A stretch of 64,000 nt of DNA from Aurelia coerulea (lineage: Eukaryota; Cnidaria; Scyphozoa; Semaeostomeae; Ulmaridae). The notes beneath the pieces are model-generated. The model made no database searches and had not been told where the DNA came from. It was given only the letters and a program-made list of their open reading frames with translations. Shown here piece by piece: positions 1-64,000 of this stretch; position 1 is the stretch's first letter, and each line of letters opens with the position of its first letter. A program made the position numbers and the translations under genes. The DNA is taken from the NCBI GenBank assembly GCA_039566865.1, contig CM076962.1, positions 8,984,743 to 9,048,742 on the forward strand. The letters run 5' to 3'.

Positions 1-786
1 AAGATCACGGAAACACAGAACGGTGAGTTATCCTTAGTTTTGCTCCAATCTGATATCATTATGTTAGAAGCATGATTTTTAGTGACTTTCCAGCAACAGA
101 AACGACTTTTATTTTGCCTGGAGTTAAATTCCCTCAGATCTTCCTAAAACCCGACCAACCTCGTCAAGAAGCGGTGGACTCAGTAAAAAATAGAGGAGGA
201 ATGTGGTGAATTAGAGGAAATAGTTGACGAGTATGATTTTGCTAGAAATGTAAACTTGGAACCAGCTGTAAATTTTAATATTTTTCCAATCCAATTGCAG
301 TATTATCGTATTGTCGATGTCACTTTCATGTTTATTCAATACTGTTGGAAATTTCCCGATTTTTTTTGAGAAATTTACTCTCCACATGTTTGGGTGTAAA
401 AGTTTGGATGCCGGTTAAAATATCTCCAGTTTTCGAGTAGGTATGGCGTTGCCTCACCTCACTCAACACATTTGTACGTTCAGCATTTCTGGGCTTCCAG
501 CATTCTTAGTACATCATTCATTCTTTCTTAAAGGCATTGAGTCCATATGAATAGCTGAGCGTTAACGCTATCCTGAATTTTGCTGACAAACTGCTGATGG
601 CCCTTTGTTATCGCACAATAGTGCTAAAGTCATTAGCAGTGGAGACCAAAAGCTTCTTAATCCTTGCATTATCCTTGGGAATTTCATTGGTTTAATTTCA
701 ATAGCGATTAAATCAAATTTTTTGTTTTAGGATTGAAAAGAAGTTGATATTGGTCACTAGCGCGCTATTTATGCGGACTCAGTGCC
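1..786. other. Non-coding sequence, nothing recognised
   Basis: No convincing coding region, terminal repeat or RNA gene is visible here. It lies directly upstream of the 5'-truncated CR1-like fragment that starts near 787 and is probably intronic or intergenic DNA. A GTGAGT string near position 24 could be a splice donor, but nothing supports an exon before it. Confidence 0.5.
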
Positions 787-1138
787 TTTAAGTAGTAGAA
801 AACGATTCTGCTCAGTTGATGGACAACAGTCAGTGGCAAGATTGGTAATATGTGGCATACATCAGGGGTCATGCTTGGGCCCACTTTTATTTATCACGTA
901 CGTAAATGACTTTGAAAAATGTTTAGAGTTCTTCAGGGCTAGTATGTATGCAGACAACACACATGTTACATTAACATTTAGTAACGTAGATGATCTAATT
1001 TCAAATGCCCACAAAGAATTAAGAAACATCTTGGAATGGATGCGAGTAAATAAGCTAAGTGCCAACCCTAAAAACCGAATACATGATAATTGGCCATTCA
1101 CGGAGGATAGATAAAGCTGAAGTCTCAGAACCACTAGA
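782..1138 (+). pseudogene. CR1-like reverse transcriptase core fragment
   Basis: This is part of the palm domain of a non-LTR retrotransposon reverse transcriptase. The family motif GVPQGSCLGPLLF reads IHQGSCLGPLLF, and the catalytic YADD box reads YADN, so the second metal-binding aspartate is lost. A one-base frameshift near 1075 sends the frame from NPK into a false end; the sister copy at 26408-27216 reads NPKKIEYMIIGHP at the same place. The piece stops at the left edge of the Mutator-like insertion at 1135. It is inactive. Confidence 0.85.
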
Positions 1139-1416
1139 CATGCCCCAAATCTGTTTTTTGTCAACTGTAATAAGTCTACTGGAAAGTATATTGCGAAACA
1201 GACTTGTTGAACTGCGGCCCTCATGAATAATTAATGAGTAATTTGATCCGAAGCGTCCCACATTTGGGACGCTGTCGGTACTTTTGATGTGAACTTCAGC
1301 CAATCATTGAGCTCTTAGAAACAAAAGAATACAATAGGCAGGCCACACTGAAGAGGAGATCGGGGTGTTGTGTTGCACGTTGCGCACTTCTGCTCACTGA
1401 CTGAGCAACGAACAAA

Positions 1417-1618
1417 ATGGCAGAGAGAAGGTTTGCAGCAGAAGTTTGAATTTTGCAACGGAGAGCAATTGAGGCTTCGAAGACAGTTTTAAACATGGAA
1501 GAATTGCGATCCTATCAAGTGGATGCTCTATTAGGATAAATGAAAGGTTGCAATATGCTTGTAGCACGGTGAACTGGCTTTGGCAAATCGCTTTGTATAT
1601 CATCACCAAACTTCTAAA
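1417..1618 (+). pseudogene. RecQ-like (SF2) helicase N-terminal remnant
   Basis: From the ATG at 1417 one frame reads MAERRFAAEV, stop, then LNMEELRSYQVDALLG, stop, MKGCNMLVAR, stop, TGFGKSLC. The LRSYQxDAL segment resembles the Q-motif and TGFGKS the Walker A (motif I) of RecQ-type DNA helicases, where PTGxGKSLCYQ is usual. Three stops (near 1447, 1537 and 1570) make it a pseudogene. It sits just inside the left end of Mutator-like element W, facing inward. Whether it is a captured host gene or part of the element's own coding set cannot be settled here. Another RecQ-like first exon lies at 17923-18033. Confidence 0.6.
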
Positions 1619-2158
1619 TTTTGTTTGCACAAAAAGCTGCGAAGACAGTAAATGCCATGGGAAGTTTTTAAAGGTACTGCCTGTAAGGGATGAACAATTC
1701 CTCGTGCAAACAAGCACAGACTGACATGACAGATACATGGCAGCATTTGGGCCTTACAATCTACACATTCTCTCTTTATTGGCCTTGTTATGACCAGAGC
1801 TTGGGAGAGTAGAAGAGCAACTTGTGAAAAAGACATGACCAATTGCAAGAAAAAAAACTCTGCAGTTTTTTTGTTATATAGCCTGTGATATCTTCTTGAT
1901 GAAAGATCAAATGCAGTCACTGGCTGGAGGCAAAAGGATATATTGGATTGGTCATAGGCCTATGCTAATTGATGTATTCCTCAGAGCCAGGGGTGTCATC
2001 AAAAGGGGACAAAGATAACTTTAAGTGATACGATTTGAAATTAGAACATGCATCAGTTGTTTTGTAAATATTTTCAGGCACGGGGGGGGGGGGGTGTTCT
2101 TCTATAGTAAAGGTACCTGGGGATGTGCCGCAACGAAGAGTATACTTTTTCGGACTTC

Positions 2159-2310
2159 TAGTCTAGCCAAGGGTATCATTTTGACAATATCGGTCTAGCG
2201 AACGGTCATGATATCATATTTGGTACAAATTTGACAATATTGGTCAACATTATTGGTCTAGCCAAGGGTACCATTTTCGTAAAAATTAGTCTAGCCAACG
2301 GTACGATATT
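2159..2310. repeat. Degenerate short repeat, core TAGCCAAGGGTA
   Basis: The phrase GTCTAGCCAAGGGTA or a close variant (AGCGAACGG, AGCCAACGG) recurs at about 2160, 2193, 2260 and 2290, spaced 30 to 65 bases apart with TTTGACAATAT-like linkers. It looks like a decayed minisatellite inside element W. No coding capacity is seen in 1920-3500 around it. Confidence 0.45.
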
Positions 2311-5287
2311 GAATATATGCTCAAGGCAGACTCCTATCCAAAATTTAGCCAAGAGCCCCTCTTTTCATGTTTTCAGGCCACCACACCCTTTTTGATCCAT
2401 ACAGTTTACGGAGTGCAGTTGATGGGATGATATACGTAAAATGTTGGGTCTTATCTCATTGTTGCTGCTAGGCAACGCAAACAGTAAGAAACACCTTCTT
2501 TACAGCTAGAAAGCACCCTTCAAGCACCCATCAGCATTAAGAAGCGGCAAAATCTCAGGAATTTTCAATAGACATCGATAGGAAATCCTGCAAAACAAAA
2601 ATTGGGAAACGCCGAGGCTCTACTATTTTAACATCAAATGTTTTTAGTGATTCAGCGTGCTCTCAAGTTACAAGTAGTTTTCCATAAGAAACAAGAGATA
2701 AAAGTACCAAAAGTACTTCAGTAAAATCTCACCGCTCCCTCGACATTTTCTCCTCGGATTTAGATGAATTACAAATTGATCCTGGGAAGAATAGCAGGGA
2801 ATAAGCCCCCCAGTCCACTCCCATGGTGCTGCTATTGCTCACCAGAAGTAGTGCTATACACAGAGCCATTGTTTCAGAGTTTTATTTTGCAAATTGACAT
2901 GCAATTTCCAATTGTTGTTTAATTACTAGCTTTGTGTGTTTCATGCTACCAAACTGAACATTCAAACAACCTCTGAACAAACATTTAGAGCTTTTAATAA
3001 TTCACAGCAGCCAGACTTATCTTTTATAAGAAACTTGGATCAGGCTGGTACTAACCTTGCGTTCCTTTGGCAATAAAAATAATCATGATTTCATTCGAAA
3101 TCAGCCAGCTGGATCTAAATGCTTTTAAATGAAACAATGCTAAAATCTTAAACAAAACAATCATGATTGTTCTGATTGCCAAAGCAACGCAAGGTAAAAG
3201 TGTCTTAATTAATCATGAAAATAATCACATTTTAATGCTGAAAGTTTCTTAAATTTTCCTTAGTTTTTAAATGCATGAATTATCAGTGTGGTCTGTAACA
3301 CTGCTGCAGATAGTGTTTCTTGACATTAAGCATAATATAGGAATAATAAACAGTATTCTATTATGCTCAAAGCATAAATAATTAGTTAATATTACATTAC
3401 TCAAGAATAAAAGGTTCAATGACATTTGCCATAACTATCTAACTTATTTGTATGTGTTTCTTATATATTTCTTAGACATAGTGCTAGAGTTTCTAAAAGT
3501 TTTTGGCCATCTTATTTACTAGTTTCTTATGAACCAGTTTATTATAGAAAATATGTTACATCTGTCTATTGGAAGCATATTTTTTATCAACTTAAATTTT
3601 GTTGATGCTAGACTGAAGCCAGTGATCGGAAGAAATCCAGAAAATGGATCAATGAAATCCCTTCCAAAAAGGATGGGGCTGTCCAAAAGTCAGGTACTGG
3701 CACAATTTTTAGTTTCTTACAGACATTTTTTATAAGAGACAAAGAATGTGGCCCAGTACTGAAAGCTTCTCAAAACTATCAGATTTTTAGCGCTCAGAGT
3801 TTCGTAAAGCTTCCATAACCATCTTCATGTTCACTACCTGTATACCCACTTGAACTATTCAAAACAAGGTTTTTGAAGCCGTTTCAATGTTTAGACATGA
3901 CTTTAACAGGAAACAAATGAATATAACTAAAATATACTCAGACTTTCCATTGTCAAAAGAAATAGTTTCTTCACAGAAATTGAATTGAGTTGAACAGAAA
4001 ATTGAAAATTACTCAATTCAATTTCTGTAAGCCAGTCAAGGGAGTCTGCACACAGACTATATTTTCCCAGCACTGGAGTTTCTTAATTTTTTGGCTATCT
4101 GAGAGTTGAGTTTCTCATAATCAGTTTATTGTGAAAAAAATATGTGTACATGTAGATAATGATTTGCCAAAACCATTTCCAGAGTATTCAAATTGTCAAG
4201 CGAGTCCTATTGTGCCCTGCTGCATCCTTCTGATGTATCATCTTTTGCAGAGTTTGCCAGTGTTGAATGTGGATCAAGTTTCTTCACAAAGCCTGTGTTC
4301 AGTAATGTGAAGTGGATCTTGCCATGATGTCTGCAGAATAACTGTGTTTACTTAAGATGGAATTAGTATGATACTTCACAAAATTCCTTACCAATCAGGA
4401 TGCATATACTGAAAGAATAACAGAATAATCGAAATGAATTAACAAAATGGTACATACCAAAAGACAAAAGATAAACATGCATTGTATACACATATTTTTT
4501 TCATGAGAAACTAAGAATCTGTGACCCCTGAACACTTCAAAACAAGATGTTTTTAGCCTTTCCAATGTTTAGACATTACTAAAGTACTTTCCAAATAATA
4601 TGATACAGGAAACAAGTGAGAATAAAAGACAAACATGTTTGAGTTTCTTAATTTTTTGGCGATTTGAGAGTCTGAGTTTCTTAGAAAAAATACAGTAAAT
4701 GTACTGTATATCACATGAGAACATGGTAAATCAAGGTAGCTAGTTTTTGTTTGATCAAAATCAATCACAAATGCTTTTCACTCTGACTGAAGTTGAGATA
4801 AATTGAGTTTTGTAAGTAATATACATTACAGTCACTCTTTCTGGTGTTTCTTACATTTTTAATGCCGAGAAAAGAATCACATACTTATAGAAGGGCTCCG
4901 AAATTACTTGGTAAGATTTAAAAACGAAGCGAGTAATCATAGTTCACACTTCAAAACAATGTCAAAACAGTTGCTAATATTGTCCAGTGTCATAACACTT
5001 TTGAGTACATTAATCACAACTTTCTTTGATTTTTTTAATCACGTAGGGTAGCTTCTAGCCTGCATCACAGACAGAGCTAGGCAGCTTCTAAAGTCTCAAG
5101 AATTGAGCCTGCCGTTTCTTATAAGCTTTTTTATAAAAAATTGGTGCATTGCATTGTGAACTGATATTTCTGTTCCAACATTAGAACAGAAGGCGCTCGA
5201 CGCAGATCAGACCCTAGGCCTAACTAAGGTGGAAGAACAAACTGCTATTTTTATCATATACTCGACTAAAGGCAAGCTAAATCATAC

Positions 5288-5342
5288 CTTTCGCACTTTT
5301 CCAGGCAAATATTCTTTGTCCTGCTCCACCATTGCTAGCCAT
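5288..5342 (-). CDS. Candidate first coding exon, unknown protein, inside W
   Basis: On the minus strand an ATG at 5342 opens MASNGGAGQRIFAWKSAK and is followed directly by GTATGA, a good splice donor. The upstream sequence (5343-5500) is GC-richer and promoter-like. The exon lies just inside the right terminal repeat of W and faces inward, so W appears to carry two convergent genes, this one and the RecQ-like remnant. The protein is not recognised and no second exon was identified. The call is inference from start, donor and position only. Confidence 0.3.
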
Positions 5343-6009
5343 GTTTGGCCAATGCCTCGTTTGACCATTCAGACATAGACACATAATCCAAAATACTCTG
5401 TTATTCGATCTTCACAACATGTCGCTTCGTGCCGCCATCTTTGGTCAGCTTCCGTTTTTGAACGCAACCCCCTGTTTTTTCAGTTGACCACAAAGAGATT
5501 AGCTATCTCATTAATTATTCGTGAGGTCCGGAGATATACAAGTCTATTTCGCTTTTCACTTTTCCCTTCAATTTTTTGGCGAAATTTTTTTTTGACGAAA
5601 TAGACTTGGGGCAAGTCTACAGAGCCACTGAATCTTAATGATTCAGAAATAAAACGTGTCGCGAAGACAAAATCACTAGAGGTTGTAGTGGATCAAGGGC
5701 TAAACTGGGATGACCAATTCAGCAAAATGAAAGGAAAGGTTAGTGGCGGTATAAGGTCATTAAAAAAACTGAAAAATTTCATTTCACAATCCCAGCCTGA
5801 CCATGTGTACCGGGCCCTTGGCATTTTTTTTCTCATTTTTTTTTCATTTGATATTATTTATACACAAATTAACCCTTCAGCAAATTAGAATATATAACAT
5901 CTATTTACAATGATAAAAACCTTATGAATAAAAGCCTACAGCCCTATACAACTTAATCCTTGCTGTTCTTTCAGGGAGTTGTGTTTGGTTTGAGTGTCTA
6001 GCTCTTTAG

Positions 6010-8870
6010 ATGCGTTTTAAGTTGTTTTTTGAAACGATCAAGTGTCGGTAACTCGCGAATTTCGGCAGGTTTATCATTCCATGACTTGAGAGCTGCGTAA
6101 TGAAAGCCCTTTTTTGCAAATACAGTTCTATATCTAGGGATCTGGATATCTTAAAAGTGCCTCGTATTGTAGGTCGAGTGAAAAGATCTTGGTTTGTATT
6201 TATCCCAGTTGTTTTAAGGGCATAGTCTGTTCATAATCTTGTAAGTCATAACATTCCTATCGTAACGGAAAATATTTTCTACGTTTAACCAGGATGCCGA
6301 CCAGCCATCTTTTATTCTTGCGTTTGCAATTATTGAATACGCCCGGTCTTGAAGGCGTTGGAGAGCAGCCTCTTTTGTTTTTGAAAGACTACCCCAGATA
6401 ACATCGGCATAACGCAGGTGACTCTCGATTAACGCATAATATACATTACACAAATGGGATTGTGGAACGACATTTTTCAATTCTTTTAAAGCTGCAAGAA
6501 CTCCACTCAGTTTGCCTTTGTTGCGCTTAAACTGTTCATCCCAACTTAATTTTTCATCAACTATCACTCCGAGGGATGTTTTTCTTTTCAACTCTTTTGA
6601 TATCAGAGTTATTTAGTTTAAGCACTTCTGGCAGGTCTAAATTTTTGGTTTTTGGTTTGATGCCCTATGACCATGAATTCAGTTTTTTTGGGATTGGGGC
6701 TAAGTTTGTTCACCCTCATCCACTCAGAGAGATTGGAAAGTTATTGATATGCGTCCTCAATTAGTTTCGATACATCGTTGGATGCAATCGTTATATTGGT
6801 ATCGTCAGCATAAATGCTAGCCTTGGAGAATTTAAGACACTTTTCAAAGTCATTCAATTAAATGATGAAAGGAAGAGGGCCTAAACTAGAACCTTGGGGA
6901 ATACCACAGGTTACATCTCTGGCTTTAGAATGCTGACCGTTCAGAGAGCAGAACTGTTTTCTATTGTTTAAGTAGGATTTAAACCAATTCCCAGCTTTGC
7001 CTCTTATTCCATATGCACGTAATGTTTTTAGTAATATATCGTGATCAACCGTATCGAAGGCTTTCTTAAGGTCGAGAAAAATAGTGAGATTAACATTGCT
7101 GCGATCTATGTTTTCGTACCAGAAGTCTGTGCTGCTTATGAGTGATGTTATCGTGGAGTATAACTTACGAAAATTGCTTGGTTGCATGTAATACTCTCAT
7201 TAATTTTGAGAAACGCAAATAGGTGATCGTGCGTTAGTCGCTCTAGCTTCCTTGAAAACACTGAGATTACAGAGATAAGTCTGTTTTTGTTTAGATCAGT
7301 TTTTGGGCCCGACTTGTATATTGGGGTGACTCTCGCTAATTTCCAGATGTCAGGAAAAACACCATTCGTAAGTGAGGAGTTATAAATCAGCATAAGCGGC
7401 TGAGCTATAAATTCGCTCGCGTCTTTTACCAAAGCTACGGTAACTTTGTCAGGACCAGACGCTTTTCCGTTCTTTAGCAGATTGATAGCATTCATCACAT
7501 ACTTTTTGTCGACTGTTTTGAACAGCATTTCGTTGTTTACTTGTGTGATATGCCGCAAACAATTATCAGTTGGTCTCGTTTCTATGCTCTTCGCGAGCTT
7601 TGGCCCAACAGAGTCAAAGTGACAATTCAACGCTTCTAGCACATCACGCTCTTTTGCAAACTTTTGCCGTCAATTTCTAGACTGGAAATCGTCGTGGATT
7701 TAATATCTTTATCCAAGACCCTATTGATTGTTTTCCACATTTTCTTCGGGTCCCCTTTATTTTTCTCAATTGAACCTTTGTAATAATCCTGAATAGAGTA
7801 CCTAATTTCTTTGGTTACTTTATTCCGCTGCTTGGTATATGCTGACCACACCCCAGGAGATTTTTCCGCTATTTTTTCAGTCTGTCCCTAGTCTCCATCG
7901 ATTTTCTGAGATTTGGAGTTAACCAAGGAGCAAATTCCGACCTTACTCTTCTTTTCTTAATCGGAGCATGTATATTCAAAAGCGACTCGAAAATCTCCGG
8001 AAATGTGCCAGCCATAGCAGATGGATCATTAGCAAAAGGGATAAGAATGGTTTCACAATCTATTTGTTGCAGGTCGTGCTGGAAAAGTGCCTTGTCTTAT
8101 TTCTTCATTGTACGAGATTGGACTATTTTTGGCTTTTTTTTTCCTTTTTTTCTTTAGTCGCCAGGCATTTTCTTTCCTTACTCCGTACACCAAATAGTGG
8201 TCCACCACCCCTGTTTCTAGGACATCTGCCTCTAAAATATATTTGGAGCTCGAGGTAGAGAAATGATCTATAAGTGATTTGCTTACTCTTTGTTAACCTT
8301 GTTCAGTTGTTCTTACTGCGACTCTCGTGTACTTTTTAATCAACTGCTCTATTTGATATTCGGAATATACAAGCTTCAGTTTTTTGTATTAGCATTTGTA
8401 CCATTCTTAAAATCGCAGTTTGTGTCGCCACCGAGGATAATTTCCTTTCCTTCCTTGTCAAGGTCCCGGAGAGACTCTCTTAAGGTTTTCGAATGCAGCA
8501 TCATCAACACCGGAGGTTGGGGGTCGATACCAGCATGCAAAGAAAAATGACCTTGCATTTTGTTGTTTTATCTCAAGGGAAAGAAGCTCTAGCTTATCGC
8601 TTTTTTGTTTCATTTTGGGCTCGGGAAGGGCATCTTCAACATAAATTGCGACTCCTCCCCCATTTACGTTTCGGTCGTTACGAAATATCTTGTAGCCCTC
8701 TATCGATACTTCGGCATCTCTAATATTTTCGTCCAACCGGGTTTCGCTAAGACCAATGATATCAATATCGTTGTCATGCAGTATAATGCTAAGCTCATTG
8801 CTATGTTTTCTGAGGGAAACTATATTTAGGAAAGCAATTTTAAGACCATTCCTCTTCCTCGAGTGATGCT
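6010..8870 (-). pseudogene. CR1-like ORF2: AP endonuclease and reverse transcriptase
   Basis: On the minus strand an apurinic-type endonuclease starts near 8850 (LKIAFLNIVSLRKH), with LSETR near 8755 and GGDTNCDF near 8440, which matches the GDFN metal-binding motif with a change. The linker and RT follow from about 7850: KNGKASGPDKVT, FLDLKKAFDTVDHD (first catalytic Asp), CGIPQGSSLGPL and an intact YADDT box at 6798-6812, then the thumb region with ESHLRYADVIWGSL. ORF2 needs several frame changes (near 7640, 7170, 6870 and 6590, with more in the endonuclease), so it is dead. The reaction would be nicking target DNA and copying element RNA at the nick. Confidence 0.85.
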
Positions 8871-8908
8871 CCCTTCCTATAGTGTTACTACAAGAGCTAA
8901 GACACCGT

Positions 8909-10230
8909 TAACAGTACTTTATATACTTATTCAAGTTACTCGCCAACTTTCTCACTCCTCCCTCATTCAAATGCAAACCGTCACTTTTCAAGTTGCTAAA
9001 TAAGATATTAGCGTTTTCAATCATATCAAAACCATTAAGGGGCAGTTTCTCAGCCCACAGCTCATTCAGTTGAGTAACCTTAGCATTGAGCTCATGAGAA
9101 TCGTTTCTTCGAAAAACAGCAGAAAAGGTAATCTTAGCATTGAGATTATTCTTCTGAATCCCTCCATGTGTATCCATTGTTTCTTTGCATAATTCTTGTG
9201 GGGTTGTTGACGCAACGTTGTTGGTCGCAGCGTGCACTATTATTACATCACTGTCCACTTTTTCGGCTTGTTTGACTGCTTCTTTTATTCTCATTCCAGG
9301 TTTAAGTTTCTTTTCCACAATGTGATGTTCATATTCAATTTTTTTCATTGTTCAAGGTCCTTAGTTGAGAGTCACCAACAATCAGAAGTTTAATTTTCTT
9401 GCTTTCTGTATTGCCAGTTGCTTGTTTTGTTGATGTGGTAGGATTCTTTTCAGATTCAATAGAGCTATTGTTGTTGATCTTCGTTGTATTTTTGCCCTTC
9501 TTCTCCTTCTGGTGTTTGGATTCGTTGTTATCACGGCTATCTTTGTGTGTAGAGTTCTGTGCTGTAGATACTTGATTTTTGTTTGGCTTGGAATTATTGC
9601 TCGAAAATACTTTGCTTTCTTGAATCAATTCGCTTTTCAATAACTGCGTATTCGGCGATTGTCCCATAGGAATATCTGAATCCGAGGTGATAGGCCTAGC
9701 ACCGCGCCGTAATGATTTCTTGCCTCCAACAATTTTTCGATAATTTTTTGCTTTTCGTTAAGTTGGCGTTTAAAAGATAAATTCCTTTCCTGTAAACTTC
9801 GAATAAAAACTGCTTCGTAATCAATGGGAGGGTTTTTTCGCATTTTTTTTTGGATTCAGAAATTGCTTGTTTAGACATCAAAGCTTTCAGCGAAAGGACC
9901 TCCTCTTGTATGAACTTTTTAAATTCCACGTAGTCGGAGCCAAGGGTCGAACCTCAATCATTGGATTGGTCGCACTCCTTGGCACTTAAATCGACAATTT
10001 CGGTTGCATTCGCCAGCATCTGATGCCCCTTATCCAAAATACGAAAAGAAACCTTTTCATTGTTCATAACTGCACTGATCAGTCCATCCTTTTTCGCAGC
10101 TTCGATTGCGTGAAGAACTTTGGGCCTATCCAGTTCAAACTCCTTGCAGCAATAACTTTCTAAATATTGACCTTTCCTTTGGTTGGTCGTAATATGCTTA
10201 AAGGCTTTGAGGATGATTCTGGATTCGTCT
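8909..10230 (-). pseudogene. CR1-like ORF1 with SGNH/GDSL esterase domain
   Basis: Read from 10230 down. A first part (about 10220-9960; phrases ILKAFKHITTNQRKGQYLES and EAAKKDGLIS) looks like a small winged-helix fold; that is inference. A coiled-coil-like charged stretch follows, then a low-complexity Lys/Asn/Ser linker, then an SGNH hydrolase-like domain. Block I reads LLIVGDSQLRTL (about 9390). The GTN-like block reads HAATNNVAS (about 9230). The last block reads SDGLHLNEGG (about 8970), giving the Asp and His of the usual triad. Esterase-type ORF1 is known in CR1-like LINEs. A stop near 9950 and frame changes near 9700 and 9345 break it. It ends in IKYC just before ORF2. Confidence 0.75.
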
Positions 10231-10237
10231 GATTCTG

Positions 10238-10662
10238 TCGAAAGCCATCTGCGATATGCTAATGTTATATGGGGGAGTCTTCCCTAATCGAAATTGAATA
10301 CCCTCCAACGTCTGCTGGATAGAGCCCGTTCTATTATTGAAGGCCAGACTACAAGACAATTGGTCTCATAACTGGTTGACCGTTGAGCAACTAATAACAT
10401 TTGATCGATCAGTAATGACATACAAAATAATGAACAGGCAATGTATTGAAAGCCTTTGGGATAAATATCATCAAAGGACCCAGCACTCCAGAACAAGGAA
10501 TTACAGGGACCTACAAATCCCAAGAAATAATCTTGAATACGTCAAGAAAAACTTCCATTATTCGGCTCTAAAAACTTGGAATGATACTCCTAGGAATATT
10601 AGAGAGCTCCCTACACTTAACAGATTCAAAAAGCAATTAAAAAGTCATTTCAAGAGCTGAAA
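10238..10662 (+). pseudogene. CR1-like RT thumb and C-terminal tail (+)
   Basis: This continues the outer + strand CR1-like copy after the antisense insertion. ESHLRYANVIWGSLP is followed by a frame change and then DNWSHNWLTVEQLITFDRSV, ending with PRNIRELPTLNRFKKQLKSH and a stop near 10661. The C-terminal region is diagnostic of this LINE family in the window (compare 25208-25640 and 6000-6590 minus). The 3' UTR follows and is cut by the TA-target transposon at 10719. Confidence 0.85.
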
Positions 10663-10718
10663 TCGAACGAAAAGACGACTCCCTGGAAGAGCAGCTGCTA
10701 TGTAGATAGGAAACTGTA

Positions 10719-12073
10719 GGGTAAGACGGGGTAAAGTGAACTACGGGGTAAAGTGAACTACTCAGAACATTCGCGATTCTCTCCAAAAGTAAACATGCAA
10801 TGATAAAACATGATTTATGCCCAATGCTTTGTTAAATGTGCTCACATAAAATTAAAACATTTTTGCAAAATAGTTCTTCCTGTTGTTGCAAAAAATCCCT
10901 TTACCCGAGGCAGTAAAAACAACCTCGGGAAATTATGGTTGTTAGGTTTGGGCTCCTATCTTTTGTCTTAAGTTTTGACCCCAAGACGAATCTCATTTCT
11001 ATGATTGTTTTGATCGATTTGAAGCACATACCATGTGTTTACTCTTTCCAAAAGGAAAGGACCAAGAAAGACGTTTTTGTCAGCTAACATAATATTTCAA
11101 AATGTTCAGTCGATATTTTGCTTCGACCGGGGTAAAGTGAACTACCCACGATTTTTGATTTTCTCACGTGAACACGAAGTTAGATGAAGAAGACCTTTTT
11201 AATCTCATTTGCTTCATAATTCTGCCTTCAGAAAATCGTAACTTGCAGGATAATTTCTCGCTCTGATGACACGGAAATATATTCTGATACCTGCTCCCTG
11301 AGAAACCTCCAAAAATTTGACAGCCTCAGTTTGACCTTCATTCAAAAATGGGAAAACTGATCCAAAAATTTCATTGGGATTTAATGAAGTAAGTATACCT
11401 ATCGACATGGAAAGGATAAATGGCCATCACTGTGAAATTAGAATATTGATCATTGTTATGGATCTATAACTATTTTTGGTTTTATTTCTGGGCGGAGGTT
11501 TTAGGGCAAAGTGAACTACTTTGAAAATAGTGTTTCTCTTTGTAGTCATTTGGTATTTATATGCAATATAGTATTTTCCAAGTATATTCTCATTATTGTT
11601 CATCGAATTGTATTCAGGTATCGCAAGCTGACTTGAATTTGTGACTTTCACAATAGTTTTTGGTTTATATTTGATCTGGAAAGATCGTTCTCAACATCGG
11701 TCACCATTTAATTTTGTTAAATATCACTCTTGTAAAATTTTTGGATTTGTTTCGTTTTGGCATGCGAAGAACTCCTTAGAGTTGCAAAATGAATCATGTT
11801 TTCGGGTATTACCAGCACTATTTTGGTTTTATCGAAAAATTGCTAAGTAGTTCACTTTACCCCGGCCTGGGGGTAAAAGTGAACTAGGCAGAGCGGTCGC
11901 CAAAGAAAGCTCTTTTTTTAGACAATGGAAAAAGATTTGAAAAATATTTTTGTTGGAAAAAATGACCTAAGACATAATGTCAAGACAACATTAAAAAGTT
12001 TGCCCTCAGCTACAATATCTTAAGGATATCCTTGAAAAACCTCCAAAATGGTTCACTTTACCCCGTCTTACCC
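10719..12073. mobile_element. TA-target DNA transposon T1, copy a, 1.36 kb
   Basis: It begins GGGTAAGACGGGGTAAAGTG and ends with the reverse complement CCCCGTCTTACCC. TA is duplicated on both sides (10717-10718 and 12074-12075), as in mariner/Tc1-type insertions. The terminal unit GGGGTAAAGTGAACTAC is present twice in tandem at the left end and recurs inside in both orientations (near 11130, 11505, 11855 and 11875). No transposase frame was seen, so it is non-autonomous. It sits in the 3' UTR of the + strand CR1-like copy. A second copy, split by a LINE, is at 37112-43041. Confidence 0.9.
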
Positions 12074-12131
12074 TATTCAACTTTAGATAAACTGTGTATA
12101 TCATGTATTAATGTATCTAGGGTAGGGCATT

Positions 12132-12844
12132 TTGGATACTGCGGAGGATCAACCTGCTGCTGTACCAGATTGGCAATATATAAGACAGATTTTAATGGAA
12201 AATGAAGAAGGAAAAAATGCAAATTTTACACCTAGAAACGGCCAAGAGACACGAACATTTGGAGAAACGTCAAACGAAAAAAATGCGCAGCAAGAGACAA
12301 TGATCCTTCGGAACGGCTTCACCAAATTGTTTCGGATACTTTAAAAACAATTAGTGATAAAGCGGGTTTTGATCAAACCACATCAGACTATTTGAAGGTG
12401 AATAACCCTAGGTTGGGACGATTCTACCTCCTCCCGAAAATCCACAAAAGGTTAAATAGCGTACCAGGAAAACCTGTTATTTCCAACTTTGATTTGTTTA
12501 TAGAAAACATTTCGGCATTTTTGGATCACCATTTGCAACCATTTGCTAAAAAGGCTCGGTCTTATATAAAAGAGACAAATCATTTTTTTAAGAAAATCAT
12601 GGATCTGGATGGCCTCCCTGAGGGCGCTATTTTATGCACCGTGGATGTGGTGGGGCTTTATCCAAGTATTCCTCACGAGGAGGGATTAGAGGCTTTACGA
12701 GAAGCACTTGAACATCGGGAAATAACACTATTTCCACGGATACCCTTCTTGAATTAGCTCGCGTTGTTCTTAAGAACAATTTTTTCGAATTTAATGGCGA
12801 TTTCTATCAGCAGCTTTGGGGTACAGCAATAGGTACAAAATGCG
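12132..12844 (+). pseudogene. Penelope-like RT, first half (piece 1)
   Basis: The frame includes DYLKVNNPRLGRFYLLPKIH and PGKPVISN, then FLDHHLQPFAKKARSYIKET, then CTVDVVGLYPSIPHEEGL, and after a frame change GTAIGTK. These are the signature blocks of Penelope-like element reverse transcriptases, and TVDVVGLYPSI holds the first catalytic Asp. The left part (12132-12390) needs frame changes, for example near 12300. The piece stops inside the GTAIGTK(F)AP block at 12844, and the same codon resumes at 21314, so the element is interrupted rather than truncated. Confidence 0.85.
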
Positions 12845-12869
12845 TAGACTAACTACTTCAGTCCCAATT

Positions 12870-13165
12870 TCCGCTTCGTTCATTGAATTGGATGACGGCA
12901 CTACGCTTCAAGTGGGACCAGGGAGCGCCGAAGGCGCGGGATGCGAAACAGCTAATGTTTTGAAAATTGATGTTCGATGCGCAGATCGAAAACGAGGTCG
13001 AGTGCTATCAAGGCAAAATGCCGGCGGGAAGATGGAAAGCTGTGGGGGAAAGCGAAAATGGTTAGGCAAGAGAATTCAACATTTCCTCCAAGGTTTGTTA
13101 TTAACCCGTTGAAGTTGCTGGCCAGGGATCTTCAAATTGATGTTCAAAAAGGCGCGTCTGGTATA
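12870..13165. promoter_or_regulatory. GC-rich block with GGGAGCGCCGAAGGCGCGGGA
   Basis: Near the left edge of Z, a palindromic GC-rich phrase (GCGCCGAAGGCGC, about 12925) sits in otherwise AT-rich DNA. A near-identical phrase in reverse orientation is at 17670-17690, where it lies between two divergent candidate first exons. The two blocks also share GATGCGCA and CGA-GAGG-type words nearby. The shared block may be a promoter-type sequence carried by both ends of an internal unit. No confident exon follows it. Confidence 0.35.
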
Positions 13166-13169
13166 GGTG

Positions 13170-14292
13170 AAACGAGATAAGCAGATGACACCATCTTCAC
13201 TTTTGAAAGACAGCGAATTTGTTTCATCTTTCCAGCAAAGCTATCTTCATGCAAGAGATTCAGAAAAGGGCCTATTATTGGCTTTGAGCTTTTTTGCAGT
13301 TGGACTTGCACTCAAGAACCATACACAAACGACTGTGTTGCTCAGTGTGTAGGCTGCTGCTTTGGATGCTATGCAAGCCATCATGTAGTTTCTAATGAAT
13401 TAATGGGGACACTATTATGGTGGGTATTATGCTGGCAAGCTCTCTTTTAAATGCTAAACGGCGAAGTTCAATAACTGCAACTGCAAGAAATATGCATTCT
13501 TCCGACGTACAATACTGGAATGGAACCTCTTACCCATAACTCTTATCACAAGTCAAAGTATTGACTGTTTTAGAAATAGAGTAAGCGATTAGTAGTGTGC
13601 CACGTTCCCATCAATTTAGATGGATAGGGATTTTATTTTAGGAAACTCTGAAAAAAGAACTCTTTTAAAAACTGTTTAGATAATTCTGCATATTTCTTTT
13701 TTAGCTTTGACATCCAGGGTGGAAAGTATGTAATACGTGCAAACTCTTGTGCTCAGTTTGAAGCTTATGTGCACTTCCTCCTGCATATTGGGCAGCTTGA
13801 AGCAAGTAGATGATTTGCCCTAATCCAATACCGATCATAAGATCCCAAAATTTTACAAAGTATTAGCTGACTTCCACTCTGGCCTGTCACCCTGTCATAA
13901 TCTTCTTTTTAGAAGGCAGGCAGTATCTGGTTGTAGATGCAAAATGATTAAAGCAAAATTCTAGTGCAGTAGATCAGGCTCACGTGTCAATGCCATATGA
14001 GATACCAATACCAGTTTTATGCATTTAACTTATTCCTGCCTGTGAAAATTGCAAATCAATCAGCCAAAATAGCAGATCAAGTTTTGACCATATAAATACA
14101 CAGTAAGAGCAAGTTAAAAACTGGAAATTACTGCATGAGTGATGAGTTTCAATTTGCAACTATAATTTGAAACAAGCAAAGGGTGTTTTTAACTGTTTAG
14201 ATTGCACAAAAGAAGTTTCCAAAATAATGTTTCAAGAATTTTTTTGCCATTGCTTATTTATCCAAGAGTTTAGTTTCTTATGAGGGGTTTCC
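13170..14292. other. No gene seen
   Basis: AT-rich DNA inside insertion Z. No conserved coding phrase, terminal repeat or RNA gene was recognised. Short GTTTCTTA-type words resemble those in element W. Confidence 0.4.
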
Positions 14293-14858
14293 TTAACCCT
14301 ATCTCACCTGGGCGTTTTGAAGCGGTCAATACCTGTCCACCCCCCCCCCCCTCTTTTTCTTCGCTGTTGTAGTAGCTACAATCTTTAGAATTGGTAAATA
14401 TATATACTTTGATGCAAACAATCAAAATCACATGATTAAATCAAATTATCTCTATTGTTCTCGTTGCTATGACAATAAGAAGATTTTAAGTTATGATTAT
14501 CATGATTATTACCAACATGATTGAAACAATGAAATGAGGCACTAAATTGAAATCTTTTGTTTCAAATTGAGTTGGATATCATCAAATACATGTGTAAGTA
14601 CAATTTAGCATATATTTGAGATTAAAATTTGCAACAATTAAAAAAAGTATACAAATTTTGTTGACTACACAGTAAAACATTGGTTGCCATGGTTACGAGG
14701 CTATATTTAGCATCTTGAAATTTTCATCATTCGATACAGTATAGATATAAAGTCAAAGTAGTGGAGTCTTGGCATCCTGCATTGCATATTCTAGCATTGG
14801 CAAATAAAAGTTTGGTTGGGGAGGGTGGAATCCACCCCCCCAGTTGAGATAGGGCTAA
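14293..14858. mobile_element. Small inverted-repeat element (MITE), 0.57 kb
   Basis: The left end TAACCCTATCTCACCTGGG is mirrored at the right end as CCCAGTTGAGATAGGGCTA. The TA at each edge could be the target duplication, as for mariner-type MITEs. A C-run follows the left end and a C-run precedes the right end. It holds no coding sequence. Confidence 0.65.
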
Positions 14859-14872
14859 AGGAATAACCCCAG

Positions 14873-15272
14873 GGGATACTCCCATTGAGGCTAAACAGGG
14901 GGCTCCAGTCGGTTTTACCATCTGTCAAACCAACACATACTGCCAATTTGAAGATCCCTGGCCAGTTATAAGATTTTAACTCAATACAGTTCTCCACATG
15001 GCAATATGGTCATTGCAGCAATAACCATCAATGAATTTTTTTGCTTTGTTCCAATAGTCTTTACTATAATGAATAATTATAAAAAACTGCAGAAAACTTT
15101 TATTAATAGATGCTACCAAATGACCCAATTTTAGGTCCATGAACTACCATTTTAGTACAGTTCCTGCAAAAAGATACTATCCATTTAATGGTATTTTTCA
15201 AAAATTTTTCTTTGGCCCTCTTCTACCATGTTTTGACACCCCTGTTAGGCCACAATGGGAGTACCCCTGTGT
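14873..15272. mobile_element. Small inverted-repeat element (MITE), 0.4 kb
   Basis: GGGGATACTCCCATTGAGGC, a few bases, then AACAGGGG near the left end matches the reverse complement of CCCCTGTTAGGCCACAATGGG and the following GAGTACCCC near the right end. It directly follows the previous MITE and is non-coding. The exact termini are uncertain by about 10 bases. Confidence 0.55.
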
Positions 15273-16442
15273 GAGTGCTTGTGCCCTATTTTCGGCATTT
15301 GAGCACATTTTCAATAAAGTACATACTCTCAAGTACCAAATAAATGGAGGGGTGTGACTAATCAGGGGTTTGCTTTCATGATAATCAGGGGGTTGGAACA
15401 ATTGGAGGGGGAGGAGGAGGTTTGAAAATAGTTAGTTTATCAGTTAAACCATGTCTTTTTATACTTTGTATTAAACAGCTTGAAAATTGTGTTCACTATA
15501 TAGGAAATTTTTTGATTTATTGTCATAAAGTCTGTCTTAAATTACTGTAGTTGTCACCTGAGATTTGCATTAATGCCAAATTGCTTTCCAAAGCATTTCT
15601 ATTATTTGTTATTCAAATATTCGTGGGGATTTGCACTTGCAGGCAACATCTATTTTGAGACAGTTTATAGATTATCTGTTTCTCTGCATTACATGCCTTG
15701 CACATATCGACATGTTTTACTGCCTAAGAATTCTCAATAAATTTAAAAACAAATTAGTGTCTTCGAATTCTTTTTTCAAAAAAATTACAGTCTTTCACAA
15801 TCACTCAGGAATTTGTTTCATAATGTGACCTGAGGTCTTGAAAATTCTTAAGGATTCTTGTCATGTATATGTGCACAAGGCCTGCATTGTAAAATGGAAT
15901 TCACACTAATTTTTATTGGAAGAAGCAACGTATTAAAATGGACTGTAGCACCATCATCACTCAAGAACCATGAGGTTTTTGAAATGAAAATTGCATTGCC
16001 AGCCCAAATGATACCAAAACAAGATTTGTATTTATATATAATGATTTGGAGTTCTGGTGATTCTTACAGCCAATCTTGACAATCTAAGCAGGTGAACAGA
16101 AAAAGAAACATCCAATGTGCATATTTTTAAACTGATTTGACATTGTAGCACACAAACAGTTTTTTTTTAATCATATTTGCTCAGTATTAGAATGTCTTCA
16201 TTTTTGAATATCTGAGAGTCAAGTTTGTTTCATAAGCAGTTTCTTTTCAGCAAAATATGTGCACGCCACCAATTCTTGCAAGCATACGCCAGGCAGCTGG
16301 AAGGAAAAGATGCAATACTGATAAGATGCAATAAGAAAAGATGCATTATAATAACTGTGTAATGGCTGAGTTTCTAAGTTGCACTTTAAGTAACTGTCTG
16401 AGCTATACAGACCTCATTGATATGCAAGCACACAAACATAAT

Positions 16443-16736
16443 ACCTGTGCGAAAATACAAGGCCATGAAATAGCCATGTACAAGCCTTATGGCCTTGTAA
16501 CCTTGTTTTAGCCTGGAATAGCCTTGCTGTAGCCTTGTAAATGGCTTGAAAAATGCTAATTAGCCTTGTAGAAGCCTTGTGGAAACCTTGTATTAGGCTG
16601 GTTGCAGCTTGGAATCTTACTGATAGCCTTGTAATTTTCTTCCAAGGCTAGTACAAGGTCATAACAAGGTCATAATCTTCTCTACAAGGCTAAAACTCCT
16701 GTACAAGGCCAAGTTTAGCCTTGTATTTTTGTACAG
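16443..16736. mobile_element. MITE filled with TAGCCTTGTA-type repeats
   Basis: Terminal inverted repeats CCTGTGCGAAAATACAAGGC (left) and, on the other strand, CCTGTACAAAAATACAAGGC (right) are flanked by TA on both sides. The interior is almost entirely copies of AGCCTTGTA and its complement TACAAGGCT, about 15 in 290 bases. The left half carries mainly one orientation and the right half mainly the other, so the whole can fold into a long imperfect hairpin. Mariner-type MITE by TSD and size. Confidence 0.75.
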
Positions 16737-17520
16737 GTATCGCCATGCATTAGTTGCTGCAGGCTGGCATTTTTACTGGATTCAGATTGAATTAATTGCT
16801 GGCACAGTTTTCCAACCACTTGCTCACAGAAACAGTTTATCCTTAAGAATGCCTGGGGCTATATAGACATGCCAAAAACTGATTTGAAATATTCCGATTA
16901 GAAAAGTGAAAACAAGTTTTACTTTCTTGTTATGTCAATTTGAGATCAGCAACAGATCCTGTTAGGTCAGACAAGGAAGCTGGATCAGCAAAAGGAAAAA
17001 AATCATCCTCCTTGAAGCCAAAACAACCTGTTATTTTTTACTACTGAAGCCTAACTTGTAAATGGAGCATAGTCTCAGTCAACAAAATAATGGACAACAG
17101 CACTCATTTTACGTGCAGCTTCGACGTCTTTCAATAATGGGCAGGCTACCGGTCAAAACACTCACTGGTCGAGATCCTATCGAATTGGAATCGAACATGA
17201 ACGAATTTCAGAATTCAACCCCTCTCTCCATATCGAGCGATATCTCCAATATGTTATAATATGTTACTTAACTTTTTACAGAACTACTTCCTTATTAGTT
17301 GCACTCACTGAAACTGGTGAAAGCGGCAACTTGGTTGATTTTTATTTTGAGAAAATTGGATGCCGCCGCGTTGAAGTTCTGACCACCCGATGGACTAGGC
17401 CCACTGCAACGGCAAACAAATGCACCCTTTTCGGGTAAAGTGTATTCTGATCGTGCTGATATTACATAAAAACAAGGATATGTCAATCGGGAAGAGTTAT
17501 AACGTAAAAAACTGAACTTA

Positions 17521-17575
17521 CCAAGTACCTTTCTCCAGATTTTGGCTCCCTTTCCAGTTCAGCTTTTGCCATTCA
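17521..17575 (-). CDS. Candidate first coding exon, divergent from RecQ-like exon
   Basis: On the minus strand an ATG near 17573 opens MAKAELEREPKSGERYL and is followed by GTAAGT, a consensus donor. It points away from the RecQ-like first exon at 17923, and the 350 bases between them are GC-rich with a GCGCC-TTC-GGCGC palindrome, like a bidirectional promoter. The protein is not recognised and later exons were not found. It could be part of a host gene pair carried into Z, or chance. Confidence 0.3.
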
Positions 17576-17922
17576 ACCAGCTCGTTCAATTCGGAAAAAT
17601 TTTAAACTCAAGCGCAGCCTCGATCGTATGCGCATCATACATCATTCGCACAAGTCACTGTGCGTTTCCCCTCCCGCGCCTTCGGCGCTCCCTGAGTGGG
17701 ACTGATAATCAAACTAACTGAAAATCCGGCCGAAATCGCCAAAAAAAATGGCGTGGCCAATCAGATTGCAGGATCGTTAACTTGTGATTTGATTCGTCGA
17801 GAGAGGATCTTTGCTAAGCGATGTTGCAACCTATGCTTGCGAAAAATCGAGGACAAGATATGATTCTGTTTTCCGGCGTTTTCCTGCTGCTAAGCTTCTA
17901 GCCCGCGAAACTTTCAATAAAC
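17576..17922. promoter_or_regulatory. Putative bidirectional promoter
   Basis: This GC-richer interval lies between two divergent candidate first exons. It holds the palindromic phrase CGCGCCTTCGGCGCTCCC and a CAATCAGATTG-like CCAAT box region near 17758. The promoter call is inference from composition and exon position. Confidence 0.3.
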
Positions 17923-18033
17923 ATGGCGGACAGTCTTGGCGTAAGTGAGAAGATTAAAGACCGACATAAAATCGCACTGAATGATTTCCAGAAAGCAGTC
18001 TACCTGAACAACCTTGATGGCGAAGATGTATTT
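17923..18033 (+). CDS. RecQ-like helicase first exon (Q-motif region)
   Basis: ATG at 17923 opens MADSLGVSEKIKDRHKIAL, then NDFQKAVYLNNLDGEDVF, and is followed by GTATGT, a good splice donor. RecQ-like helicases read L-x-x-x-Q-x-x-A ... G-x-D-V-F-V-x-L-P-T-G-x-G-K-S here, so the Walker A motif would lie in the next exon, which was not found. If the frame is read through instead of spliced, it gives VCL and then loses similarity. This is an exon of a host-like or captured helicase gene. It has no internal stop, unlike the remnant at 1417. Confidence 0.5.
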
Positions 18034-18387
18034 GTATGTCTGGAAAGACTTTTTTTGGTTTTATTTCGGAGCTGTTTTCGTTGAGAAATGGAGGACAGGA
18101 CAGGAAGGAGGGATGGCCTAAACGTGAATAAAATGACAATCATTGTGTAACTCTCGTTATTTTTCCTCTGTCAAGTTTGATGCTCGTTGATTTAGGCATT
18201 GACGCAAATTTTATCGGCAAATTGCAATCTGACCATGTTGTCAAAGAATCTGTTATACAGGGAAAGATGGAGCTGCTACTTGTAGCCCCGAAGCGAAGGT
18301 AATTTTTGATTCTGGATGGCAGAAAGTGTACACTTCAGCTCATACAAGAATAGAATTAAGACCGTTGTTATGACATACACTTATACC

Positions 18388-18690
18388 CAAAGGGGGGGGG
18401 CACTCAGCACATACACATTCAGAATATAGTCAGTCCAAAAAAATTTATTTCAGGCAACCCAAGAATATCAGTTTAGCCTTTGACATCTGTAAATGAACAT
18501 AACATATTCTGAAACAATGCAAATTCAGGTAGGGATTGCCTTAAATTTTGTCTTTTATGCCAAAAATATCATGGCCATAATTTCAGTATACTTGGACCCC
18601 AAAAATATCATTTTTTGGAATATTCTAACCGAAAAATATCGGACTTACCCCTCCGTCTGTGTATGTGCTGAATGTACCCCTGGGCTTACG
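18388..18690. mobile_element. Small inverted-repeat element, 0.3 kb
   Basis: GGGGCACTCAGCACATACACA near the left end is mirrored by TGTGTATGTGCTGAATGTACC near the right end, with a G-run and a C-run at the outer edges. It is non-coding. Another G-rich phrase pair at 18725 and 19270 may belong to a further decayed element. Confidence 0.6.
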
Positions 18691-18802
18691 CCTTACTACT
18701 AGCACAATTACCATTACCATCTACTTTTGGACCAGGGGAGGGCACTTCACTGTTGGATGATAAAGGGGTATGCGCTCCAAGAATTTCTGTTATGACCCAA
18801 TA

Positions 18803-18962
18803 GACGATCACGCTTAAGATGGTGGCGAGGAAATTTTTACCAAGATGCAATGCGTTCTGATTACGAATCTTTAACATTTCTATAGGAATCCGATTAAAGA
18901 GCGCAATGCATCTCGGAAAAACTTCCTCACCGCCATCTTTAGCGTAATCGTCTATTCCAGGA
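18803..18962. repeat. Long hairpin, about 60-base arms
   Basis: The left arm ACGATCACGCTTAAGATGG through AAGATGCAATGCGTTCT pairs with the right arm AGCGCAATGCATCT through CCATCTTTAGCGTAATCGT, around a loop near 18860-18895. It lies inside insertion Z. It could be a very small foldback MITE or an element core. Confidence 0.6.
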
Positions 18963-19299
18963 TAAAGGTGGGATTTTGAGACCTTATCCCAGAATATGGA
19001 TGTGGTTCCTGACACCTGTTTTACAAAAAAAACAATTATAAGATTGTTGTTTATCCTAAACAATAAAAATGAGCATTCTCAATTTAGCAAAAATTAGACC
19101 CCAATCCCAGAATATTTCTATAAAAAGTACATTCTACCCCAGTAAATAATTCACGAATCTCTGTCCTGAGAAAAGTTGAAAATCTCCCAGATAGAAATCA
19201 TTTCCACGCAGGTGCAATTCCTGCCAAAGAGTACGCTATCGTCAAAAATATGACAGTAATTTTCTATCATTCGGACCCCAGGGGAACACTTAGGCCAGG

Positions 19300-20520
19300 G
19301 TCCACTAGGATCCTTCATTTAGAAATTGTCTTTGGCCATGTTAGTAGATTTTTGTATTTTAAACCAAATTCTCTTGTTTTTTGAAGGATTTCCCAATTTT
19401 TCATGACATTTAATTTGCATAAAATTGATTGAAGTTTCTTGAGGCTCTTGATGTTGCTGCAGTCTTCGTTAGATGTTTCAAGACATAGGCAGAGAAAAAT
19501 GACAAGTCTGTAAATATCCAAAAATCATAAAGCATCATAGAAAGATTCAACCTGCATTTTAGTGACAACACATATTTGACATTATAACATACTGTATCAC
19601 AATAATTGAAAGTATTTTAATATCATGTTCATCATTAGCAACAAGATGTTCTCCTGCAATGACCAAAAATACTTTCAAATAAAAATACAAGTTCTCAAAG
19701 AAAATGTCTGGAACCAAGAAGTTGCCTTGTGTACAGGAGGTTATATACATATAACTTCAGCTAGGTCAGCAGGAATTGTAACCTCGTAATGTTGCATTGC
19801 TTACTCATGAAAAATGATTCTTAGGATATTCTGCTCATAGGTAAAGCTTCCTGATCTGAAGGCATAACAGTTTCACAAAAATACCAAATTCAGTCTGAAA
19901 AAACAATTTTTGGTCTGCAAAATTTCTGGGAGTACTTTGCTCTTACTCTAAAATGAATGCAAGTCATTCCTGTCATACAATATCTGTTATACCATAGTCA
20001 TTCAAAAGAATACAGTATCTCATATGCAGTACTTAAGTGTTAGTATAAGAATATTATTCTTTAGTGAATTTGACAAAATTATCACTGAGTCATTTTGCAT
20101 GAAGTGAAACTATCAAGTTTTGTGATATTGACTTCAGTGATATCATGTAAAAAATAACGCATCATTAAATGACAATTTTAGTGATGATTTGTACCTCACA
20201 TTTTTATGCAGTAAAACAAAACATGACCTAAAGTTTGCAATCAAATACTGTTCACATAATACCAAATAATACAACACATAATTTATGAAATGTTTCCTGC
20301 AATTTCTGTGTCTGTGTATAACACTTTTCACTACTCCTCTGTTCCAGAATTATTCCATTGTTGGATTTGATGACTATCTTCCTGCAAAAAGATTAGAACA
20401 TTGGGGTATATGGAAAGTAAAACAGCACAAAAATTGTTACCTTTGATACAGACGAAGCAGCTCCTTTTTTCATTATCTGATCACCCTCTTTTTACCTGCT
20501 TTTTCATCACCTCATTAATG
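19300..20520. other. No gene seen
   Basis: AT-rich DNA in insertion Z. No protein-like frame, clear terminal repeats or RNA gene was recognised. Confidence 0.4.
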
Positions 20521-20524
20521 CCAT

Positions 20525-20725
20525 ATTGAAGCTTGACTCTCTTTCGAGCGGGGAACAGATAAGGGTAGGACTTTCTATTTTAGTTGGTGTTGACTCAATA
20601 ACATCCGTCAGATATTGCGAAAATAGGTTCTTTTGTTTGTCTCCATGATAAAGTTGTGCCTCAAGGGCTATGACCTTTAATCTAGCCTTCTCCAGACACT
20701 CAGAGTTCCGATGACACGTTCTGCA
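20525..20725 (-). CDS. Candidate internal or terminal exon, unknown protein
   Basis: On the minus strand a pyrimidine-rich acceptor ending TTATGCAG precedes an open frame reading TCHRNSECLEKARLKVIALE, then AQLYHGDKQKNLFSQYLTDV, and ending ALMR with a stop. The amphipathic Leu/Ala pattern suggests a short coiled coil after a Cys/His pair. A minus-strand ATG with the donor GTAAGT about 350 bases upstream (MNSATVQ, near 21060) could be its first exon. The protein was not recognised. The call is inferred from frame and splice signals. Confidence 0.3.
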
Positions 20726-21313
20726 TAAGAGTAGAGAGCATAACTGTCATCTAAGTTATCTTAACAACAAATAACATTTTGCAAGCTCATACTTCTGATA
20801 AAATTTTGGAAGGCTTGTCAGAAACGCAAAGCTTTCGTCAAAACTTGGTATCTTCTATCATTGAAAAGTTCACACAAGTCAACTTCTTCTTACTTAGGCC
20901 CTGGCTTGGCCTTCACTTTCCATCTTTGCAACATTATTCTGATTCAGACTTTACAAAGTATTTAAGTAGATATGAAGAGCGCATCTTTCTACCTTGCCAA
21001 TCGAGCACAAAACATTAACGGTTGAACTTACCTGAACGGTAGCCGAATTCATGAAAAAATGCCACGAAAAGCCGTCAGCCGACCTGCATCACAACACTTG
21101 AGAGTTATCTGGCAAAGAAACAACAACAACAGCAATCCAAAGACATTCTGTATGATTGGCTGACCATGATACGATATTCTGCGGAACCGGAATGATCATT
21201 ACGAGGCTGACCTCAACTGGCCGATTTTCCGAATAGCTTGATCACGAGTCGTAGTTATAGCGTCCATCAGTCTATCAATAGCGATAACTACGAACGTGTA
21301 ATCAGTGTACCAG

Positions 21314-21712
21314 ATGCGCGCCTTCATATGTGATTCTTTTTTTGGCAGCGCTAGACGAAAAGCAACTTGCTAAGGCTCAAGATAAACCGTGGGTATGGTG
21401 GAGATACATAGGTAACGTTTTTTTTAATTTGGCAACATGGGGAGGAAAAACTTAGAGATTGTATAACTTTCTTAAATGGGGCTCATGACTCGATTAAGTT
21501 CACTGCAGATTGGTCCACAGAGAAGGTTAATTTTCTCAATGTTCAAATCATCAAACAAGGCAACAGACTTATAACGGATTTGTTTACAAAATCTACTGAT
21601 ACTCATCAACTCTTGCATCGAGCTTCCTGTCATCCGAACCACACCAAAAAGAGAATTCCATATAGTCAGGCCCTTATAATCGTCGTATTTGCTCAGAGTT
21701 GTATAAGCTTGT
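21314..21712 (+). pseudogene. Penelope-like RT, second half (piece 2)
   Basis: It resumes exactly at the broken codon with CAPSYVILFLAALDE, then KPWVWWRYIGNVFF. The catalytic YIDD box reads YIGN, so both aspartates are lost. After a frame change it continues with LNGAHDSIKFTADWS, VNFLNVQII, and then TDTHQLLHRASCHPNHTKK, IPYSQAL and RRICSE. These are the standard C-terminal RT blocks of Penelope-like elements. The frame ends at the edge of the Gypsy/CR1 compound near 21712 and is taken up again near 28235 (NRVGDLKTWLLARGY). Confidence 0.85.
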
Positions 21713-22262
21713 GTTGCCCAAAGACAGCGTTAGGCAATGAGAAGACGATGTAACAACAACGATAATATGACAATACGATGTTTACATCGAATGTCAACGA
21801 TGAGGAGAACGTTACTTCAAAGATACTGAGTTCATACGTGTTCGTTCATAAGTGATACGTCAATGTCAATGAGAGTGATGCCGAGGTGGCAGTTCCTAAG
21901 GTCGCCCCTTCATGCCCCCCCCCCCTTTCCTGACTACAGGCAGGTGACTGGCATGGCTGTAGTCATTCATTGGTTTAATGGTAGTATTGACCACGCAAGA
22001 CAGGAGACAGTACTCTACTTGGTCGGGCCGTTCTCGTACTCCGGCGTAATACAACATTTTCAGTCTGCATCTCTGGAACTGGTGGTGGTAGCTCAGGTGG
22101 TTGAGGGGTTGGGGGTTGTTGGTGCGGTGATGGTGTTGATGGTGGGGAGGTTGGCTGCAATGGTGGCTTTTGCAGTGGCAGAGGGGCTTGGGTGGCTGGT
22201 TCGGATGTCTGATTGTTTGCTGGTCCGGCCTGGGGCATGGGTGTTGAAAGTGGGAACTGCAA

Positions 22263-22470
22263 TCTTGGCCAAAAGAAGCTGGGACTGAGGCAAATTTCAG
22301 TGTGTTCATGATGTTTCCTAAAATATCGAGGAGAAAACATACGTTTAGAGTCTCCTAATCCCCCTTCCCCCTACTTCAATGTTGAGAAGGTCGAAAGGTG
22401 TTTGATTCAAGCAACTTTGAAACGGGGGGAGCGGGGGGCACGTAATCAAAGACCGAAGTAGTGCAATTTT
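22263..22470. repeat. Direct repeat, copy 1 (about 208 bases)
   Basis: It is near-identical to 23303-23513, running from CAATCTTGGCCAAAAGAAGC to GTAGTGCAATTTTAT with a handful of differences. The two copies enclose about 830 bases that the Gypsy frame does not explain. This could be a short LTR-flanked (TRIM-like) element or a local duplication. No clear target duplication was seen. Confidence 0.6.
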
Positions 22471-23302
22471 ATTACAACTGATGTACAACTCTGGAAACAA
22501 GTGCGATATACTTGTTGCATAGCAGCAAGGTGGATTTGCACGGTCAGAAACACTAAGAAAGGGATCAAATTTGTCAACGCTTTTTCCTACTTTAAACATT
22601 AATAACGTCGGCAACGTTTACCCTATTCTAAAAAATTTTGTCTCATTCTAATGAGAAAAATTAGCTTTATTAGCCTATAGTCAGTATTTGCATCAACATT
22701 TTCGTGAAATATGATTTCTGCCGGTTCTCCAAAGAGTTTAAAAGAAATTTATCCGGAACTGTTTATTTTCAGTTCTTTAATTTTGGAGCGCCGTGAGATT
22801 TCCACCTCCCAGACATTATTTGCTTGGTTTTTTTGCATGAATAAGATGACTTTGATGTTCAAATGTGGAATCAAACGAATTTACCAAAAAAGCGTGATTT
22901 ATCCCAAAATTATTGGGCATTTTCAATGGAGCGCCGTTGGGAGAACCGAAGAATTCACAAGAAACCGGACCTCAAACAATGACCCCAAAAGCTTTCTTGC
23001 AATGATAAGTCATTTTCAAAGATCAGCGGAGTACACAATCATAGGATAGTGGAAGAACGCTCAGAATCCTAATGTATGTCACTTTTTATAAGGGAATCTT
23101 AATGTGAGTGAAAATTGCAGCAATTTTGCCACGCCCATTTTTAAGAAGGTGCTCAGCGAATTTAACGAACAACGCCTATTTCGGCATAGATAGCTGAGAA
23201 CTCACTTCTTGTGTTGGGGATGACGGTCTTAAAATTTCACACAGAAATCTCTATGGGTTCTCAAGCTATGAGTTATTATTTGTTAACAATCATTTTCAGA
23301 CA

Positions 23303-23513
23303 ATCTTGGCCAAAAGAAGCTGGGACAGAGGCAAATTTCAGTGTGTTCATGATGTTTCCTAAAATATCGAGGAGAAAACATACGTTTAGAGTCTCCTAAT
23401 CCCCCTTCCCCCCTACTTCAATGTTGAGAAGGTCGAAAGGCGTTTGATTCAAACAACTTTGAAACGGGGGGAGCGGGGGGCACGTAATCAAAGAACGAAG
23501 TAGTGCAATTTTA
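23303..23513. repeat. Direct repeat, copy 2 (about 210 bases)
   Basis: Partner of 22263-22470, same orientation, with a few substitutions and one extra C in the C-run. It abuts Gypsy-like coding sequence on its right. Confidence 0.6.
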
Positions 23514-24971
23514 TGATTTGCCCCAAGTATTTTGGCCAAGATTGTGGGTGTGTCGGTGTGCATCCAATTGTGGTGCAACATTGTCTGCGGCTGCTGCCTG
23601 TCCTTTGCTCGGTGTTTTACAGGCCGAAGGCTCACCGACTCTTCCGGTGGAAAGCGTTTCGGCATGGACTGGTACATCTGAGTGGGTATAATCGTAAATA
23701 GGTGGTGGTACTTCAGCTAGGCGTGGGCGTTGGAGAATTGATGGGAGTGAGTTGGCAACTGGCATGATTTACCGAATTAAACGGCGATTACGCAGAGTGA
23801 TCCTGTTACTCCCATCACTTTAATCCTATACTACCTGTTGTGGAGTGCTTCCACCACACAACCGGTTTTCTCCCAGCGTTTTGGATGGTTGCCCACTTGG
23901 TTTTTGGATCAAAACCGAATCACCAACCAGGAGTGGTTGCAATAGGCGTGTGTGTGCATTCTAGTGCTCTGCATTGCGCACATGGCGTTTGGCCATGGCC
24001 TTTTCTCTGAGCTCTCTTACGTCCTTCCATTGTGAACGCACAGATAGTTGGTCACAAAGGGTAGGGAGGTGGTCTTTGATGGGCCTTCCGAACAACATCA
24101 TTGCCGGCGATATGTTGACACCTTGAACTGGCGTGTTGCGGTGTATCATGAATGCCCTTGCCGTACGATCATGATTGAGGCGTCCAGCAGAGTCAGTGTT
24201 GTTTAATAGAATGCGTTTTGCGGTCTTGACTGCTAGCTCTGTACGCCCATTACTCTGAGCATAATACGCAGATGAGAGGCGTTGCCGGATTCCCCAGTGG
24301 TTAAGGAATTGCTGATATTCATGGCTTTGGAAGGGCCATCCTCCATCAGATGCCTGCTCTTCAGGTGCTCCATAGGTGCAGTACTATTCTCTCATGTGGT
24401 CACAGACTCTTTTTGCTATCGGATTCTTCATAAGTGCCGCTTCCACCAAACCAGTGTACCGATCTGCAAAAATGAGATATTTGTTGCCACTGATTTCACA
24501 GAAATCAACTACGGTGTACTGAAAGGGGAATTGTGGTGTGTGTGGCTCTGCCATTGGCTCTTTTGGTTGTGAGGGGGTTATTTCATTACATACGCGACAC
24601 TGAGCACGGGTTTGTCGCAGGTTGGCCTCTAGCCCGTGCCAGAATAGTCTTTGTCGAGCATTGGCTAGCATTCCATTTACTCCTTAGTGTGCTGCATGCA
24701 GGCATTCTAGTACCTCAGCTCTCAGGGGACGGGGTATGAGGATTCTTTTATCCTTTAAAGGTACTCCATTGATTGTGTACAGATCATCTCGTCCCGGCCA
24801 ATATCGGCGAACTAATTCTCGCAGCTCATCCTTGGAGGGAGGGAATCCATTGGATATTGTCTTGGAAAGGAGTTGGCACTCTTCATCTTATGCTGCTGCT
24901 GCCACGACTCGGTCCCAAGTAACGGCCTGGAGATGCCTATCAGTATCATAGCAGGCTGCTAGAGAAGGTTT

Positions 24972-25731
24972 GATGCCTTCCTAAATCTCTGAGCTGTTTG
25001 TTGCATGGAATGGAGGTCTCAAACTAGACATGGATGGCTCAGAAATTAAGCATGTTAAGGAGACAATATCGCTAGGTATCATTGTTGCAAGGGGATTAAA
25101 TTGGAACGAACAATTCAAAAAAGTTAATGGGAAAGTCTCCGGTGGAGTATGGTCTCTGAAAAAGCTAATGAAAATCGTTCCGCAATCCCAGCTGGTTAAC
25201 ATTTACCATGCGCTTGTGGAGAGTCATTTACGATATGCAAACGTCATTTGGGGGTCTCTCTTCAACGCAAAAAGTAGAAGCCCTTCAACATCTTCAAAAC
25301 AGAGCACATTCTATTATAGAAAGGGCAAAAATCAAAGATCAGTGGTCTAGTGACTGGTTGACGGTAGAACAACTAATAAAATTTGACCGATCGGTGATGA
25401 CCTATAAGATGATGAATAAGATTTGCCCTGAAAGCCTTTGGGATAGATATCAAACAAGAAACACGCACTAAAATTATAAAACAAGAAACTGCACGGATAT
25501 TCAAATTCCAAGATATAATCTTGAGTATTCAAAGAAAAGCTTCATTATTCGGGTCTGAAAACTTGGAACGAGATCCCTACTACCATCAGGGAGCTCTCTA
25601 CTTTGCAACAATTTAAAAAACACCTCAAAATACATTTGAGGAGCTGAATTCAACTCAAACACGACTCCCTGGAATATCAGCCCACCCTAGAACAATGAAA
25701 TTCATTTTTTATATATATTTATTTTTTTTAG
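24972..25731 (+). mobile_element. CR1-like LINE fragment inserted in Gypsy
   Basis: 5'-truncated LINE. It starts with thumb-region residues DGSEIKHVKETISLGIIV near 25030, then ESHLRYANVIWGSL after a frame change and WLTVEQLIKFDRSVMTYKMM, ending about 25645. An AT-rich 3' end (ATATATATTTATTTTTTTTA) follows. GGTTT is duplicated on both sides (24967-24971 and 25732-25736). Removing it joins the Gypsy-like frame as NIHNYKP-SLAACYDTD. The RT is not functional. Confidence 0.85.
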
Positions 25732-26407
25732 GGTTTGTAGTTATGTATATTAAGTTTTGCTGAAGGGGTTTTATCGTGTATAAATAATGTATATAATAAC
25801 ATGGTGGCTAATGTACGTGCAGTTGGGTATCGTGATGTCGCATCTGGGCCAACATGTCGTTTTCCAGGAGTGTGTTTGATCTTGAACCGATACATCATTG
25901 ATCGTTCCTTGAAATTGAGTAGCCTGGGGTTAGAGATCTTTTCTAGTGCTCGGTCTGCAAAGGTGGCTGTCAGTGGTTTGTGGTCGACTGATATAATCAA
26001 ATTGGGACAACCAAGGACAAACATGCGGCAAGACTCAAGTGCATATATTAGAGCCAATGCTTCACCTTCGACTGGAGCGTAACGCGACTCCGCATCTGAT
26101 GTAAAGCGTGACCCAGCAAATATCAATTTCCAGTGGCCATTGCCGCATTCTGGGCGCTCCTGGGTTGGGCAGGCACAGTGTTGTTGACGGAGAAAGAATC
26201 CGATCCCTGTCCTGCTCCAATCGCTTGAAATGCATGTGGGACGGTTGATTTCGAAGCTTCTTACGCCCGCAGTTATCATGTCAATGATTTTATGTTTTGA
26301 ATCTTGGAAAAGTTTCTCGAGCGTTGTATCCCAGTAGAATTTCTTGTTCTTGGTACAGAACAGCTCTCGGAAGGGTGCCATGATATCGGCTTGGGCAAAA
26401 GCGTATG
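25732..26407 (-). pseudogene. Gypsy-like RT C-terminus and RNase H
   Basis: The minus-strand frame reads AQADIMAPFRELFCTKNKKF (the end of a Gypsy-type RT), then CISSDWSRTGIGFFLRQQH (RNase H start), APVEGEALALIYALE (acidic catalytic residue), ISVDHKPLTATF and HTPGKRHVGPDATSRYP. These are standard Ty3/Gypsy RNase H landmarks. The upstream part is cut off abruptly at 26408, where a CR1-like copy begins. Most likely this is a recombination or deletion junction. Confidence 0.85.
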
Positions 26408-28195
26408 CTATTATGAGACCAATTGTCTTTTAGTCTGGCCTTATCAATAATCGAACGGGCTCTGTCCTGCAGACGTTGGAGGGTATTCAGTTTTGATTTA
26501 GGAAGACTCCCCCAAATAACATTGGCGTATCGCAGATGGCTTTCGACAAGTGCACGGTCCAGCTGGGATTGGGAAATAAGATTTTTCAATTTTTTTAGTG
26601 ACTTAAGACCGCCACTAATCTTCCCTTTCACTTTGTTGAATTTTTCATCCCAGTTTAGTCCTTCATCCACAATAACCCCCAGTGATTTGGTCTTCACCAT
26701 ACGCTTAATTTCTGAATTGTTAAGATTCAGTGGTTCTGAAATTTCAACCTTATTTGTGCTCCGTGGATGGCCAATGATCATGTATTCAATTTTTTTCGGG
26801 TTTACACTTAACTTGTTTATCCGCATCCATTCCGAGATGTTTCTTAATTCTTTGTGAGCATTTGTAATTAGATCATCAACGTTACTAGATGTTAATGTAA
26901 CATGTGTGTCATCTGCATACATACTAGCCCTAGAGAATTTTAAGCATTTTTCAAAGTCATTTAGGTAGATTATAAATAGGAGTGGTCCCAAGCAGGATCC
27001 TCGAGGTACACCACATGTTACCAATCTAGCCCCCGACTGTTGTCCATTAACTGAACAGAATTGTTTTCTACCACTTAAGAAAGATGTGAACCATTCTCCT
27101 GAACTTCCCCTGATACCGAGTGCACCTAACTTTTTTATCAGTATTGTATGATCTACGGTATCAAACGCCTTTTTTAAATCAAGAAATATGGCCAAGTTGA
27201 GCTTTTTTTTATCCATATTATCATACCAACAATCAGTACCGTTTATCAGGGATGTTACAGTGGAATACAGTTTTCAAAAAGCAGATTGATTTGGTGTCAA
27301 TACTGTGTTAGTTATGAGATAATCAATGAGCTTATCGTGAACTATTTTTTCCAACATCTTAGAAAAAACTGAGATGACCGAGATTGGCCTATAATTGTTT
27401 CCATCCCTTTTTGAACCTGCTTTAAAAATTGGTGTGACTCTTGCTAATTTCCAGATATCTGGGAAGACACTATACTTCAATGACGAGTTGAAAACCATGG
27501 TTAGAAGCTTCCAAATGAAGTCTGCTGCATCTTTAATTAGCATAGTGGAGATCTTGTCTGGGCCTGGTTCTTTGCCATTTTTCAGTTGCTTTATGGCGTT
27601 CAGCACATATGTTTCATCAATGGGTACAAATGTCATTTTGTTCTGTTGAACGTTGATATGCTTGATAGAATCATCATCAGGCCTAGACTCTAACTTGCTA
27701 GCAAGTTTCGGTCCTATGGTGGTAAAGTGATGATTAAGTGCTCCTGCTATATCCTTTTCTTTAGTAATTGTTTTCCCATCAAAATCTAAGCTGGCAATTT
27801 CTGTTGAAGGAGCTGCTTTGTCTAGTACCTTATTAATAACCTGCCACATTCTTTTTGGATCTCCCTTGTTTTCTTCAATTAACCCAAGATAATGCGATTG
27901 TACTGCATCTCGAATTTTTTGTGTTACTTTGTTACGGAGATGCTTATATGTGTTCCACTTTTCACGAGATGTTTTCGTCGCTTTCTTAGCTGCATCCCTC
28001 TCTTTCATTAGTTTCCTAATGTCTGGGGTTATCCAAGGAGTAGAAGTGTTACCTACTCTCCTCTTTTTCAGGAGTACATGGATATTTAAATCCGACTCAA
28101 AGATCTCCTGAAAAGTGGTAGCCATATTATCCGGATTATCAGCATAAGAGCTTAGGATGGTTTCCTTAGGATAAAAAAAAGCGGACCCAGAACAT
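26408..28195 (-). pseudogene. CR1-like LINE linker and RT with one premature stop
   Basis: From about 28190 down the minus frame reads ETILSSYADNPDNMATTFQE, WITPDIRKLMKERD, LKNGKEPGPDKIS, YRPISVISVFSKMLEK and LTPNQSAF, then an in-frame TGA at about 27275. The same frame continues KLYSTVTSLINGTD, IFLDLKKAFDTVDH, CGVPRGSCLGPLLF, SMYADDTHVTLT and ESHLRYANVIWGSLP. Both catalytic Asp boxes are intact and VPRG replaces VPQG. The TGA sits where Arg is expected, consistent with C-to-T decay of CGA. It is 5'-truncated (no endonuclease) and loses its 3' part at 26408. It is the best-preserved copy of this family here. Confidence 0.85.
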
Positions 28196-28234
28196 TGAGA
28201 CAAGATAAAGGAATAACTATTTGAGAGGAACAGT

Positions 28235-28737
28235 TTTTTCATAAATAGGGTAGGAGATTTAAAAACTTGGCTTTTAGCAAGAGGTTACAGTGGAAACGAG
28301 GTTGACAGTCAAATTGACAGGGTGCGGGATAAAAATCGGGCTACTTTATTAGATACCAGACCTAAGGAAAAGGATGATACGAAAATACCCTCAGCACAAA
28401 GTATATGACATCCTTCGCAAAAACCAGAACTTATTGCTGGTAGACAGGGAGCACGAGGCAGCTGTTAAAGACAACATATTTGTAACGTTTTGAAGGGCAA
28501 AAAATTTGAAAGATAAACTTATTAGGGCTAAGCTACCAAGTATCGATGAAGAGTTGATGGAAAAGGATACTTTCAGATGCAATGGCAGAAGGAGTTGCCA
28601 GATTTGCCCTTTGATGAGGGAGGGGGTTACTTTCCATAATTTTGACACAACAACGTCTTTCAAAAATTTCTCGGGGCGATACAATTGTAACTCTGATGAT
28701 GTTTTTTATTTGTTGCAGTGTGAATCATGCAACAAGA
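28235..28737 (+). pseudogene. Penelope-like linker with Cys motifs (piece 3)
   Basis: It takes up the element after the RICSE block with NRVGDLKTWLLARGYSGNEV and DRVRDKNRATLL. After frame changes it reads LKDKLIRAKLPS, TFRCNGRRSCQICPLM, FSGRYNCNSDDVFYLLQCES and CNK. The Cys pairs (C-x5-C-x2-C and C-x2-C) are the known Cys-rich linker between RT and GIY-YIG in Penelope-like elements. The frame is cut in the codon after CNK by the Mutator-like element X. GCAACAAGA is duplicated across X, and the protein resumes as IYVGST at 37096. Confidence 0.85.
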
Positions 28738-28984
28738 AGCATACGAGTCAAATATTTCAATAGGGCACAGGGAAACCCGCAAATCTTCCAATTTCACGCT
28801 TATATGCCAATGCTTTCGCCGTATTCCGATCACATTGTCCAAAATGCAGGAGGACAGTTATAATGATGGGAAGATTCAAGCAGCTCCAAGGGCACTGCAG
28901 CTAAGGAAACATGTGAAGTTTATGCAAAGAACGATTGATGTTCTGCCTTCTGCTTATGGCTTTTTGACAGTTCAAGGATGACTG

Positions 28985-29270
28985 TTTTATTCCCTTGTGA
29001 TAGAGAAACACGCCCCTCTTCGTCAAATTGGAGTATCAGAAAAGTATTGTCCGTGGATGAATGCTGATCTAAAGAGACTGATCAGGACCAGAGATCGACT
29101 AAAAAGATCTGCAGTGAAACACAAATCAAAGGCTTTGATGAGTTGTTATAGGCAATGTAGAAATCAGGTAAATACCCTGAATGTTGCCCTGAAAAGGCAA
29201 TATTTCTCTCATAAAATCTTACAGCAGAAGGGTAATATGAAGGAATCATGGCAGACTATCAATCAGCTAC
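28985..29270 (+). pseudogene. LINE B linker between endonuclease and RT
   Basis: The frame VIEKHAPLRQIGVSEKYCPW, then MNADLKRLIRTRDRLKR and QQKGNMKESWQTINQLL, is the typical region between endonuclease and RT of CR1/L2-like LINEs. The endonuclease itself is absent. The frame stops at the LINE C insertion and continues at 30322. Confidence 0.8.
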
Positions 29271-30321
29271 TCTCAGCTACTCTCAGCTACTATCAATCAG
29301 CTATCAATTAGTGGGTCTCGAAAATGTAATCTCCAGGTTAGAAAATGACTCTAAAATTATAATCGAATGGTTCGCAAACAATTACATGAAACTTAACGAA
29401 GGTAAATGCCACTTTATGATTTTTGGTGAAAAAACAGATCAAGATGTCGGCATAAATATTGGCAACTGTACTGTCAATAATTCACAAGAGGAGAAACTTT
29501 TAGGGGTTTTGATTGATGCAAATCTCAGTTTTGAAAAGCATGTAAACAATATTTGTAAAAAGGCTGGTAACAAACTATTTGCTTTGTCACGCATGTCCGC
29601 ATATCTAGGAACTGACAAATTAAAACTTTTGATGAGAGCATTTGTAACTAGCCAGTTCCAATACTGTCCTTTGGTATGGATGTTCCATAGCAGAAAGATG
29701 AATAACAAAATCAATAGGCTGCACGAGAGAGCCTTACGAATTGCGTATAAAGACTATACTTCCAGCTTTGAAACCTTATTAGAAAAAGATAGATCTGTAA
29801 CAATACATCAGAAAAATGTACAATTGCTAATGACTGAAATGTTCAAAACTACTAATAATTTAAACCCCAGTTTTATGGACGAAATTTTCCTGCAAAGAAG
29901 TCTCACATATAATTTGAGAAATACCAATACATTCTTACTTCCTATGGTACATACAGTTAATCATGGTACTGAAACAATCCGATACAGAGGGCTGCGTATT
30001 TGGCACTCTCTTCCTCAGGAAATTAAGGATTCAAATTCTGTGCATCAATTTAAGAATAAAATCAAACATTGGACCAATGAAGGCTGCGACTGCAGACTTT
30101 GCAGGCAGTACATTCCTCAACTCGGCTTTCTATGATTTTACACCTTTTTTAATATGAACTTTGTAATTTGATTTGAACATTGTAATTTGATTTGAACTTT
30201 GTAATTTTATTGACTAGTTTTACTTGTATACATTATATTTCTGTATTTAATTTGTTGGCTTGAATTAGCTTTGAATTAGTTATGTAAGTTGCCAACGTAA
30301 AACAAATTGAAAATAATAATA
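29271..30321 (+). mobile_element. LINE C 3' fragment inserted in LINE B
   Basis: It holds the RT thumb and C-terminal region of a second LINE family: IIEWFANNYMKLNEGKCHFM, LLGVLIDANLSFEKHVNNIC, SQFQYCPLVWMFHSRKMNN and LHERALRIAYKDY, ending CDCRLCRQYIPQLGFL at 30135. The 3' UTR has short tandem units of the type AATTTGATTTGAACTTTGT. TACTC is duplicated on both sides. At the 5' junction (29262-29310) the words CAGCTACTCT and CAATCAGCTA recur several times as filler. A related minus-strand copy is at 57278-57874. Confidence 0.8.
29333..30135 (+). pseudogene. LINE C RT C-terminal region, open frame
   Basis: This is a long uninterrupted frame of roughly 270 residues beginning with the RT thumb. 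It has no catalytic core because of 5' truncation, so it cannot be active. The tail carries C-x-C-x2-C (CDCRLC). Despite truncation it has no stop, so the insertion is likely recent relative to its surroundings. Confidence 0.75.
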
Positions 30322-30560
30322 CTCAATAAACAGTCAAAGTCAACAAACATTGATAGTTTGAAATATTCTAACCAAACTGTTTTCGATAAACAAAGAATTT
30401 CGGACAATATGAATGATTTCTTTTGTTCTGTTGGGAAGAAATTAGCCGCTGATATTGACGTTACCTCTAATCCGCTTCTGTCGGGAGAATATAACATTAA
30501 TGACTGTGAGAAGACTATTAACATGAGGGCAATTAATGAAGAAGACATCCAAAAAGCAAT
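30322..30560 (+). pseudogene. LINE B segment 2 (start of RT region)
   Basis: The frame reads NKQSKSTNIDSLKYSNQTVF, then DNMNDFFCSVGKKLAADI and NEEDIQKAI. The FFCSVGxKLA block is typical just upstream of the RT of L2-like LINEs. It ends at the target site AAAAAGCAAT of element U1. Confidence 0.8.
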
Positions 30561-31637
30561 AGCCTGCGTGCAGCCTCAACTTCTCCTCAAAGGAAAAGTA
30601 GAGTCTGCGCAACAACGAAGCAAAGCTACTACGCTGACGCTGCAAAACTGGTAGCCTCTGTCTGATATTCTCGACGCGCGGCAAAGCAGATGTTAGCCGC
30701 TTCATAGAGCGTGATACCTATTGAATGCATAAATCTGTGAATAAAACCGCAGGAAATTCCACGAGATCCAAGATTGGTAATTGCTTGAACATAATTTTCC
30801 TGATGAAACTGAAATAAATTTGCTTCGACGCTGTTGCCTGAAGGAAGCCTATTATGATGAAATATAAACTGAATTTATCAAGCATGTGAAAGTAAATGCT
30901 GATGGCATAATTTGGTATTCAAAGTCAGCAGCGATAACATTCCGCCCTTTTCATTGAGAAGGCCAGTACATTAATCCCCATTGAAATGTTCTTGCCGTCC
31001 ATAAACGACATTCACTTTTCTTTTGTAATTTGAATTTACAATAGTTGTTTTTAAGAAACACTGCCCCTACTATTTATGAATTTCTTACATTCAAATATCG
31101 GTTTTGTTGCGTCTCGCCAACAAGGCAAATTTCGAGTTGTTTCACTTCAAGAGACGAAGGCTGTGGCCTTGACACATATAATAAACTGTGATGTGAGTTG
31201 TACGACTCAGCCTGGCTCGTCCGGTCCTGCCTGGCCTTGCAGTGCTGCAGTTTCTTCGTTTACATCGAAGTTTTGGTTGATTGTGACGGCGAGCAAGCTT
31301 GAAGTGCGAAACACAAGTACAAGAAACAGCAATTCAGACAATTTGGCACGAGCAGACTCTTGGCTATTTTAAAGTCTGTGAGGTTTGTTCATTGCTTTTT
31401 TTCGCACCGCGCGATTCAAATTTGTATGCAGAAAGGCAGTGAACAATCAACAATAGAAACTACAATAAAACCAATCTGGCAAAAAGTTGCCAGATGGATT
31501 TGATTGGATCAAACACAATTAATAAACAATCAAAATTAATTACCACCGTGGATCCAAGCGAGGCAGTACGAGCTTTGTTTCGTTGTTGCGCAGACTCTAC
31601 TTTTCCTTTGAGGATGAGTTGAGGCTGCACGCAGGCT
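30561..31637. mobile_element. Mutator-like element U1, 1.08 kb
   Basis: Terminal inverted repeats of about 70 bases begin AGCCTGCGTGCAGCCTCAAC at the left and end with the inverse GTTGAGGCTGCACGCAGGCT at the right. AAAAAGCAAT is duplicated on both sides (30551-30560 and 31638-31647). Ten- or nine-base duplications suggest a Mutator-like class. No transposase is visible. An inverted sister copy, U2, is at 45843-46955. Compared with U2 it lacks about 35 bases near 31310, between short matching words. Confidence 0.85.
31076..31375 (+). other. Frame in U1 shared with U2, coding status doubtful
   Basis: The frame MNFLHSNIGFVASRQQGKFR continues with VVSLQETKAVAL for about 98 codons. The same frame is present in U2 (46439-46038 minus), where it runs to 133 codons because of the 35-base length difference. 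It resembles no family I know. Conservation could simply reflect the close relation of the two copies. Confidence 0.25.
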
Positions 31638-31647
31638 AAAAAGCAAT

Positions 31648-31885
31648 GGCTAAGATCAAACTAAAGAAAAGCTTTGGCAATGACAACGTCTCTGGATGCT
31701 TTCTAGAGATTGCATTTCCAGTAATTTCTAGTAGTTTAGTGCAAATATTTAACGTTTCTATTGAAACCAGCACCTTTCCCGATGCTTGGAAAATTGCTAG
31801 AGTTACTCCGATTTACAAAGAAGGGGAAAAGTCAGAAAAATCGAACTATAGACCAATTTATGTATTGCCTGTCATATCTAAGCTA
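31648..31885 (+). pseudogene. LINE B segment 3 (RT fingers)
   Basis: The frame reads KIKLKKSFGNDNVSGCFLEI, then FPDAWKIARVTPIYKEGEKS and NYRPIYVLPVISKL. WKxARVTPIYKxG and NYRPISVLP are classic LINE RT fingers motifs. It ends at the TA target of element S; the next residues FEKLIFDQLY resume at 34030. Confidence 0.85.
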
Positions 31886-32144
31886 CAGTAAGAACCCGCA
31901 ACATGTAAACCAGTTTTTTCAAAACAGCCTGTTTAGTTTCTTATTAAAATGTCATTAACCTTGAAACAGGCTGAACGGTTTCTTATCACATGGCTAAGAA
32001 ACCTGCACTGATTTCAGTTTAGTCTTTCATGAAAACCTAGAGCAAACATTAGCGGACAGTGCAGTATGTTCTCGTTACCTAGCATTTTCTCTAAATTTAC
32101 TCAACGATAGCATACATGCCAAATTTATCATTATAGATAGAGAT

Positions 32145-32937
32145 CAGTGGCGTAACGCAGTTTAGGCCACTTTGGTTGAAGAACTAAGGGCCCCCGACCA
32201 AAAGGGGCCCCAAAATGTTTTTTTGCATTGTGTTTTTGGCCACACTGTGCTAAAAGGCTTCATAAGGCCATCCAAAAACCCTTACTAACCAGTGTGCCTA
32301 ACACAACACTAGACTCATTCGTTTCGTTATGAATTGTCTCAACACTTTAATTCTGAAACATTATCAATTGTGAGCGAGAGCACCTAATAACATACTTTTT
32401 ACTTAGATTCTGTTCATAAACTATTGTGTTTATTCACATGGATAGCTTTTATGTACAGATGGAGAACACATGGCCTGCTCTAAATTGACTGCACCCATCG
32501 TGATAAAATTATCCGCAGAAACTTTAAACGTAGTTTTGAAGCCAAATAACCTGCTATGGAGGATATTTTTTGGTAACAGTTTTGTGTGTTCAAAGTAATC
32601 TTCATCAAACATTACGACAGTACCGTCCGAGCCTTTGAATATTGCCTTATTTCTTTACAAGCATTTTTCAGATATCATATAATTCCATACCGATAAATAA
32701 CAGTTTGTTATGTAAACTCCTTTTTGAAACACAATTCATATAGATGTGCTAAATTTGCTGTTGGTTTTTCCTTACATAGCTTGCATTTTTCGAGGTTCTA
32801 AAGGGAATGGTTTCAAACAATTTCAAACTGCCTCGAACCCCCTCCCCCCGTAGAGCCCACTTCGCTTCGCAGTCCCAACCTAAGGGCCCCATCTTACTAA
32901 ATTCCTACTGGCCCCGGGTGTCTCCGTTACGCCACTG
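32145..32937. mobile_element. Non-autonomous hAT-like element, 0.79 kb
   Basis: It begins CAGTGGCGTAACG and ends CGTTACGCCACTG, with the 8-base duplication ATAGAGAT on both sides (32137-32144 and 32938-32945). The CAGTGGCGTA terminus and 8-base duplication are standard for hAT elements. The ends carry GGGCCCC-rich blocks. No transposase is seen. Confidence 0.9.
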
Positions 32938-33068
32938 ATAGAGATGCAATTGCATGGAATATCTAAAAATGTTGGACACCTGAGGTTCACGAAGATTTTC
33001 AAATATGAATTTATTTGGGGTCCTTCTATAAGAAACCTTTCTAAAATCAGGCTGAGAAGTTTCTTATA

Positions 33069-33952
33069 CCGGGTGCGCCAAAATCAACTATGCACGTTTG
33101 GCAGGCCACGATAAATCGTACACAAGACCGATTTTGAAGATTTATGACTTGATCTTTAGCAGAAAGCCTGAATTAGATTCCAGGATTTTTTGCAAATTTT
33201 TCTGTTTTCAGTTTTTGAGCTAAAAGCGAGTTTCTTAAAATTTTCGTTTTCGAAAACACTGAAAACAATCAAAAAACGTCGATCAAGCTTTCTAAAGGAT
33301 CGACATGAATGGACAAAGAGAAAACTTGTTCGTGGTGATGTGGGATTTAGAAATCGACTAATTGTAAGCTGCTGTACGAGAGTTCGTACTGTCTTGGGAG
33401 AAATGTAATGATATTTTCAAGAATATAAAGAAATGTCTTTTCTTTTGTAATTTCATTGAATTTATGCTTTACTGCAGGCTGTGTTCCTGTATCAAGGGGG
33501 TTAAAAGACAAGCGAGGAAGCGTCATGGGGCCAGCAAGCATGGAGTCTTGTTGAATTTTTGATTTTGTGACGGCTTTTGGGGCGGCATTTCATTGCAACT
33601 ACTACAGAATTTCGCAACAGGCCAATCTTTGAAAGAACACTCGTGCAGAAGTTTACAATGATCAATTTCCAAATCCCCAAATCACGCTGAAAACGCTTTC
33701 TCTTTGTCCATTCATGATGAGTCTTTAGAAAATTTGATCAACGTTTTTTGATCGTTTTCAGTGTTTTCGAAAACGAAAATTTTAAGAAACTCGCCTGTAG
33801 CTCTAAAAATTGAAAATGGAAAAATTTGCAAAAAATCTTAGAATCTAATTCAGGCTTTCTGCTAAAGATCAAGTCATATATCTTCAAAATCGGTCCAGTG
33901 TACGATTTATTGTGGCCTGCCAAAAGTGCATAGTTTATTTTGGCGCACCCGG
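33069..33952. mobile_element. Palindromic mariner-like MITE, 0.88 kb
   Basis: Arms of about 250 bases: CCGGGTGCGCCAAAATCAAC at the left pairs with GTTTATTTTGGCGCACCCGG-type sequence at the right, and TA lies on both sides. The centre (33330-33690) is unique. It is non-coding; the short frame at 33190-33408 is shadowed by its complement in the other arm. Confidence 0.85.
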
Positions 33953-34028
33953 TATGAGGGCACCATTTCTCAAAATAATCAGCCTGAGGTTTCTTATAAA
34001 GTGGTTTCTATTTTGCGGGTTCTTACTG

Positions 34029-35280
34029 TATTTGAGAAACTTATCTTTGACCAGTTGTACCAGTACATGAATGTGAATGGATTTCTGACACCAGACCAGT
34101 CTGGTTTCAGAGCTCTACATTCAACTACAACTTGCTTGCTGAAATGCACAGATGATTGGTATAACGGCATGGATAAGGGTCTTTTGACTGGCATGATCTT
34201 TATTGATCTCAAAAAAGCTCTTGACATGGTTGATCATAAAACTCGCGCACTATGGTGTCCTACGTAGGGAGCTATCTTGGTTCAAATCCTATCTCGCTAA
34301 CAGAAAGCAGTATTGTCGAGTAAATGGTGTAGACTCTAATATGGGGAGCATCGAGGTGGGAGTCCCACAGGGCTCTTGTCTCGGTCCACTCCTATTTCTA
34401 GTGTACATAAATGACCTTCCATGCGTTATAAAGAACTCTAAAGTGTCTATGTATGCTGATGATACAAGTACTTATCATTTTTCGAAAGACATTACTCAAT
34501 TGAACGAGGCTATCAATGAAGATCTACGGAAACTTGATACGTGGCTAAAGGGGAACAAACTATCCCTCAACGTAACTAAGACCCATTCTATGCTATTTAC
34601 CACCAAACATAAGAAGAAGCATCTAGAGATTTCAAATCAAACTTTCCAACCTTCCATTCGCGAGACTATAGTCGAAGTTGCAAGTAATACTAAGTACTTA
34701 GGTGTTCAAATCGACGAAAATCTCACATGGAAGGAGCAAATAAAAACAGTCACTGCGAAAGCTTCCCGAGCTATCGGCATCTTGAAATACGCCAAAAAGT
34801 ATCTTCCTGCTGGAGTTGTGAAGACTGTCTATAGCAGCATCGTGGAGCCTCATTTCCAATACTGTTGTTCTGTTTGGGGTTGCTGCAATTCCACGGACAT
34901 CTTACAATTGCAGAAACTTCAAAACAGAGCAGCCCGTGTTGTGACCAATAGTCAGTTCGATGCTCCAAGTAAACCCTTGATACAAAGTTTAGGTTGGCAC
35001 ACGATCAAGGAGCTGATAGATAGATAGACAGAAGAAACTAATGGTTTTTAAATGCATCAACGACCTTGCTCCTACCTATCTTAAAATCTTTTCACCAAAA
35101 AAGCTGATTGCACCGAACGTAGCCTACGAAATACAAACACTGACTTAAGGCTGCCTTTGAAAAGTGCCGCTAATGGACAAAAATGCTTTTCATTCAGGGG
35201 TGCAAAAAGCTGGAACAGCCTTTCAACTGAGGTTAAACAGGCATCTTCGGTCAATGCCTTCAAGAGCCATATTTAGCGTA
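34029..35280 (+). pseudogene. LINE B reverse transcriptase core and C-terminus
   Basis: The frame starts FEKLIFDQLYQYMNVNGFLT, then QSGFRALHSTTTCLL and FIDLKKALDMVDH (first Asp). A one-base shift near 34235 moves it to the frame with VGVPQGSCLGPLLFLVYIND and SMYADDTSTYHF (intact YADD), then LGVQIDENLTWKEQ, HFQYCCSVWGCCN and AARVVTNSQFD. A stop near 35025 follows ELIDR, and the C-terminal block LRLPLKSAANGQKCF, then FRGAKSWNSL runs to about 35275. L2-like family by these blocks. Frameshift and stop make it inactive. Confidence 0.85.
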
Positions 35281-35518
35281 GACTGCTGTGTAGATAATAT
35301 ATTTTAGATACCCTGTAAATTGATTTTAACACTGATAATTATTTCTAACATTGTTTTTAATAGATTAATTAGACTTTAACATATTGTAAATAGGGTTTCT
35401 CTTTCCTTTGTATTATATTATCATTGTATTGTATCGTAGATGGAGGGCCCCTTGAAAATCAGCACTTGCTGAAGGGCTACCCTCCCTAAATATATGAAAT
35501 CAAATCAAATCAAATCAA

Positions 35519-37087
35519 ACATGACTGAAAGTAAGGCTTTCGAGATAACTTTTCGAGTACCTTCACGAAAATAAAAGTGGACATTTAACTAATAAAGATA
35601 CAGAGCTGGTTTTACCACGAATCGATTCGAGAGGCCCCACTCCACATTTGTTTTTCCTTTGGTTAAACTCTCATCTGGGATCGGCGTTACATCGAATTTC
35701 ATTCCTTCGAAAATTGGCCTGTGTTCAAGAAACCTTCAGGAACGCTAAAAATATGATATAGCTTTCAAAATTTCACATGCTACGTGAATTATGTCCCAGA
35801 ATAACATGAAAATATTTACTTGTTTAATTTTCGAAAATCCTTGACGAATTAAAGCTATTTGCTGCCAAGAAAGCTGATGGGCCTACTTTCACCCGCAGCA
35901 GAATCCCAGTAATCGGCATTAAATCACTCCTTTTCGCATTGATAACCAGCGGATACATTAACGAATAACTTAACCACAGTTCCAATTTCTTTCCTCCAAT
36001 TTATCATCGATAATTTCGATAAATGAGATAAGACTTTACAGCCTCAGCAGCAAACTGTCCAACTACCGTCGATTCAAAGTTTTCTTGTTGCAAACACCTT
36101 GGAAGTCTTGCAAAACTTGCATAAAACAAAAGGTTTTGCAAGACTCAGGTCTCCCATATGACACAGCAAAATGTCACCTTTGAGAATAGATTGCACACTC
36201 CTGAAGGCATTCCATCGCAGCAGAGTAAAGAGAAAATAATACATTTCTCAAAGATTCCAAATTTCTTTGTCACATCGGAATTTGTGTAAAGAAATTTCCA
36301 CTGCAAGCTATTCTCAAAGGTGTACAATCTATTATCAAAGGTATCAATTTGCTGTGTCATATGGGAGACCCGAGTCTTGCACAACCTTTTGTTTTATGCA
36401 AGCTTTCCATGTGTTTGCAACAAGAAGACTTTGAATCGACGGCAGTTGCACGGTTTTCTGCAGAGGCTGTAAAGTCTTATCGCATTTTATCAAAATCATC
36501 GATGATAAATTGGTGGAAAGAAATTAGATGTGTGGTTAAGTTATTCGTTCATGTATCCGCTGGTTATTATTGCGAAAAGGAGTGATTTAATGCCGATTAC
36601 TGCGATTCTGCTGCGGGTGAAAGTAGGCCCATCAGCTTTCTTGGCAGCAAATAGCATTAATTCGTCAAGGATTTTCAAAAATTTAACAAGCAAATAATTT
36701 CATGTTATTCCGGGACATAATTCACGTAACATGTGAAGTTCTGAAAGCTATATCTTATTTGTAGCATTCCTGAAGAATTCTTGAATATAGGCCAACTTTT
36801 GAAGGAATTAAATTCGATGTAACGCCGATCCCTGATAAGATTTTAACCAAATGCAGAAAAACAAATGTGGAGTGGGGCCTCTCGAATCGATTCGTGGTAA
36901 AACCAGCTCTGTATCTTTATTAGTCGAATACCCATTTTTATTTTTGTGAAGGTACTCGAAAAGATATATCGAAAGCCTTATTTTCAGTCATGTGATCGGA
37001 ATACGGCGATATCATTGGCTTATAAGCGTGAAATTGGAAGATTTGCGGGTTTCTCTGTGCCCTTTTGAAAGATTTGACTCGTATGCT
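35519..37087. repeat. Large palindrome of element X
   Basis: Bases 35519-36195 pair with about 36320-36998. Matching words include ATACAGAGCTGGTTTTACC and its inverse, and GGTCTCCCATATGACACAGC and its inverse near the centre. The arms differ by scattered substitutions, which lets them be cloned and aligned. The last 98 bases (36990-37087) pair with 28738-28835 beyond the LINE. No coding frame is supported. Confidence 0.8.
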
Positions 37088-37111
37088 GCAACAAGATATA
37101 CGTGGGTAGTA
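37088..37111 (+). pseudogene. Penelope-like GIY-YIG, first residues (piece 4)
   Basis: Twenty-four bases between element X and the TA-target transposon encode the end of CNK and IYVGS, the start of the GIY-YIG endonuclease (usually Y-V-G-x-T or Y-I-G). The next codons, TKTKFRQRFNVYKS, are at 43044 onward. Confidence 0.8.
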
Positions 37112-37822
37112 TGGTAAGACGGGGTAAAGTGAACTACGGGGTAAAGTGAACTACTCAGAACATTCGCACTTCTCTCTAAAAGTAAACATGCACTGATAAA
37201 TCTTGATTTATGCCCAATGCTCTGTTATATGTGCGCACAGAAAATGAAAGCATTTTCGCAAAATAGTTTTTTTTTTTTTTTTTATATAATCAATTAAAAT
37301 ATAACAAACTCAACAAGTACATCTACTGTGCCTATCATGGCGGGAATAGACACTAGGTCATCGGAGTTCCCACCATGAAAGGCACTTACAATTCAAAAAT
37401 TACAACATACTAAAAGAAAGGACAACAAACTAAAAAAAAAGTTAATGTCTGTCTCACATTTGATGTCAGGCAATGACATCAAACATTTTATAATTTTTTG
37501 GGAGAAAATAGATGCAATGCAATGAACAGAGGGCCCCACGCGCGGACAAACAGCCGCCGCCCCTCGCCACATGTGCCACCCCCACCGGGATAACACATGA
37601 AACTAAAGGGCAGCAGCCGCCCCCCCCCCACACAGCAGGACCCCATCCACTCACCACCCTGCACCCGCACCCTAAGATAAAAATTTACAGTTGTCTATCG
37701 CCTAACATCAAATGAGAGACAGAATTTTCTACAAAAACTACCAAAATCATTCAAAAGGATATTTGGGGGGGGGATGCTGCTGCTTTGTTTACGCTTCAAT
37801 CGAATCTCTTCGTTGCCTTGAT

Positions 37823-38700
37823 TTAAGTAATTGTTGCTTCCATAATCATCCTATTTGTAATTAGGGTTAGGTCTGCATTTCCAAATAAGATTAAATGGCA
37901 TAAGGATTGTGTGTCCAATCCTACTATATCTAACCCAGGAATATCCGATAAGCTGCCAAGAAGATCTCTTCGTGCTGCTTCGAAAAAATGGCAGTGCAGG
38001 AGGAAATGTTCACTATCTTCATCAGCAGTACCACACCGGCAGACAGGATTGAGACAGTCAAAGTTGTGTTTGAATCTATGCTCATTTAGTCCACTAAACT
38101 TTAGTCGCAATTTTGACAAGTGCCTAATCCCAACAATATCATTTATACCGTAAATTGAATTCTTATTGGGTCTTGTCATCGCAAGTAATTTGCGCTTAAA
38201 CTCAGAAATTGACTTTGAATTTTTTGTTTCATCATCAAGCAAATTCCACTCAAAAGGAGCATTTTGAAAATAGGTGTTCGAGTATCGCGCAGTTCTTCCA
38301 ACATTTTGGTGATACATTCTCATATTTCGAAAATTGTAGCTTACGTTTCGCTCAGGGGGAATTTCAGCAAACAAATAATCTGGGGAATGGGATTTCGTCA
38401 AATTGTAGAAATGACACAGTCGTCTATACCATCTCCTGAGATACAAGTCCTCCCAGCCAAGTTCCCTGTAAAGACGTTCCCTGCTTGTTCCTCTCCATGC
38501 ACCAGCTACCGCTAGGGCAGCACAATACTGAGTTTGTTCAAGTCTCTGTTTAAACTTTGGACGCATTTGAGGATCGTATTTATGATAAATGATATCTCCA
38601 TAATCAAGATGTGGTCTAACATAAAGCTTATATATTTGATCTAAAATATCTCTCGAAACATACTTGGAAAGGTATCTTATCATCCCGATGCCGCGCCTCG
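37823..38700 (-). pseudogene. 2A LINE: RT thumb and C-terminal CCHC-like region
   Basis: This continues the RT frame after a one-base loss in a G-run near 38717. IRYLSKYVSRDILDQIYKLY, RPHLDYGDIIYH and LYRELGWEDLYLRRWYRRL lead to a C-terminal Cys/His block CLNPVCRCGTADEDSEHFLL and then HC. The C-x3-C-x-C...H-x3-4-H-C pattern is common at the C-terminus of Jockey/CR1-group LINEs. The frame is open for 286 codons and ends at 37823. Confidence 0.85.
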
Positions 38701-40858
38701 CTTTTTGTATTGCCCTCTAATGTGACTTTGAAAGTCTAGCTTGGAATCAAGGATCATACCAAGATGCTTGTGCTCACTCTTTCTTGCTACGTCATCATTA
38801 CCAAAAGACAAAGGGGGATGGATTGGTTTGACCCTCTTGGCAGAGAAAATGACTTCTTCCGTTTTCTCAGTATTAAATTTCATTTTCCATTGCCACGCCC
38901 ATAGTCTTACCCTCTCCAAATCTCTATCCAGTTCTTCTGCAGTTTTGAGCTCATCATAGACAGCTGTAAAAAGCGATGTGTCATCAGCAAAGAGCTTAAT
39001 ATCGCATCTAACATTCTCAACAAGGTCATTAATGTATACAAGGAAAAGAAGTGGTCCCAAAACTGATCCTTGGGGTACTCCTGCCGATATGTCTGCCCAT
39101 TCAGAATTTTTACCATTCAGCAAGACCCGTTGTTTACAATTTGAAAGGAAATTTCGAATTAAATTGAGGAGCTTCCCAGATATACCGTTACACTCAAGTT
39201 TATACAGTAATCCTTCGTGCCATACCTTGTCAAAAGCCTTAGAAAAATCTAAGAAAACAGCACGTGTTTCCCTGCTAGGTGTCTCTTCAAAACCAGTATA
39301 AATTTTATGAGATATGGACAGCAACTGATTTATTGTTGAGTCACCAGGACGAAAACCCGACTGATGGGCAGTCAGGAGACTGTTAGCACAAAAGTGATCG
39401 TACATCGAATCAAACAATAATTTTTCAAACAATTTTCCAAAGACAGGAAGTAAAGAAATTGGGCGATAGTTGTTTTTACATTGTCTGCTACCCTTCTTAT
39501 GAACAGGGATAATGTTTGCCTTTTTTCCAAATTGAGGGATACTGACCGGTTTCAAGACATTTCTCAAAAAAAAAAAAAAAAGGGGTTCAACAATTGTGGA
39601 GTCACATATTTTTATCATAGCAATGGAAATATTATCACAGCCATGTGCCTTTGAGGAATCAAGTGCTCGTATCAATTTGACCACTTTTTGCCTGTTAATC
39701 TCTACATTTTCAAGAATGGAGTCGCACCTAGGCCGAAAATTTGGGAGAGTGCTTCCTGTTGGTATAGCACAGCACTGTTCGATGAAAAAGGTATTCAGTA
39801 AAGTAGCTTTGGTTTGTACATTTGTGATGAACAGTCCATTTTCTAATAACGGAGGAATATTGATGGTTTTCTTCTTGTTGATAAGCCTATTCAAGGTGGA
39901 CCAATAACTCTTTATACCCTCATTTGGATCAGAGAGCTTCCTTCCAAGTCTTTTGAAATATTCTTCCTTACCGTTCAAAATCATTTTAGATGTTTCGTTT
40001 CGAACGCGTTTTACATTATTCCAATCCTGGTCCCTTCTTCCTCGCTGGCAAAAATTCCTATAAACCTTCTGCTTGCGCTTGATGGCTGTTTTTATTCGAG
40101 GAGTAATCCAGGGTGGGTCCTTGTCACAACACTTAATGACCTTGTTGGGAATATAAGAAGTCAGTGTGGCGTAAATGGACGCTGTAAAAACCGCAGTCAT
40201 TTCCTCTGAACCAAGGTTATCAAACCGGGTATGCCAATCTATAGCCTGAAGGTCATGATGAATATTTTGCATGTTTGCCTTAGAGTAATCCCAGATTGTT
40301 CTTTTGTATGGTGGTGGGGACGGTATAGAAATGTTTATTTTGCCATACACTATTTGATGTTGACAGTGCTCATCTAAGGAAGGGTGAACTCCATAATCAG
40401 AAAATAAATTTGACTGATCAGTTATGATTAGATCAATGCAAGACATACTATCGTCTCGAATGTTCGTAGGCTCTTCAATTAACTGATTTAAATTAGTAAC
40501 CTCGATCAGTTCTTCCAACGCTGTCCCCTCTGGTTGCTGGACATCGCCTGCCCACCATTGTGAAGATCTACAATTAAAATCCCCTGTGAGAATCAAAGAA
40601 TGCGGGTTTTCAGCTTTGATTTTTTCCACCATCCTCTGTAGTTTGTCGATGAAATTTTCAAATTGCACACTATTCTGACTAGGACTTCGATATAGGGTGA
40701 CAAAGAACACTGTTTTACGTGAAATGATGACTTCGGTAACGATCAACTCTTGCAATTCTTCGAGATCATTTCTACGTTTTATGGGTAGGCCTTCGCGAAA
40801 ATATACACAAGCTCCCCCAACTTTGGAGTTACTTGGATGGTCACTTCTAAATATATCT
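38680..40858 (-). pseudogene. 2A LINE: endonuclease C-part and reverse transcriptase
   Basis: An open frame of about 725 codons (first Met at 40755). The endonuclease part shows LTGDFNCRSSQWW, MSCIDLIITDQSN and HPSLDEHCQHQ, the conserved Asp/Asn and Asp-His positions. The linker has DPPWITPRIKTAIKRKQ. The RT has KAHGCDNISIAMIK, NNYRPISLLPVFGKLFEK, FRPGDSTINQLL, AVFLDFSKAFDKVWHE, SAGVPQGSVLGPLLFLVYIN and an intact FADDTS. Catalytic residues all look normal. The frame is separated from the N-terminal part by one frameshift near 40870 and from the C-terminal part by one near 38717. Confidence 0.9.
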
Positions 40859-41142
40859 CTACTGAAACCCTATGAAGATTTCATCATTGCTAATGGATCT
40901 ATCTAACATGGATTCAGAAATAGCTATGACATCAAAGTGGTGTATAGAGTTGTAAGCTTCTATTAGAGAGGTCTTTATACCACCCCTAGCACAAATACTA
41001 TTCAAATTCCAATGGCAAAATTTAAGGCAATTTGCAGTTGCCGGGCCTGGATTTGTTTCAATATCACCAGCAAGCAGCATAATCAGCTTCGTAGGAAAAT
41101 CTTCTCCAGCACTAAAAAGACCCAAATATCTGCTAATCAAAA

Positions 41143-41186
41143 ATGCATATACCACATGCTGTAGGAAAATTATGTATCGTTTTCTG
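41143..41186. repeat. 44-base exact direct repeat, copy 1
   Basis: The sequence from ATGCATATACCACATGC to TATCGTTTTCTG is identical to 41343-41386, exactly 200 bases away, inside the 2A LINE N-terminal frame. Because 200 is not a multiple of 3, the two copies are read in different frames (HNFPTACGICI versus RYIIFLQHVVYAF). Confidence 0.9.
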
Positions 41187-41342
41187 ATCTTAGGGCAAGT
41201 CATTAGAGTAGTGCCATTAAATTTTATAAAATCTCTTGAAAACAAAATTAGAAAATAAATTGTGGTGATGACATAGGTAGTAAGTAAGGCAAAATTCGAC
41301 CTTTGACATTTGAGATTAACCAGTTTCTGTTGCCAATGGACG

Positions 41343-41386
41343 ATGCATATACCACATGCTGTAGGAAAATTATGTATCGTTTTCTG
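41343..41386. repeat. 44-base exact direct repeat, copy 2
   Basis: Partner of 41143-41186. The perfect identity against an otherwise unique 200-base unit suggests a recent local duplication in the LINE lineage. Confidence 0.9.
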
Positions 41387-43043
41387 CAAAAACGACGATG
41401 GCAAAAACGAGTGAGAAGGAAAGTGCGCGAATAATGACGTAGCAAGAACAGACACAGGGAGAGTTATCAGTGATACCGCAATTATTAGGTACAAATAGGC
41501 AAAACAACGAAATGAAGTAGCAAGCAATCCACAGAGAGAAACACGCAGGAAGGCCTTTGATGGGGAACGTCTGTAACTATAGGAACCAACTCCTGCACGC
41601 CATTCATTAATTCCTATGGGCATTGGAAACAGCAAAGATCTCCTTGGGTACGCTCACTTGGGAAAAACTTGGAAGCAAACAATCGAAACTTGCAAAAAAA
41701 TAGCAGCAGTTGCATCTTGGGGATAAAGAAATAGATCATAACGAAAAAGCAAAAGAACACACGGACGAACGTCTCTTTTGTCGATTTGATATAGTTCTTC
41801 CTATATACAAAATAGTTCTTCCTGTTGTTGCAAAAAATCCCTTTACCCGAGGCAGAAAAACAACCTCGGGAAATTATGGTTGTTAGGTTTGGGCTCTTAT
41901 CTTTGGTCTTAGTTTTTGACCCCAAGACGAAATTCATTTCCATAGTTGTTTTGATCAATTTGAAGCACATACCATGTGTTTACTTTTTCCAAAAGGAAAG
42001 GGCCAAGAAAGACTTTTTTGTCAGCTAACATAATATTTTAAAAGATCTACCGTCCAGTCGATATTTTGCTTCGACCGGGGTAAAGTGGACTACCCATGAT
42101 TTTTTATTTTCTTATGTGAGCATGAAGTCCTTTTCAATCTCATTTGGTTCATAATTCTGCCTTCAGAAAATCATAATTTACAACATAGTTTTTCGCTGTA
42201 ATGGCACAGAAATATATTCTGATACCAGCTCCCTGAAAAACCTCCAAAATTTTGACAGCCGAAGTTTGACCTTAATTCAAAGATGCGGTTACGGATACAA
42301 GAATTTTATTGGGATTTGATGATGCAAAACATACCTATCGTATCGACATGGAAAGGATAAATGGCCATTACTGTGAAAGTAGAATATTGATAATTGTTAT
42401 AGATTTATAACTATTTTTTGTTTTATTTCTGGGCGGAGGTTTCAGGGCAAAGTGAGCTACATTGAAAATATTGTTTCTCTTTGTGGTAATTTGGTATTTA
42501 TATGCAATCTGGTATTTTTCAAGTATATTCCCATTGTTGTTCATCGACTTGTATTCAGGTCTCGCAATCTGTTTTTTTTGTTGTTCCTTTTTTGTTTTAC
42601 AATAATTCACCTAACTAAGCTGGCGTTTGCTAGCGTCTGCCAAAATGGAATGGTGCCATGGTACACAAAGTGCTTTATAAGATTGCTGTTAAAGAATTTT
42701 CAAGTGCCGTTCATAGGCAGAACCAGATGACGTCATGTCTATTTCTGCTATGGACGGCACAGAATATTGTATTTGTATCTTGTTGAGTTTTTAACTGTGA
42801 TATAAAAAAAAAGAAAAATAAAACTTTACCCCGGCCTGGGCTAAAGTGAACAAGGCAGAGTGGTCGCCAAAGAAAACTCTTTTGTGCGACAATGGTAAAA
42901 GATTTGAAAAATATTTTTGCTGGATAAACTGACCCAAAGACATAATGTCAAAACAACGTTAAAAAGTTTGCCCTCAGGTACAATCTCTTTAGGATATCGT
43001 TGAAAAACCTCCAAAATAGTTCACTTTACCCCGTCTTACCCTA

Positions 43044-43360
43044 CTAAGACGAAATTTCGGCAAAGGTTTAATGTTTACAAATCCTATTTCAGAACATATG
43101 CACGCAAACACGACGAAAACTCTCTCGATAAAGGGAAACCTGTTCCACAAGCAAGTTTTTTGGGTCGTTTTTTTGAAAACGGACATAGTGGGAACTTTCG
43201 GGTTGGTATTAAAATCATAGATGGGGCGGATGATGTTTTTTCACTTCGTAGGAAGGAGTTGTTTTGGCAATATCGACTTCAAACTTTGTCACCCAAGTGT
43301 CTTAATGAAAGAGTTGCAGACGTGGAATTAGACGCATTTGCGTGCGGGGGAACGGCTTAG
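43044..43360 (+). pseudogene. Penelope-like GIY-YIG endonuclease (piece 5)
   Basis: TKTKFRQRFNVYKSYFRTYA, then KPVPQASFLGRFFENGHSGN, VGIKIIDGADDVFSLRRKEL and FWQYRLQTLSPKCLNERV, ending with a stop at 43358. It has the Arg of the GIY-YIG helix (KFRQRF), the FxExGHxG block and the ExFW..R..TLxPxGLN-like end of Penelope-like endonucleases. The Glu is retained in RRKELFW. The domain nicks target DNA for reverse transcription. It is open over this piece, but the element is dead because the RT is interrupted and YIDD is lost. Confidence 0.85.
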
Positions 43361-43750
43361 ATTCTGCCATTGCATCTGACGGTCCCTAGAGGTTGCGTTG
43401 GCGTCCGCTTTGTAGTTACACTTTGTTACTTCGCGCTTTTATGCGTGTGGTGGTAGGGTGGAATTCCCTATCAGGCCATCCGGGATTCAGCAATTGCTAA
43501 AAAAAGTTTTAGCAGCATGCGGATCTGTCGGAGGGTCACTTGGGGTGACTGCAGAGTTGCCAAGGTAGCCTCAAAGGAATCAGTAGAACTTTAAGACGCC
43601 TTCAATCTCTTCTCGAATTTATAAAGGACAAAAAGATTATGTAGAGTGGCATAGGATTTTATTGTTTTTAATTGTAAATATAACATTTTTATGTACATTT
43701 TTGTTTGTAAACAACTTCTTTTGTATATATTCTCGGCTGCCCAGTAAAGT
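43361..43750 (+). other. Penelope-like 3' UTR
   Basis: Follows the GIY-YIG stop. The first 200 bases are GC-richer with no clear frame, then AT-rich sequence leads into the hammerhead-like motif. The 3' limit of the element is probably between 43800 and 43990. Confidence 0.5.
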
Positions 43751-43795
43751 TGTTGACTGATGAAGATTTTTAATCGAAACGTATTACGAAAACAG
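43751..43795 (+). ncRNA. Hammerhead-ribozyme-like motif of Penelope-like element
   Basis: CTGATGA (43757-43763) is followed by a short stem GATT-TTT-AATC (43765-43775), then GAAA (43776-43779) and CGTATTACG, a tiny third stem. That order is the hammerhead core. Flanks TTGTT and AACAG could form a weak first stem. Hammerhead motifs are established in Penelope-like elements. The base expected to pair next to the cleavage site looks changed (ACGA instead of ACGT plus H), so this copy may be inactive. Confidence 0.5.
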
Positions 43796-43989
43796 TTTAA
43801 TTTCTTTTATTTCATGTTCTGTTTTTTTTTAAATGATGGTATAGTTTTTATTATTATTATGTATCTAGGGTATTTATTCTTTTATTGAGTTTGTAAGCTG
43901 AAAGGATTTTGTGTTTAAATAATTTAAAATGACAAATGAAAATGAAATGAAAAATTTCTTAAAAAGTCTTCTAAAACACATCTCAAACA

Positions 43990-44372
43990 TCATTAATTCC
44001 TATGAAGGCAATACCTTGGGCTTGGGAACCTCTCCTTGCTTCGCAGAAGAGCAAACTGCTTCCTTAGGTGTCCAGAATATGGCCTAGCTCCAAAAGTGTT
44101 TGAAATCAGGTTTTCTGCTTAGAAATTTAAATGTTACCTACCTTTTTCGTTTGGTTGACTCGTCAGGTACTTGAGTAATGTCTAAACATTGAAAAGAATT
44201 AAAATCCTTGTTTTGAAGTGTTCACGAGGGCACAGGTAGTGAATATTGTTATGGAACCTCTAAGAAACTCGTAAGAAACTCTGAGTACTGAAAAGCTGAT
44301 AATTTTAAGAAACTTTCAGTAACTCAAGTACCTTCCGAGTAATATGATACAGGAAACAAGCGAAAACGAAGT
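43990..44372. repeat. Diverged repeat related to element W
   Basis: Words such as ATGTCTAAACATTGAAA and CTTGTTTTGAA with CAGGTAGTGAA match, in inverse, 3815-3900 in W. AATATGATACAGGAAACAAG at 44340 matches 4597 in direct orientation. The GTTTCTTA phrases recur as well. Part of a dispersed non-coding family. Confidence 0.55.
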
Positions 44373-44382
44373 AAGAATTTGC

Positions 44383-44812
44383 CTAGAATCCACCTTTTCG
44401 AGGTGAGAGGTGCGAAAGCGGAGATATTTTGTTGTTTAGGATTTTGCATTTTTTGAAATTAATATCTTATTGCGCTGACAAATTTAGTGTTCAAACAAAT
44501 TTTCATATTCATTTTTGTTTTTATTTAGAAATCATGATGATATAAAGAATTTGAATTCATAAGTGCTTTAACCGTGAAATCGGAGTTTGGACAAACATTT
44601 GTCCAAACTTTGAATTCACGGTAAAGCCCTCATGACTTTGAATTATTAAAATTGTCATAATTTTGAGATGAAGTCACATATCTATGTGAAAATCTGCTAC
44701 TTTGCGAAACTTTGGACGCAGAACAAGATTTTGGCCTCAAATTGCAATATCTCAAGTAACAAAAAACTTCTGCTTTCGCGCCTCTTACCTTGAAAAGGTG
44801 GATTCTTTCCTG
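44383..44812. mobile_element. Palindromic MITE, 0.43 kb
   Basis: The ends AGAATCCACCTTTTCGAGG and the inverse CCTTGAAAAGGTGGATTCT pair over about 40 bases. The centre has a second perfect-looking palindrome, GTTTGGACAAA and TTTGTCCAAAC with ACCGTGAA and TTCACGGT outside it (44568-44625). The element is almost wholly self-complementary and non-coding, and it is inserted in W-type repeat sequence. Confidence 0.75.
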
Positions 44813-45049
44813 TCATCAAAATAAGTAGTTTCTTACCTTATATTTTCCCAGTACTGGAGTTTCTTAATATTTTGGCGATCTGAGAGTTGAGTTTCTTATG
44901 GGCAGTTTCTCATAAAAAAATACGTGCAAACTTTATTTGAAAGCTGCGACTTTCTATATCAACGCATTCTTGAGGGTGTCATGACAGGTCAAGGAAAGTT
45001 CTCCAGGGCTTAGCACCATTTCTAAGATTTGTTAAAGTTGTAATAATTT
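44813..45049. repeat. W-type repeat remainder
   Basis: CAGTACTGGAGTTTCTTAAT, then TTGGCGATCTGAGAGTTGAG and TTTCTTATGGGCAGTTTCTC closely match 4070-4135 in W in the same orientation. Confidence 0.6.
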
Positions 45050-45269
45050 TCATCATCATCATCATCATCATTTAAAATATTTATACAGGTTAAAAAGTTT
45101 CAGAATAATATCTGGTTTTCAAACTGACCTGTTAAAAAAACCTAAGCTGCAAAAGGAAAACTAGTTACAATAATATTATATATTTACAAAAGCCAATAAT
45201 TTACAGTATAATACAATAAAATACGATGAATAAATTGAAATACAAAGGAAAGCTACGTAATCCGACTTA

Positions 45270-45842
45270 TTAGAGCAGATTTTTGAAAGCACCAAGAGAA
45301 GAAGCTGATTCACTAGCTTTATCCAGGCTGTTCCAAAGGGTGCTTCCTCTGTAGCAGAAAGATTTCTGACCTGTTTTTGTTTTAAGTAATTGTATTTTCA
45401 GATTCAGATCTGTCCATCGCAGATTTCGTTCATTACTGTTGGAGCATCTTGTGAACAACGAGGACAAATAATCTGGAGCCAACGAATTTAAGAACTTATG
45501 CATGAGCGAAGCTGATTCTTTTTTTAAAATAAGCTGCTTGACTGTTGCCCATCCAAGACCGTTGATCAGAGGCATTGCGGATGTATCATATTTGCTATTC
45601 GTTACAATTCTGGCTGTCCTATTTTGTACCTTTTGCAGCATGTTAATGTTAGTATCACTGCAGCAACCCCACACAGAGCAACAATAACTTAAATGTGGCT
45701 CAACAAGGCCTTATCAATGTACATATCATTAAGTATGGCAGGCTTCAGAAACCTTTTGGAGTACTTAATAAGGCCAAGAGCTTGAATAGCCCGTGTTTTA
45801 ACCACATTCAATGAAAGTTTGTTGCCTTGTAGCCACTCCTTT
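45270..45842 (-). pseudogene. LINE D RT C-terminal region
   Basis: After U2 the frame reads LQGNKLSLNVVKTRAIQALG, then LIKYSKRFLKPA; the step from VVKT to RAI marks an internal deletion of the segment that carries LGVQxD in LINE B. WGCCSDTNINMLQKVQNRTA, then RIVTNSKYDTSAMPL and NERNLRWTDLNLKIQLLK follow, ending LGAFKNLL. It is closely similar to LINE B (34800-35275). Confidence 0.8.
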
Positions 45843-46955
45843 AGCCTGCGTGCAGCCTCAACTCATCCTCAAAGGAAAAGTAGAGTCTGCGCAACAACGA
45901 AACAAAGCTCGTACTGCCTCGCTTGGATCCACGGTGGTAATTAATTTTGATTGTTTATTGATTGTGTTTGATCCAATCAAATCCATCTGGCAACTTTTTG
46001 CCAGATTGGTTTTATTGTAGTTTCTATTGTTGATTGTTCACTGCCTTTCTGCATACAAATTTGAATCGCGCGGTGCGAAAAAAAGCAATGAACAAACCTC
46101 ACAGACTTTAAAATAGCCAAGAGTCTGCTCGTGCCAAATTGTCTGAATTGCAGTTTCTTGTACTTGTGTTTGGACGCTCTCTCTAGTAGAACAACGAACA
46201 GCCTTTCGCACTTCAAGCTTGCTCGCCGTCACAATCAACCAAAACTTCGATGTAAACGAAGAAACTGCAGCACTGCAAGGCCAGGCAGGACCGGACGAGC
46301 CAGGCTGAGTCGTACAACTCACATCACAGTTTATTATATTTGTCAAGGCCACAGCCTTCGTCTCTTGAAGTGAAACAACTCGAAATTTGCCTTGTTGGCG
46401 AGACGCAACAAAACCGATATTTGAATGTAAGAAATTCATAAATAGTAGGGGCAGTGTTTCTTAAAAACAACTATTGTAAATTCAAATTACAAAAGAAAAG
46501 TGAATGTCGTTTATGGACGGGAAGAACATTTCAATGGGGATTAATGTACTGGCCTTCTCAATGAAAAGGGTGGAATGTTATCACTGCTGACTTTGAATAC
46601 CAAATTATGCCATCAGCATTTACTTTCACATGCTTGATAAATTCAGTTTATATTTCATCATAATAGGCTTCCTTCAGGCAACAGCGTCGAAGCAAATTTA
46701 TTTCAGTTTCATCAGGAAAATTATGTGCAAGCAATTACCAATCTTGGATCTCGTGGAATTTCCTGCGGTTTTATTCACAGATTTATGCATTCAATAGGTA
46801 TCACGCTCTATGAAGCGGCTCACATCTGCTTTGCCGCGCGTCGAGAATATCAGACAGAGGCTACCAGTTTTGCAGCGTCAGCGTAGTAGCTTTGCTTCGT
46901 TGTTGCGCAGACTCTACTTTTCCTTTGAGGAGGAGTTGAGGCTGCACGCAGGCTA
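45843..46955. mobile_element. Mutator-like element U2, 1.11 kb, inverse of U1
   Basis: Same terminal repeats as U1 (AGCCTGCGTGCAGCCTCAAC at both ends, inverted), with target duplication CCACTCCTTT at 45833-45842 and 46956-46965. It lies in the opposite orientation to U1 and interrupts LINE D between LKEW and LQGNK. Most of the sequence matches U1 closely. Confidence 0.9.
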
Positions 46956-47552
46956 CCACTCCTTTAGCTTGGTCAGTTCATCGTTTAGGTCGTTTTGCAG
47001 TTCAATAGGGCTCTTAGATGAAAAGGAAATAGTGGTGTCATCAGCATACATGGTAACTTGTCCTTTATGCAATGCGTCAGGTAAATCATTTATATAGATA
47101 AGAAACAGCAATGGACCAAGGCCCTGAACCTTGAAGAACCCCACAATTTATGCTACTGATGTCAGAAGCAGAACCATTTACTTTGCAAAATTCCTCCTGT
47201 TATGCAAATATAAGGCAAACCAACTAAGTTCAATACCTGTGATACCGTTTACTGTGATACTTTTGCAGTTTTTCTTGTGATATTTCATGGTTAACGGTAT
47301 CAAAGGCCTTCTTAAGGTCAATAGATATTAGGCCGGTATATTTACCCTTATCGATATTCAGATACCAATCGTTTGTGTTTGACATGAGACATGTAACCAC
47401 AGAGTGCAACAATCGAAAACCAGACTGATGTTTATAAATTAGTTTTCTAGAGTCGAGGAATTCGTACACCTGATTATATACGAGTTTCTCCAATAGTCTC
47501 GATACAGCGGGCAGAACAGATATTGGCCTGTAGTTTGACTGGTCGTCTTTAG
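46956..47552 (-). pseudogene. LINE D RT core
   Basis: QSNYRPISVLPAVSRLLEKL (47550 down), HKHQSGFRLLHSVVTC-type block, GLISIDLKKAFDTVNHE with the first Asp, then a frame change, and GPLLFLIYINDLPDALHKGQ with the intact YADDTT box near 47050. The GVPQG block is damaged (KVQGLGPLLF). Inactive. Confidence 0.8.
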
Positions 47553-48473
47553 CAGGGGCGCACATTCAAATTTTGTTTGGGGGGGGTGTCAACATGCTTT
47601 GGACCGACTAAATTTTTCCGGACCGACTGAAAGTATAGCAAGCAGCGATGTGGCCATGGTAAATTAAGTGGGGGGGGGTATTGAAACGAGGGTCATCCCA
47701 GGAAAATTTTCGGGGCCACCCCATTACTTTGGCTTAGAATGCATCACGGACTTGGAGTTTTAAGTATAGGCGTAATCTTAAGTACAACGACTTCTTCACT
47801 GCCAAGCCTAGCAAAAGCGACTTATTTTAGTGTGTTTGTCCTCTAAGAAGGTTTTCCTTTATGATTATATTGTCAGCAGTGTTAGCTTTTGGTAGAAGCG
47901 TATACCACCTTTGATGGATAATTGCAATCCATGTCTCCTTCATTTTTTGGGATTCATGCACAAGTGTATGTTTTCCAACGCCACATAACTACCACCACCG
48001 GCACCCCCGTGCCAAATTGGAAATTTTGAGTATTTGCAACAGCATTGTTCCTTTGGGACAATCTTTGCACAACAAACACCTTTCATTTTGTGTTAGACCG
48101 CTGTTTACAAGCCAATGATTGCTTGCCCCTAAAAATGGAAGCCTGGACCATTTTGCAATGCATCTAAGAAATTTTTTTAAATGCCATCCTCTGCTTTGGC
48201 TTAGAACGACTCTCCCAGTTATTGTCATGCACTTCTTGTGAATATTTTTAACTGTCGTCATGGGTCGACCTTTGCTCAAAACATTTAAAATCGGACCAAC
48301 TTTGATTCAAACTATTGTGGACCATTCGAGCTTTGTCGTGGTTTGTCGGTCCATGAAAAAGTCGGTCCACGAAGTCGGTCCATCCAATTTTGTCGCGGAC
48401 CGACTTTTGAGAAAATTTTGGACCGACTGAGAAATTATTGGGGGGGTGTCTACCCCCCTAATGTGCGCCCCTA
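47553..48473. mobile_element. Non-autonomous hAT-like element T, 0.92 kb
   Basis: Ends CAGGGGCGCACATT (left) and the inverse of TAGGGGCGCACATT (right), with 8-base duplication GTCTTTAG at 47545-47552 and 48474-48481. Near both ends TTGGACCGACT-type words recur (47600, 47620, 48340-48430), probably transposase-binding subterminal repeats. The LINE D frame is restored by removing it (GPKD-DQSNYRP). Fits hAT by terminus and duplication. Confidence 0.9.
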
Positions 48474-48962
48474 GTCTTTAGGGCCATTCTTATTGATTTG
48501 TGTAACCCAAGCAACCTTCCAGTCATCAGGGAATGTTCCTGTGGATAATGATAGGTTGAAAATGTCACACAAAGATTCTGCGATAACAGGGAGTGCTGCC
48601 TTGATAAAAAAGCATGCAATACCATCGAACCCAGAGCTCTGTGACGTTTTCATCCTCTTCATTATGTTTAGTACATCCTGTGTCGACATTTCTCTAAATC
48701 TAAAGTTATCAACTGGGCTAGTAATAGCGATCTCATTAGTTAAGAGAGGGCAGGGTCGAGGTGGAATATTATCACTAAGCTTATTACCGACGGAACAAAA
48801 GTATTCATTCATTGATGATGCTATCTCTGTATTTCCTTTAACTATTTTGTCTTCGACTTTTATTGACGAAATGACGGTAGAGTTCGATTTTTTATTTATA
48901 ACTTGGTTGATTGTTTGCCAAGTTTTCTTTAAATTCCCATTGCAGTCCGCGATTTTGTACCC
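48474..48962 (-). pseudogene. LINE D upstream RT segment
   Basis: From 48962 down: GGYKIADCNGNLKKTWQTIN, then SMNEYFCSVGNKLSDN, QDVLNIMKRMKTSQSSGFDG and FPDDWKVAWVTQINKNGPKD. These are the standard linker and fingers blocks. WKVAWVTQIN shows drift from WKxARVTPIY. Confidence 0.8.
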
Positions 48963-49164
48963 ACCTGACCCCCGGGTATTGTTCGGAAGTGCCCCGGAAC
49001 TAGGAGATCGCCGCAGCCCATAGGTATCATCCCTTTCTCAGCATCCAATACAAAATTGTCATGGCTCACGGAGGCAGGAGTCAGAATGAGGCAGGGGTAA
49101 CTCTTTTAGTGCAGGGGAACCCCTATCGCTTAGCGGTTGAGTGACTGAGGAGGTCCTACTGTAA
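48963..49164. other. No gene seen
   Basis: Short GC-richer stretch between LINE D and a minisatellite. No coding frame is supported. Confidence 0.4.
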
Positions 49165-49425
49165 GATTCTAGAGTTTCACTTTGGAGTTTCGCTTTAAGA
49201 TTTCATTTTGGAGTTTCACTTTGGGGTTTCGCTTTGGGGTTTCACTTCAGAGTTTCACTTTGGACTTTGGGGTTTCACTTTGGGGTTTTGCTTTGGAGTT
49301 TCACTTTGGGTTTCACTTCGGAGTTTCACTTTGGACTTGGGGTTTCACTTTAGGGTTTCGCTTTGGAGTTTCACTTTGTTGTCTGGAGTTTCGGTTCAGG
49401 GTTTCAATTTATTAACATTAGTTTA
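49165..49425. repeat. Minisatellite, unit about GAGTTTCACTTTG
   Basis: Around twenty imperfect copies of a 12-14 base unit (GGGTTTCACTTTG, GAGTTTCGCTTTG and variants). The open frames across it (FGVSLWGF patterns) are a by-product of the repeat. It lies about 220 bases upstream of the first ABCB6-like exon in the window. Confidence 0.8.
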
Positions 49426-49641
49426 AGCTTGTCACTTTGATTTTTCTTTTAGGGTTTCTATTTGTCAAAATGTCTTATTTCCTTACGAAAGCAAGTTTTG
49501 GCCTTGATGACATTTTGCCCCACTTTGACTCATTTTCTGCATTCCACCCTATTCACTTTGAACCGTTCATGTCGAATTTGGAGGGTCTCTTAGAGTTTCT
49601 TAGAGTTATATTGTGTTTGACATTGGATTATTTCATTTTAG

Positions 49642-49751
49642 TTGCAACGATTATCATTACTGAATGGCGAACCAAATACAGAAGAGAGATGAACGACAGA
49701 GATAACGTAACGAAAGCCAAAGCCGTTGACTCATTACTGAATTTCGAAACG
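49642..49751 (+). CDS. ABCB6: ABCB6-like exon 1 of window
   Basis: Acceptor TTATTTCATTTTAG ends at 49641. The exon starts with two bases of a split Val codon, then reads [16 protein letters not shown] and [12 protein letters not shown]. Donor GTAATT starts at 49752, leaving phase 0. The [10 protein letters not shown] block is the intracellular coupling region after a membrane helix. Confidence 0.9.
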
Positions 49752-52700
49752 GTAATTGTAGCTCTCGTATTTGTTTAGGGCTGTCCAAATGAAACATTAT
49801 AATTATTCGAATATTCAGTGCTAATTTTTACCGAATATTCGGTTCTCTGGCGAATAGGGGTGTGGCTAGGGCGTAGTTCAAAGAAGTTTAAAATTTTGGT
49901 AGTATGGCACAGATAAATCATTGTATGGCAAATTGTCGTATCACCTTTGGTCCAGCTACAGTGCTAGCCTGGTGGGGGATAACCAAATGAAGCTTTCCTG
50001 CATGCACGCAGGCTAAATAAAGCTTGGTACATCACATTATTGTGCTTCAGTTATTCACCCATAAAATAGCAATACAATGGAGTAAAGCAGAGGAATGCAA
50101 CAGTCTGACAATACGTCATCGTTTTACACAATAATGTCCTTGCCACTGCCCCTTGTCTCGCTATCCACCTACTGTCTAGACAAGACAGTTTGATCCATTC
50201 ATTCAGTCATACTATTCGGAATATTCGCAATATTCGCTTGTCATTCTATTCGGATTATTCGCTATGTCAACCTATTCGGTTTCTTTGACTGATCATTTTG
50301 CATTCCAACCAGTCGACTAGTCATACTATCCGAATAATCGATCTATTCGACTGGTCATTCAATCCGAATAATCGTACTATTCAGACTATTCGGTTGGTAG
50401 CGAATAATCGTTTCGCTTCACTGCTATTCGAATAGTGATCAGATAACCGAATAGCGATTATTCGACCTTCGGTGGACAGGCCTATATTTGTTAAAGGACA
50501 AGTCCGGGGTTGGAATTATTGATGATAAAGTACAACATAATACTGCGATGAATGATGTATGATACTTGTTTACACTATTTTTCGCCTTCTTCTTATAAAA
50601 TTACGCATTCAAATAAGCACTTTGGACGAAGTGACGTCATATCGCGCAAACGAAGACGAGGCTGTGTAATTGTTTTTTCGCCTCTTTGTTGTTGCAAGCC
50701 TCTTTATCTTGTTCTCATGCCATTTTCAATCCATGAGTCAATACAATGCAAGGTAAAGAGGCTAGAAGCGATTAATAGGCGATAAAACAATCGCACAGCC
50801 TCGTATTCATTTGCGCGATATGACATCTCTTCGCTCAAATTACTCATTTGAATACGTAATTTCACAAGGAGAAGGCGAAAAATAGTGTAAAAAAGTATCA
50901 TACATCGTTTATAGCAGTATTATTTTGTATTTCATAATCAATCATACCAACCCCGGACTTGTCCTTTAAAGGAAATGTGCCCATATACCGGGTGTTTGCA
51001 AAATAGGAAACCGATTTGATCTTGCCTAGTGATGCGAATTTAGTTGAATCAATTCGAAATATTTTAAAACTTTCCACGATACTTAAGTTGAATATAAATA
51101 CTTTTGTTGATTTTTGGTATTTGAGAGTTGAATATGAACCTGGAAAGTTCAACTTGACCTCCATCTCAAAACCAGAGCTTCTTGGCTTTGTCCTAAGCAA
51201 ATTCGCAAAATGCAGCGAATAGGTCAAAAATGGAATTTGGAGCAAGAATTATATTACGTTAGATCATATTGGGTGAGTCAATAAAAACAGCCCCAGGGGG
51301 ATGATATCGGTAAATATATAATGTAATGGCAGGCAATTAAATTAAATCAAATCAATTTAGATTTTGTAATTTAATTTAGTAAGTTGAATAGTTTAAATTA
51401 ATCTAATGGTAGACATACTGGCATCTATTTTTTAAATTTTACCTGATAGAAATTAGCCACTCCGCTCAGAAATTATGATTTTCTCGGGAAATCCTTTTCA
51501 AGAAATCTTCCAATCATGCCCAAAGTCCTGACCAGATTTTTCTGACATTTTTGCCTTCATAAGAATGCTGTTATTCTCCCAGGGATTACACTTTCATCCT
51601 CTGACAAAATACCACGGATGTAAGGATGCAAAAGCCATTGCTGTAAGACAGGACATTTTCCAAGATTGTGTTCGCGATTTTATGCCCTTTTTGAAGGTTT
51701 CTTGAAGGGCCTTACTCGAAAAATACCCTCATTGTTCAAGAACGGAGTGGCCGATTTCAGTCAGGGAAATTTTAAAAAGGATTTGAACATACGCACCATG
51801 AAACAATACAGTTTGTAAATCGGACTTTTCTAAAGCCATTGCAGTTCTTTGGGACATCTGGTATACATTTTGTTGACTCACACAGTAGAACATTTTGTAA
51901 CCTCTGAATTTGCGTAAGGGTCAAACGGAGGATGGAACAATGTTAAGTATTTAAACAGAACATATTCTTTCTGAACATTTAAGAGAAGAAAGCATCGAAT
52001 TGTGAGTATGCGATCTTTCAAATCACAGGAATGACGCGGTTATTATCTCTTTAATTGACACAAGTTGGAAAAGGCAAGTGAAAGTATACTTAAAAACCTA
52101 CCTTTTCCTACTTTGTTCTTTTCCTATCTAGTTTGTTTTATTTTCTTTGCAGGTTAAATATTACAACAATGAATCATTTGAAGGAGACCGATACAAAGAT
52201 GCAATTCAAGCTTATCAGGTAAGTATATTAAGATTATTATAGCAAGGAGGACATGTTTTAGCGCGTTTGTCAACATTTTTGCGTGTTTGTTTACATTTTT
52301 CATAGGAACCAATCACAAAACCCTGTTTTCATATAACTTTGTTTTTGGTTTGTAATAATGGCGTCGTATGAACATAGAAGATGTGAGGCCTTTAAAGCCA
52401 AACTCTCCCTATTTAGGGCCGGAAGCACATTAATTTTCTGGAATTCAAGAATTGTAAATTATACCGACTGACCAAAAGAAGCGCAACAGATTCAAAAACT
52501 TCTGACAGAAGCTGTTTCAAATTATTAATCAATGATTATTTTTACCTGAATCTACAATGATTAGATGAAATTTTAATACAATTTTCAGAATTTTTGGTGA
52601 CTTGATTGAAGAGCTAGAAATCAACAAACTTCAAATTTGCTATCAGGGCAAAACTAGAGCTACCAGCATTAGTGCAAAGTATACGGTGAATTAAAAGAAT

Positions 52701-54374
52701 GGCAGTATCTGAAACTTCTCATAATTACAAACAAGCACACAACTTCATCAAGAAACTGCAACAATGGGATCTCTTACTGATTCATGAGTTATCCATTCTC
52801 GAGGTAGCTTTCAGTCCTCATTTATAATTGAAAGTAGAAATCTAATAATGGCCTAGTCATTTTAGAAAAAGTAAGCAACCATCATGGACACTTAAGAAGC
52901 ACGACTGTGTCTTGCCAGTAACCTTTATGAAAGTGTCTGATAAATGTTCAATTAAATTGTGTGTTTGCGTGTTTGTTAGCAATGCTTTGTAATTGTAAGA
53001 ATTGTCATGTTTTACAATTGACATTATGATTCACCATTGTTAATGCAGCAGCTCTGGTTTTGAGCTGGTGGCAATTTTGAAGTTTGTTGATTTTTAACTC
53101 TACAACCAAGTCACCAAAAATACTGAAAATCTATCAAAATTCAATCTAATTATTGCAGATTTGAATAAAATTAATTGTTGGATAATGAGTACGAAACAGT
53201 TTTCAGTAGAATTTTTCAAATCTGTAGCGTTTTTTTTGGGACACCCGCAGCATGTTAATAGAGTTCAAGAATGAGGTCGATGGCAGTTTTTGCTAATCTC
53301 TTCCGTTGCTTTTTATTTTGTGCAGTCTGGTAAAACCAGGAAAGAATGACCAAATCTGCATTTTCTTTTGTTTTTGCTATTTTCCTCTCAACAAGAATAA
53401 TATAGGTCCTTTCGTCGTGATAGAAGAAAGACGAAAAACTCTAAATTTAATCTAAATCTAAATTTAAAGTGGTTGGAAGGCTACAAAGGATGCAATGGGA
53501 TGCACGTTTTTTCAATTTTTTCATCTGTTTTTACATTTACAGAATTGTCAATGGAATGCATTGTCATCACTGAACGTTCTAAACACTGCTCAGAACATTG
53601 TTATTACATCTGGCCTCGTTGCGGGAACGGTGTATTGCGCCCATCTGGTAATTGTTGGTCGACTTAAGGTAAATAGATGTAGCTTATGTTAACGAAATGA
53701 AGCTGTAATACCGCACGGAATGAGGAAAGGATGAATGTTACACCCTCATTTACCTATAGATTCTGGAGAATGAACAGTCTGAAAGAATTAGCAAGTTGAC
53801 TTGGATATGCAATTTATGAATGAAAATCGTCCATTTGTGTCCATAGTCATAGGCGAACTCTATGCGGCATTTTTGTACTAAACTGATGTGACGTGGTTGA
53901 TTAATGCCACTCAAATTTTTCAGAGTCATAAGATTAGAAGTTAATGACTGCGGAGTTGCCATGGTCTCCTGCTCTCCGTGTCATCGCGCATGTAGTGTAA
54001 TAAGGTAGTTCGTACGTAGTATCTCACGAAGTTTGCTTTGTAACATTTTTAATTGAATAAAAAAAGATATTAGAAGTAAACAAGCCTTCCCGAGGACCAA
54101 AAAGAAGGATTTATCCTTTTTCGATTAATTTGGATGGTTTCATTACTCTGAATTACCATCCTCCTTAATAATTACCATCTTCCATCGCCGTTGAAACTTA
54201 AGCAGAATTTGTTGTAAGTCTCAAGTGTGCAATAAGTTTTTTTATCTGTTGTACTCCTCCATTCATCATTGAAATATAACCTGACTATGACTCACAGGTT
54301 GGAGACTTCGTATTATTCATCACGTACATGAAACAGCTTTACATGCCGCTGAACTACTTTGGTACCTATTACAG
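49642..54374 (+). CDS. ABCB6: ABCB6-like ABC half-transporter, four internal exons (partial)
   Basis: Exons 49642-49751, 52153-52218, 53543-53668 and 54298-54374 splice in frame with GT-AG borders. The product reads [60 protein letters not shown] and [20 protein letters not shown], then GTYYR. This is the end of transmembrane domain 1 of the ABCB6/HMT-1 group ([24 protein letters not shown] and YMPLNxFGTYYR are hallmark phrases). Family members are membrane half-transporters linked to porphyrin/heavy-metal transport in mitochondrial or endolysosomal membranes. The ATP-binding domain (Walker A/B, signature) is downstream of the window, and no earlier exon was found upstream. No stop or frameshift: a living host gene. 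Confidence 0.9.
49776..50484. mobile_element. Non-autonomous hAT-like element in ABCB6 intron
   Basis: Ends TAGGGCTGTCCA and TGGACAGGCCTA, with duplication TATTTGTT at 49768-49775 and 50485-50492. The right third (50210-50470) is an array of TATTCG/CGAATA words in both orientations, spaced about 10-20 bases. A wide copy-number family is likely. It starts only 24 bases after the exon's splice donor. Confidence 0.85.
50495..50965. mobile_element. Palindromic TTAA-target MITE (Kolobok/piggyBac type)
   Basis: AGGACAAGTCCGGGGTTGG at the left is mirrored by CCAACCCCGGACTTGTCCT at the right, with TTAA on both sides (50491-50494 and 50966-50969). The arms run almost to the middle (GAAAAATAGTGTAAA and its inverse; ATATCGCGCAAA and its inverse), so the element is an almost complete 230-base-arm palindrome. 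The TTAA target and AGG start suggest Kolobok or piggyBac; class is inferred. It sits directly beside the hAT-like element. Confidence 0.85.
50988..51270. repeat. Possible truncated mariner-like sequence
   Basis: It begins TATACCGGGTGTTTGCAAAA, which resembles a mariner-type terminus after TA, but no matching inverse end was found. Non-coding. Low certainty. Confidence 0.3.
51271..51883. mobile_element. Imperfect palindromic MITE in ABCB6 intron
   Basis: GGGTGAGTCAATAAAAACAG at the left is mirrored by ATTTTGTTGACTCAC at the right. Further in, ATTAGCCACTCCGCTCAGAA pairs with AAGAACGGAGTGGCCGATTT and TTTTCAAGAAATCTTCCAA with TTTGAAGGTTTCTTGAAGG. Arms about 250 bases with moderate divergence. 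Target duplication not clear. Confidence 0.65.
52153..52218 (+). CDS. ABCB6: ABCB6-like exon 2 of window
   Basis: Acceptor TTTTCTTTGCAG precedes GTTAAATATTAC. Twenty-two codons read [20 protein letters not shown] and YQ, then donor GTAAGT. Phase 0 on both sides. It matches the VKYYNAE-E--RY-EAI-KYQ segment of ABCB6 proteins. Confidence 0.9.
52463..53252. mobile_element. Long-arm MITE in ABCB6 intron 2
   Basis: ACCAAAAGAAGCGCAACAG at the left pairs with CTGTAGCGTTTTTTTTGGG at the right. Further in, AATTTTTGGTGACTTGAT pairs with AACCAAGTCACCAAAAAT and AATCAACAAACTTCAAAT with AAGTTTGTTGATTTTT. Arms about 250 bases. Mariner-like by the CCCAAAA terminus. Edges are approximate. Confidence 0.65.
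53543..53668 (+). CDS. ABCB6: ABCB6-like exon 3 of window
   Basis: Acceptor TTTACATTTACAG precedes AATTGTCAATGG. Forty-two codons read [20 protein letters not shown] and [20 protein letters not shown], then LK, and donor GTAAAT. The segment is a membrane helix pair with the family phrase S-L-x-L-L-N-x-x-Q-N-x-V-I. Confidence 0.9.
54298..54374 (+). CDS. ABCB6: ABCB6-like exon 4 of window
   Basis: Acceptor TGACTCACAG precedes GTTGGAGACTTC. The exon reads [20 protein letters not shown] and FGTYY plus a split Arg codon (AG|), then donor GTGAGA. The next exon should begin with one base completing Arg and then an (M)IQ-NFIDMENMF-type block; it was not found up to 64000, so the intron exceeds 9.6 kb. 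Confidence 0.9.
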
Positions 54375-55359
54375 GTGAGATCATCTTATATGCCAGGCGA
54401 GTCAAGGATAGTTGCAGCATTTAATGATTTATACAGTCGCGAGGAATCGACAAATTTCACCTAGCCGTGACACATTAGATAGAATAAACAACTAACAGCT
54501 TAGAATTGAAATCATTTGAAATAATCAGTCATACCGTTCAAAGTAGTTTGCTTCGAAGCTGTTTCTAAATGGCTTTGGAGAATGGGTCAAACATTTTTAT
54601 CAGCTTCCGTCTGTTTCAATGTTTAAATCATAGATTTACATCATTTAGCCTTTAAGAAACTGAATTAAATTGTCCTGCATAAAAGATACACATTAGAAAT
54701 TTGTTTTCCTCCCTTGGAAATGGTCCTGCCCATTGTTTCTAGTATTTCGAAGCTGACAATATGACATAGTACGATCGAAATTTCTGATACATTTCTATTT
54801 ATCAGGATTTTCCAAAAAATGTTCTCAGCAAAGTCGTCCATATCTTTTAAAAAGTTTGACCAACATTAGTGAGAGAGGTGAAATGTTGCAACATTGTTGT
54901 ATGTCCAACATGAAATAGGCCGTAGTTTGTTGATACCGGTTGGTATTTGACGATTGAACATTTTAGCAGACGCCACATTTGTTTTATCTCACCTAGTATC
55001 CTCATTTTTCTCGCTCTTTATAAGTTTGTTTTTAACTGCAAAGTAATAAAGTGCAGTGAATCACGTAGCATCAGCATACCAATGAAAAGCTCAAAGATTT
55101 CTATTTGCAGTCAGGAATTAAGCAGCCCTAAGCCAACTAAAACGAATTAAATGAACTATAGAAGCTTTATGTGCGACCCCATCAGGACCACGGGGCAGTT
55201 ATCTATCATATTCCAGCTAGACTATATGAATTCAATCAAAACACCTTTTTTTCACATTTTATGTAAACATTAGAATCTCTTCAGTATATGGATGGGAACA
55301 CCACGAGAAACACTGTTTTTACAGAGGTATGCTGGGAGTCACTAAATTCTCAAAGGTGG
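54375..55359. other. Intronic DNA, nothing recognised
   Basis: No exon-like frame or repeat pair was seen between the last ABCB6-like exon and the Ngaro-type element. A short frame near 55280 has an LQRYAGS end but no splice or family support. Confidence 0.5.
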
Positions 55360-55556
55360 AATAAATGTATTTATCTTTGTTTTTGAAGGAATTCTCCAAC
55401 TTTTTTCTATAACTATATTCCTCTGGGAGTTCAGAGAATTTTTGTCTGCACGCTGCGCGTTCCACGCAGGAATGCAAGAACCTAATGTTATAAAATGGTT
55501 GAGCACAAACAACTCTCCATCTTGGCCTAATTTTATGCACAGCCAGGTAACTTTCC
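55360..55556 (+). repeat. Ngaro split direct repeat A1
   Basis: 197 bases, from ATAAATGTATTTATCTTTG to CACAGCCAGGTAACTTTCC. More than 90 percent of it matches A2 by eye. It includes CACGCTGCGCGTTCCACGC, a GC-rich island possibly relevant to expression. The gag-like frame starts right after. Confidence 0.9.
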
Positions 55557-55562
55557 TTCGTT

Positions 55563-56460
55563 GTGGCAAAAGGAAAACGAAAGAGAAGGGAGAGTACTTC
55601 AAGTAGCTCAAGTGGCAACAGCAATACTCAAGGCTCAGTTTCGAGGAACACAGGCAGACAGCGAAGCCGACCGCGTGACAAGGGAAACATCATCAAATAC
55701 CCTTTTACAACAATCTTTGATGAATTTTCAAAGGTATATCGACAACAAATTCGAATCTTTGACTACAAACATCACCCAGGATACGACAGAGCGTGTATCG
55801 AAAAGACTGAAATATAGCACGGATGACTTCAAGTTTAAAGGAAATAAGGATCAATTCAATTTCAACCAAGAGCTGATTGATTCACTTCAAGAAGTTGCCA
55901 TCGCTCCCCTGGGCGTCAATACCGGGAAAGTTGTTCAGTCTGCAATAGATTCACTGAAGAACAGAAACAAACTCATCAAATTAGCAGATAATTCCGAAGC
56001 AGGGTGGGATTTGGTTGCTGAACATAAAGCAAACGATGATGCTGCAGATTCAGATGACGACAAACGTATTAGAATGGCAGAAAAAAGGGCTCTCCAGAAG
56101 AGAAGTGAGCGCAGAGGCAAAAGCAGTCAACAGCTTTTCCTTCATATGCTGCCACTAGCCGGTTTGCTGGCTTCCCTAGCCCTAGCCTTTTCGTCCCTTT
56201 CGTTCCCATGGCACGCCAGTCTTCAATCCTGCTTACCCATCCCCATTTGCCTCATTTACCCCAAATTTCAACGCTATCCAGAGCGCCTTTGGACCAAGGA
56301 TTGACAGAAGTTTCTGCTTCTCATGCGGGCAACAAGGCCATTGGAAGAATTCATGCCCAGTCCTCCACACAGCAACAAGGAAAAATTTCAGACCAGGCGT
56401 GCAATCACTCATTGCAAACAATCAGTCAGAAGCAATCGCAGGAACAGGAATCCAACAAGC
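55563..56460 (+). pseudogene. Ngaro gag-like protein with zinc knuckle
   Basis: The ATG at 55563 opens MAKGKRKRRESTSSSSSGNS, a basic Ser-rich start typical of DIRS-group gag. After a shift near 55690 the main frame reads LLQQSLMNFQRYIDNKFESL, DQFNFNQELIDSLQEVA and DSDDDKRIRMAEKRAL. A second shift near 56130-56200 leads to PNFNAIQSAFGPRIDRS, then FCFSCGQQGHWKNSCP, a C-x2-C-x4-H-x4-C zinc knuckle at about 56308-56352, and a stop near 56458. This protein would bind element RNA. Two frameshifts make it a pseudogene. Confidence 0.75.
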
Positions 56461-56484
56461 ATAATGAAGAGTTAGAAGTTAAGT

Positions 56485-56760
56485 ATGATTACAGTAATAT
56501 CTTTAATTGTGAAAAATGTGATTATGAACAAGGTTCAAATACTAATTTTCAAAAAGGTTCACTTCGTGCAAAGCTGGAGCTACTGGAGAGAAATTGAAGC
56601 CAGCGAATTCATTTTAGACGTTGTTGCAAATGGATACAAACTACCTTTCGTATCGGAACTGATGCAGAGGCCTTCCCAGTGGCCGAGCAATCACCCTCTT
56701 TATCTTTTACCTCAATCTTATTTAGTCAAAAATTTAATGCACGAAGTAAATTGTTAGAAA
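56485..56760 (+). pseudogene. Ngaro RT N-terminal remnant
   Basis: WREIEASEFILDVVANGYKL with PFVSE matches the entry region of DIRS-group reverse transcriptases (usually W-x-x-I-x-A-S-x-F-I-L-x-x-I-x-x-G-Y-K-L-P-F). The sequence after PF diverges within a few codons, so the RT palm is missing. The remaining 56660-56864 stretch is not recognised. Confidence 0.65.
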
Positions 56761-56864
56761 GAATGTTATCACCATGTCGGTTGAGATGGATCAGACTTCT
56801 GTTAAGATGTTGGTTGGCATGTATGTTGTTGTGTTCCAAAAAGGCAAAATCATTCTGTGAGCAC

Positions 56865-58130
56865 AATCATCATCATCATCATCAATAATTTATTTAATGT
56901 AGGCTAAATAAAATAAAAAGAATAGCTAAATTACAGCTAATTTAGGCCTACTTTACAAAAATTTACAAAATTTACAAATTAATTCCTAAAGCTAATCAAT
57001 AAAAACATTTAGTGGATTATATACAAGATAAAAGCATGCCTTCCCTACGAGGTACGGAGCGACGCCCACCTCCCAGAGAGACGGCGGACACCGCGCGAGG
57101 GAACCCCCACACGCATATCCTAAGCTGCGGTCGCCGCTAGGGAGCAATTCCCCAGTTCAACCGCAGCCCAGTGCCTGCATCGTGAAGGGGACCTCACATC
57201 CCGCACAGCACATCCCCCATCCAACCGGGAAGCAGCGCACCGCCCCCATCCTCGCGAGAAGGCCCAAGAAATGTTTATCATGTTAGAAACCCAACTCTTG
57301 GAATGTATGTTTTGCAGAGCCTACAGTTGCATTTTTCGCCATTCCAACATCTAATTCGTTTTTTGAAAATAGGAAGGGTGCTTGATCGTTTTATTTCGTG
57401 CGGTAAAAACTGCCAAAGTTTATTTCCAAGGTAGGCTATGGTCTCAACTCCAAAGGACGTGGTTCGCACCTTTGGAATTTGAGCGTCATTGCCATGCCTT
57501 AGGTTGCAGCTAATACCTCTCTCCATAAAAATATCCTTCATGAAAGGTGGATTTAGATCAGACTTTGTTTTAAAAATTTCCGTCATAAGCAACTGTAGGT
57601 TTCTTACATGGATGGGCACCGAATGGCTCTGTTCCAGGAGAGAACCAAAATCACTTCCGTGATCCTTGTACGCAATGCGCAGTGCCCTTTCGTGAACAAG
57701 ATTTATTCTATGGTTTAAAGTTCTGTCATAAAACATCCAAACAAGTGGACAGTAGCTAAAGTGCGATAACACAAATGCTCTCATTAGCTGCTGCAATTTG
57801 TCAGTGTCCATGTAGCAGGATATACGGGCAAGAGCATGGAGTTTCTGGCCGGCCTTTCTACATAGGGTCTTCACATGTCCTTTGAAAGATAGTCCTGGAG
57901 AACAAAGTTTACTCTCTTTCTCTTTGATTCATATCTGTCGCCACGTGTTATAAGACCGGAAATAACGACTTCAATACCTTTATCGCTTATTGAATTAGCC
58001 AGATCGATAATTTCCTCAGCAATTTGCACCTCTGTTTTTTCTTTTCCATCAATTTTCAGAGAAAGATCATTTGTGCCACTGTGCAGTAGGATTAGGTTAG
58101 GCTTTCTTTCAATCTAACCAACTTTAAATA
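56865..58130 (-). mobile_element. LINE (family C type) inserted in Ngaro RT
   Basis: The 3' end on the left is a (GAT)n-type tail (ATCATCATC at 56867-56884). The RT C-terminus (57874-57278) reads LHALARISCYMDTDKLQQLM, HFSYCPLVWMFYDRTLNHR and ALRIAYKDHGSD, ending CNCRLCKTYIPRVGFLT, and closely parallels LINE C at 29333-30135. Directly upstream (58110-57905) a different segment reads LLHSGTNDLSLKIDGKEKTE and GIEVVISGLITRG, the GTND block of an SGNH esterase. ORF1 is thus fused to the RT tail by a large internal deletion. Confidence 0.8.
57278..57874 (-). pseudogene. LINE RT C-terminal region, open frame
   Basis: An open frame of 198 codons covering the thumb and tail, with the C-x-C-x2-C end (CNCRLC). 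No palm domain is present. Same family as LINE C (29271-30321), in the opposite orientation. Confidence 0.8.
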
Positions 58131-58239
58131 AATTGATGAATAAAAAAATAGTTAAAAAAAAATTAAATAAAAAAATCCGGAATGGGTACCTAAGGAGTAT
58201 AATACACATGCAGACTTAGTTAGTAAAGTTATAGACTAT

Positions 58240-58680
58240 AGCCTGGTTTCCATTAAATCGCAAAGTGTCGCAAGTGTCGCAGAGTCTCGCAGAATTTCGG
58301 TTTGCTGAACTCTGCGACTCTCTGCGACAGGACGTTTCCATTGGTCGCAGAGTGTTGCAGAATTTCGGTGCCATGTTTCAAAGACAATAAGGCGGGAATT
58401 TTGGAAACAGATCAACATCACGTGACTCTTTTGCTCTGGGATCGCAATTGGTCGCAGAACTTTAGGACAGGTGTTTCCATTAATCGCAGAGTGTCGCAAG
58501 TGTCGCAAAGTGTCGCAGAGATAGAAAATTTTCTATCTCTGCGACATCGATCGCAGAGTGTCGCAGAGTGTCACAGCATTTTAGTACAGCAGTTTCCATT
58601 CGTCGCAATGTGTTGCAGAACCAAAATTCTGCGACACATACGACACTTGCGACACTTTGCGATTTAATGCAAACCAGGCT
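58240..58680. mobile_element. MITE with GTCGCA-rich arms, 0.44 kb
   Basis: AGCCTGGTTTCCATTAAATC at the left is mirrored at the right by GATTTAATGCAAACCAGGCT, and TAT flanks both ends (58237-58239 and 58681-58683). A 3-base duplication suggests a PIF/Harbinger-type MITE. The interior is built from GTCGCA/TGCGAC words, about 20 copies, with a central palindrome AGATAGAAAATTTTCTATCT at 58519-58538. It lies between the RT remnant and RNase H of the Ngaro element. Confidence 0.8.
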
Positions 58681-58683
58681 TAT

Positions 58684-58985
58684 GATGACTGGCAGACAAC
58701 AAAATGGTTTTTGATAAGATTAGCCAACGGTGGGGCCCTTTTACGGTAGACCACTTTGCATCGTCTACCAATGCAAAGTGCCCTAGATTTAACTCATTGT
58801 TTTGGAATCCTGGTTCGGAGCAAGTAAATGCATTCTCTGTGTCGTGGGCGAGTGAAAACAACTGGATTGTCCCACCAATTTACCTGATTTCTAAGGCTAT
58901 TCTGCATCTTTTTTCGTGCAAAGCAAAAGGGGTTCTTATTGCCCAATGTTGGCCTTCCGCGCCTTTTTAGGCTCTCCTATTTGTA
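58684..58985 (+). pseudogene. Ngaro RNase H region
   Basis: VFDKISQRWGPFTVDHFASS, then NAKCPRFNSLFWNPGSEQV and NAFSVSWASENNWIVPP, then YLISKAILHLFSCKAKGVL. These blocks (W-G-x-x-x-V-D-x-F-A, P-R-F-N-S, W-x-x-x-x-N-W-x-x-P-P) are hallmark C-terminal RT/RNase H sequence of DIRS-group elements. The frame ends at a stop near 58970. It degrades the RNA strand during reverse transcription. Confidence 0.8.
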
Positions 58986-59701
58986 AACAAGTTTGTCACT
59001 CATACTTACGTTACAGACATAATGTATTTCAATAATCCCTCAGGTATTTTCGAACTCGGTAATTATAAAGGTTCTCTCTTAGGTTCGAACAAGTACACAA
59101 GTCCAGTATTGGCAGTGGCTTTGGATGGAAATTCAAATTGAACTTTATGTTAATCTTTGCTGGATGGCTTGTTTACACATAATTATTGATTTTCTAGTAT
59201 CTTTTGTACGCGTCTGATCTAATACACAGAACTAGTTATAATATGATAAGTATAAGAAATTTTTAAGGATAATGATTGATGGATAAAGGAGCTGGGATCA
59301 GAATTGTAAAGGAAGAGCTTCATGATTACGTAACTGACGGGCAGCCGGGATCGGCTCACTGGCCCTACAACAGAGTAGAAATTGCAATTTTTTACATGAG
59401 AGAAAGAAATAAGGGCTCTTTATTTAAGGATAAGTCAATGGTCATTGATCAAGAGTAAGGCACTGGGTGCAACGAGATTTGATGTTTGATGTTTTAGTTT
59501 TCGATTACCTGTCATATTGTACGCGCATGCTTAGAAATTATTTCCTTATGTACAATAAGGAAGTGAAATTGGACTTGTATTGGCAAGTTGCAACCTAGCT
59601 TTAGTTTTGAGAGGTTTTGGATTAATGCACAGGCATTATGTCATACTGACCTAGACAGCGAATTTTTGAGTGATTTTTGAAGTATTGACTCTGCAAGTTT
59701 T
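58986..59701 (+). other. Decayed Ngaro interior, no firm coding call
   Basis: Lies between the RNase H and recombinase regions. A short open frame at 59276-59458 (MMDKGAGIRIVKEELHDYVT) has no recognised relative. Other frames are broken. Confidence 0.4.
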
Positions 59702-60739
59702 TTGGAACAAACTTTTTTCCTCTCTTTAGGCCTGATCAAAGACGTCATCTACCGTGATAGCTATTTTTTCCACCCAACACTGAAGTCATTGAATGAATCT
59801 ATTCCCACTTTGCTAGTTGCATCCAAGAGTAAAAACACGGTTAAAACCTACACCAGAGGCATCAAAACATGGAAGACATGGTCTGATCAATTTTCTGAAT
59901 TATCTTTCCCTGTGAAAGCTACTTCACTTACGCTTTTTATTACAAGCAAGGTTCAGTCTGCAGAAAGACTTTCAAAAATCACTCAGACATTCTATGGTTT
60001 GAAATTCCTTCATGACATAACTGGCAGGAAGAACCCTTGCAAAAACAAAATGGCAATAACGGCTCTGGAATCAGCATAAAGGATTTTGGCTAAGCCAATA
60101 AAAAAGAAAGAGCCTATTAAACCTACACATTTGCGCAAGCTAGGCGAAATCCTCACAGAGAATCCCAATAATTTGCCCAATTACCATACACTTGCTATTT
60201 GCTGTATAGCATTTTCTGGATTTCTGAGGTTCAATGAAGTAGCTAAGTTACGACGATCAGATATCTCTTTTCACAACACATACATGAAAATCTCCATCGA
60301 AAAAAGCAGGACTGATATTTTCAGAGATGGAGCTCACGTGCTTATTGCTAAAACTGGTTCAATCTCTTGCCCCTACAAAGTCCTTAAAAAGTATATCAAA
60401 CTTGCTGATATCCCCGAGAATTCGCAAGAATACCTATTTAGAGCGATTGCTTTTCTCAAGAAAAAAGATACTTATTAACTACGTTTTAAAGATAGACCAA
60501 TTTCATATAGCCGCACGAGAGAAATAGTTTTAGACGCCTTTGATAAGATCGGTTTGAATAAAAAGGAATTTGGTCTCCATAGTCTCCGAGCTGAAGGCGC
60601 TGCAGCTGCTGCAAATGCAGGAATTAAAGACAGGCTTTTCAAACGTCACGGGAGGTGGAGATCAGAGAACGCAAAATATGGTTATATTAAAGACAAGTTG
60701 AGCAGCCTCCTTTCTGTTTCTCTTAGTCTAGGCCTTTAG
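59702..60739 (+). pseudogene. Ngaro tyrosine recombinase with two in-frame stops
   Basis: One continuous frame. The N-terminal core-binding part reads LVASKSKNTVKTYTRGIKTW and LTLFITSKVQSAERLSKITQ. The catalytic part reads IAFSGFLRFNEVAKLRRSDI (first Arg), then EFGLHSLRAEGAAAAANAGI (His-x-x-Arg) and RLFKRHGRWRSENAKYGYIK (second His/Trp and the Tyr nucleophile). All catalytic positions look intact. Only two TAA codons, at 60077-60079 and 60476-60478, break the frame, with no frameshift. It would integrate a circular DNA form at the target. Confidence 0.9.
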
Positions 60740-60777
60740 AGCCGTATATTTCCTGCTCCAGCCCATCTTTGGAGATC

Positions 60778-60905
60778 TTGGCTGTGTATGATAACCAACG
60801 CCACTACTCCCAATAAATGATTATTCCTTGTGTCAATTCTCGGAAAATTAAAAGGTAAATAATTTATTTTCGGTTCCATCACGAAGTGATGGATAAGAAA
60901 ATAAA
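60778..60905 (+). repeat. Ngaro split direct repeat B1
   Basis: 128 bases from TTGGCTGTGTATGATAACC to GGATAAGAAAATAA. It matches B2 with a few substitutions, and it runs straight into A2. Confidence 0.9.
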
Positions 60906-61096
60906 TGAATTTATCTTTGTTTTTGAAGGAATTCTTCAACTTTTTTTCTATAACTGTATTCCTCTGGGAGTTCAAAGAATTTTTTCTGCACGCTGCGCGT
61001 TCCACGCAGGAATGCAAGAACCTAATGTTATGAAAAGGTTGAGCACAAACAACTCTCCATCTTGGCCTAATTTCATTCACAGCCAGGTAACTTTCC
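60900..61096 (+). repeat. Ngaro split direct repeat A2
   Basis: Copy of A1, sharing AATTTATCTTTGTTTTTGA and CACGCTGCGCGTTCCACGC. The B1-A2 junction at about 60900-60905 is the unit from which both terminal repeats derive in the Ngaro replication model. Confidence 0.9.
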
Positions 61097-61319
61097 ACCA
61101 TTAAGCTGTTTAGAAATCATTGTTCGTTATTGATATTAGAGTTTTCTTCAAAGTTGTCGTTAACAAAAGATAAATAAATAGATAATATAAAAATGGGGCA
61201 GCTATTACTGTTTTTCAGTAGTCGCTTATTCGTTGTGTTATCGTTATTTAGAATTCGATTTTGCAGTTGTATCTTTATTTCTGTGATTCATTGTGTAAGT
61301 GTCAATCTAAATTGTGATT
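61097..61319 (+). other. Spacer between A2 and B2
   Basis: About 220 AT-rich bases without a coding frame, unique to this spot in the window. Confidence 0.6.
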
Positions 61320-61446
61320 TTGGCTGTGTATTATAACCAACGCCAGTACTCCTAATAAATTATTATTCCTTGTGTCAATTCTCGGAAAATTAGAAGGTAA
61401 ATAATTTATTTTCGGTTCCATCACGAAATGATGGATAAGAAAATAA
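61320..61446 (+). repeat. Ngaro split direct repeat B2 (right end)
   Basis: Copy of B1; the right end of the element is where similarity stops, after AAGAAAATAAG. Confidence 0.9.
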
Positions 61447-62300
61447 GCCCCTTACTCTTTTCTATAAGATTATGAATGATGTCACTCCTTGTGTACAAAG
61501 GAGCCACTCCCGCCACTTCATCAGTCGAAATACTCGCTTCACAATGAGGATCAAGGGCAAGAATAGAAAAATCTCCATCTGGCTTTTATCCCAACTTCAT
61601 ATCTGAATGGAACATACTTTATCCTGAACTCTGGCTTTCCCCGTCTGTTACAGTCTAAAAACAAAGGTTCTGTCAATAAATCACCCTCCTGTAAAACTTA
61701 TCTTGAGATTCATGGAATAGCATATCTTTCTCAAATAAGAGTTCCAGAGTCTCAGCACATTTAATTTTCACAAATACAAGCATAATTTTAGGGATGCTAT
61801 TAACCCAATGTACCCACTGAACGATGACATTTAGGGTGCGAAGCACTTTTTGTTGCTTTGCCCTTCATTTGACATTCAACGACGAGATCTTTTCACTGAA
61901 GTTTCAGTAGTATTATGACAATTTTCCAAGTCAACAGCCTTTGAAACAACGTTCTGGTGTAACTTTTATCATACGGTGGTAAAGACGTTTCTAATGATGT
62001 TAATAAAAAATATACTCGACTTGACTCCAAATTCAATCCACAAAACTGGTCGGTTCTTTTGAGATGATTTCAGACTTTTGGACACCATATAGACACAAAC
62101 TACATTTCTTTTATGTTTTTTTCTTCCGTTTGTTTGTAAGTCTGTTTCGCATTGAGTATGAGTTGTGCGTGCGTAAGGCGTATGAGTTGCGAATGACAAG
62201 TCACCCACCTAACCTTACAGCATGTGTGCTGTGTTTTTGAACGGCGAAGACCCTAGAGGGGAGGCAGTGGCTACGGCATTTATTTTCGATGTTGTTCTCC
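61447..62300 (+). pseudogene. LINE RT C-terminal remnant
   Basis: Across several frames one can follow KIMNDVTP, GKNRKISIWLLSQL, and then ILGMLL/RDAINPMYPLNDD, then GAKHFLLLCPSFDIQRRDLF. The last block has the E/K-H-F-L-L-x-C-P-x-F...R-R-x-L pattern of the Cys/His C-terminus of Jockey/CR1-group LINEs (compare DSEHFLLHCHFF at 38000). Heavily decayed, 5'-truncated by the Ngaro element or before it. Confidence 0.6.
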
Positions 62301-62573
62301 CGGCAGTGGTTTCTACTGATCAGCATTATCTCATTTGCTGGCCTGAATCCTAGTGTGAAACTGGTTTTAGTATTGATCCATATTTTATGGTTTACGTGTA
62401 GCTCTTTGCAATTGTATCTTTAATTGGGATTTAGTTGCATGTTCTTTATGTAATGGGTGATAATTGTCTTTTGCTCCCCCTGGCATCGTCTTCATAGTGT
62501 TGTACAGTAGCTCGTGTAATGTCTTAGGTGCCTCGTTTCTGTGAAAATATTGTTGAATAGAAAAGGAATTATA

Positions 62574-63778
62574 CAGGTTGTCCCAAAACAATTTCCGACT
62601 TTTAAATGTGAATATGTTCGAGACAAGTTGATGTATATGGACCATTTGGACATTTTTTGAAAGCTGAAACACATAATTTTCTGTTGAGCCTATTGCTGTT
62701 TCAATTCAGGAATTTTTAGGATACATTTCATTTCATTTAAGGAGGGTTGCCCTTCAGCAAAGGCTAATTTTCAAGGGGCCCTCAACCAAAAAGTTTTAAT
62801 TACAATATGCAATAAATTTTACCTACACTATAAAAAGACATAAAGCTAAAAACCTATTTACAATAATTATGCGATATTTACAATGAAAGAAAATTTAACC
62901 CTTAATAGAACTTTTAAAACTACTAAGGGAGGATGCCTTCTTTGACTCAGCTGGGAGGCTATTCCACAGCTTAGCTCCCTGGAAAGAAAAACATTTCTGC
63001 CCAGTTGCTAATTTTTTCTTTGGTAACCTCAAGTCAGTCTCTGTATTGCGTAGACCAGGTGGTGCTTTAAAATTGACGCTAATCTTTAAGTGTTTTTCAC
63101 TCATTACTCAACTATTCTCCAATGTTATTCTTATTTCTGGATAGACGTAACTGTACTGAATAGTAAGATAGTCCAGAAGAAACAATTAAAGTACTCGTAA
63201 AAACCTGAGAACGTAGTTTAATAACTTGAAAAATTTTCAAATCTTAGAAGTTGCAAGACACCTAAAACTTAGTTATCGAACACAGTCTTTCTAGCCCGTT
63301 GGTAGTGAACATGTCAGCTTTGTCAAGTTTTAGTCCGTTATGCAAACATTTCACTTTGAAATTGAATGCATTTCAGACAGTTGGGCAGTTTCTTTGATGG
63401 CATTGGCAAATTTGTTCAATCGTTCCTTCAAAACCAGGCAGTGATCTTCTTTTCTCTAACTCTGTACATGTTGAGGTCAATATTGACATAATGCATTGCT
63501 GCATTATCTGAGGGCAACATACACATGGTTTTCCAACAATAAGTATGGCTGTAAAAAATGGTAGACAATAGCAGAGCATAGGTCAAGTAAACATGTAAAA
63601 ATTGGCCATAACTTTGAGAGCCCCCTGGTTTCTTTGTAGTTGTCAAATTTGAAGTGCAATAGGCTCAAAATAAAATTACATATCTCAGCTCTCAAATAAT
63701 ACCAGAACGGTTCATATATATCAAATATTTGCTGATTCATTCAAATTTAAAAGTCTGGAAATTTTTTGGGACACCCTG
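62574..63778. mobile_element. Mariner-like element, TA target, LINE tail inside
   Basis: CAGGTTGTCCCAAAACAATT at the left is mirrored at the right by AATTTTTTGGGACACCCTG, with TA on both sides (62572-62573 and 63779-63780). The CAGGGTGTCCCAAAA terminus is common among mariner-like elements. Behind it, GACTTTTAAAT continues the inverse match. It holds a LINE 3' fragment at about 62712-63110. No transposase frame was recognised. Confidence 0.85.
62712..63110 (-). mobile_element. L2-like LINE 3' fragment (minus)
   Basis: On the minus strand, LRLPKKKLATGQKCFSFQGA with KLWNSLPAESKKASSL matches the C-terminal block of LINE B (LRLPLKSAANGQKCFSFRGA). The 3' UTR shares AATTAGCC-GCTGAAGGGCAACCCTCC-type sequence with LINE B (35440-35500). 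The tail is AAATG repeats at 62725-62740. Severely 5'-truncated. Confidence 0.85.
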
Positions 63779-64000
63779 TATAGCATGGCATAATCACATT
63801 TGTATATGTATTTTTTTACTCTTCAGAAATGCTTTTTTATTGCTTAACGTAATTTTAACCATTTTAACCATTTTAACCACTTATAAACGACTAAAGAGAA
63901 GATGTAAAATATTAGCTGCATTATCGAGCTGAGGAATCTCTCAGGCTTCCTACAGTTTTGATGCTATATTTTTTATACATGTGGTATCTCTGTTAAGATA
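63779..64000. other. No gene seen
   Basis: AT-rich end of the window. ATTTTAACC is repeated three times near 63852-63880. No coding or RNA feature is supported. Confidence 0.5.

What the first reader, a model, noticed from the sequence alone, without database searches (positions are those of the whole stretch)
12132..43795. One Penelope-like element exploded over 31 kb
Five + strand pieces in the right order carry RT first half, RT second half, Cys-rich linker, GIY-YIG start and GIY-YIG end, with codons resuming exactly at three of the four breaks (C|APSYV, CNK|IYVGS, GS|TKTKF). About 29 kb of other elements lie between them. A standard annotator would call four or five unrelated fragments.
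Basis: partly seen in the sequence, partly recalled or inferred. Interest (0 to 1): 0.82.

Follow-up and report, generated by a model that had tools for sequence, protein, structure and literature searches.

The report
Penelope retrotransposon split by nested insertions
A dead copy of a common animal jumping gene was hit by four other mobile elements, some of them hit again in turn, so its 2.4 kb now lie scattered over 32 kb; the reading is right, but the event is ordinary.

Summary
The five + strand pieces are one copy of a Penelope-like element (PLE) that has dozens of close relatives in the same 574-Mb genome. Fifteen close sister copies were aligned to the pieces: 15 of 15 run unbroken through the sites of inserts 1, 2 and 3, and 14 of 15 through that of insert 4; the fifteenth lacks that site through a deletion of its own. 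All pieces are 93-97% identical (medians) to one subfamily. Inserts 1, 3 and 4 are flanked by ATGCG, GCAACAAGA and TA; insert 2 by AGAG. Codons resume at all four breaks, not three, and break 2 lies at 21698|28228. The copy runs 12125 to about 43858, is 5'-truncated, is flanked by a 14-bp direct repeat, and lacks about 541 nt near 12300. It is dead: YIDD reads YIGN, and there are six frame-breaking indels against one sister. Inserts 1, 3 and 4 were hit again. Unresolved: the right end of insert 2, whose second LTR is missing, and the class of the outer element of insert 1. Nested insertion is well known, so interest is low.

The parts
12111..12124 (.). left copy of the 14-bp direct repeat ATGTATCTAGGGTA (probable target site duplication of the PLE)
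12125..12844 (+). piece A: 5'-truncated start of the PLE copy and RT first half; about 541 nt missing near 12296-12300 against sister L010; includes TSD copy ATGCG 12840-12844
12845..21313 (.). insert 1, 5-bp TSD ATGCG; outer element 12845-12918 + 17695-21313; no Pfam domain in six frames at E 0.1
12919..17694 (.). hAT-like element nested in insert 1: 31-nt terminal inverted repeats beginning CAGGG, 8-bp TSD AGTGGGAC (12911-12918 and 17695-17702); no transposase domain found
21314..21698 (+). piece B: RT second half (APSYV ... RRICSE); YIDD of relatives reads YIGN
21699..28227 (-). insert 2: Ty3/Gypsy-like remains (RNaseH, H2C2, rve; LTR 21700-21902) plus a LINE-like RT at about 26411-28164; flanked by AGAG (CAGAG/GAGAG); second LTR not found
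28228..28737 (+). piece C: end of RT region and Cys-rich linker (EQFF ... CESCNK); includes TSD copy GCAACAAGA 28729-28737
28738..37087 (.). insert 3: foldback element of about 1.67 kb (28738-28835 + 35519-37087), 98-nt terminal inverted repeats, 9-bp TSD GCAACAAGA
28836..35518 (+). LINE-like element(s) nested in insert 3: RVT_1, AAATC-repeat tail, 4-bp repeat ACAT at the join
30560..31638 (.). MITE-like element nested in the LINE-like stretch; 8-9 bp direct repeat (A)AAAAGCAA; second copy at 45842-46955
33063..33958 (.). palindromic element within the LINE-like stretch
37088..37111 (+). piece D: 24 nt of PLE (TSD copy GCAACAAGA, then the YVGS codons at the start of GIY-YIG), ending in TA
37112..43041 (.). 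insert 4: element with short terminal inverted repeats (GGTAAGACGGGGTAAAGTGAACTA), TA on both sides; halves 37112-37271 and 41808-43041; second copy 10716-12075
37272..41807 (-). LINE nested in insert 4: endonuclease and RT domains, poly-A (T on +), 10-13 bp repeat CAAAATAGTT(YTT)
43042..43858 (+). piece E: rest of the GIY-YIG domain (TKTKF ... FACGGTA stop) and 3' UTR ending in an ATT run
43757..43780 (+). hammerhead-ribozyme-like core CTGATGA..GAAAC in the 3' region, conserved in sisters; no Rfam hammerhead match
43859..43872 (.). right copy of the 14-bp direct repeat ATGTATCTAGGGTA

Best explanation
This is one decayed copy of a multicopy Penelope-like element. Inferred: it integrated by target-primed reverse transcription, arriving 5'-truncated and leaving a 14-bp target duplication. 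Shown: against a sister it lacks about 541 nt, has frame-breaking indels and has lost the catalytic YIDD. Shown: four unrelated stretches lie inside it without loss of PLE bases at the breaks, three of them with clear target duplications, and those three contain further elements. Inferred: it makes no active PLE protein today, and the locus is a record of successive insertions.
For: DNA-level empty sites in 15 close sisters: A and B overlap by exactly the five bases ATGCG in 15 of 15; 21698 and 28228 abut in 15 of 15; CATGCAACAAGA runs straight on at the insert 3 site in 15 of 15; 14 nt lie between 28737 and 43043 in 14 of 15. Similar divergence of all pieces from 16 subfamily-1 copies (medians A1 95.2, A2 93.2, B 95.3, C 94.7, E 96.5, UTR 94.5% identity) against medians of 76-80% to 11 subfamily-2 copies for the five stretches comparable there. 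Termini seen independently: 16 of 43 rows begin within 12843-12845 at the insert 1 start; 21 of 40 rows end at 21698, the PLE side, while 15 begin at 21699 or 21700, the insert 2 side. 3' end: 13 of 29 sister loci stop at 43860 exactly, 19 of 29 within 43856-43865. Target duplications and inverted repeats.
Against: The 14 sisters that have the insert 4 site read CA there, not TA, so the TA duplication needs a prior C-to-T difference in this copy. The insert 2 duplication is 4 bp, or 5 with one mismatch, and its right LTR was not found. In one search, 8 of 29 sister loci matched on to 43886, which I put down to the ATT run without resolving it, and 2 stopped at 43805 and 43811. One further copy, L021, is intermediate (80-89% identity by piece). 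The right ends of inserts 1 and 2 could not be confirmed in other copies because the searches did not complete.
Confidence: 0.97

Rival explanations
1. The pieces are four or five independent PLE fragments that happen to lie in order.
For: The genome holds many PLE copies: 87 matches reported for one protein query, 3662 candidates at first look.
Against: Exact continuation across the breaks in the sisters, one subfamily throughout, target duplications.
Confidence: 0.01
2. The inserts are introns of a still expressed PLE gene.
For: PLEs can carry introns: PMC3846280 (passages read) reports a spliceosomal intron in a Pen5 copy.
Against: None of the 15 sisters tested has anything at these sites. 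The gaps hold inverted-repeat elements, LTR and LINE remains with target duplications. Frame-breaking indels and YIGN lie within the pieces themselves.
Confidence: 0.01
3. Assembly artefact: unrelated sequence joined within a repeat.
For: The region is rich in repeats.
Against: Target duplications and base-level continuation are not expected of misjoins. The window lies inside a 19.4-Mb contig.
Confidence: 0.01

Closest known systems
Penelope-like elements with GIY-YIG endonuclease, Neptune-like group
   Same: RT, Cys-rich stretch and C-terminal GIY-YIG in one frame in the relatives; pseudo-LTR and tandem arrangement of sisters; hammerhead-like core; 5' truncation; flanking direct repeat
   Different: This copy is dead and broken; no Rfam hammerhead match; placement in Neptune rests on the Cys-rich linker only
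Nested transposable element clusters (the object of REANNOTATE, PMC2672092, abstract and outline read)
   Same: An older element interrupted by younger ones, which are interrupted in turn
   Different: Nothing in kind; here the outermost host is a PLE
Adineta vaga Penelope families (PMC3846280, passages read)
   Same: 5'-truncated and internally deleted copies, 8-10 bp target duplications, PLEs in nested insertions (Pen2a_Av sits inside Pen3)
   Different: The target duplication here is longer (14 bp), and this one copy carries four separate inserts

Membership tests
Penelope-like element, EN-containing | RT related to PLE RTs | tested here: met
   Piece A matches 374 proteins at E<=0.001, the best 120 listed with PF00078, PF28514, PF26215 and/or PF01541. 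Pfam finds no PLE or RT domain in the four pieces taken alone. That these proteins are PLEs rests on their RT/GIY-YIG make-up and recalled knowledge; the list names only one source, Clytia hemisphaerica, as an uncharacterized protein.
Penelope-like element, EN-containing | C-terminal GIY-YIG endonuclease in the same frame | tested here: met
   Piece E aligns to the C-termini of P0006, P0007 and P0008 at 70.6-72.5% identity, directly after the YVGS of piece D. Pfam match of piece E alone: none.
Penelope-like element, EN-containing | pLTR / partial tandem organisation | tested here: met
   Met for sisters: three copies within C19:7402870-7411402, and the 3'-end segment 43762-43860 lies upstream of the copy in L010, L011, L012, L013 and L016. 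This copy has no 5' pLTR.
Penelope-like element, EN-containing | Hammerhead ribozyme motif | tested here: inconclusive
   Core pattern at 43757-43780 (0.43 expected by chance in the window), present in 27 of 29 sister loci; no Rfam hammerhead up to E 10; fold no better than shuffles.
[quoted passage not shown]
   FRCNGRRSCQICPLM ... CESCNK in piece C and likewise in P0003.
Neptune group | Phylogenetic placement with named Neptune elements | not tested
   No named reference sequences were at hand; no tree was made.
hAT (element in insert 1) | 8-bp TSD and CAGGG-type TIR | tested here: met
   that these features mark hAT is recalled knowledge.
hAT (element in insert 1) | hAT transposase | tested here: not met
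   No such Pfam match in six frames; the one weak match, DUF5537 at E 0.089, lies below its cut-off. At most a non-autonomous relative, hence 'hAT-like' only.
Ty3/Gypsy (insert 2) | RT, RNaseH and integrase between two LTRs with a 5-bp TSD | tested here: inconclusive
   RNaseH, H2C2 and rve found and one LTR; second LTR not found in the window, the RT present reads as LINE-like (my reading), TSD imperfect.

The most novel reading that the evidence does not exclude
Insert 2 entered as an aberrant LTR-retrotransposon copy: it has one LTR on the left and, on the right, a 55-nt stretch that resembles, in inverted orientation, the interior beside the other LTR of a genomic copy; yet the PLE continues across it without loss of a base. 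This could record the integration of an end-deleted, partly inverted cDNA. Equally open is that the outer element of insert 1 (about 3.7 kb, 5-bp TSD, no Pfam domain) belongs to an undescribed family.
Probability: 0.08. Interest if true: 0.35.

Novelty: new member of a known kind. Interest (0 to 1): 0.15.

Why it matters
It is a clean case of relative dating by nesting, with base-exact empty sites in sister copies, and it shows that a 2.4-kb element spread over 32 kb can be recognised down to a 24-nt piece. It changes no view of how PLEs or transposons work.

Tried and rejected
Independent fragments, introns and assembly error were considered and rejected (see rivals). A hammerhead ribozyme was looked for with Rfam and by folding and not supported by either, though the core pattern is conserved in sisters. 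PDB search with piece A: none. Pfam and NCBIfam on pieces A, B, C and E alone: no PLE or RT domain. Scans of viral contigs and genome contigs with P0003: no relative. tRNA and Rfam gathering scans of the window: none. Searches meant to confirm the right ends of inserts 1 and 2 in the genome did not complete.

Against the simple picture: one of the 43 rows (C1:31955598-31956113) runs across the join between the outer element of insert 1 and the hAT-like element, so that join is not unique to this window; I did not follow it. In one search some subfamily-2 loci (L023, L025, L032) show subfamily-1-like identities for C, E or UTR because a second copy lies beside them in the locus; they were kept in the medians.
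Full report
What was claimed and how it was checked. Piece A alone was scored to find natural relatives: 374 proteins at E<=0.001, the best 120 listed. These were compared with the window by tblastn. Of 120, 58 match A, B, C and E, 20 ABC, 31 AB, 9 A only, 1 ABE and 1 ACE. Proteins such as P0007 (803 aa) cover the pieces colinearly, with at most six residues uncovered at a break.

Sister copies in the same genome. The window lies in a 574-Mb, 294-contig assembly. One protein query gave 87 PLE matches. Piece E with its 3' UTR gave 49 rows, 42 of them at 92% identity or more, one being the window itself; 40 candidates were scored. Fifteen close sisters were aligned to the pieces. In 15 of 15 the A and B pieces overlap by exactly the five bases ATGCG; in 15 of 15 B and C abut at 21698|28228; in 15 of 15 the sequence CATGCAACAAGA of piece C runs straight on into AATACGT, the equivalent of piece D. 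At the insert 4 site 14 of 15 run on into piece E with 14 nt between 28737 and 43043; the fifteenth, L009, has lost that site by a deletion of its own. These are natural empty sites, and they settle the matter.

One subfamily. Median identities to 16 subfamily-1 copies are A1 95.2 (8 copies cover it), A2 93.2 (14), B 95.3 (16), C 94.7 (15), E 96.5 (15), UTR 94.5 (16). To 11 subfamily-2 copies they are A2 77.5, B 79.8, C 76.3, E 78.7 and UTR 78.7; none covers A1 (medians use copies covering over 80% of a piece). L021 is intermediate at 80-89%, and L036 and L037 are more distant in the coding pieces, at 73-75%. The window copy differs from the 15 sisters by 5.0-5.7%, and the sisters from each other by a median of 0.49% (range 0-1.07, 105 pairs). 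I infer an old copy beside a recently active group.

The element itself. It begins at 12125, inside the N-terminal region of relatives, so it is 5'-truncated. It ends in an ATT run near 43858; sister matches end at 43860 in 13 of 29 loci and within 43856-43865 in 19 of 29, while 8 run to 43886 and 2 stop at 43805 and 43811. The 14-bp repeat ATGTATCTAGGGTA flanks the whole. Against L010 about 541 nt are missing at 12296-12300; the two sides there share CAA (GGCAA and GACAA). Frame-breaking indels against L010 are A2 1, B 2, C 3, E 0. The RT motif YIDD of P0003 and P0007 reads YIGN.

The inserts. Insert 1 (12845-21313): TSD ATGCG. In a genome search across its left end, 16 of 43 rows begin within 12843-12845 and 16 others within 12914-12919, so two repeat families meet at 12918|12919; one row crosses that join. 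The second family is a hAT-like element, 12919-17694, with 8-bp TSD AGTGGGAC and no transposase domain. No Pfam domain at E 0.1 was found in six frames of insert 1. Insert 2 (21699-28227): minus-strand RNaseH, H2C2 and rve domains and an RT that I read as LINE-like. Its left end is a 203-bp LTR; of seven long matches elsewhere, five have a second LTR-like match 6.6-9.7 kb away. The window has only one, and a 55-nt stretch at the right end matches the interior of the copy at C12 in inverted orientation. Insert 3 (28738-37087): a foldback element with a 9-bp TSD, split by a LINE-like stretch with an AAATC tail that holds a MITE-like element and a palindrome. A relative of the foldback element abuts a PLE fragment on C3 (L069). 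Insert 4 (37112-43041): an element with inverted repeats flanked by TA, split by a LINE with endonuclease and RT domains. The 14 sisters that have the site read CA there, so the TA must have arisen in this copy before the insertion.

Mechanism. Shown: order, subfamily, empty sites, target duplications, nesting. Inferred: target-primed reverse transcription for the PLE (PMC11167929, passages read: a PLE protein cleaves and extends target DNA in vitro, and truncating its RNA template at the 5' end shortens the product), and the order of events beyond what nesting dictates.

Known or new. The family is an EN-containing PLE, Neptune-like by its Cys-rich linker (PMC3846280, passages read); no tree with named elements was made. 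Nested insertion, and software that rejoins the pieces, are established (PMC2672092, abstract and outline read). Two searches for PLEs with nested or interrupted insertions (listings only) returned 9 and 4 papers, which I did not read for this point, so I claim nothing on whether a PLE broken in this way is in print. Verdict: correct, ordinary, interest low.

Noticed in passing
10716-12075: A second copy of the insert 4 element (87.4 and 91.2% identical to its two halves) ends 35 bp before the left 14-bp repeat of the PLE, so it lies just outside the PLE.
   Followed up: partly
21699-28227 and L071: Insert 2 has only one LTR, and 28169-28223 matches, inverted, the interior beside the other LTR of a genomic copy (82% over 56 columns).
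   Followed up: partly
43757-43780: Hammerhead-like core conserved in 27 of 29 sister 3' regions but not matched by Rfam.
   Followed up: partly
L069 1-1919: A relative of the insert 3 foldback element directly abuts a PLE fragment (77% identical to piece A) on C3; no PLE was seen on its other side within the 10 kb fetched.
   Followed up: partly
30560-31652 and 45830-46955: Two inverted copies of a 1.1-kb MITE-like element, 95.7% identical, with direct repeats of 8-9 bp at their ends.
   Followed up: partly
788-1135, 6308-8054, 10236-10695, 26426-28164: Several diverged, mutually similar fragments across the window, at least one with a LINE-like RT.
   Followed up: no
44385-44806 and 50491-50969: Further long palindromes, 71% and 81% self-complementary.
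   Followed up: no
C1:31955598-31956113 of the genome: One genomic match runs across the join of the two elements of insert 1, as if that nested pair existed elsewhere too.
   Followed up: no
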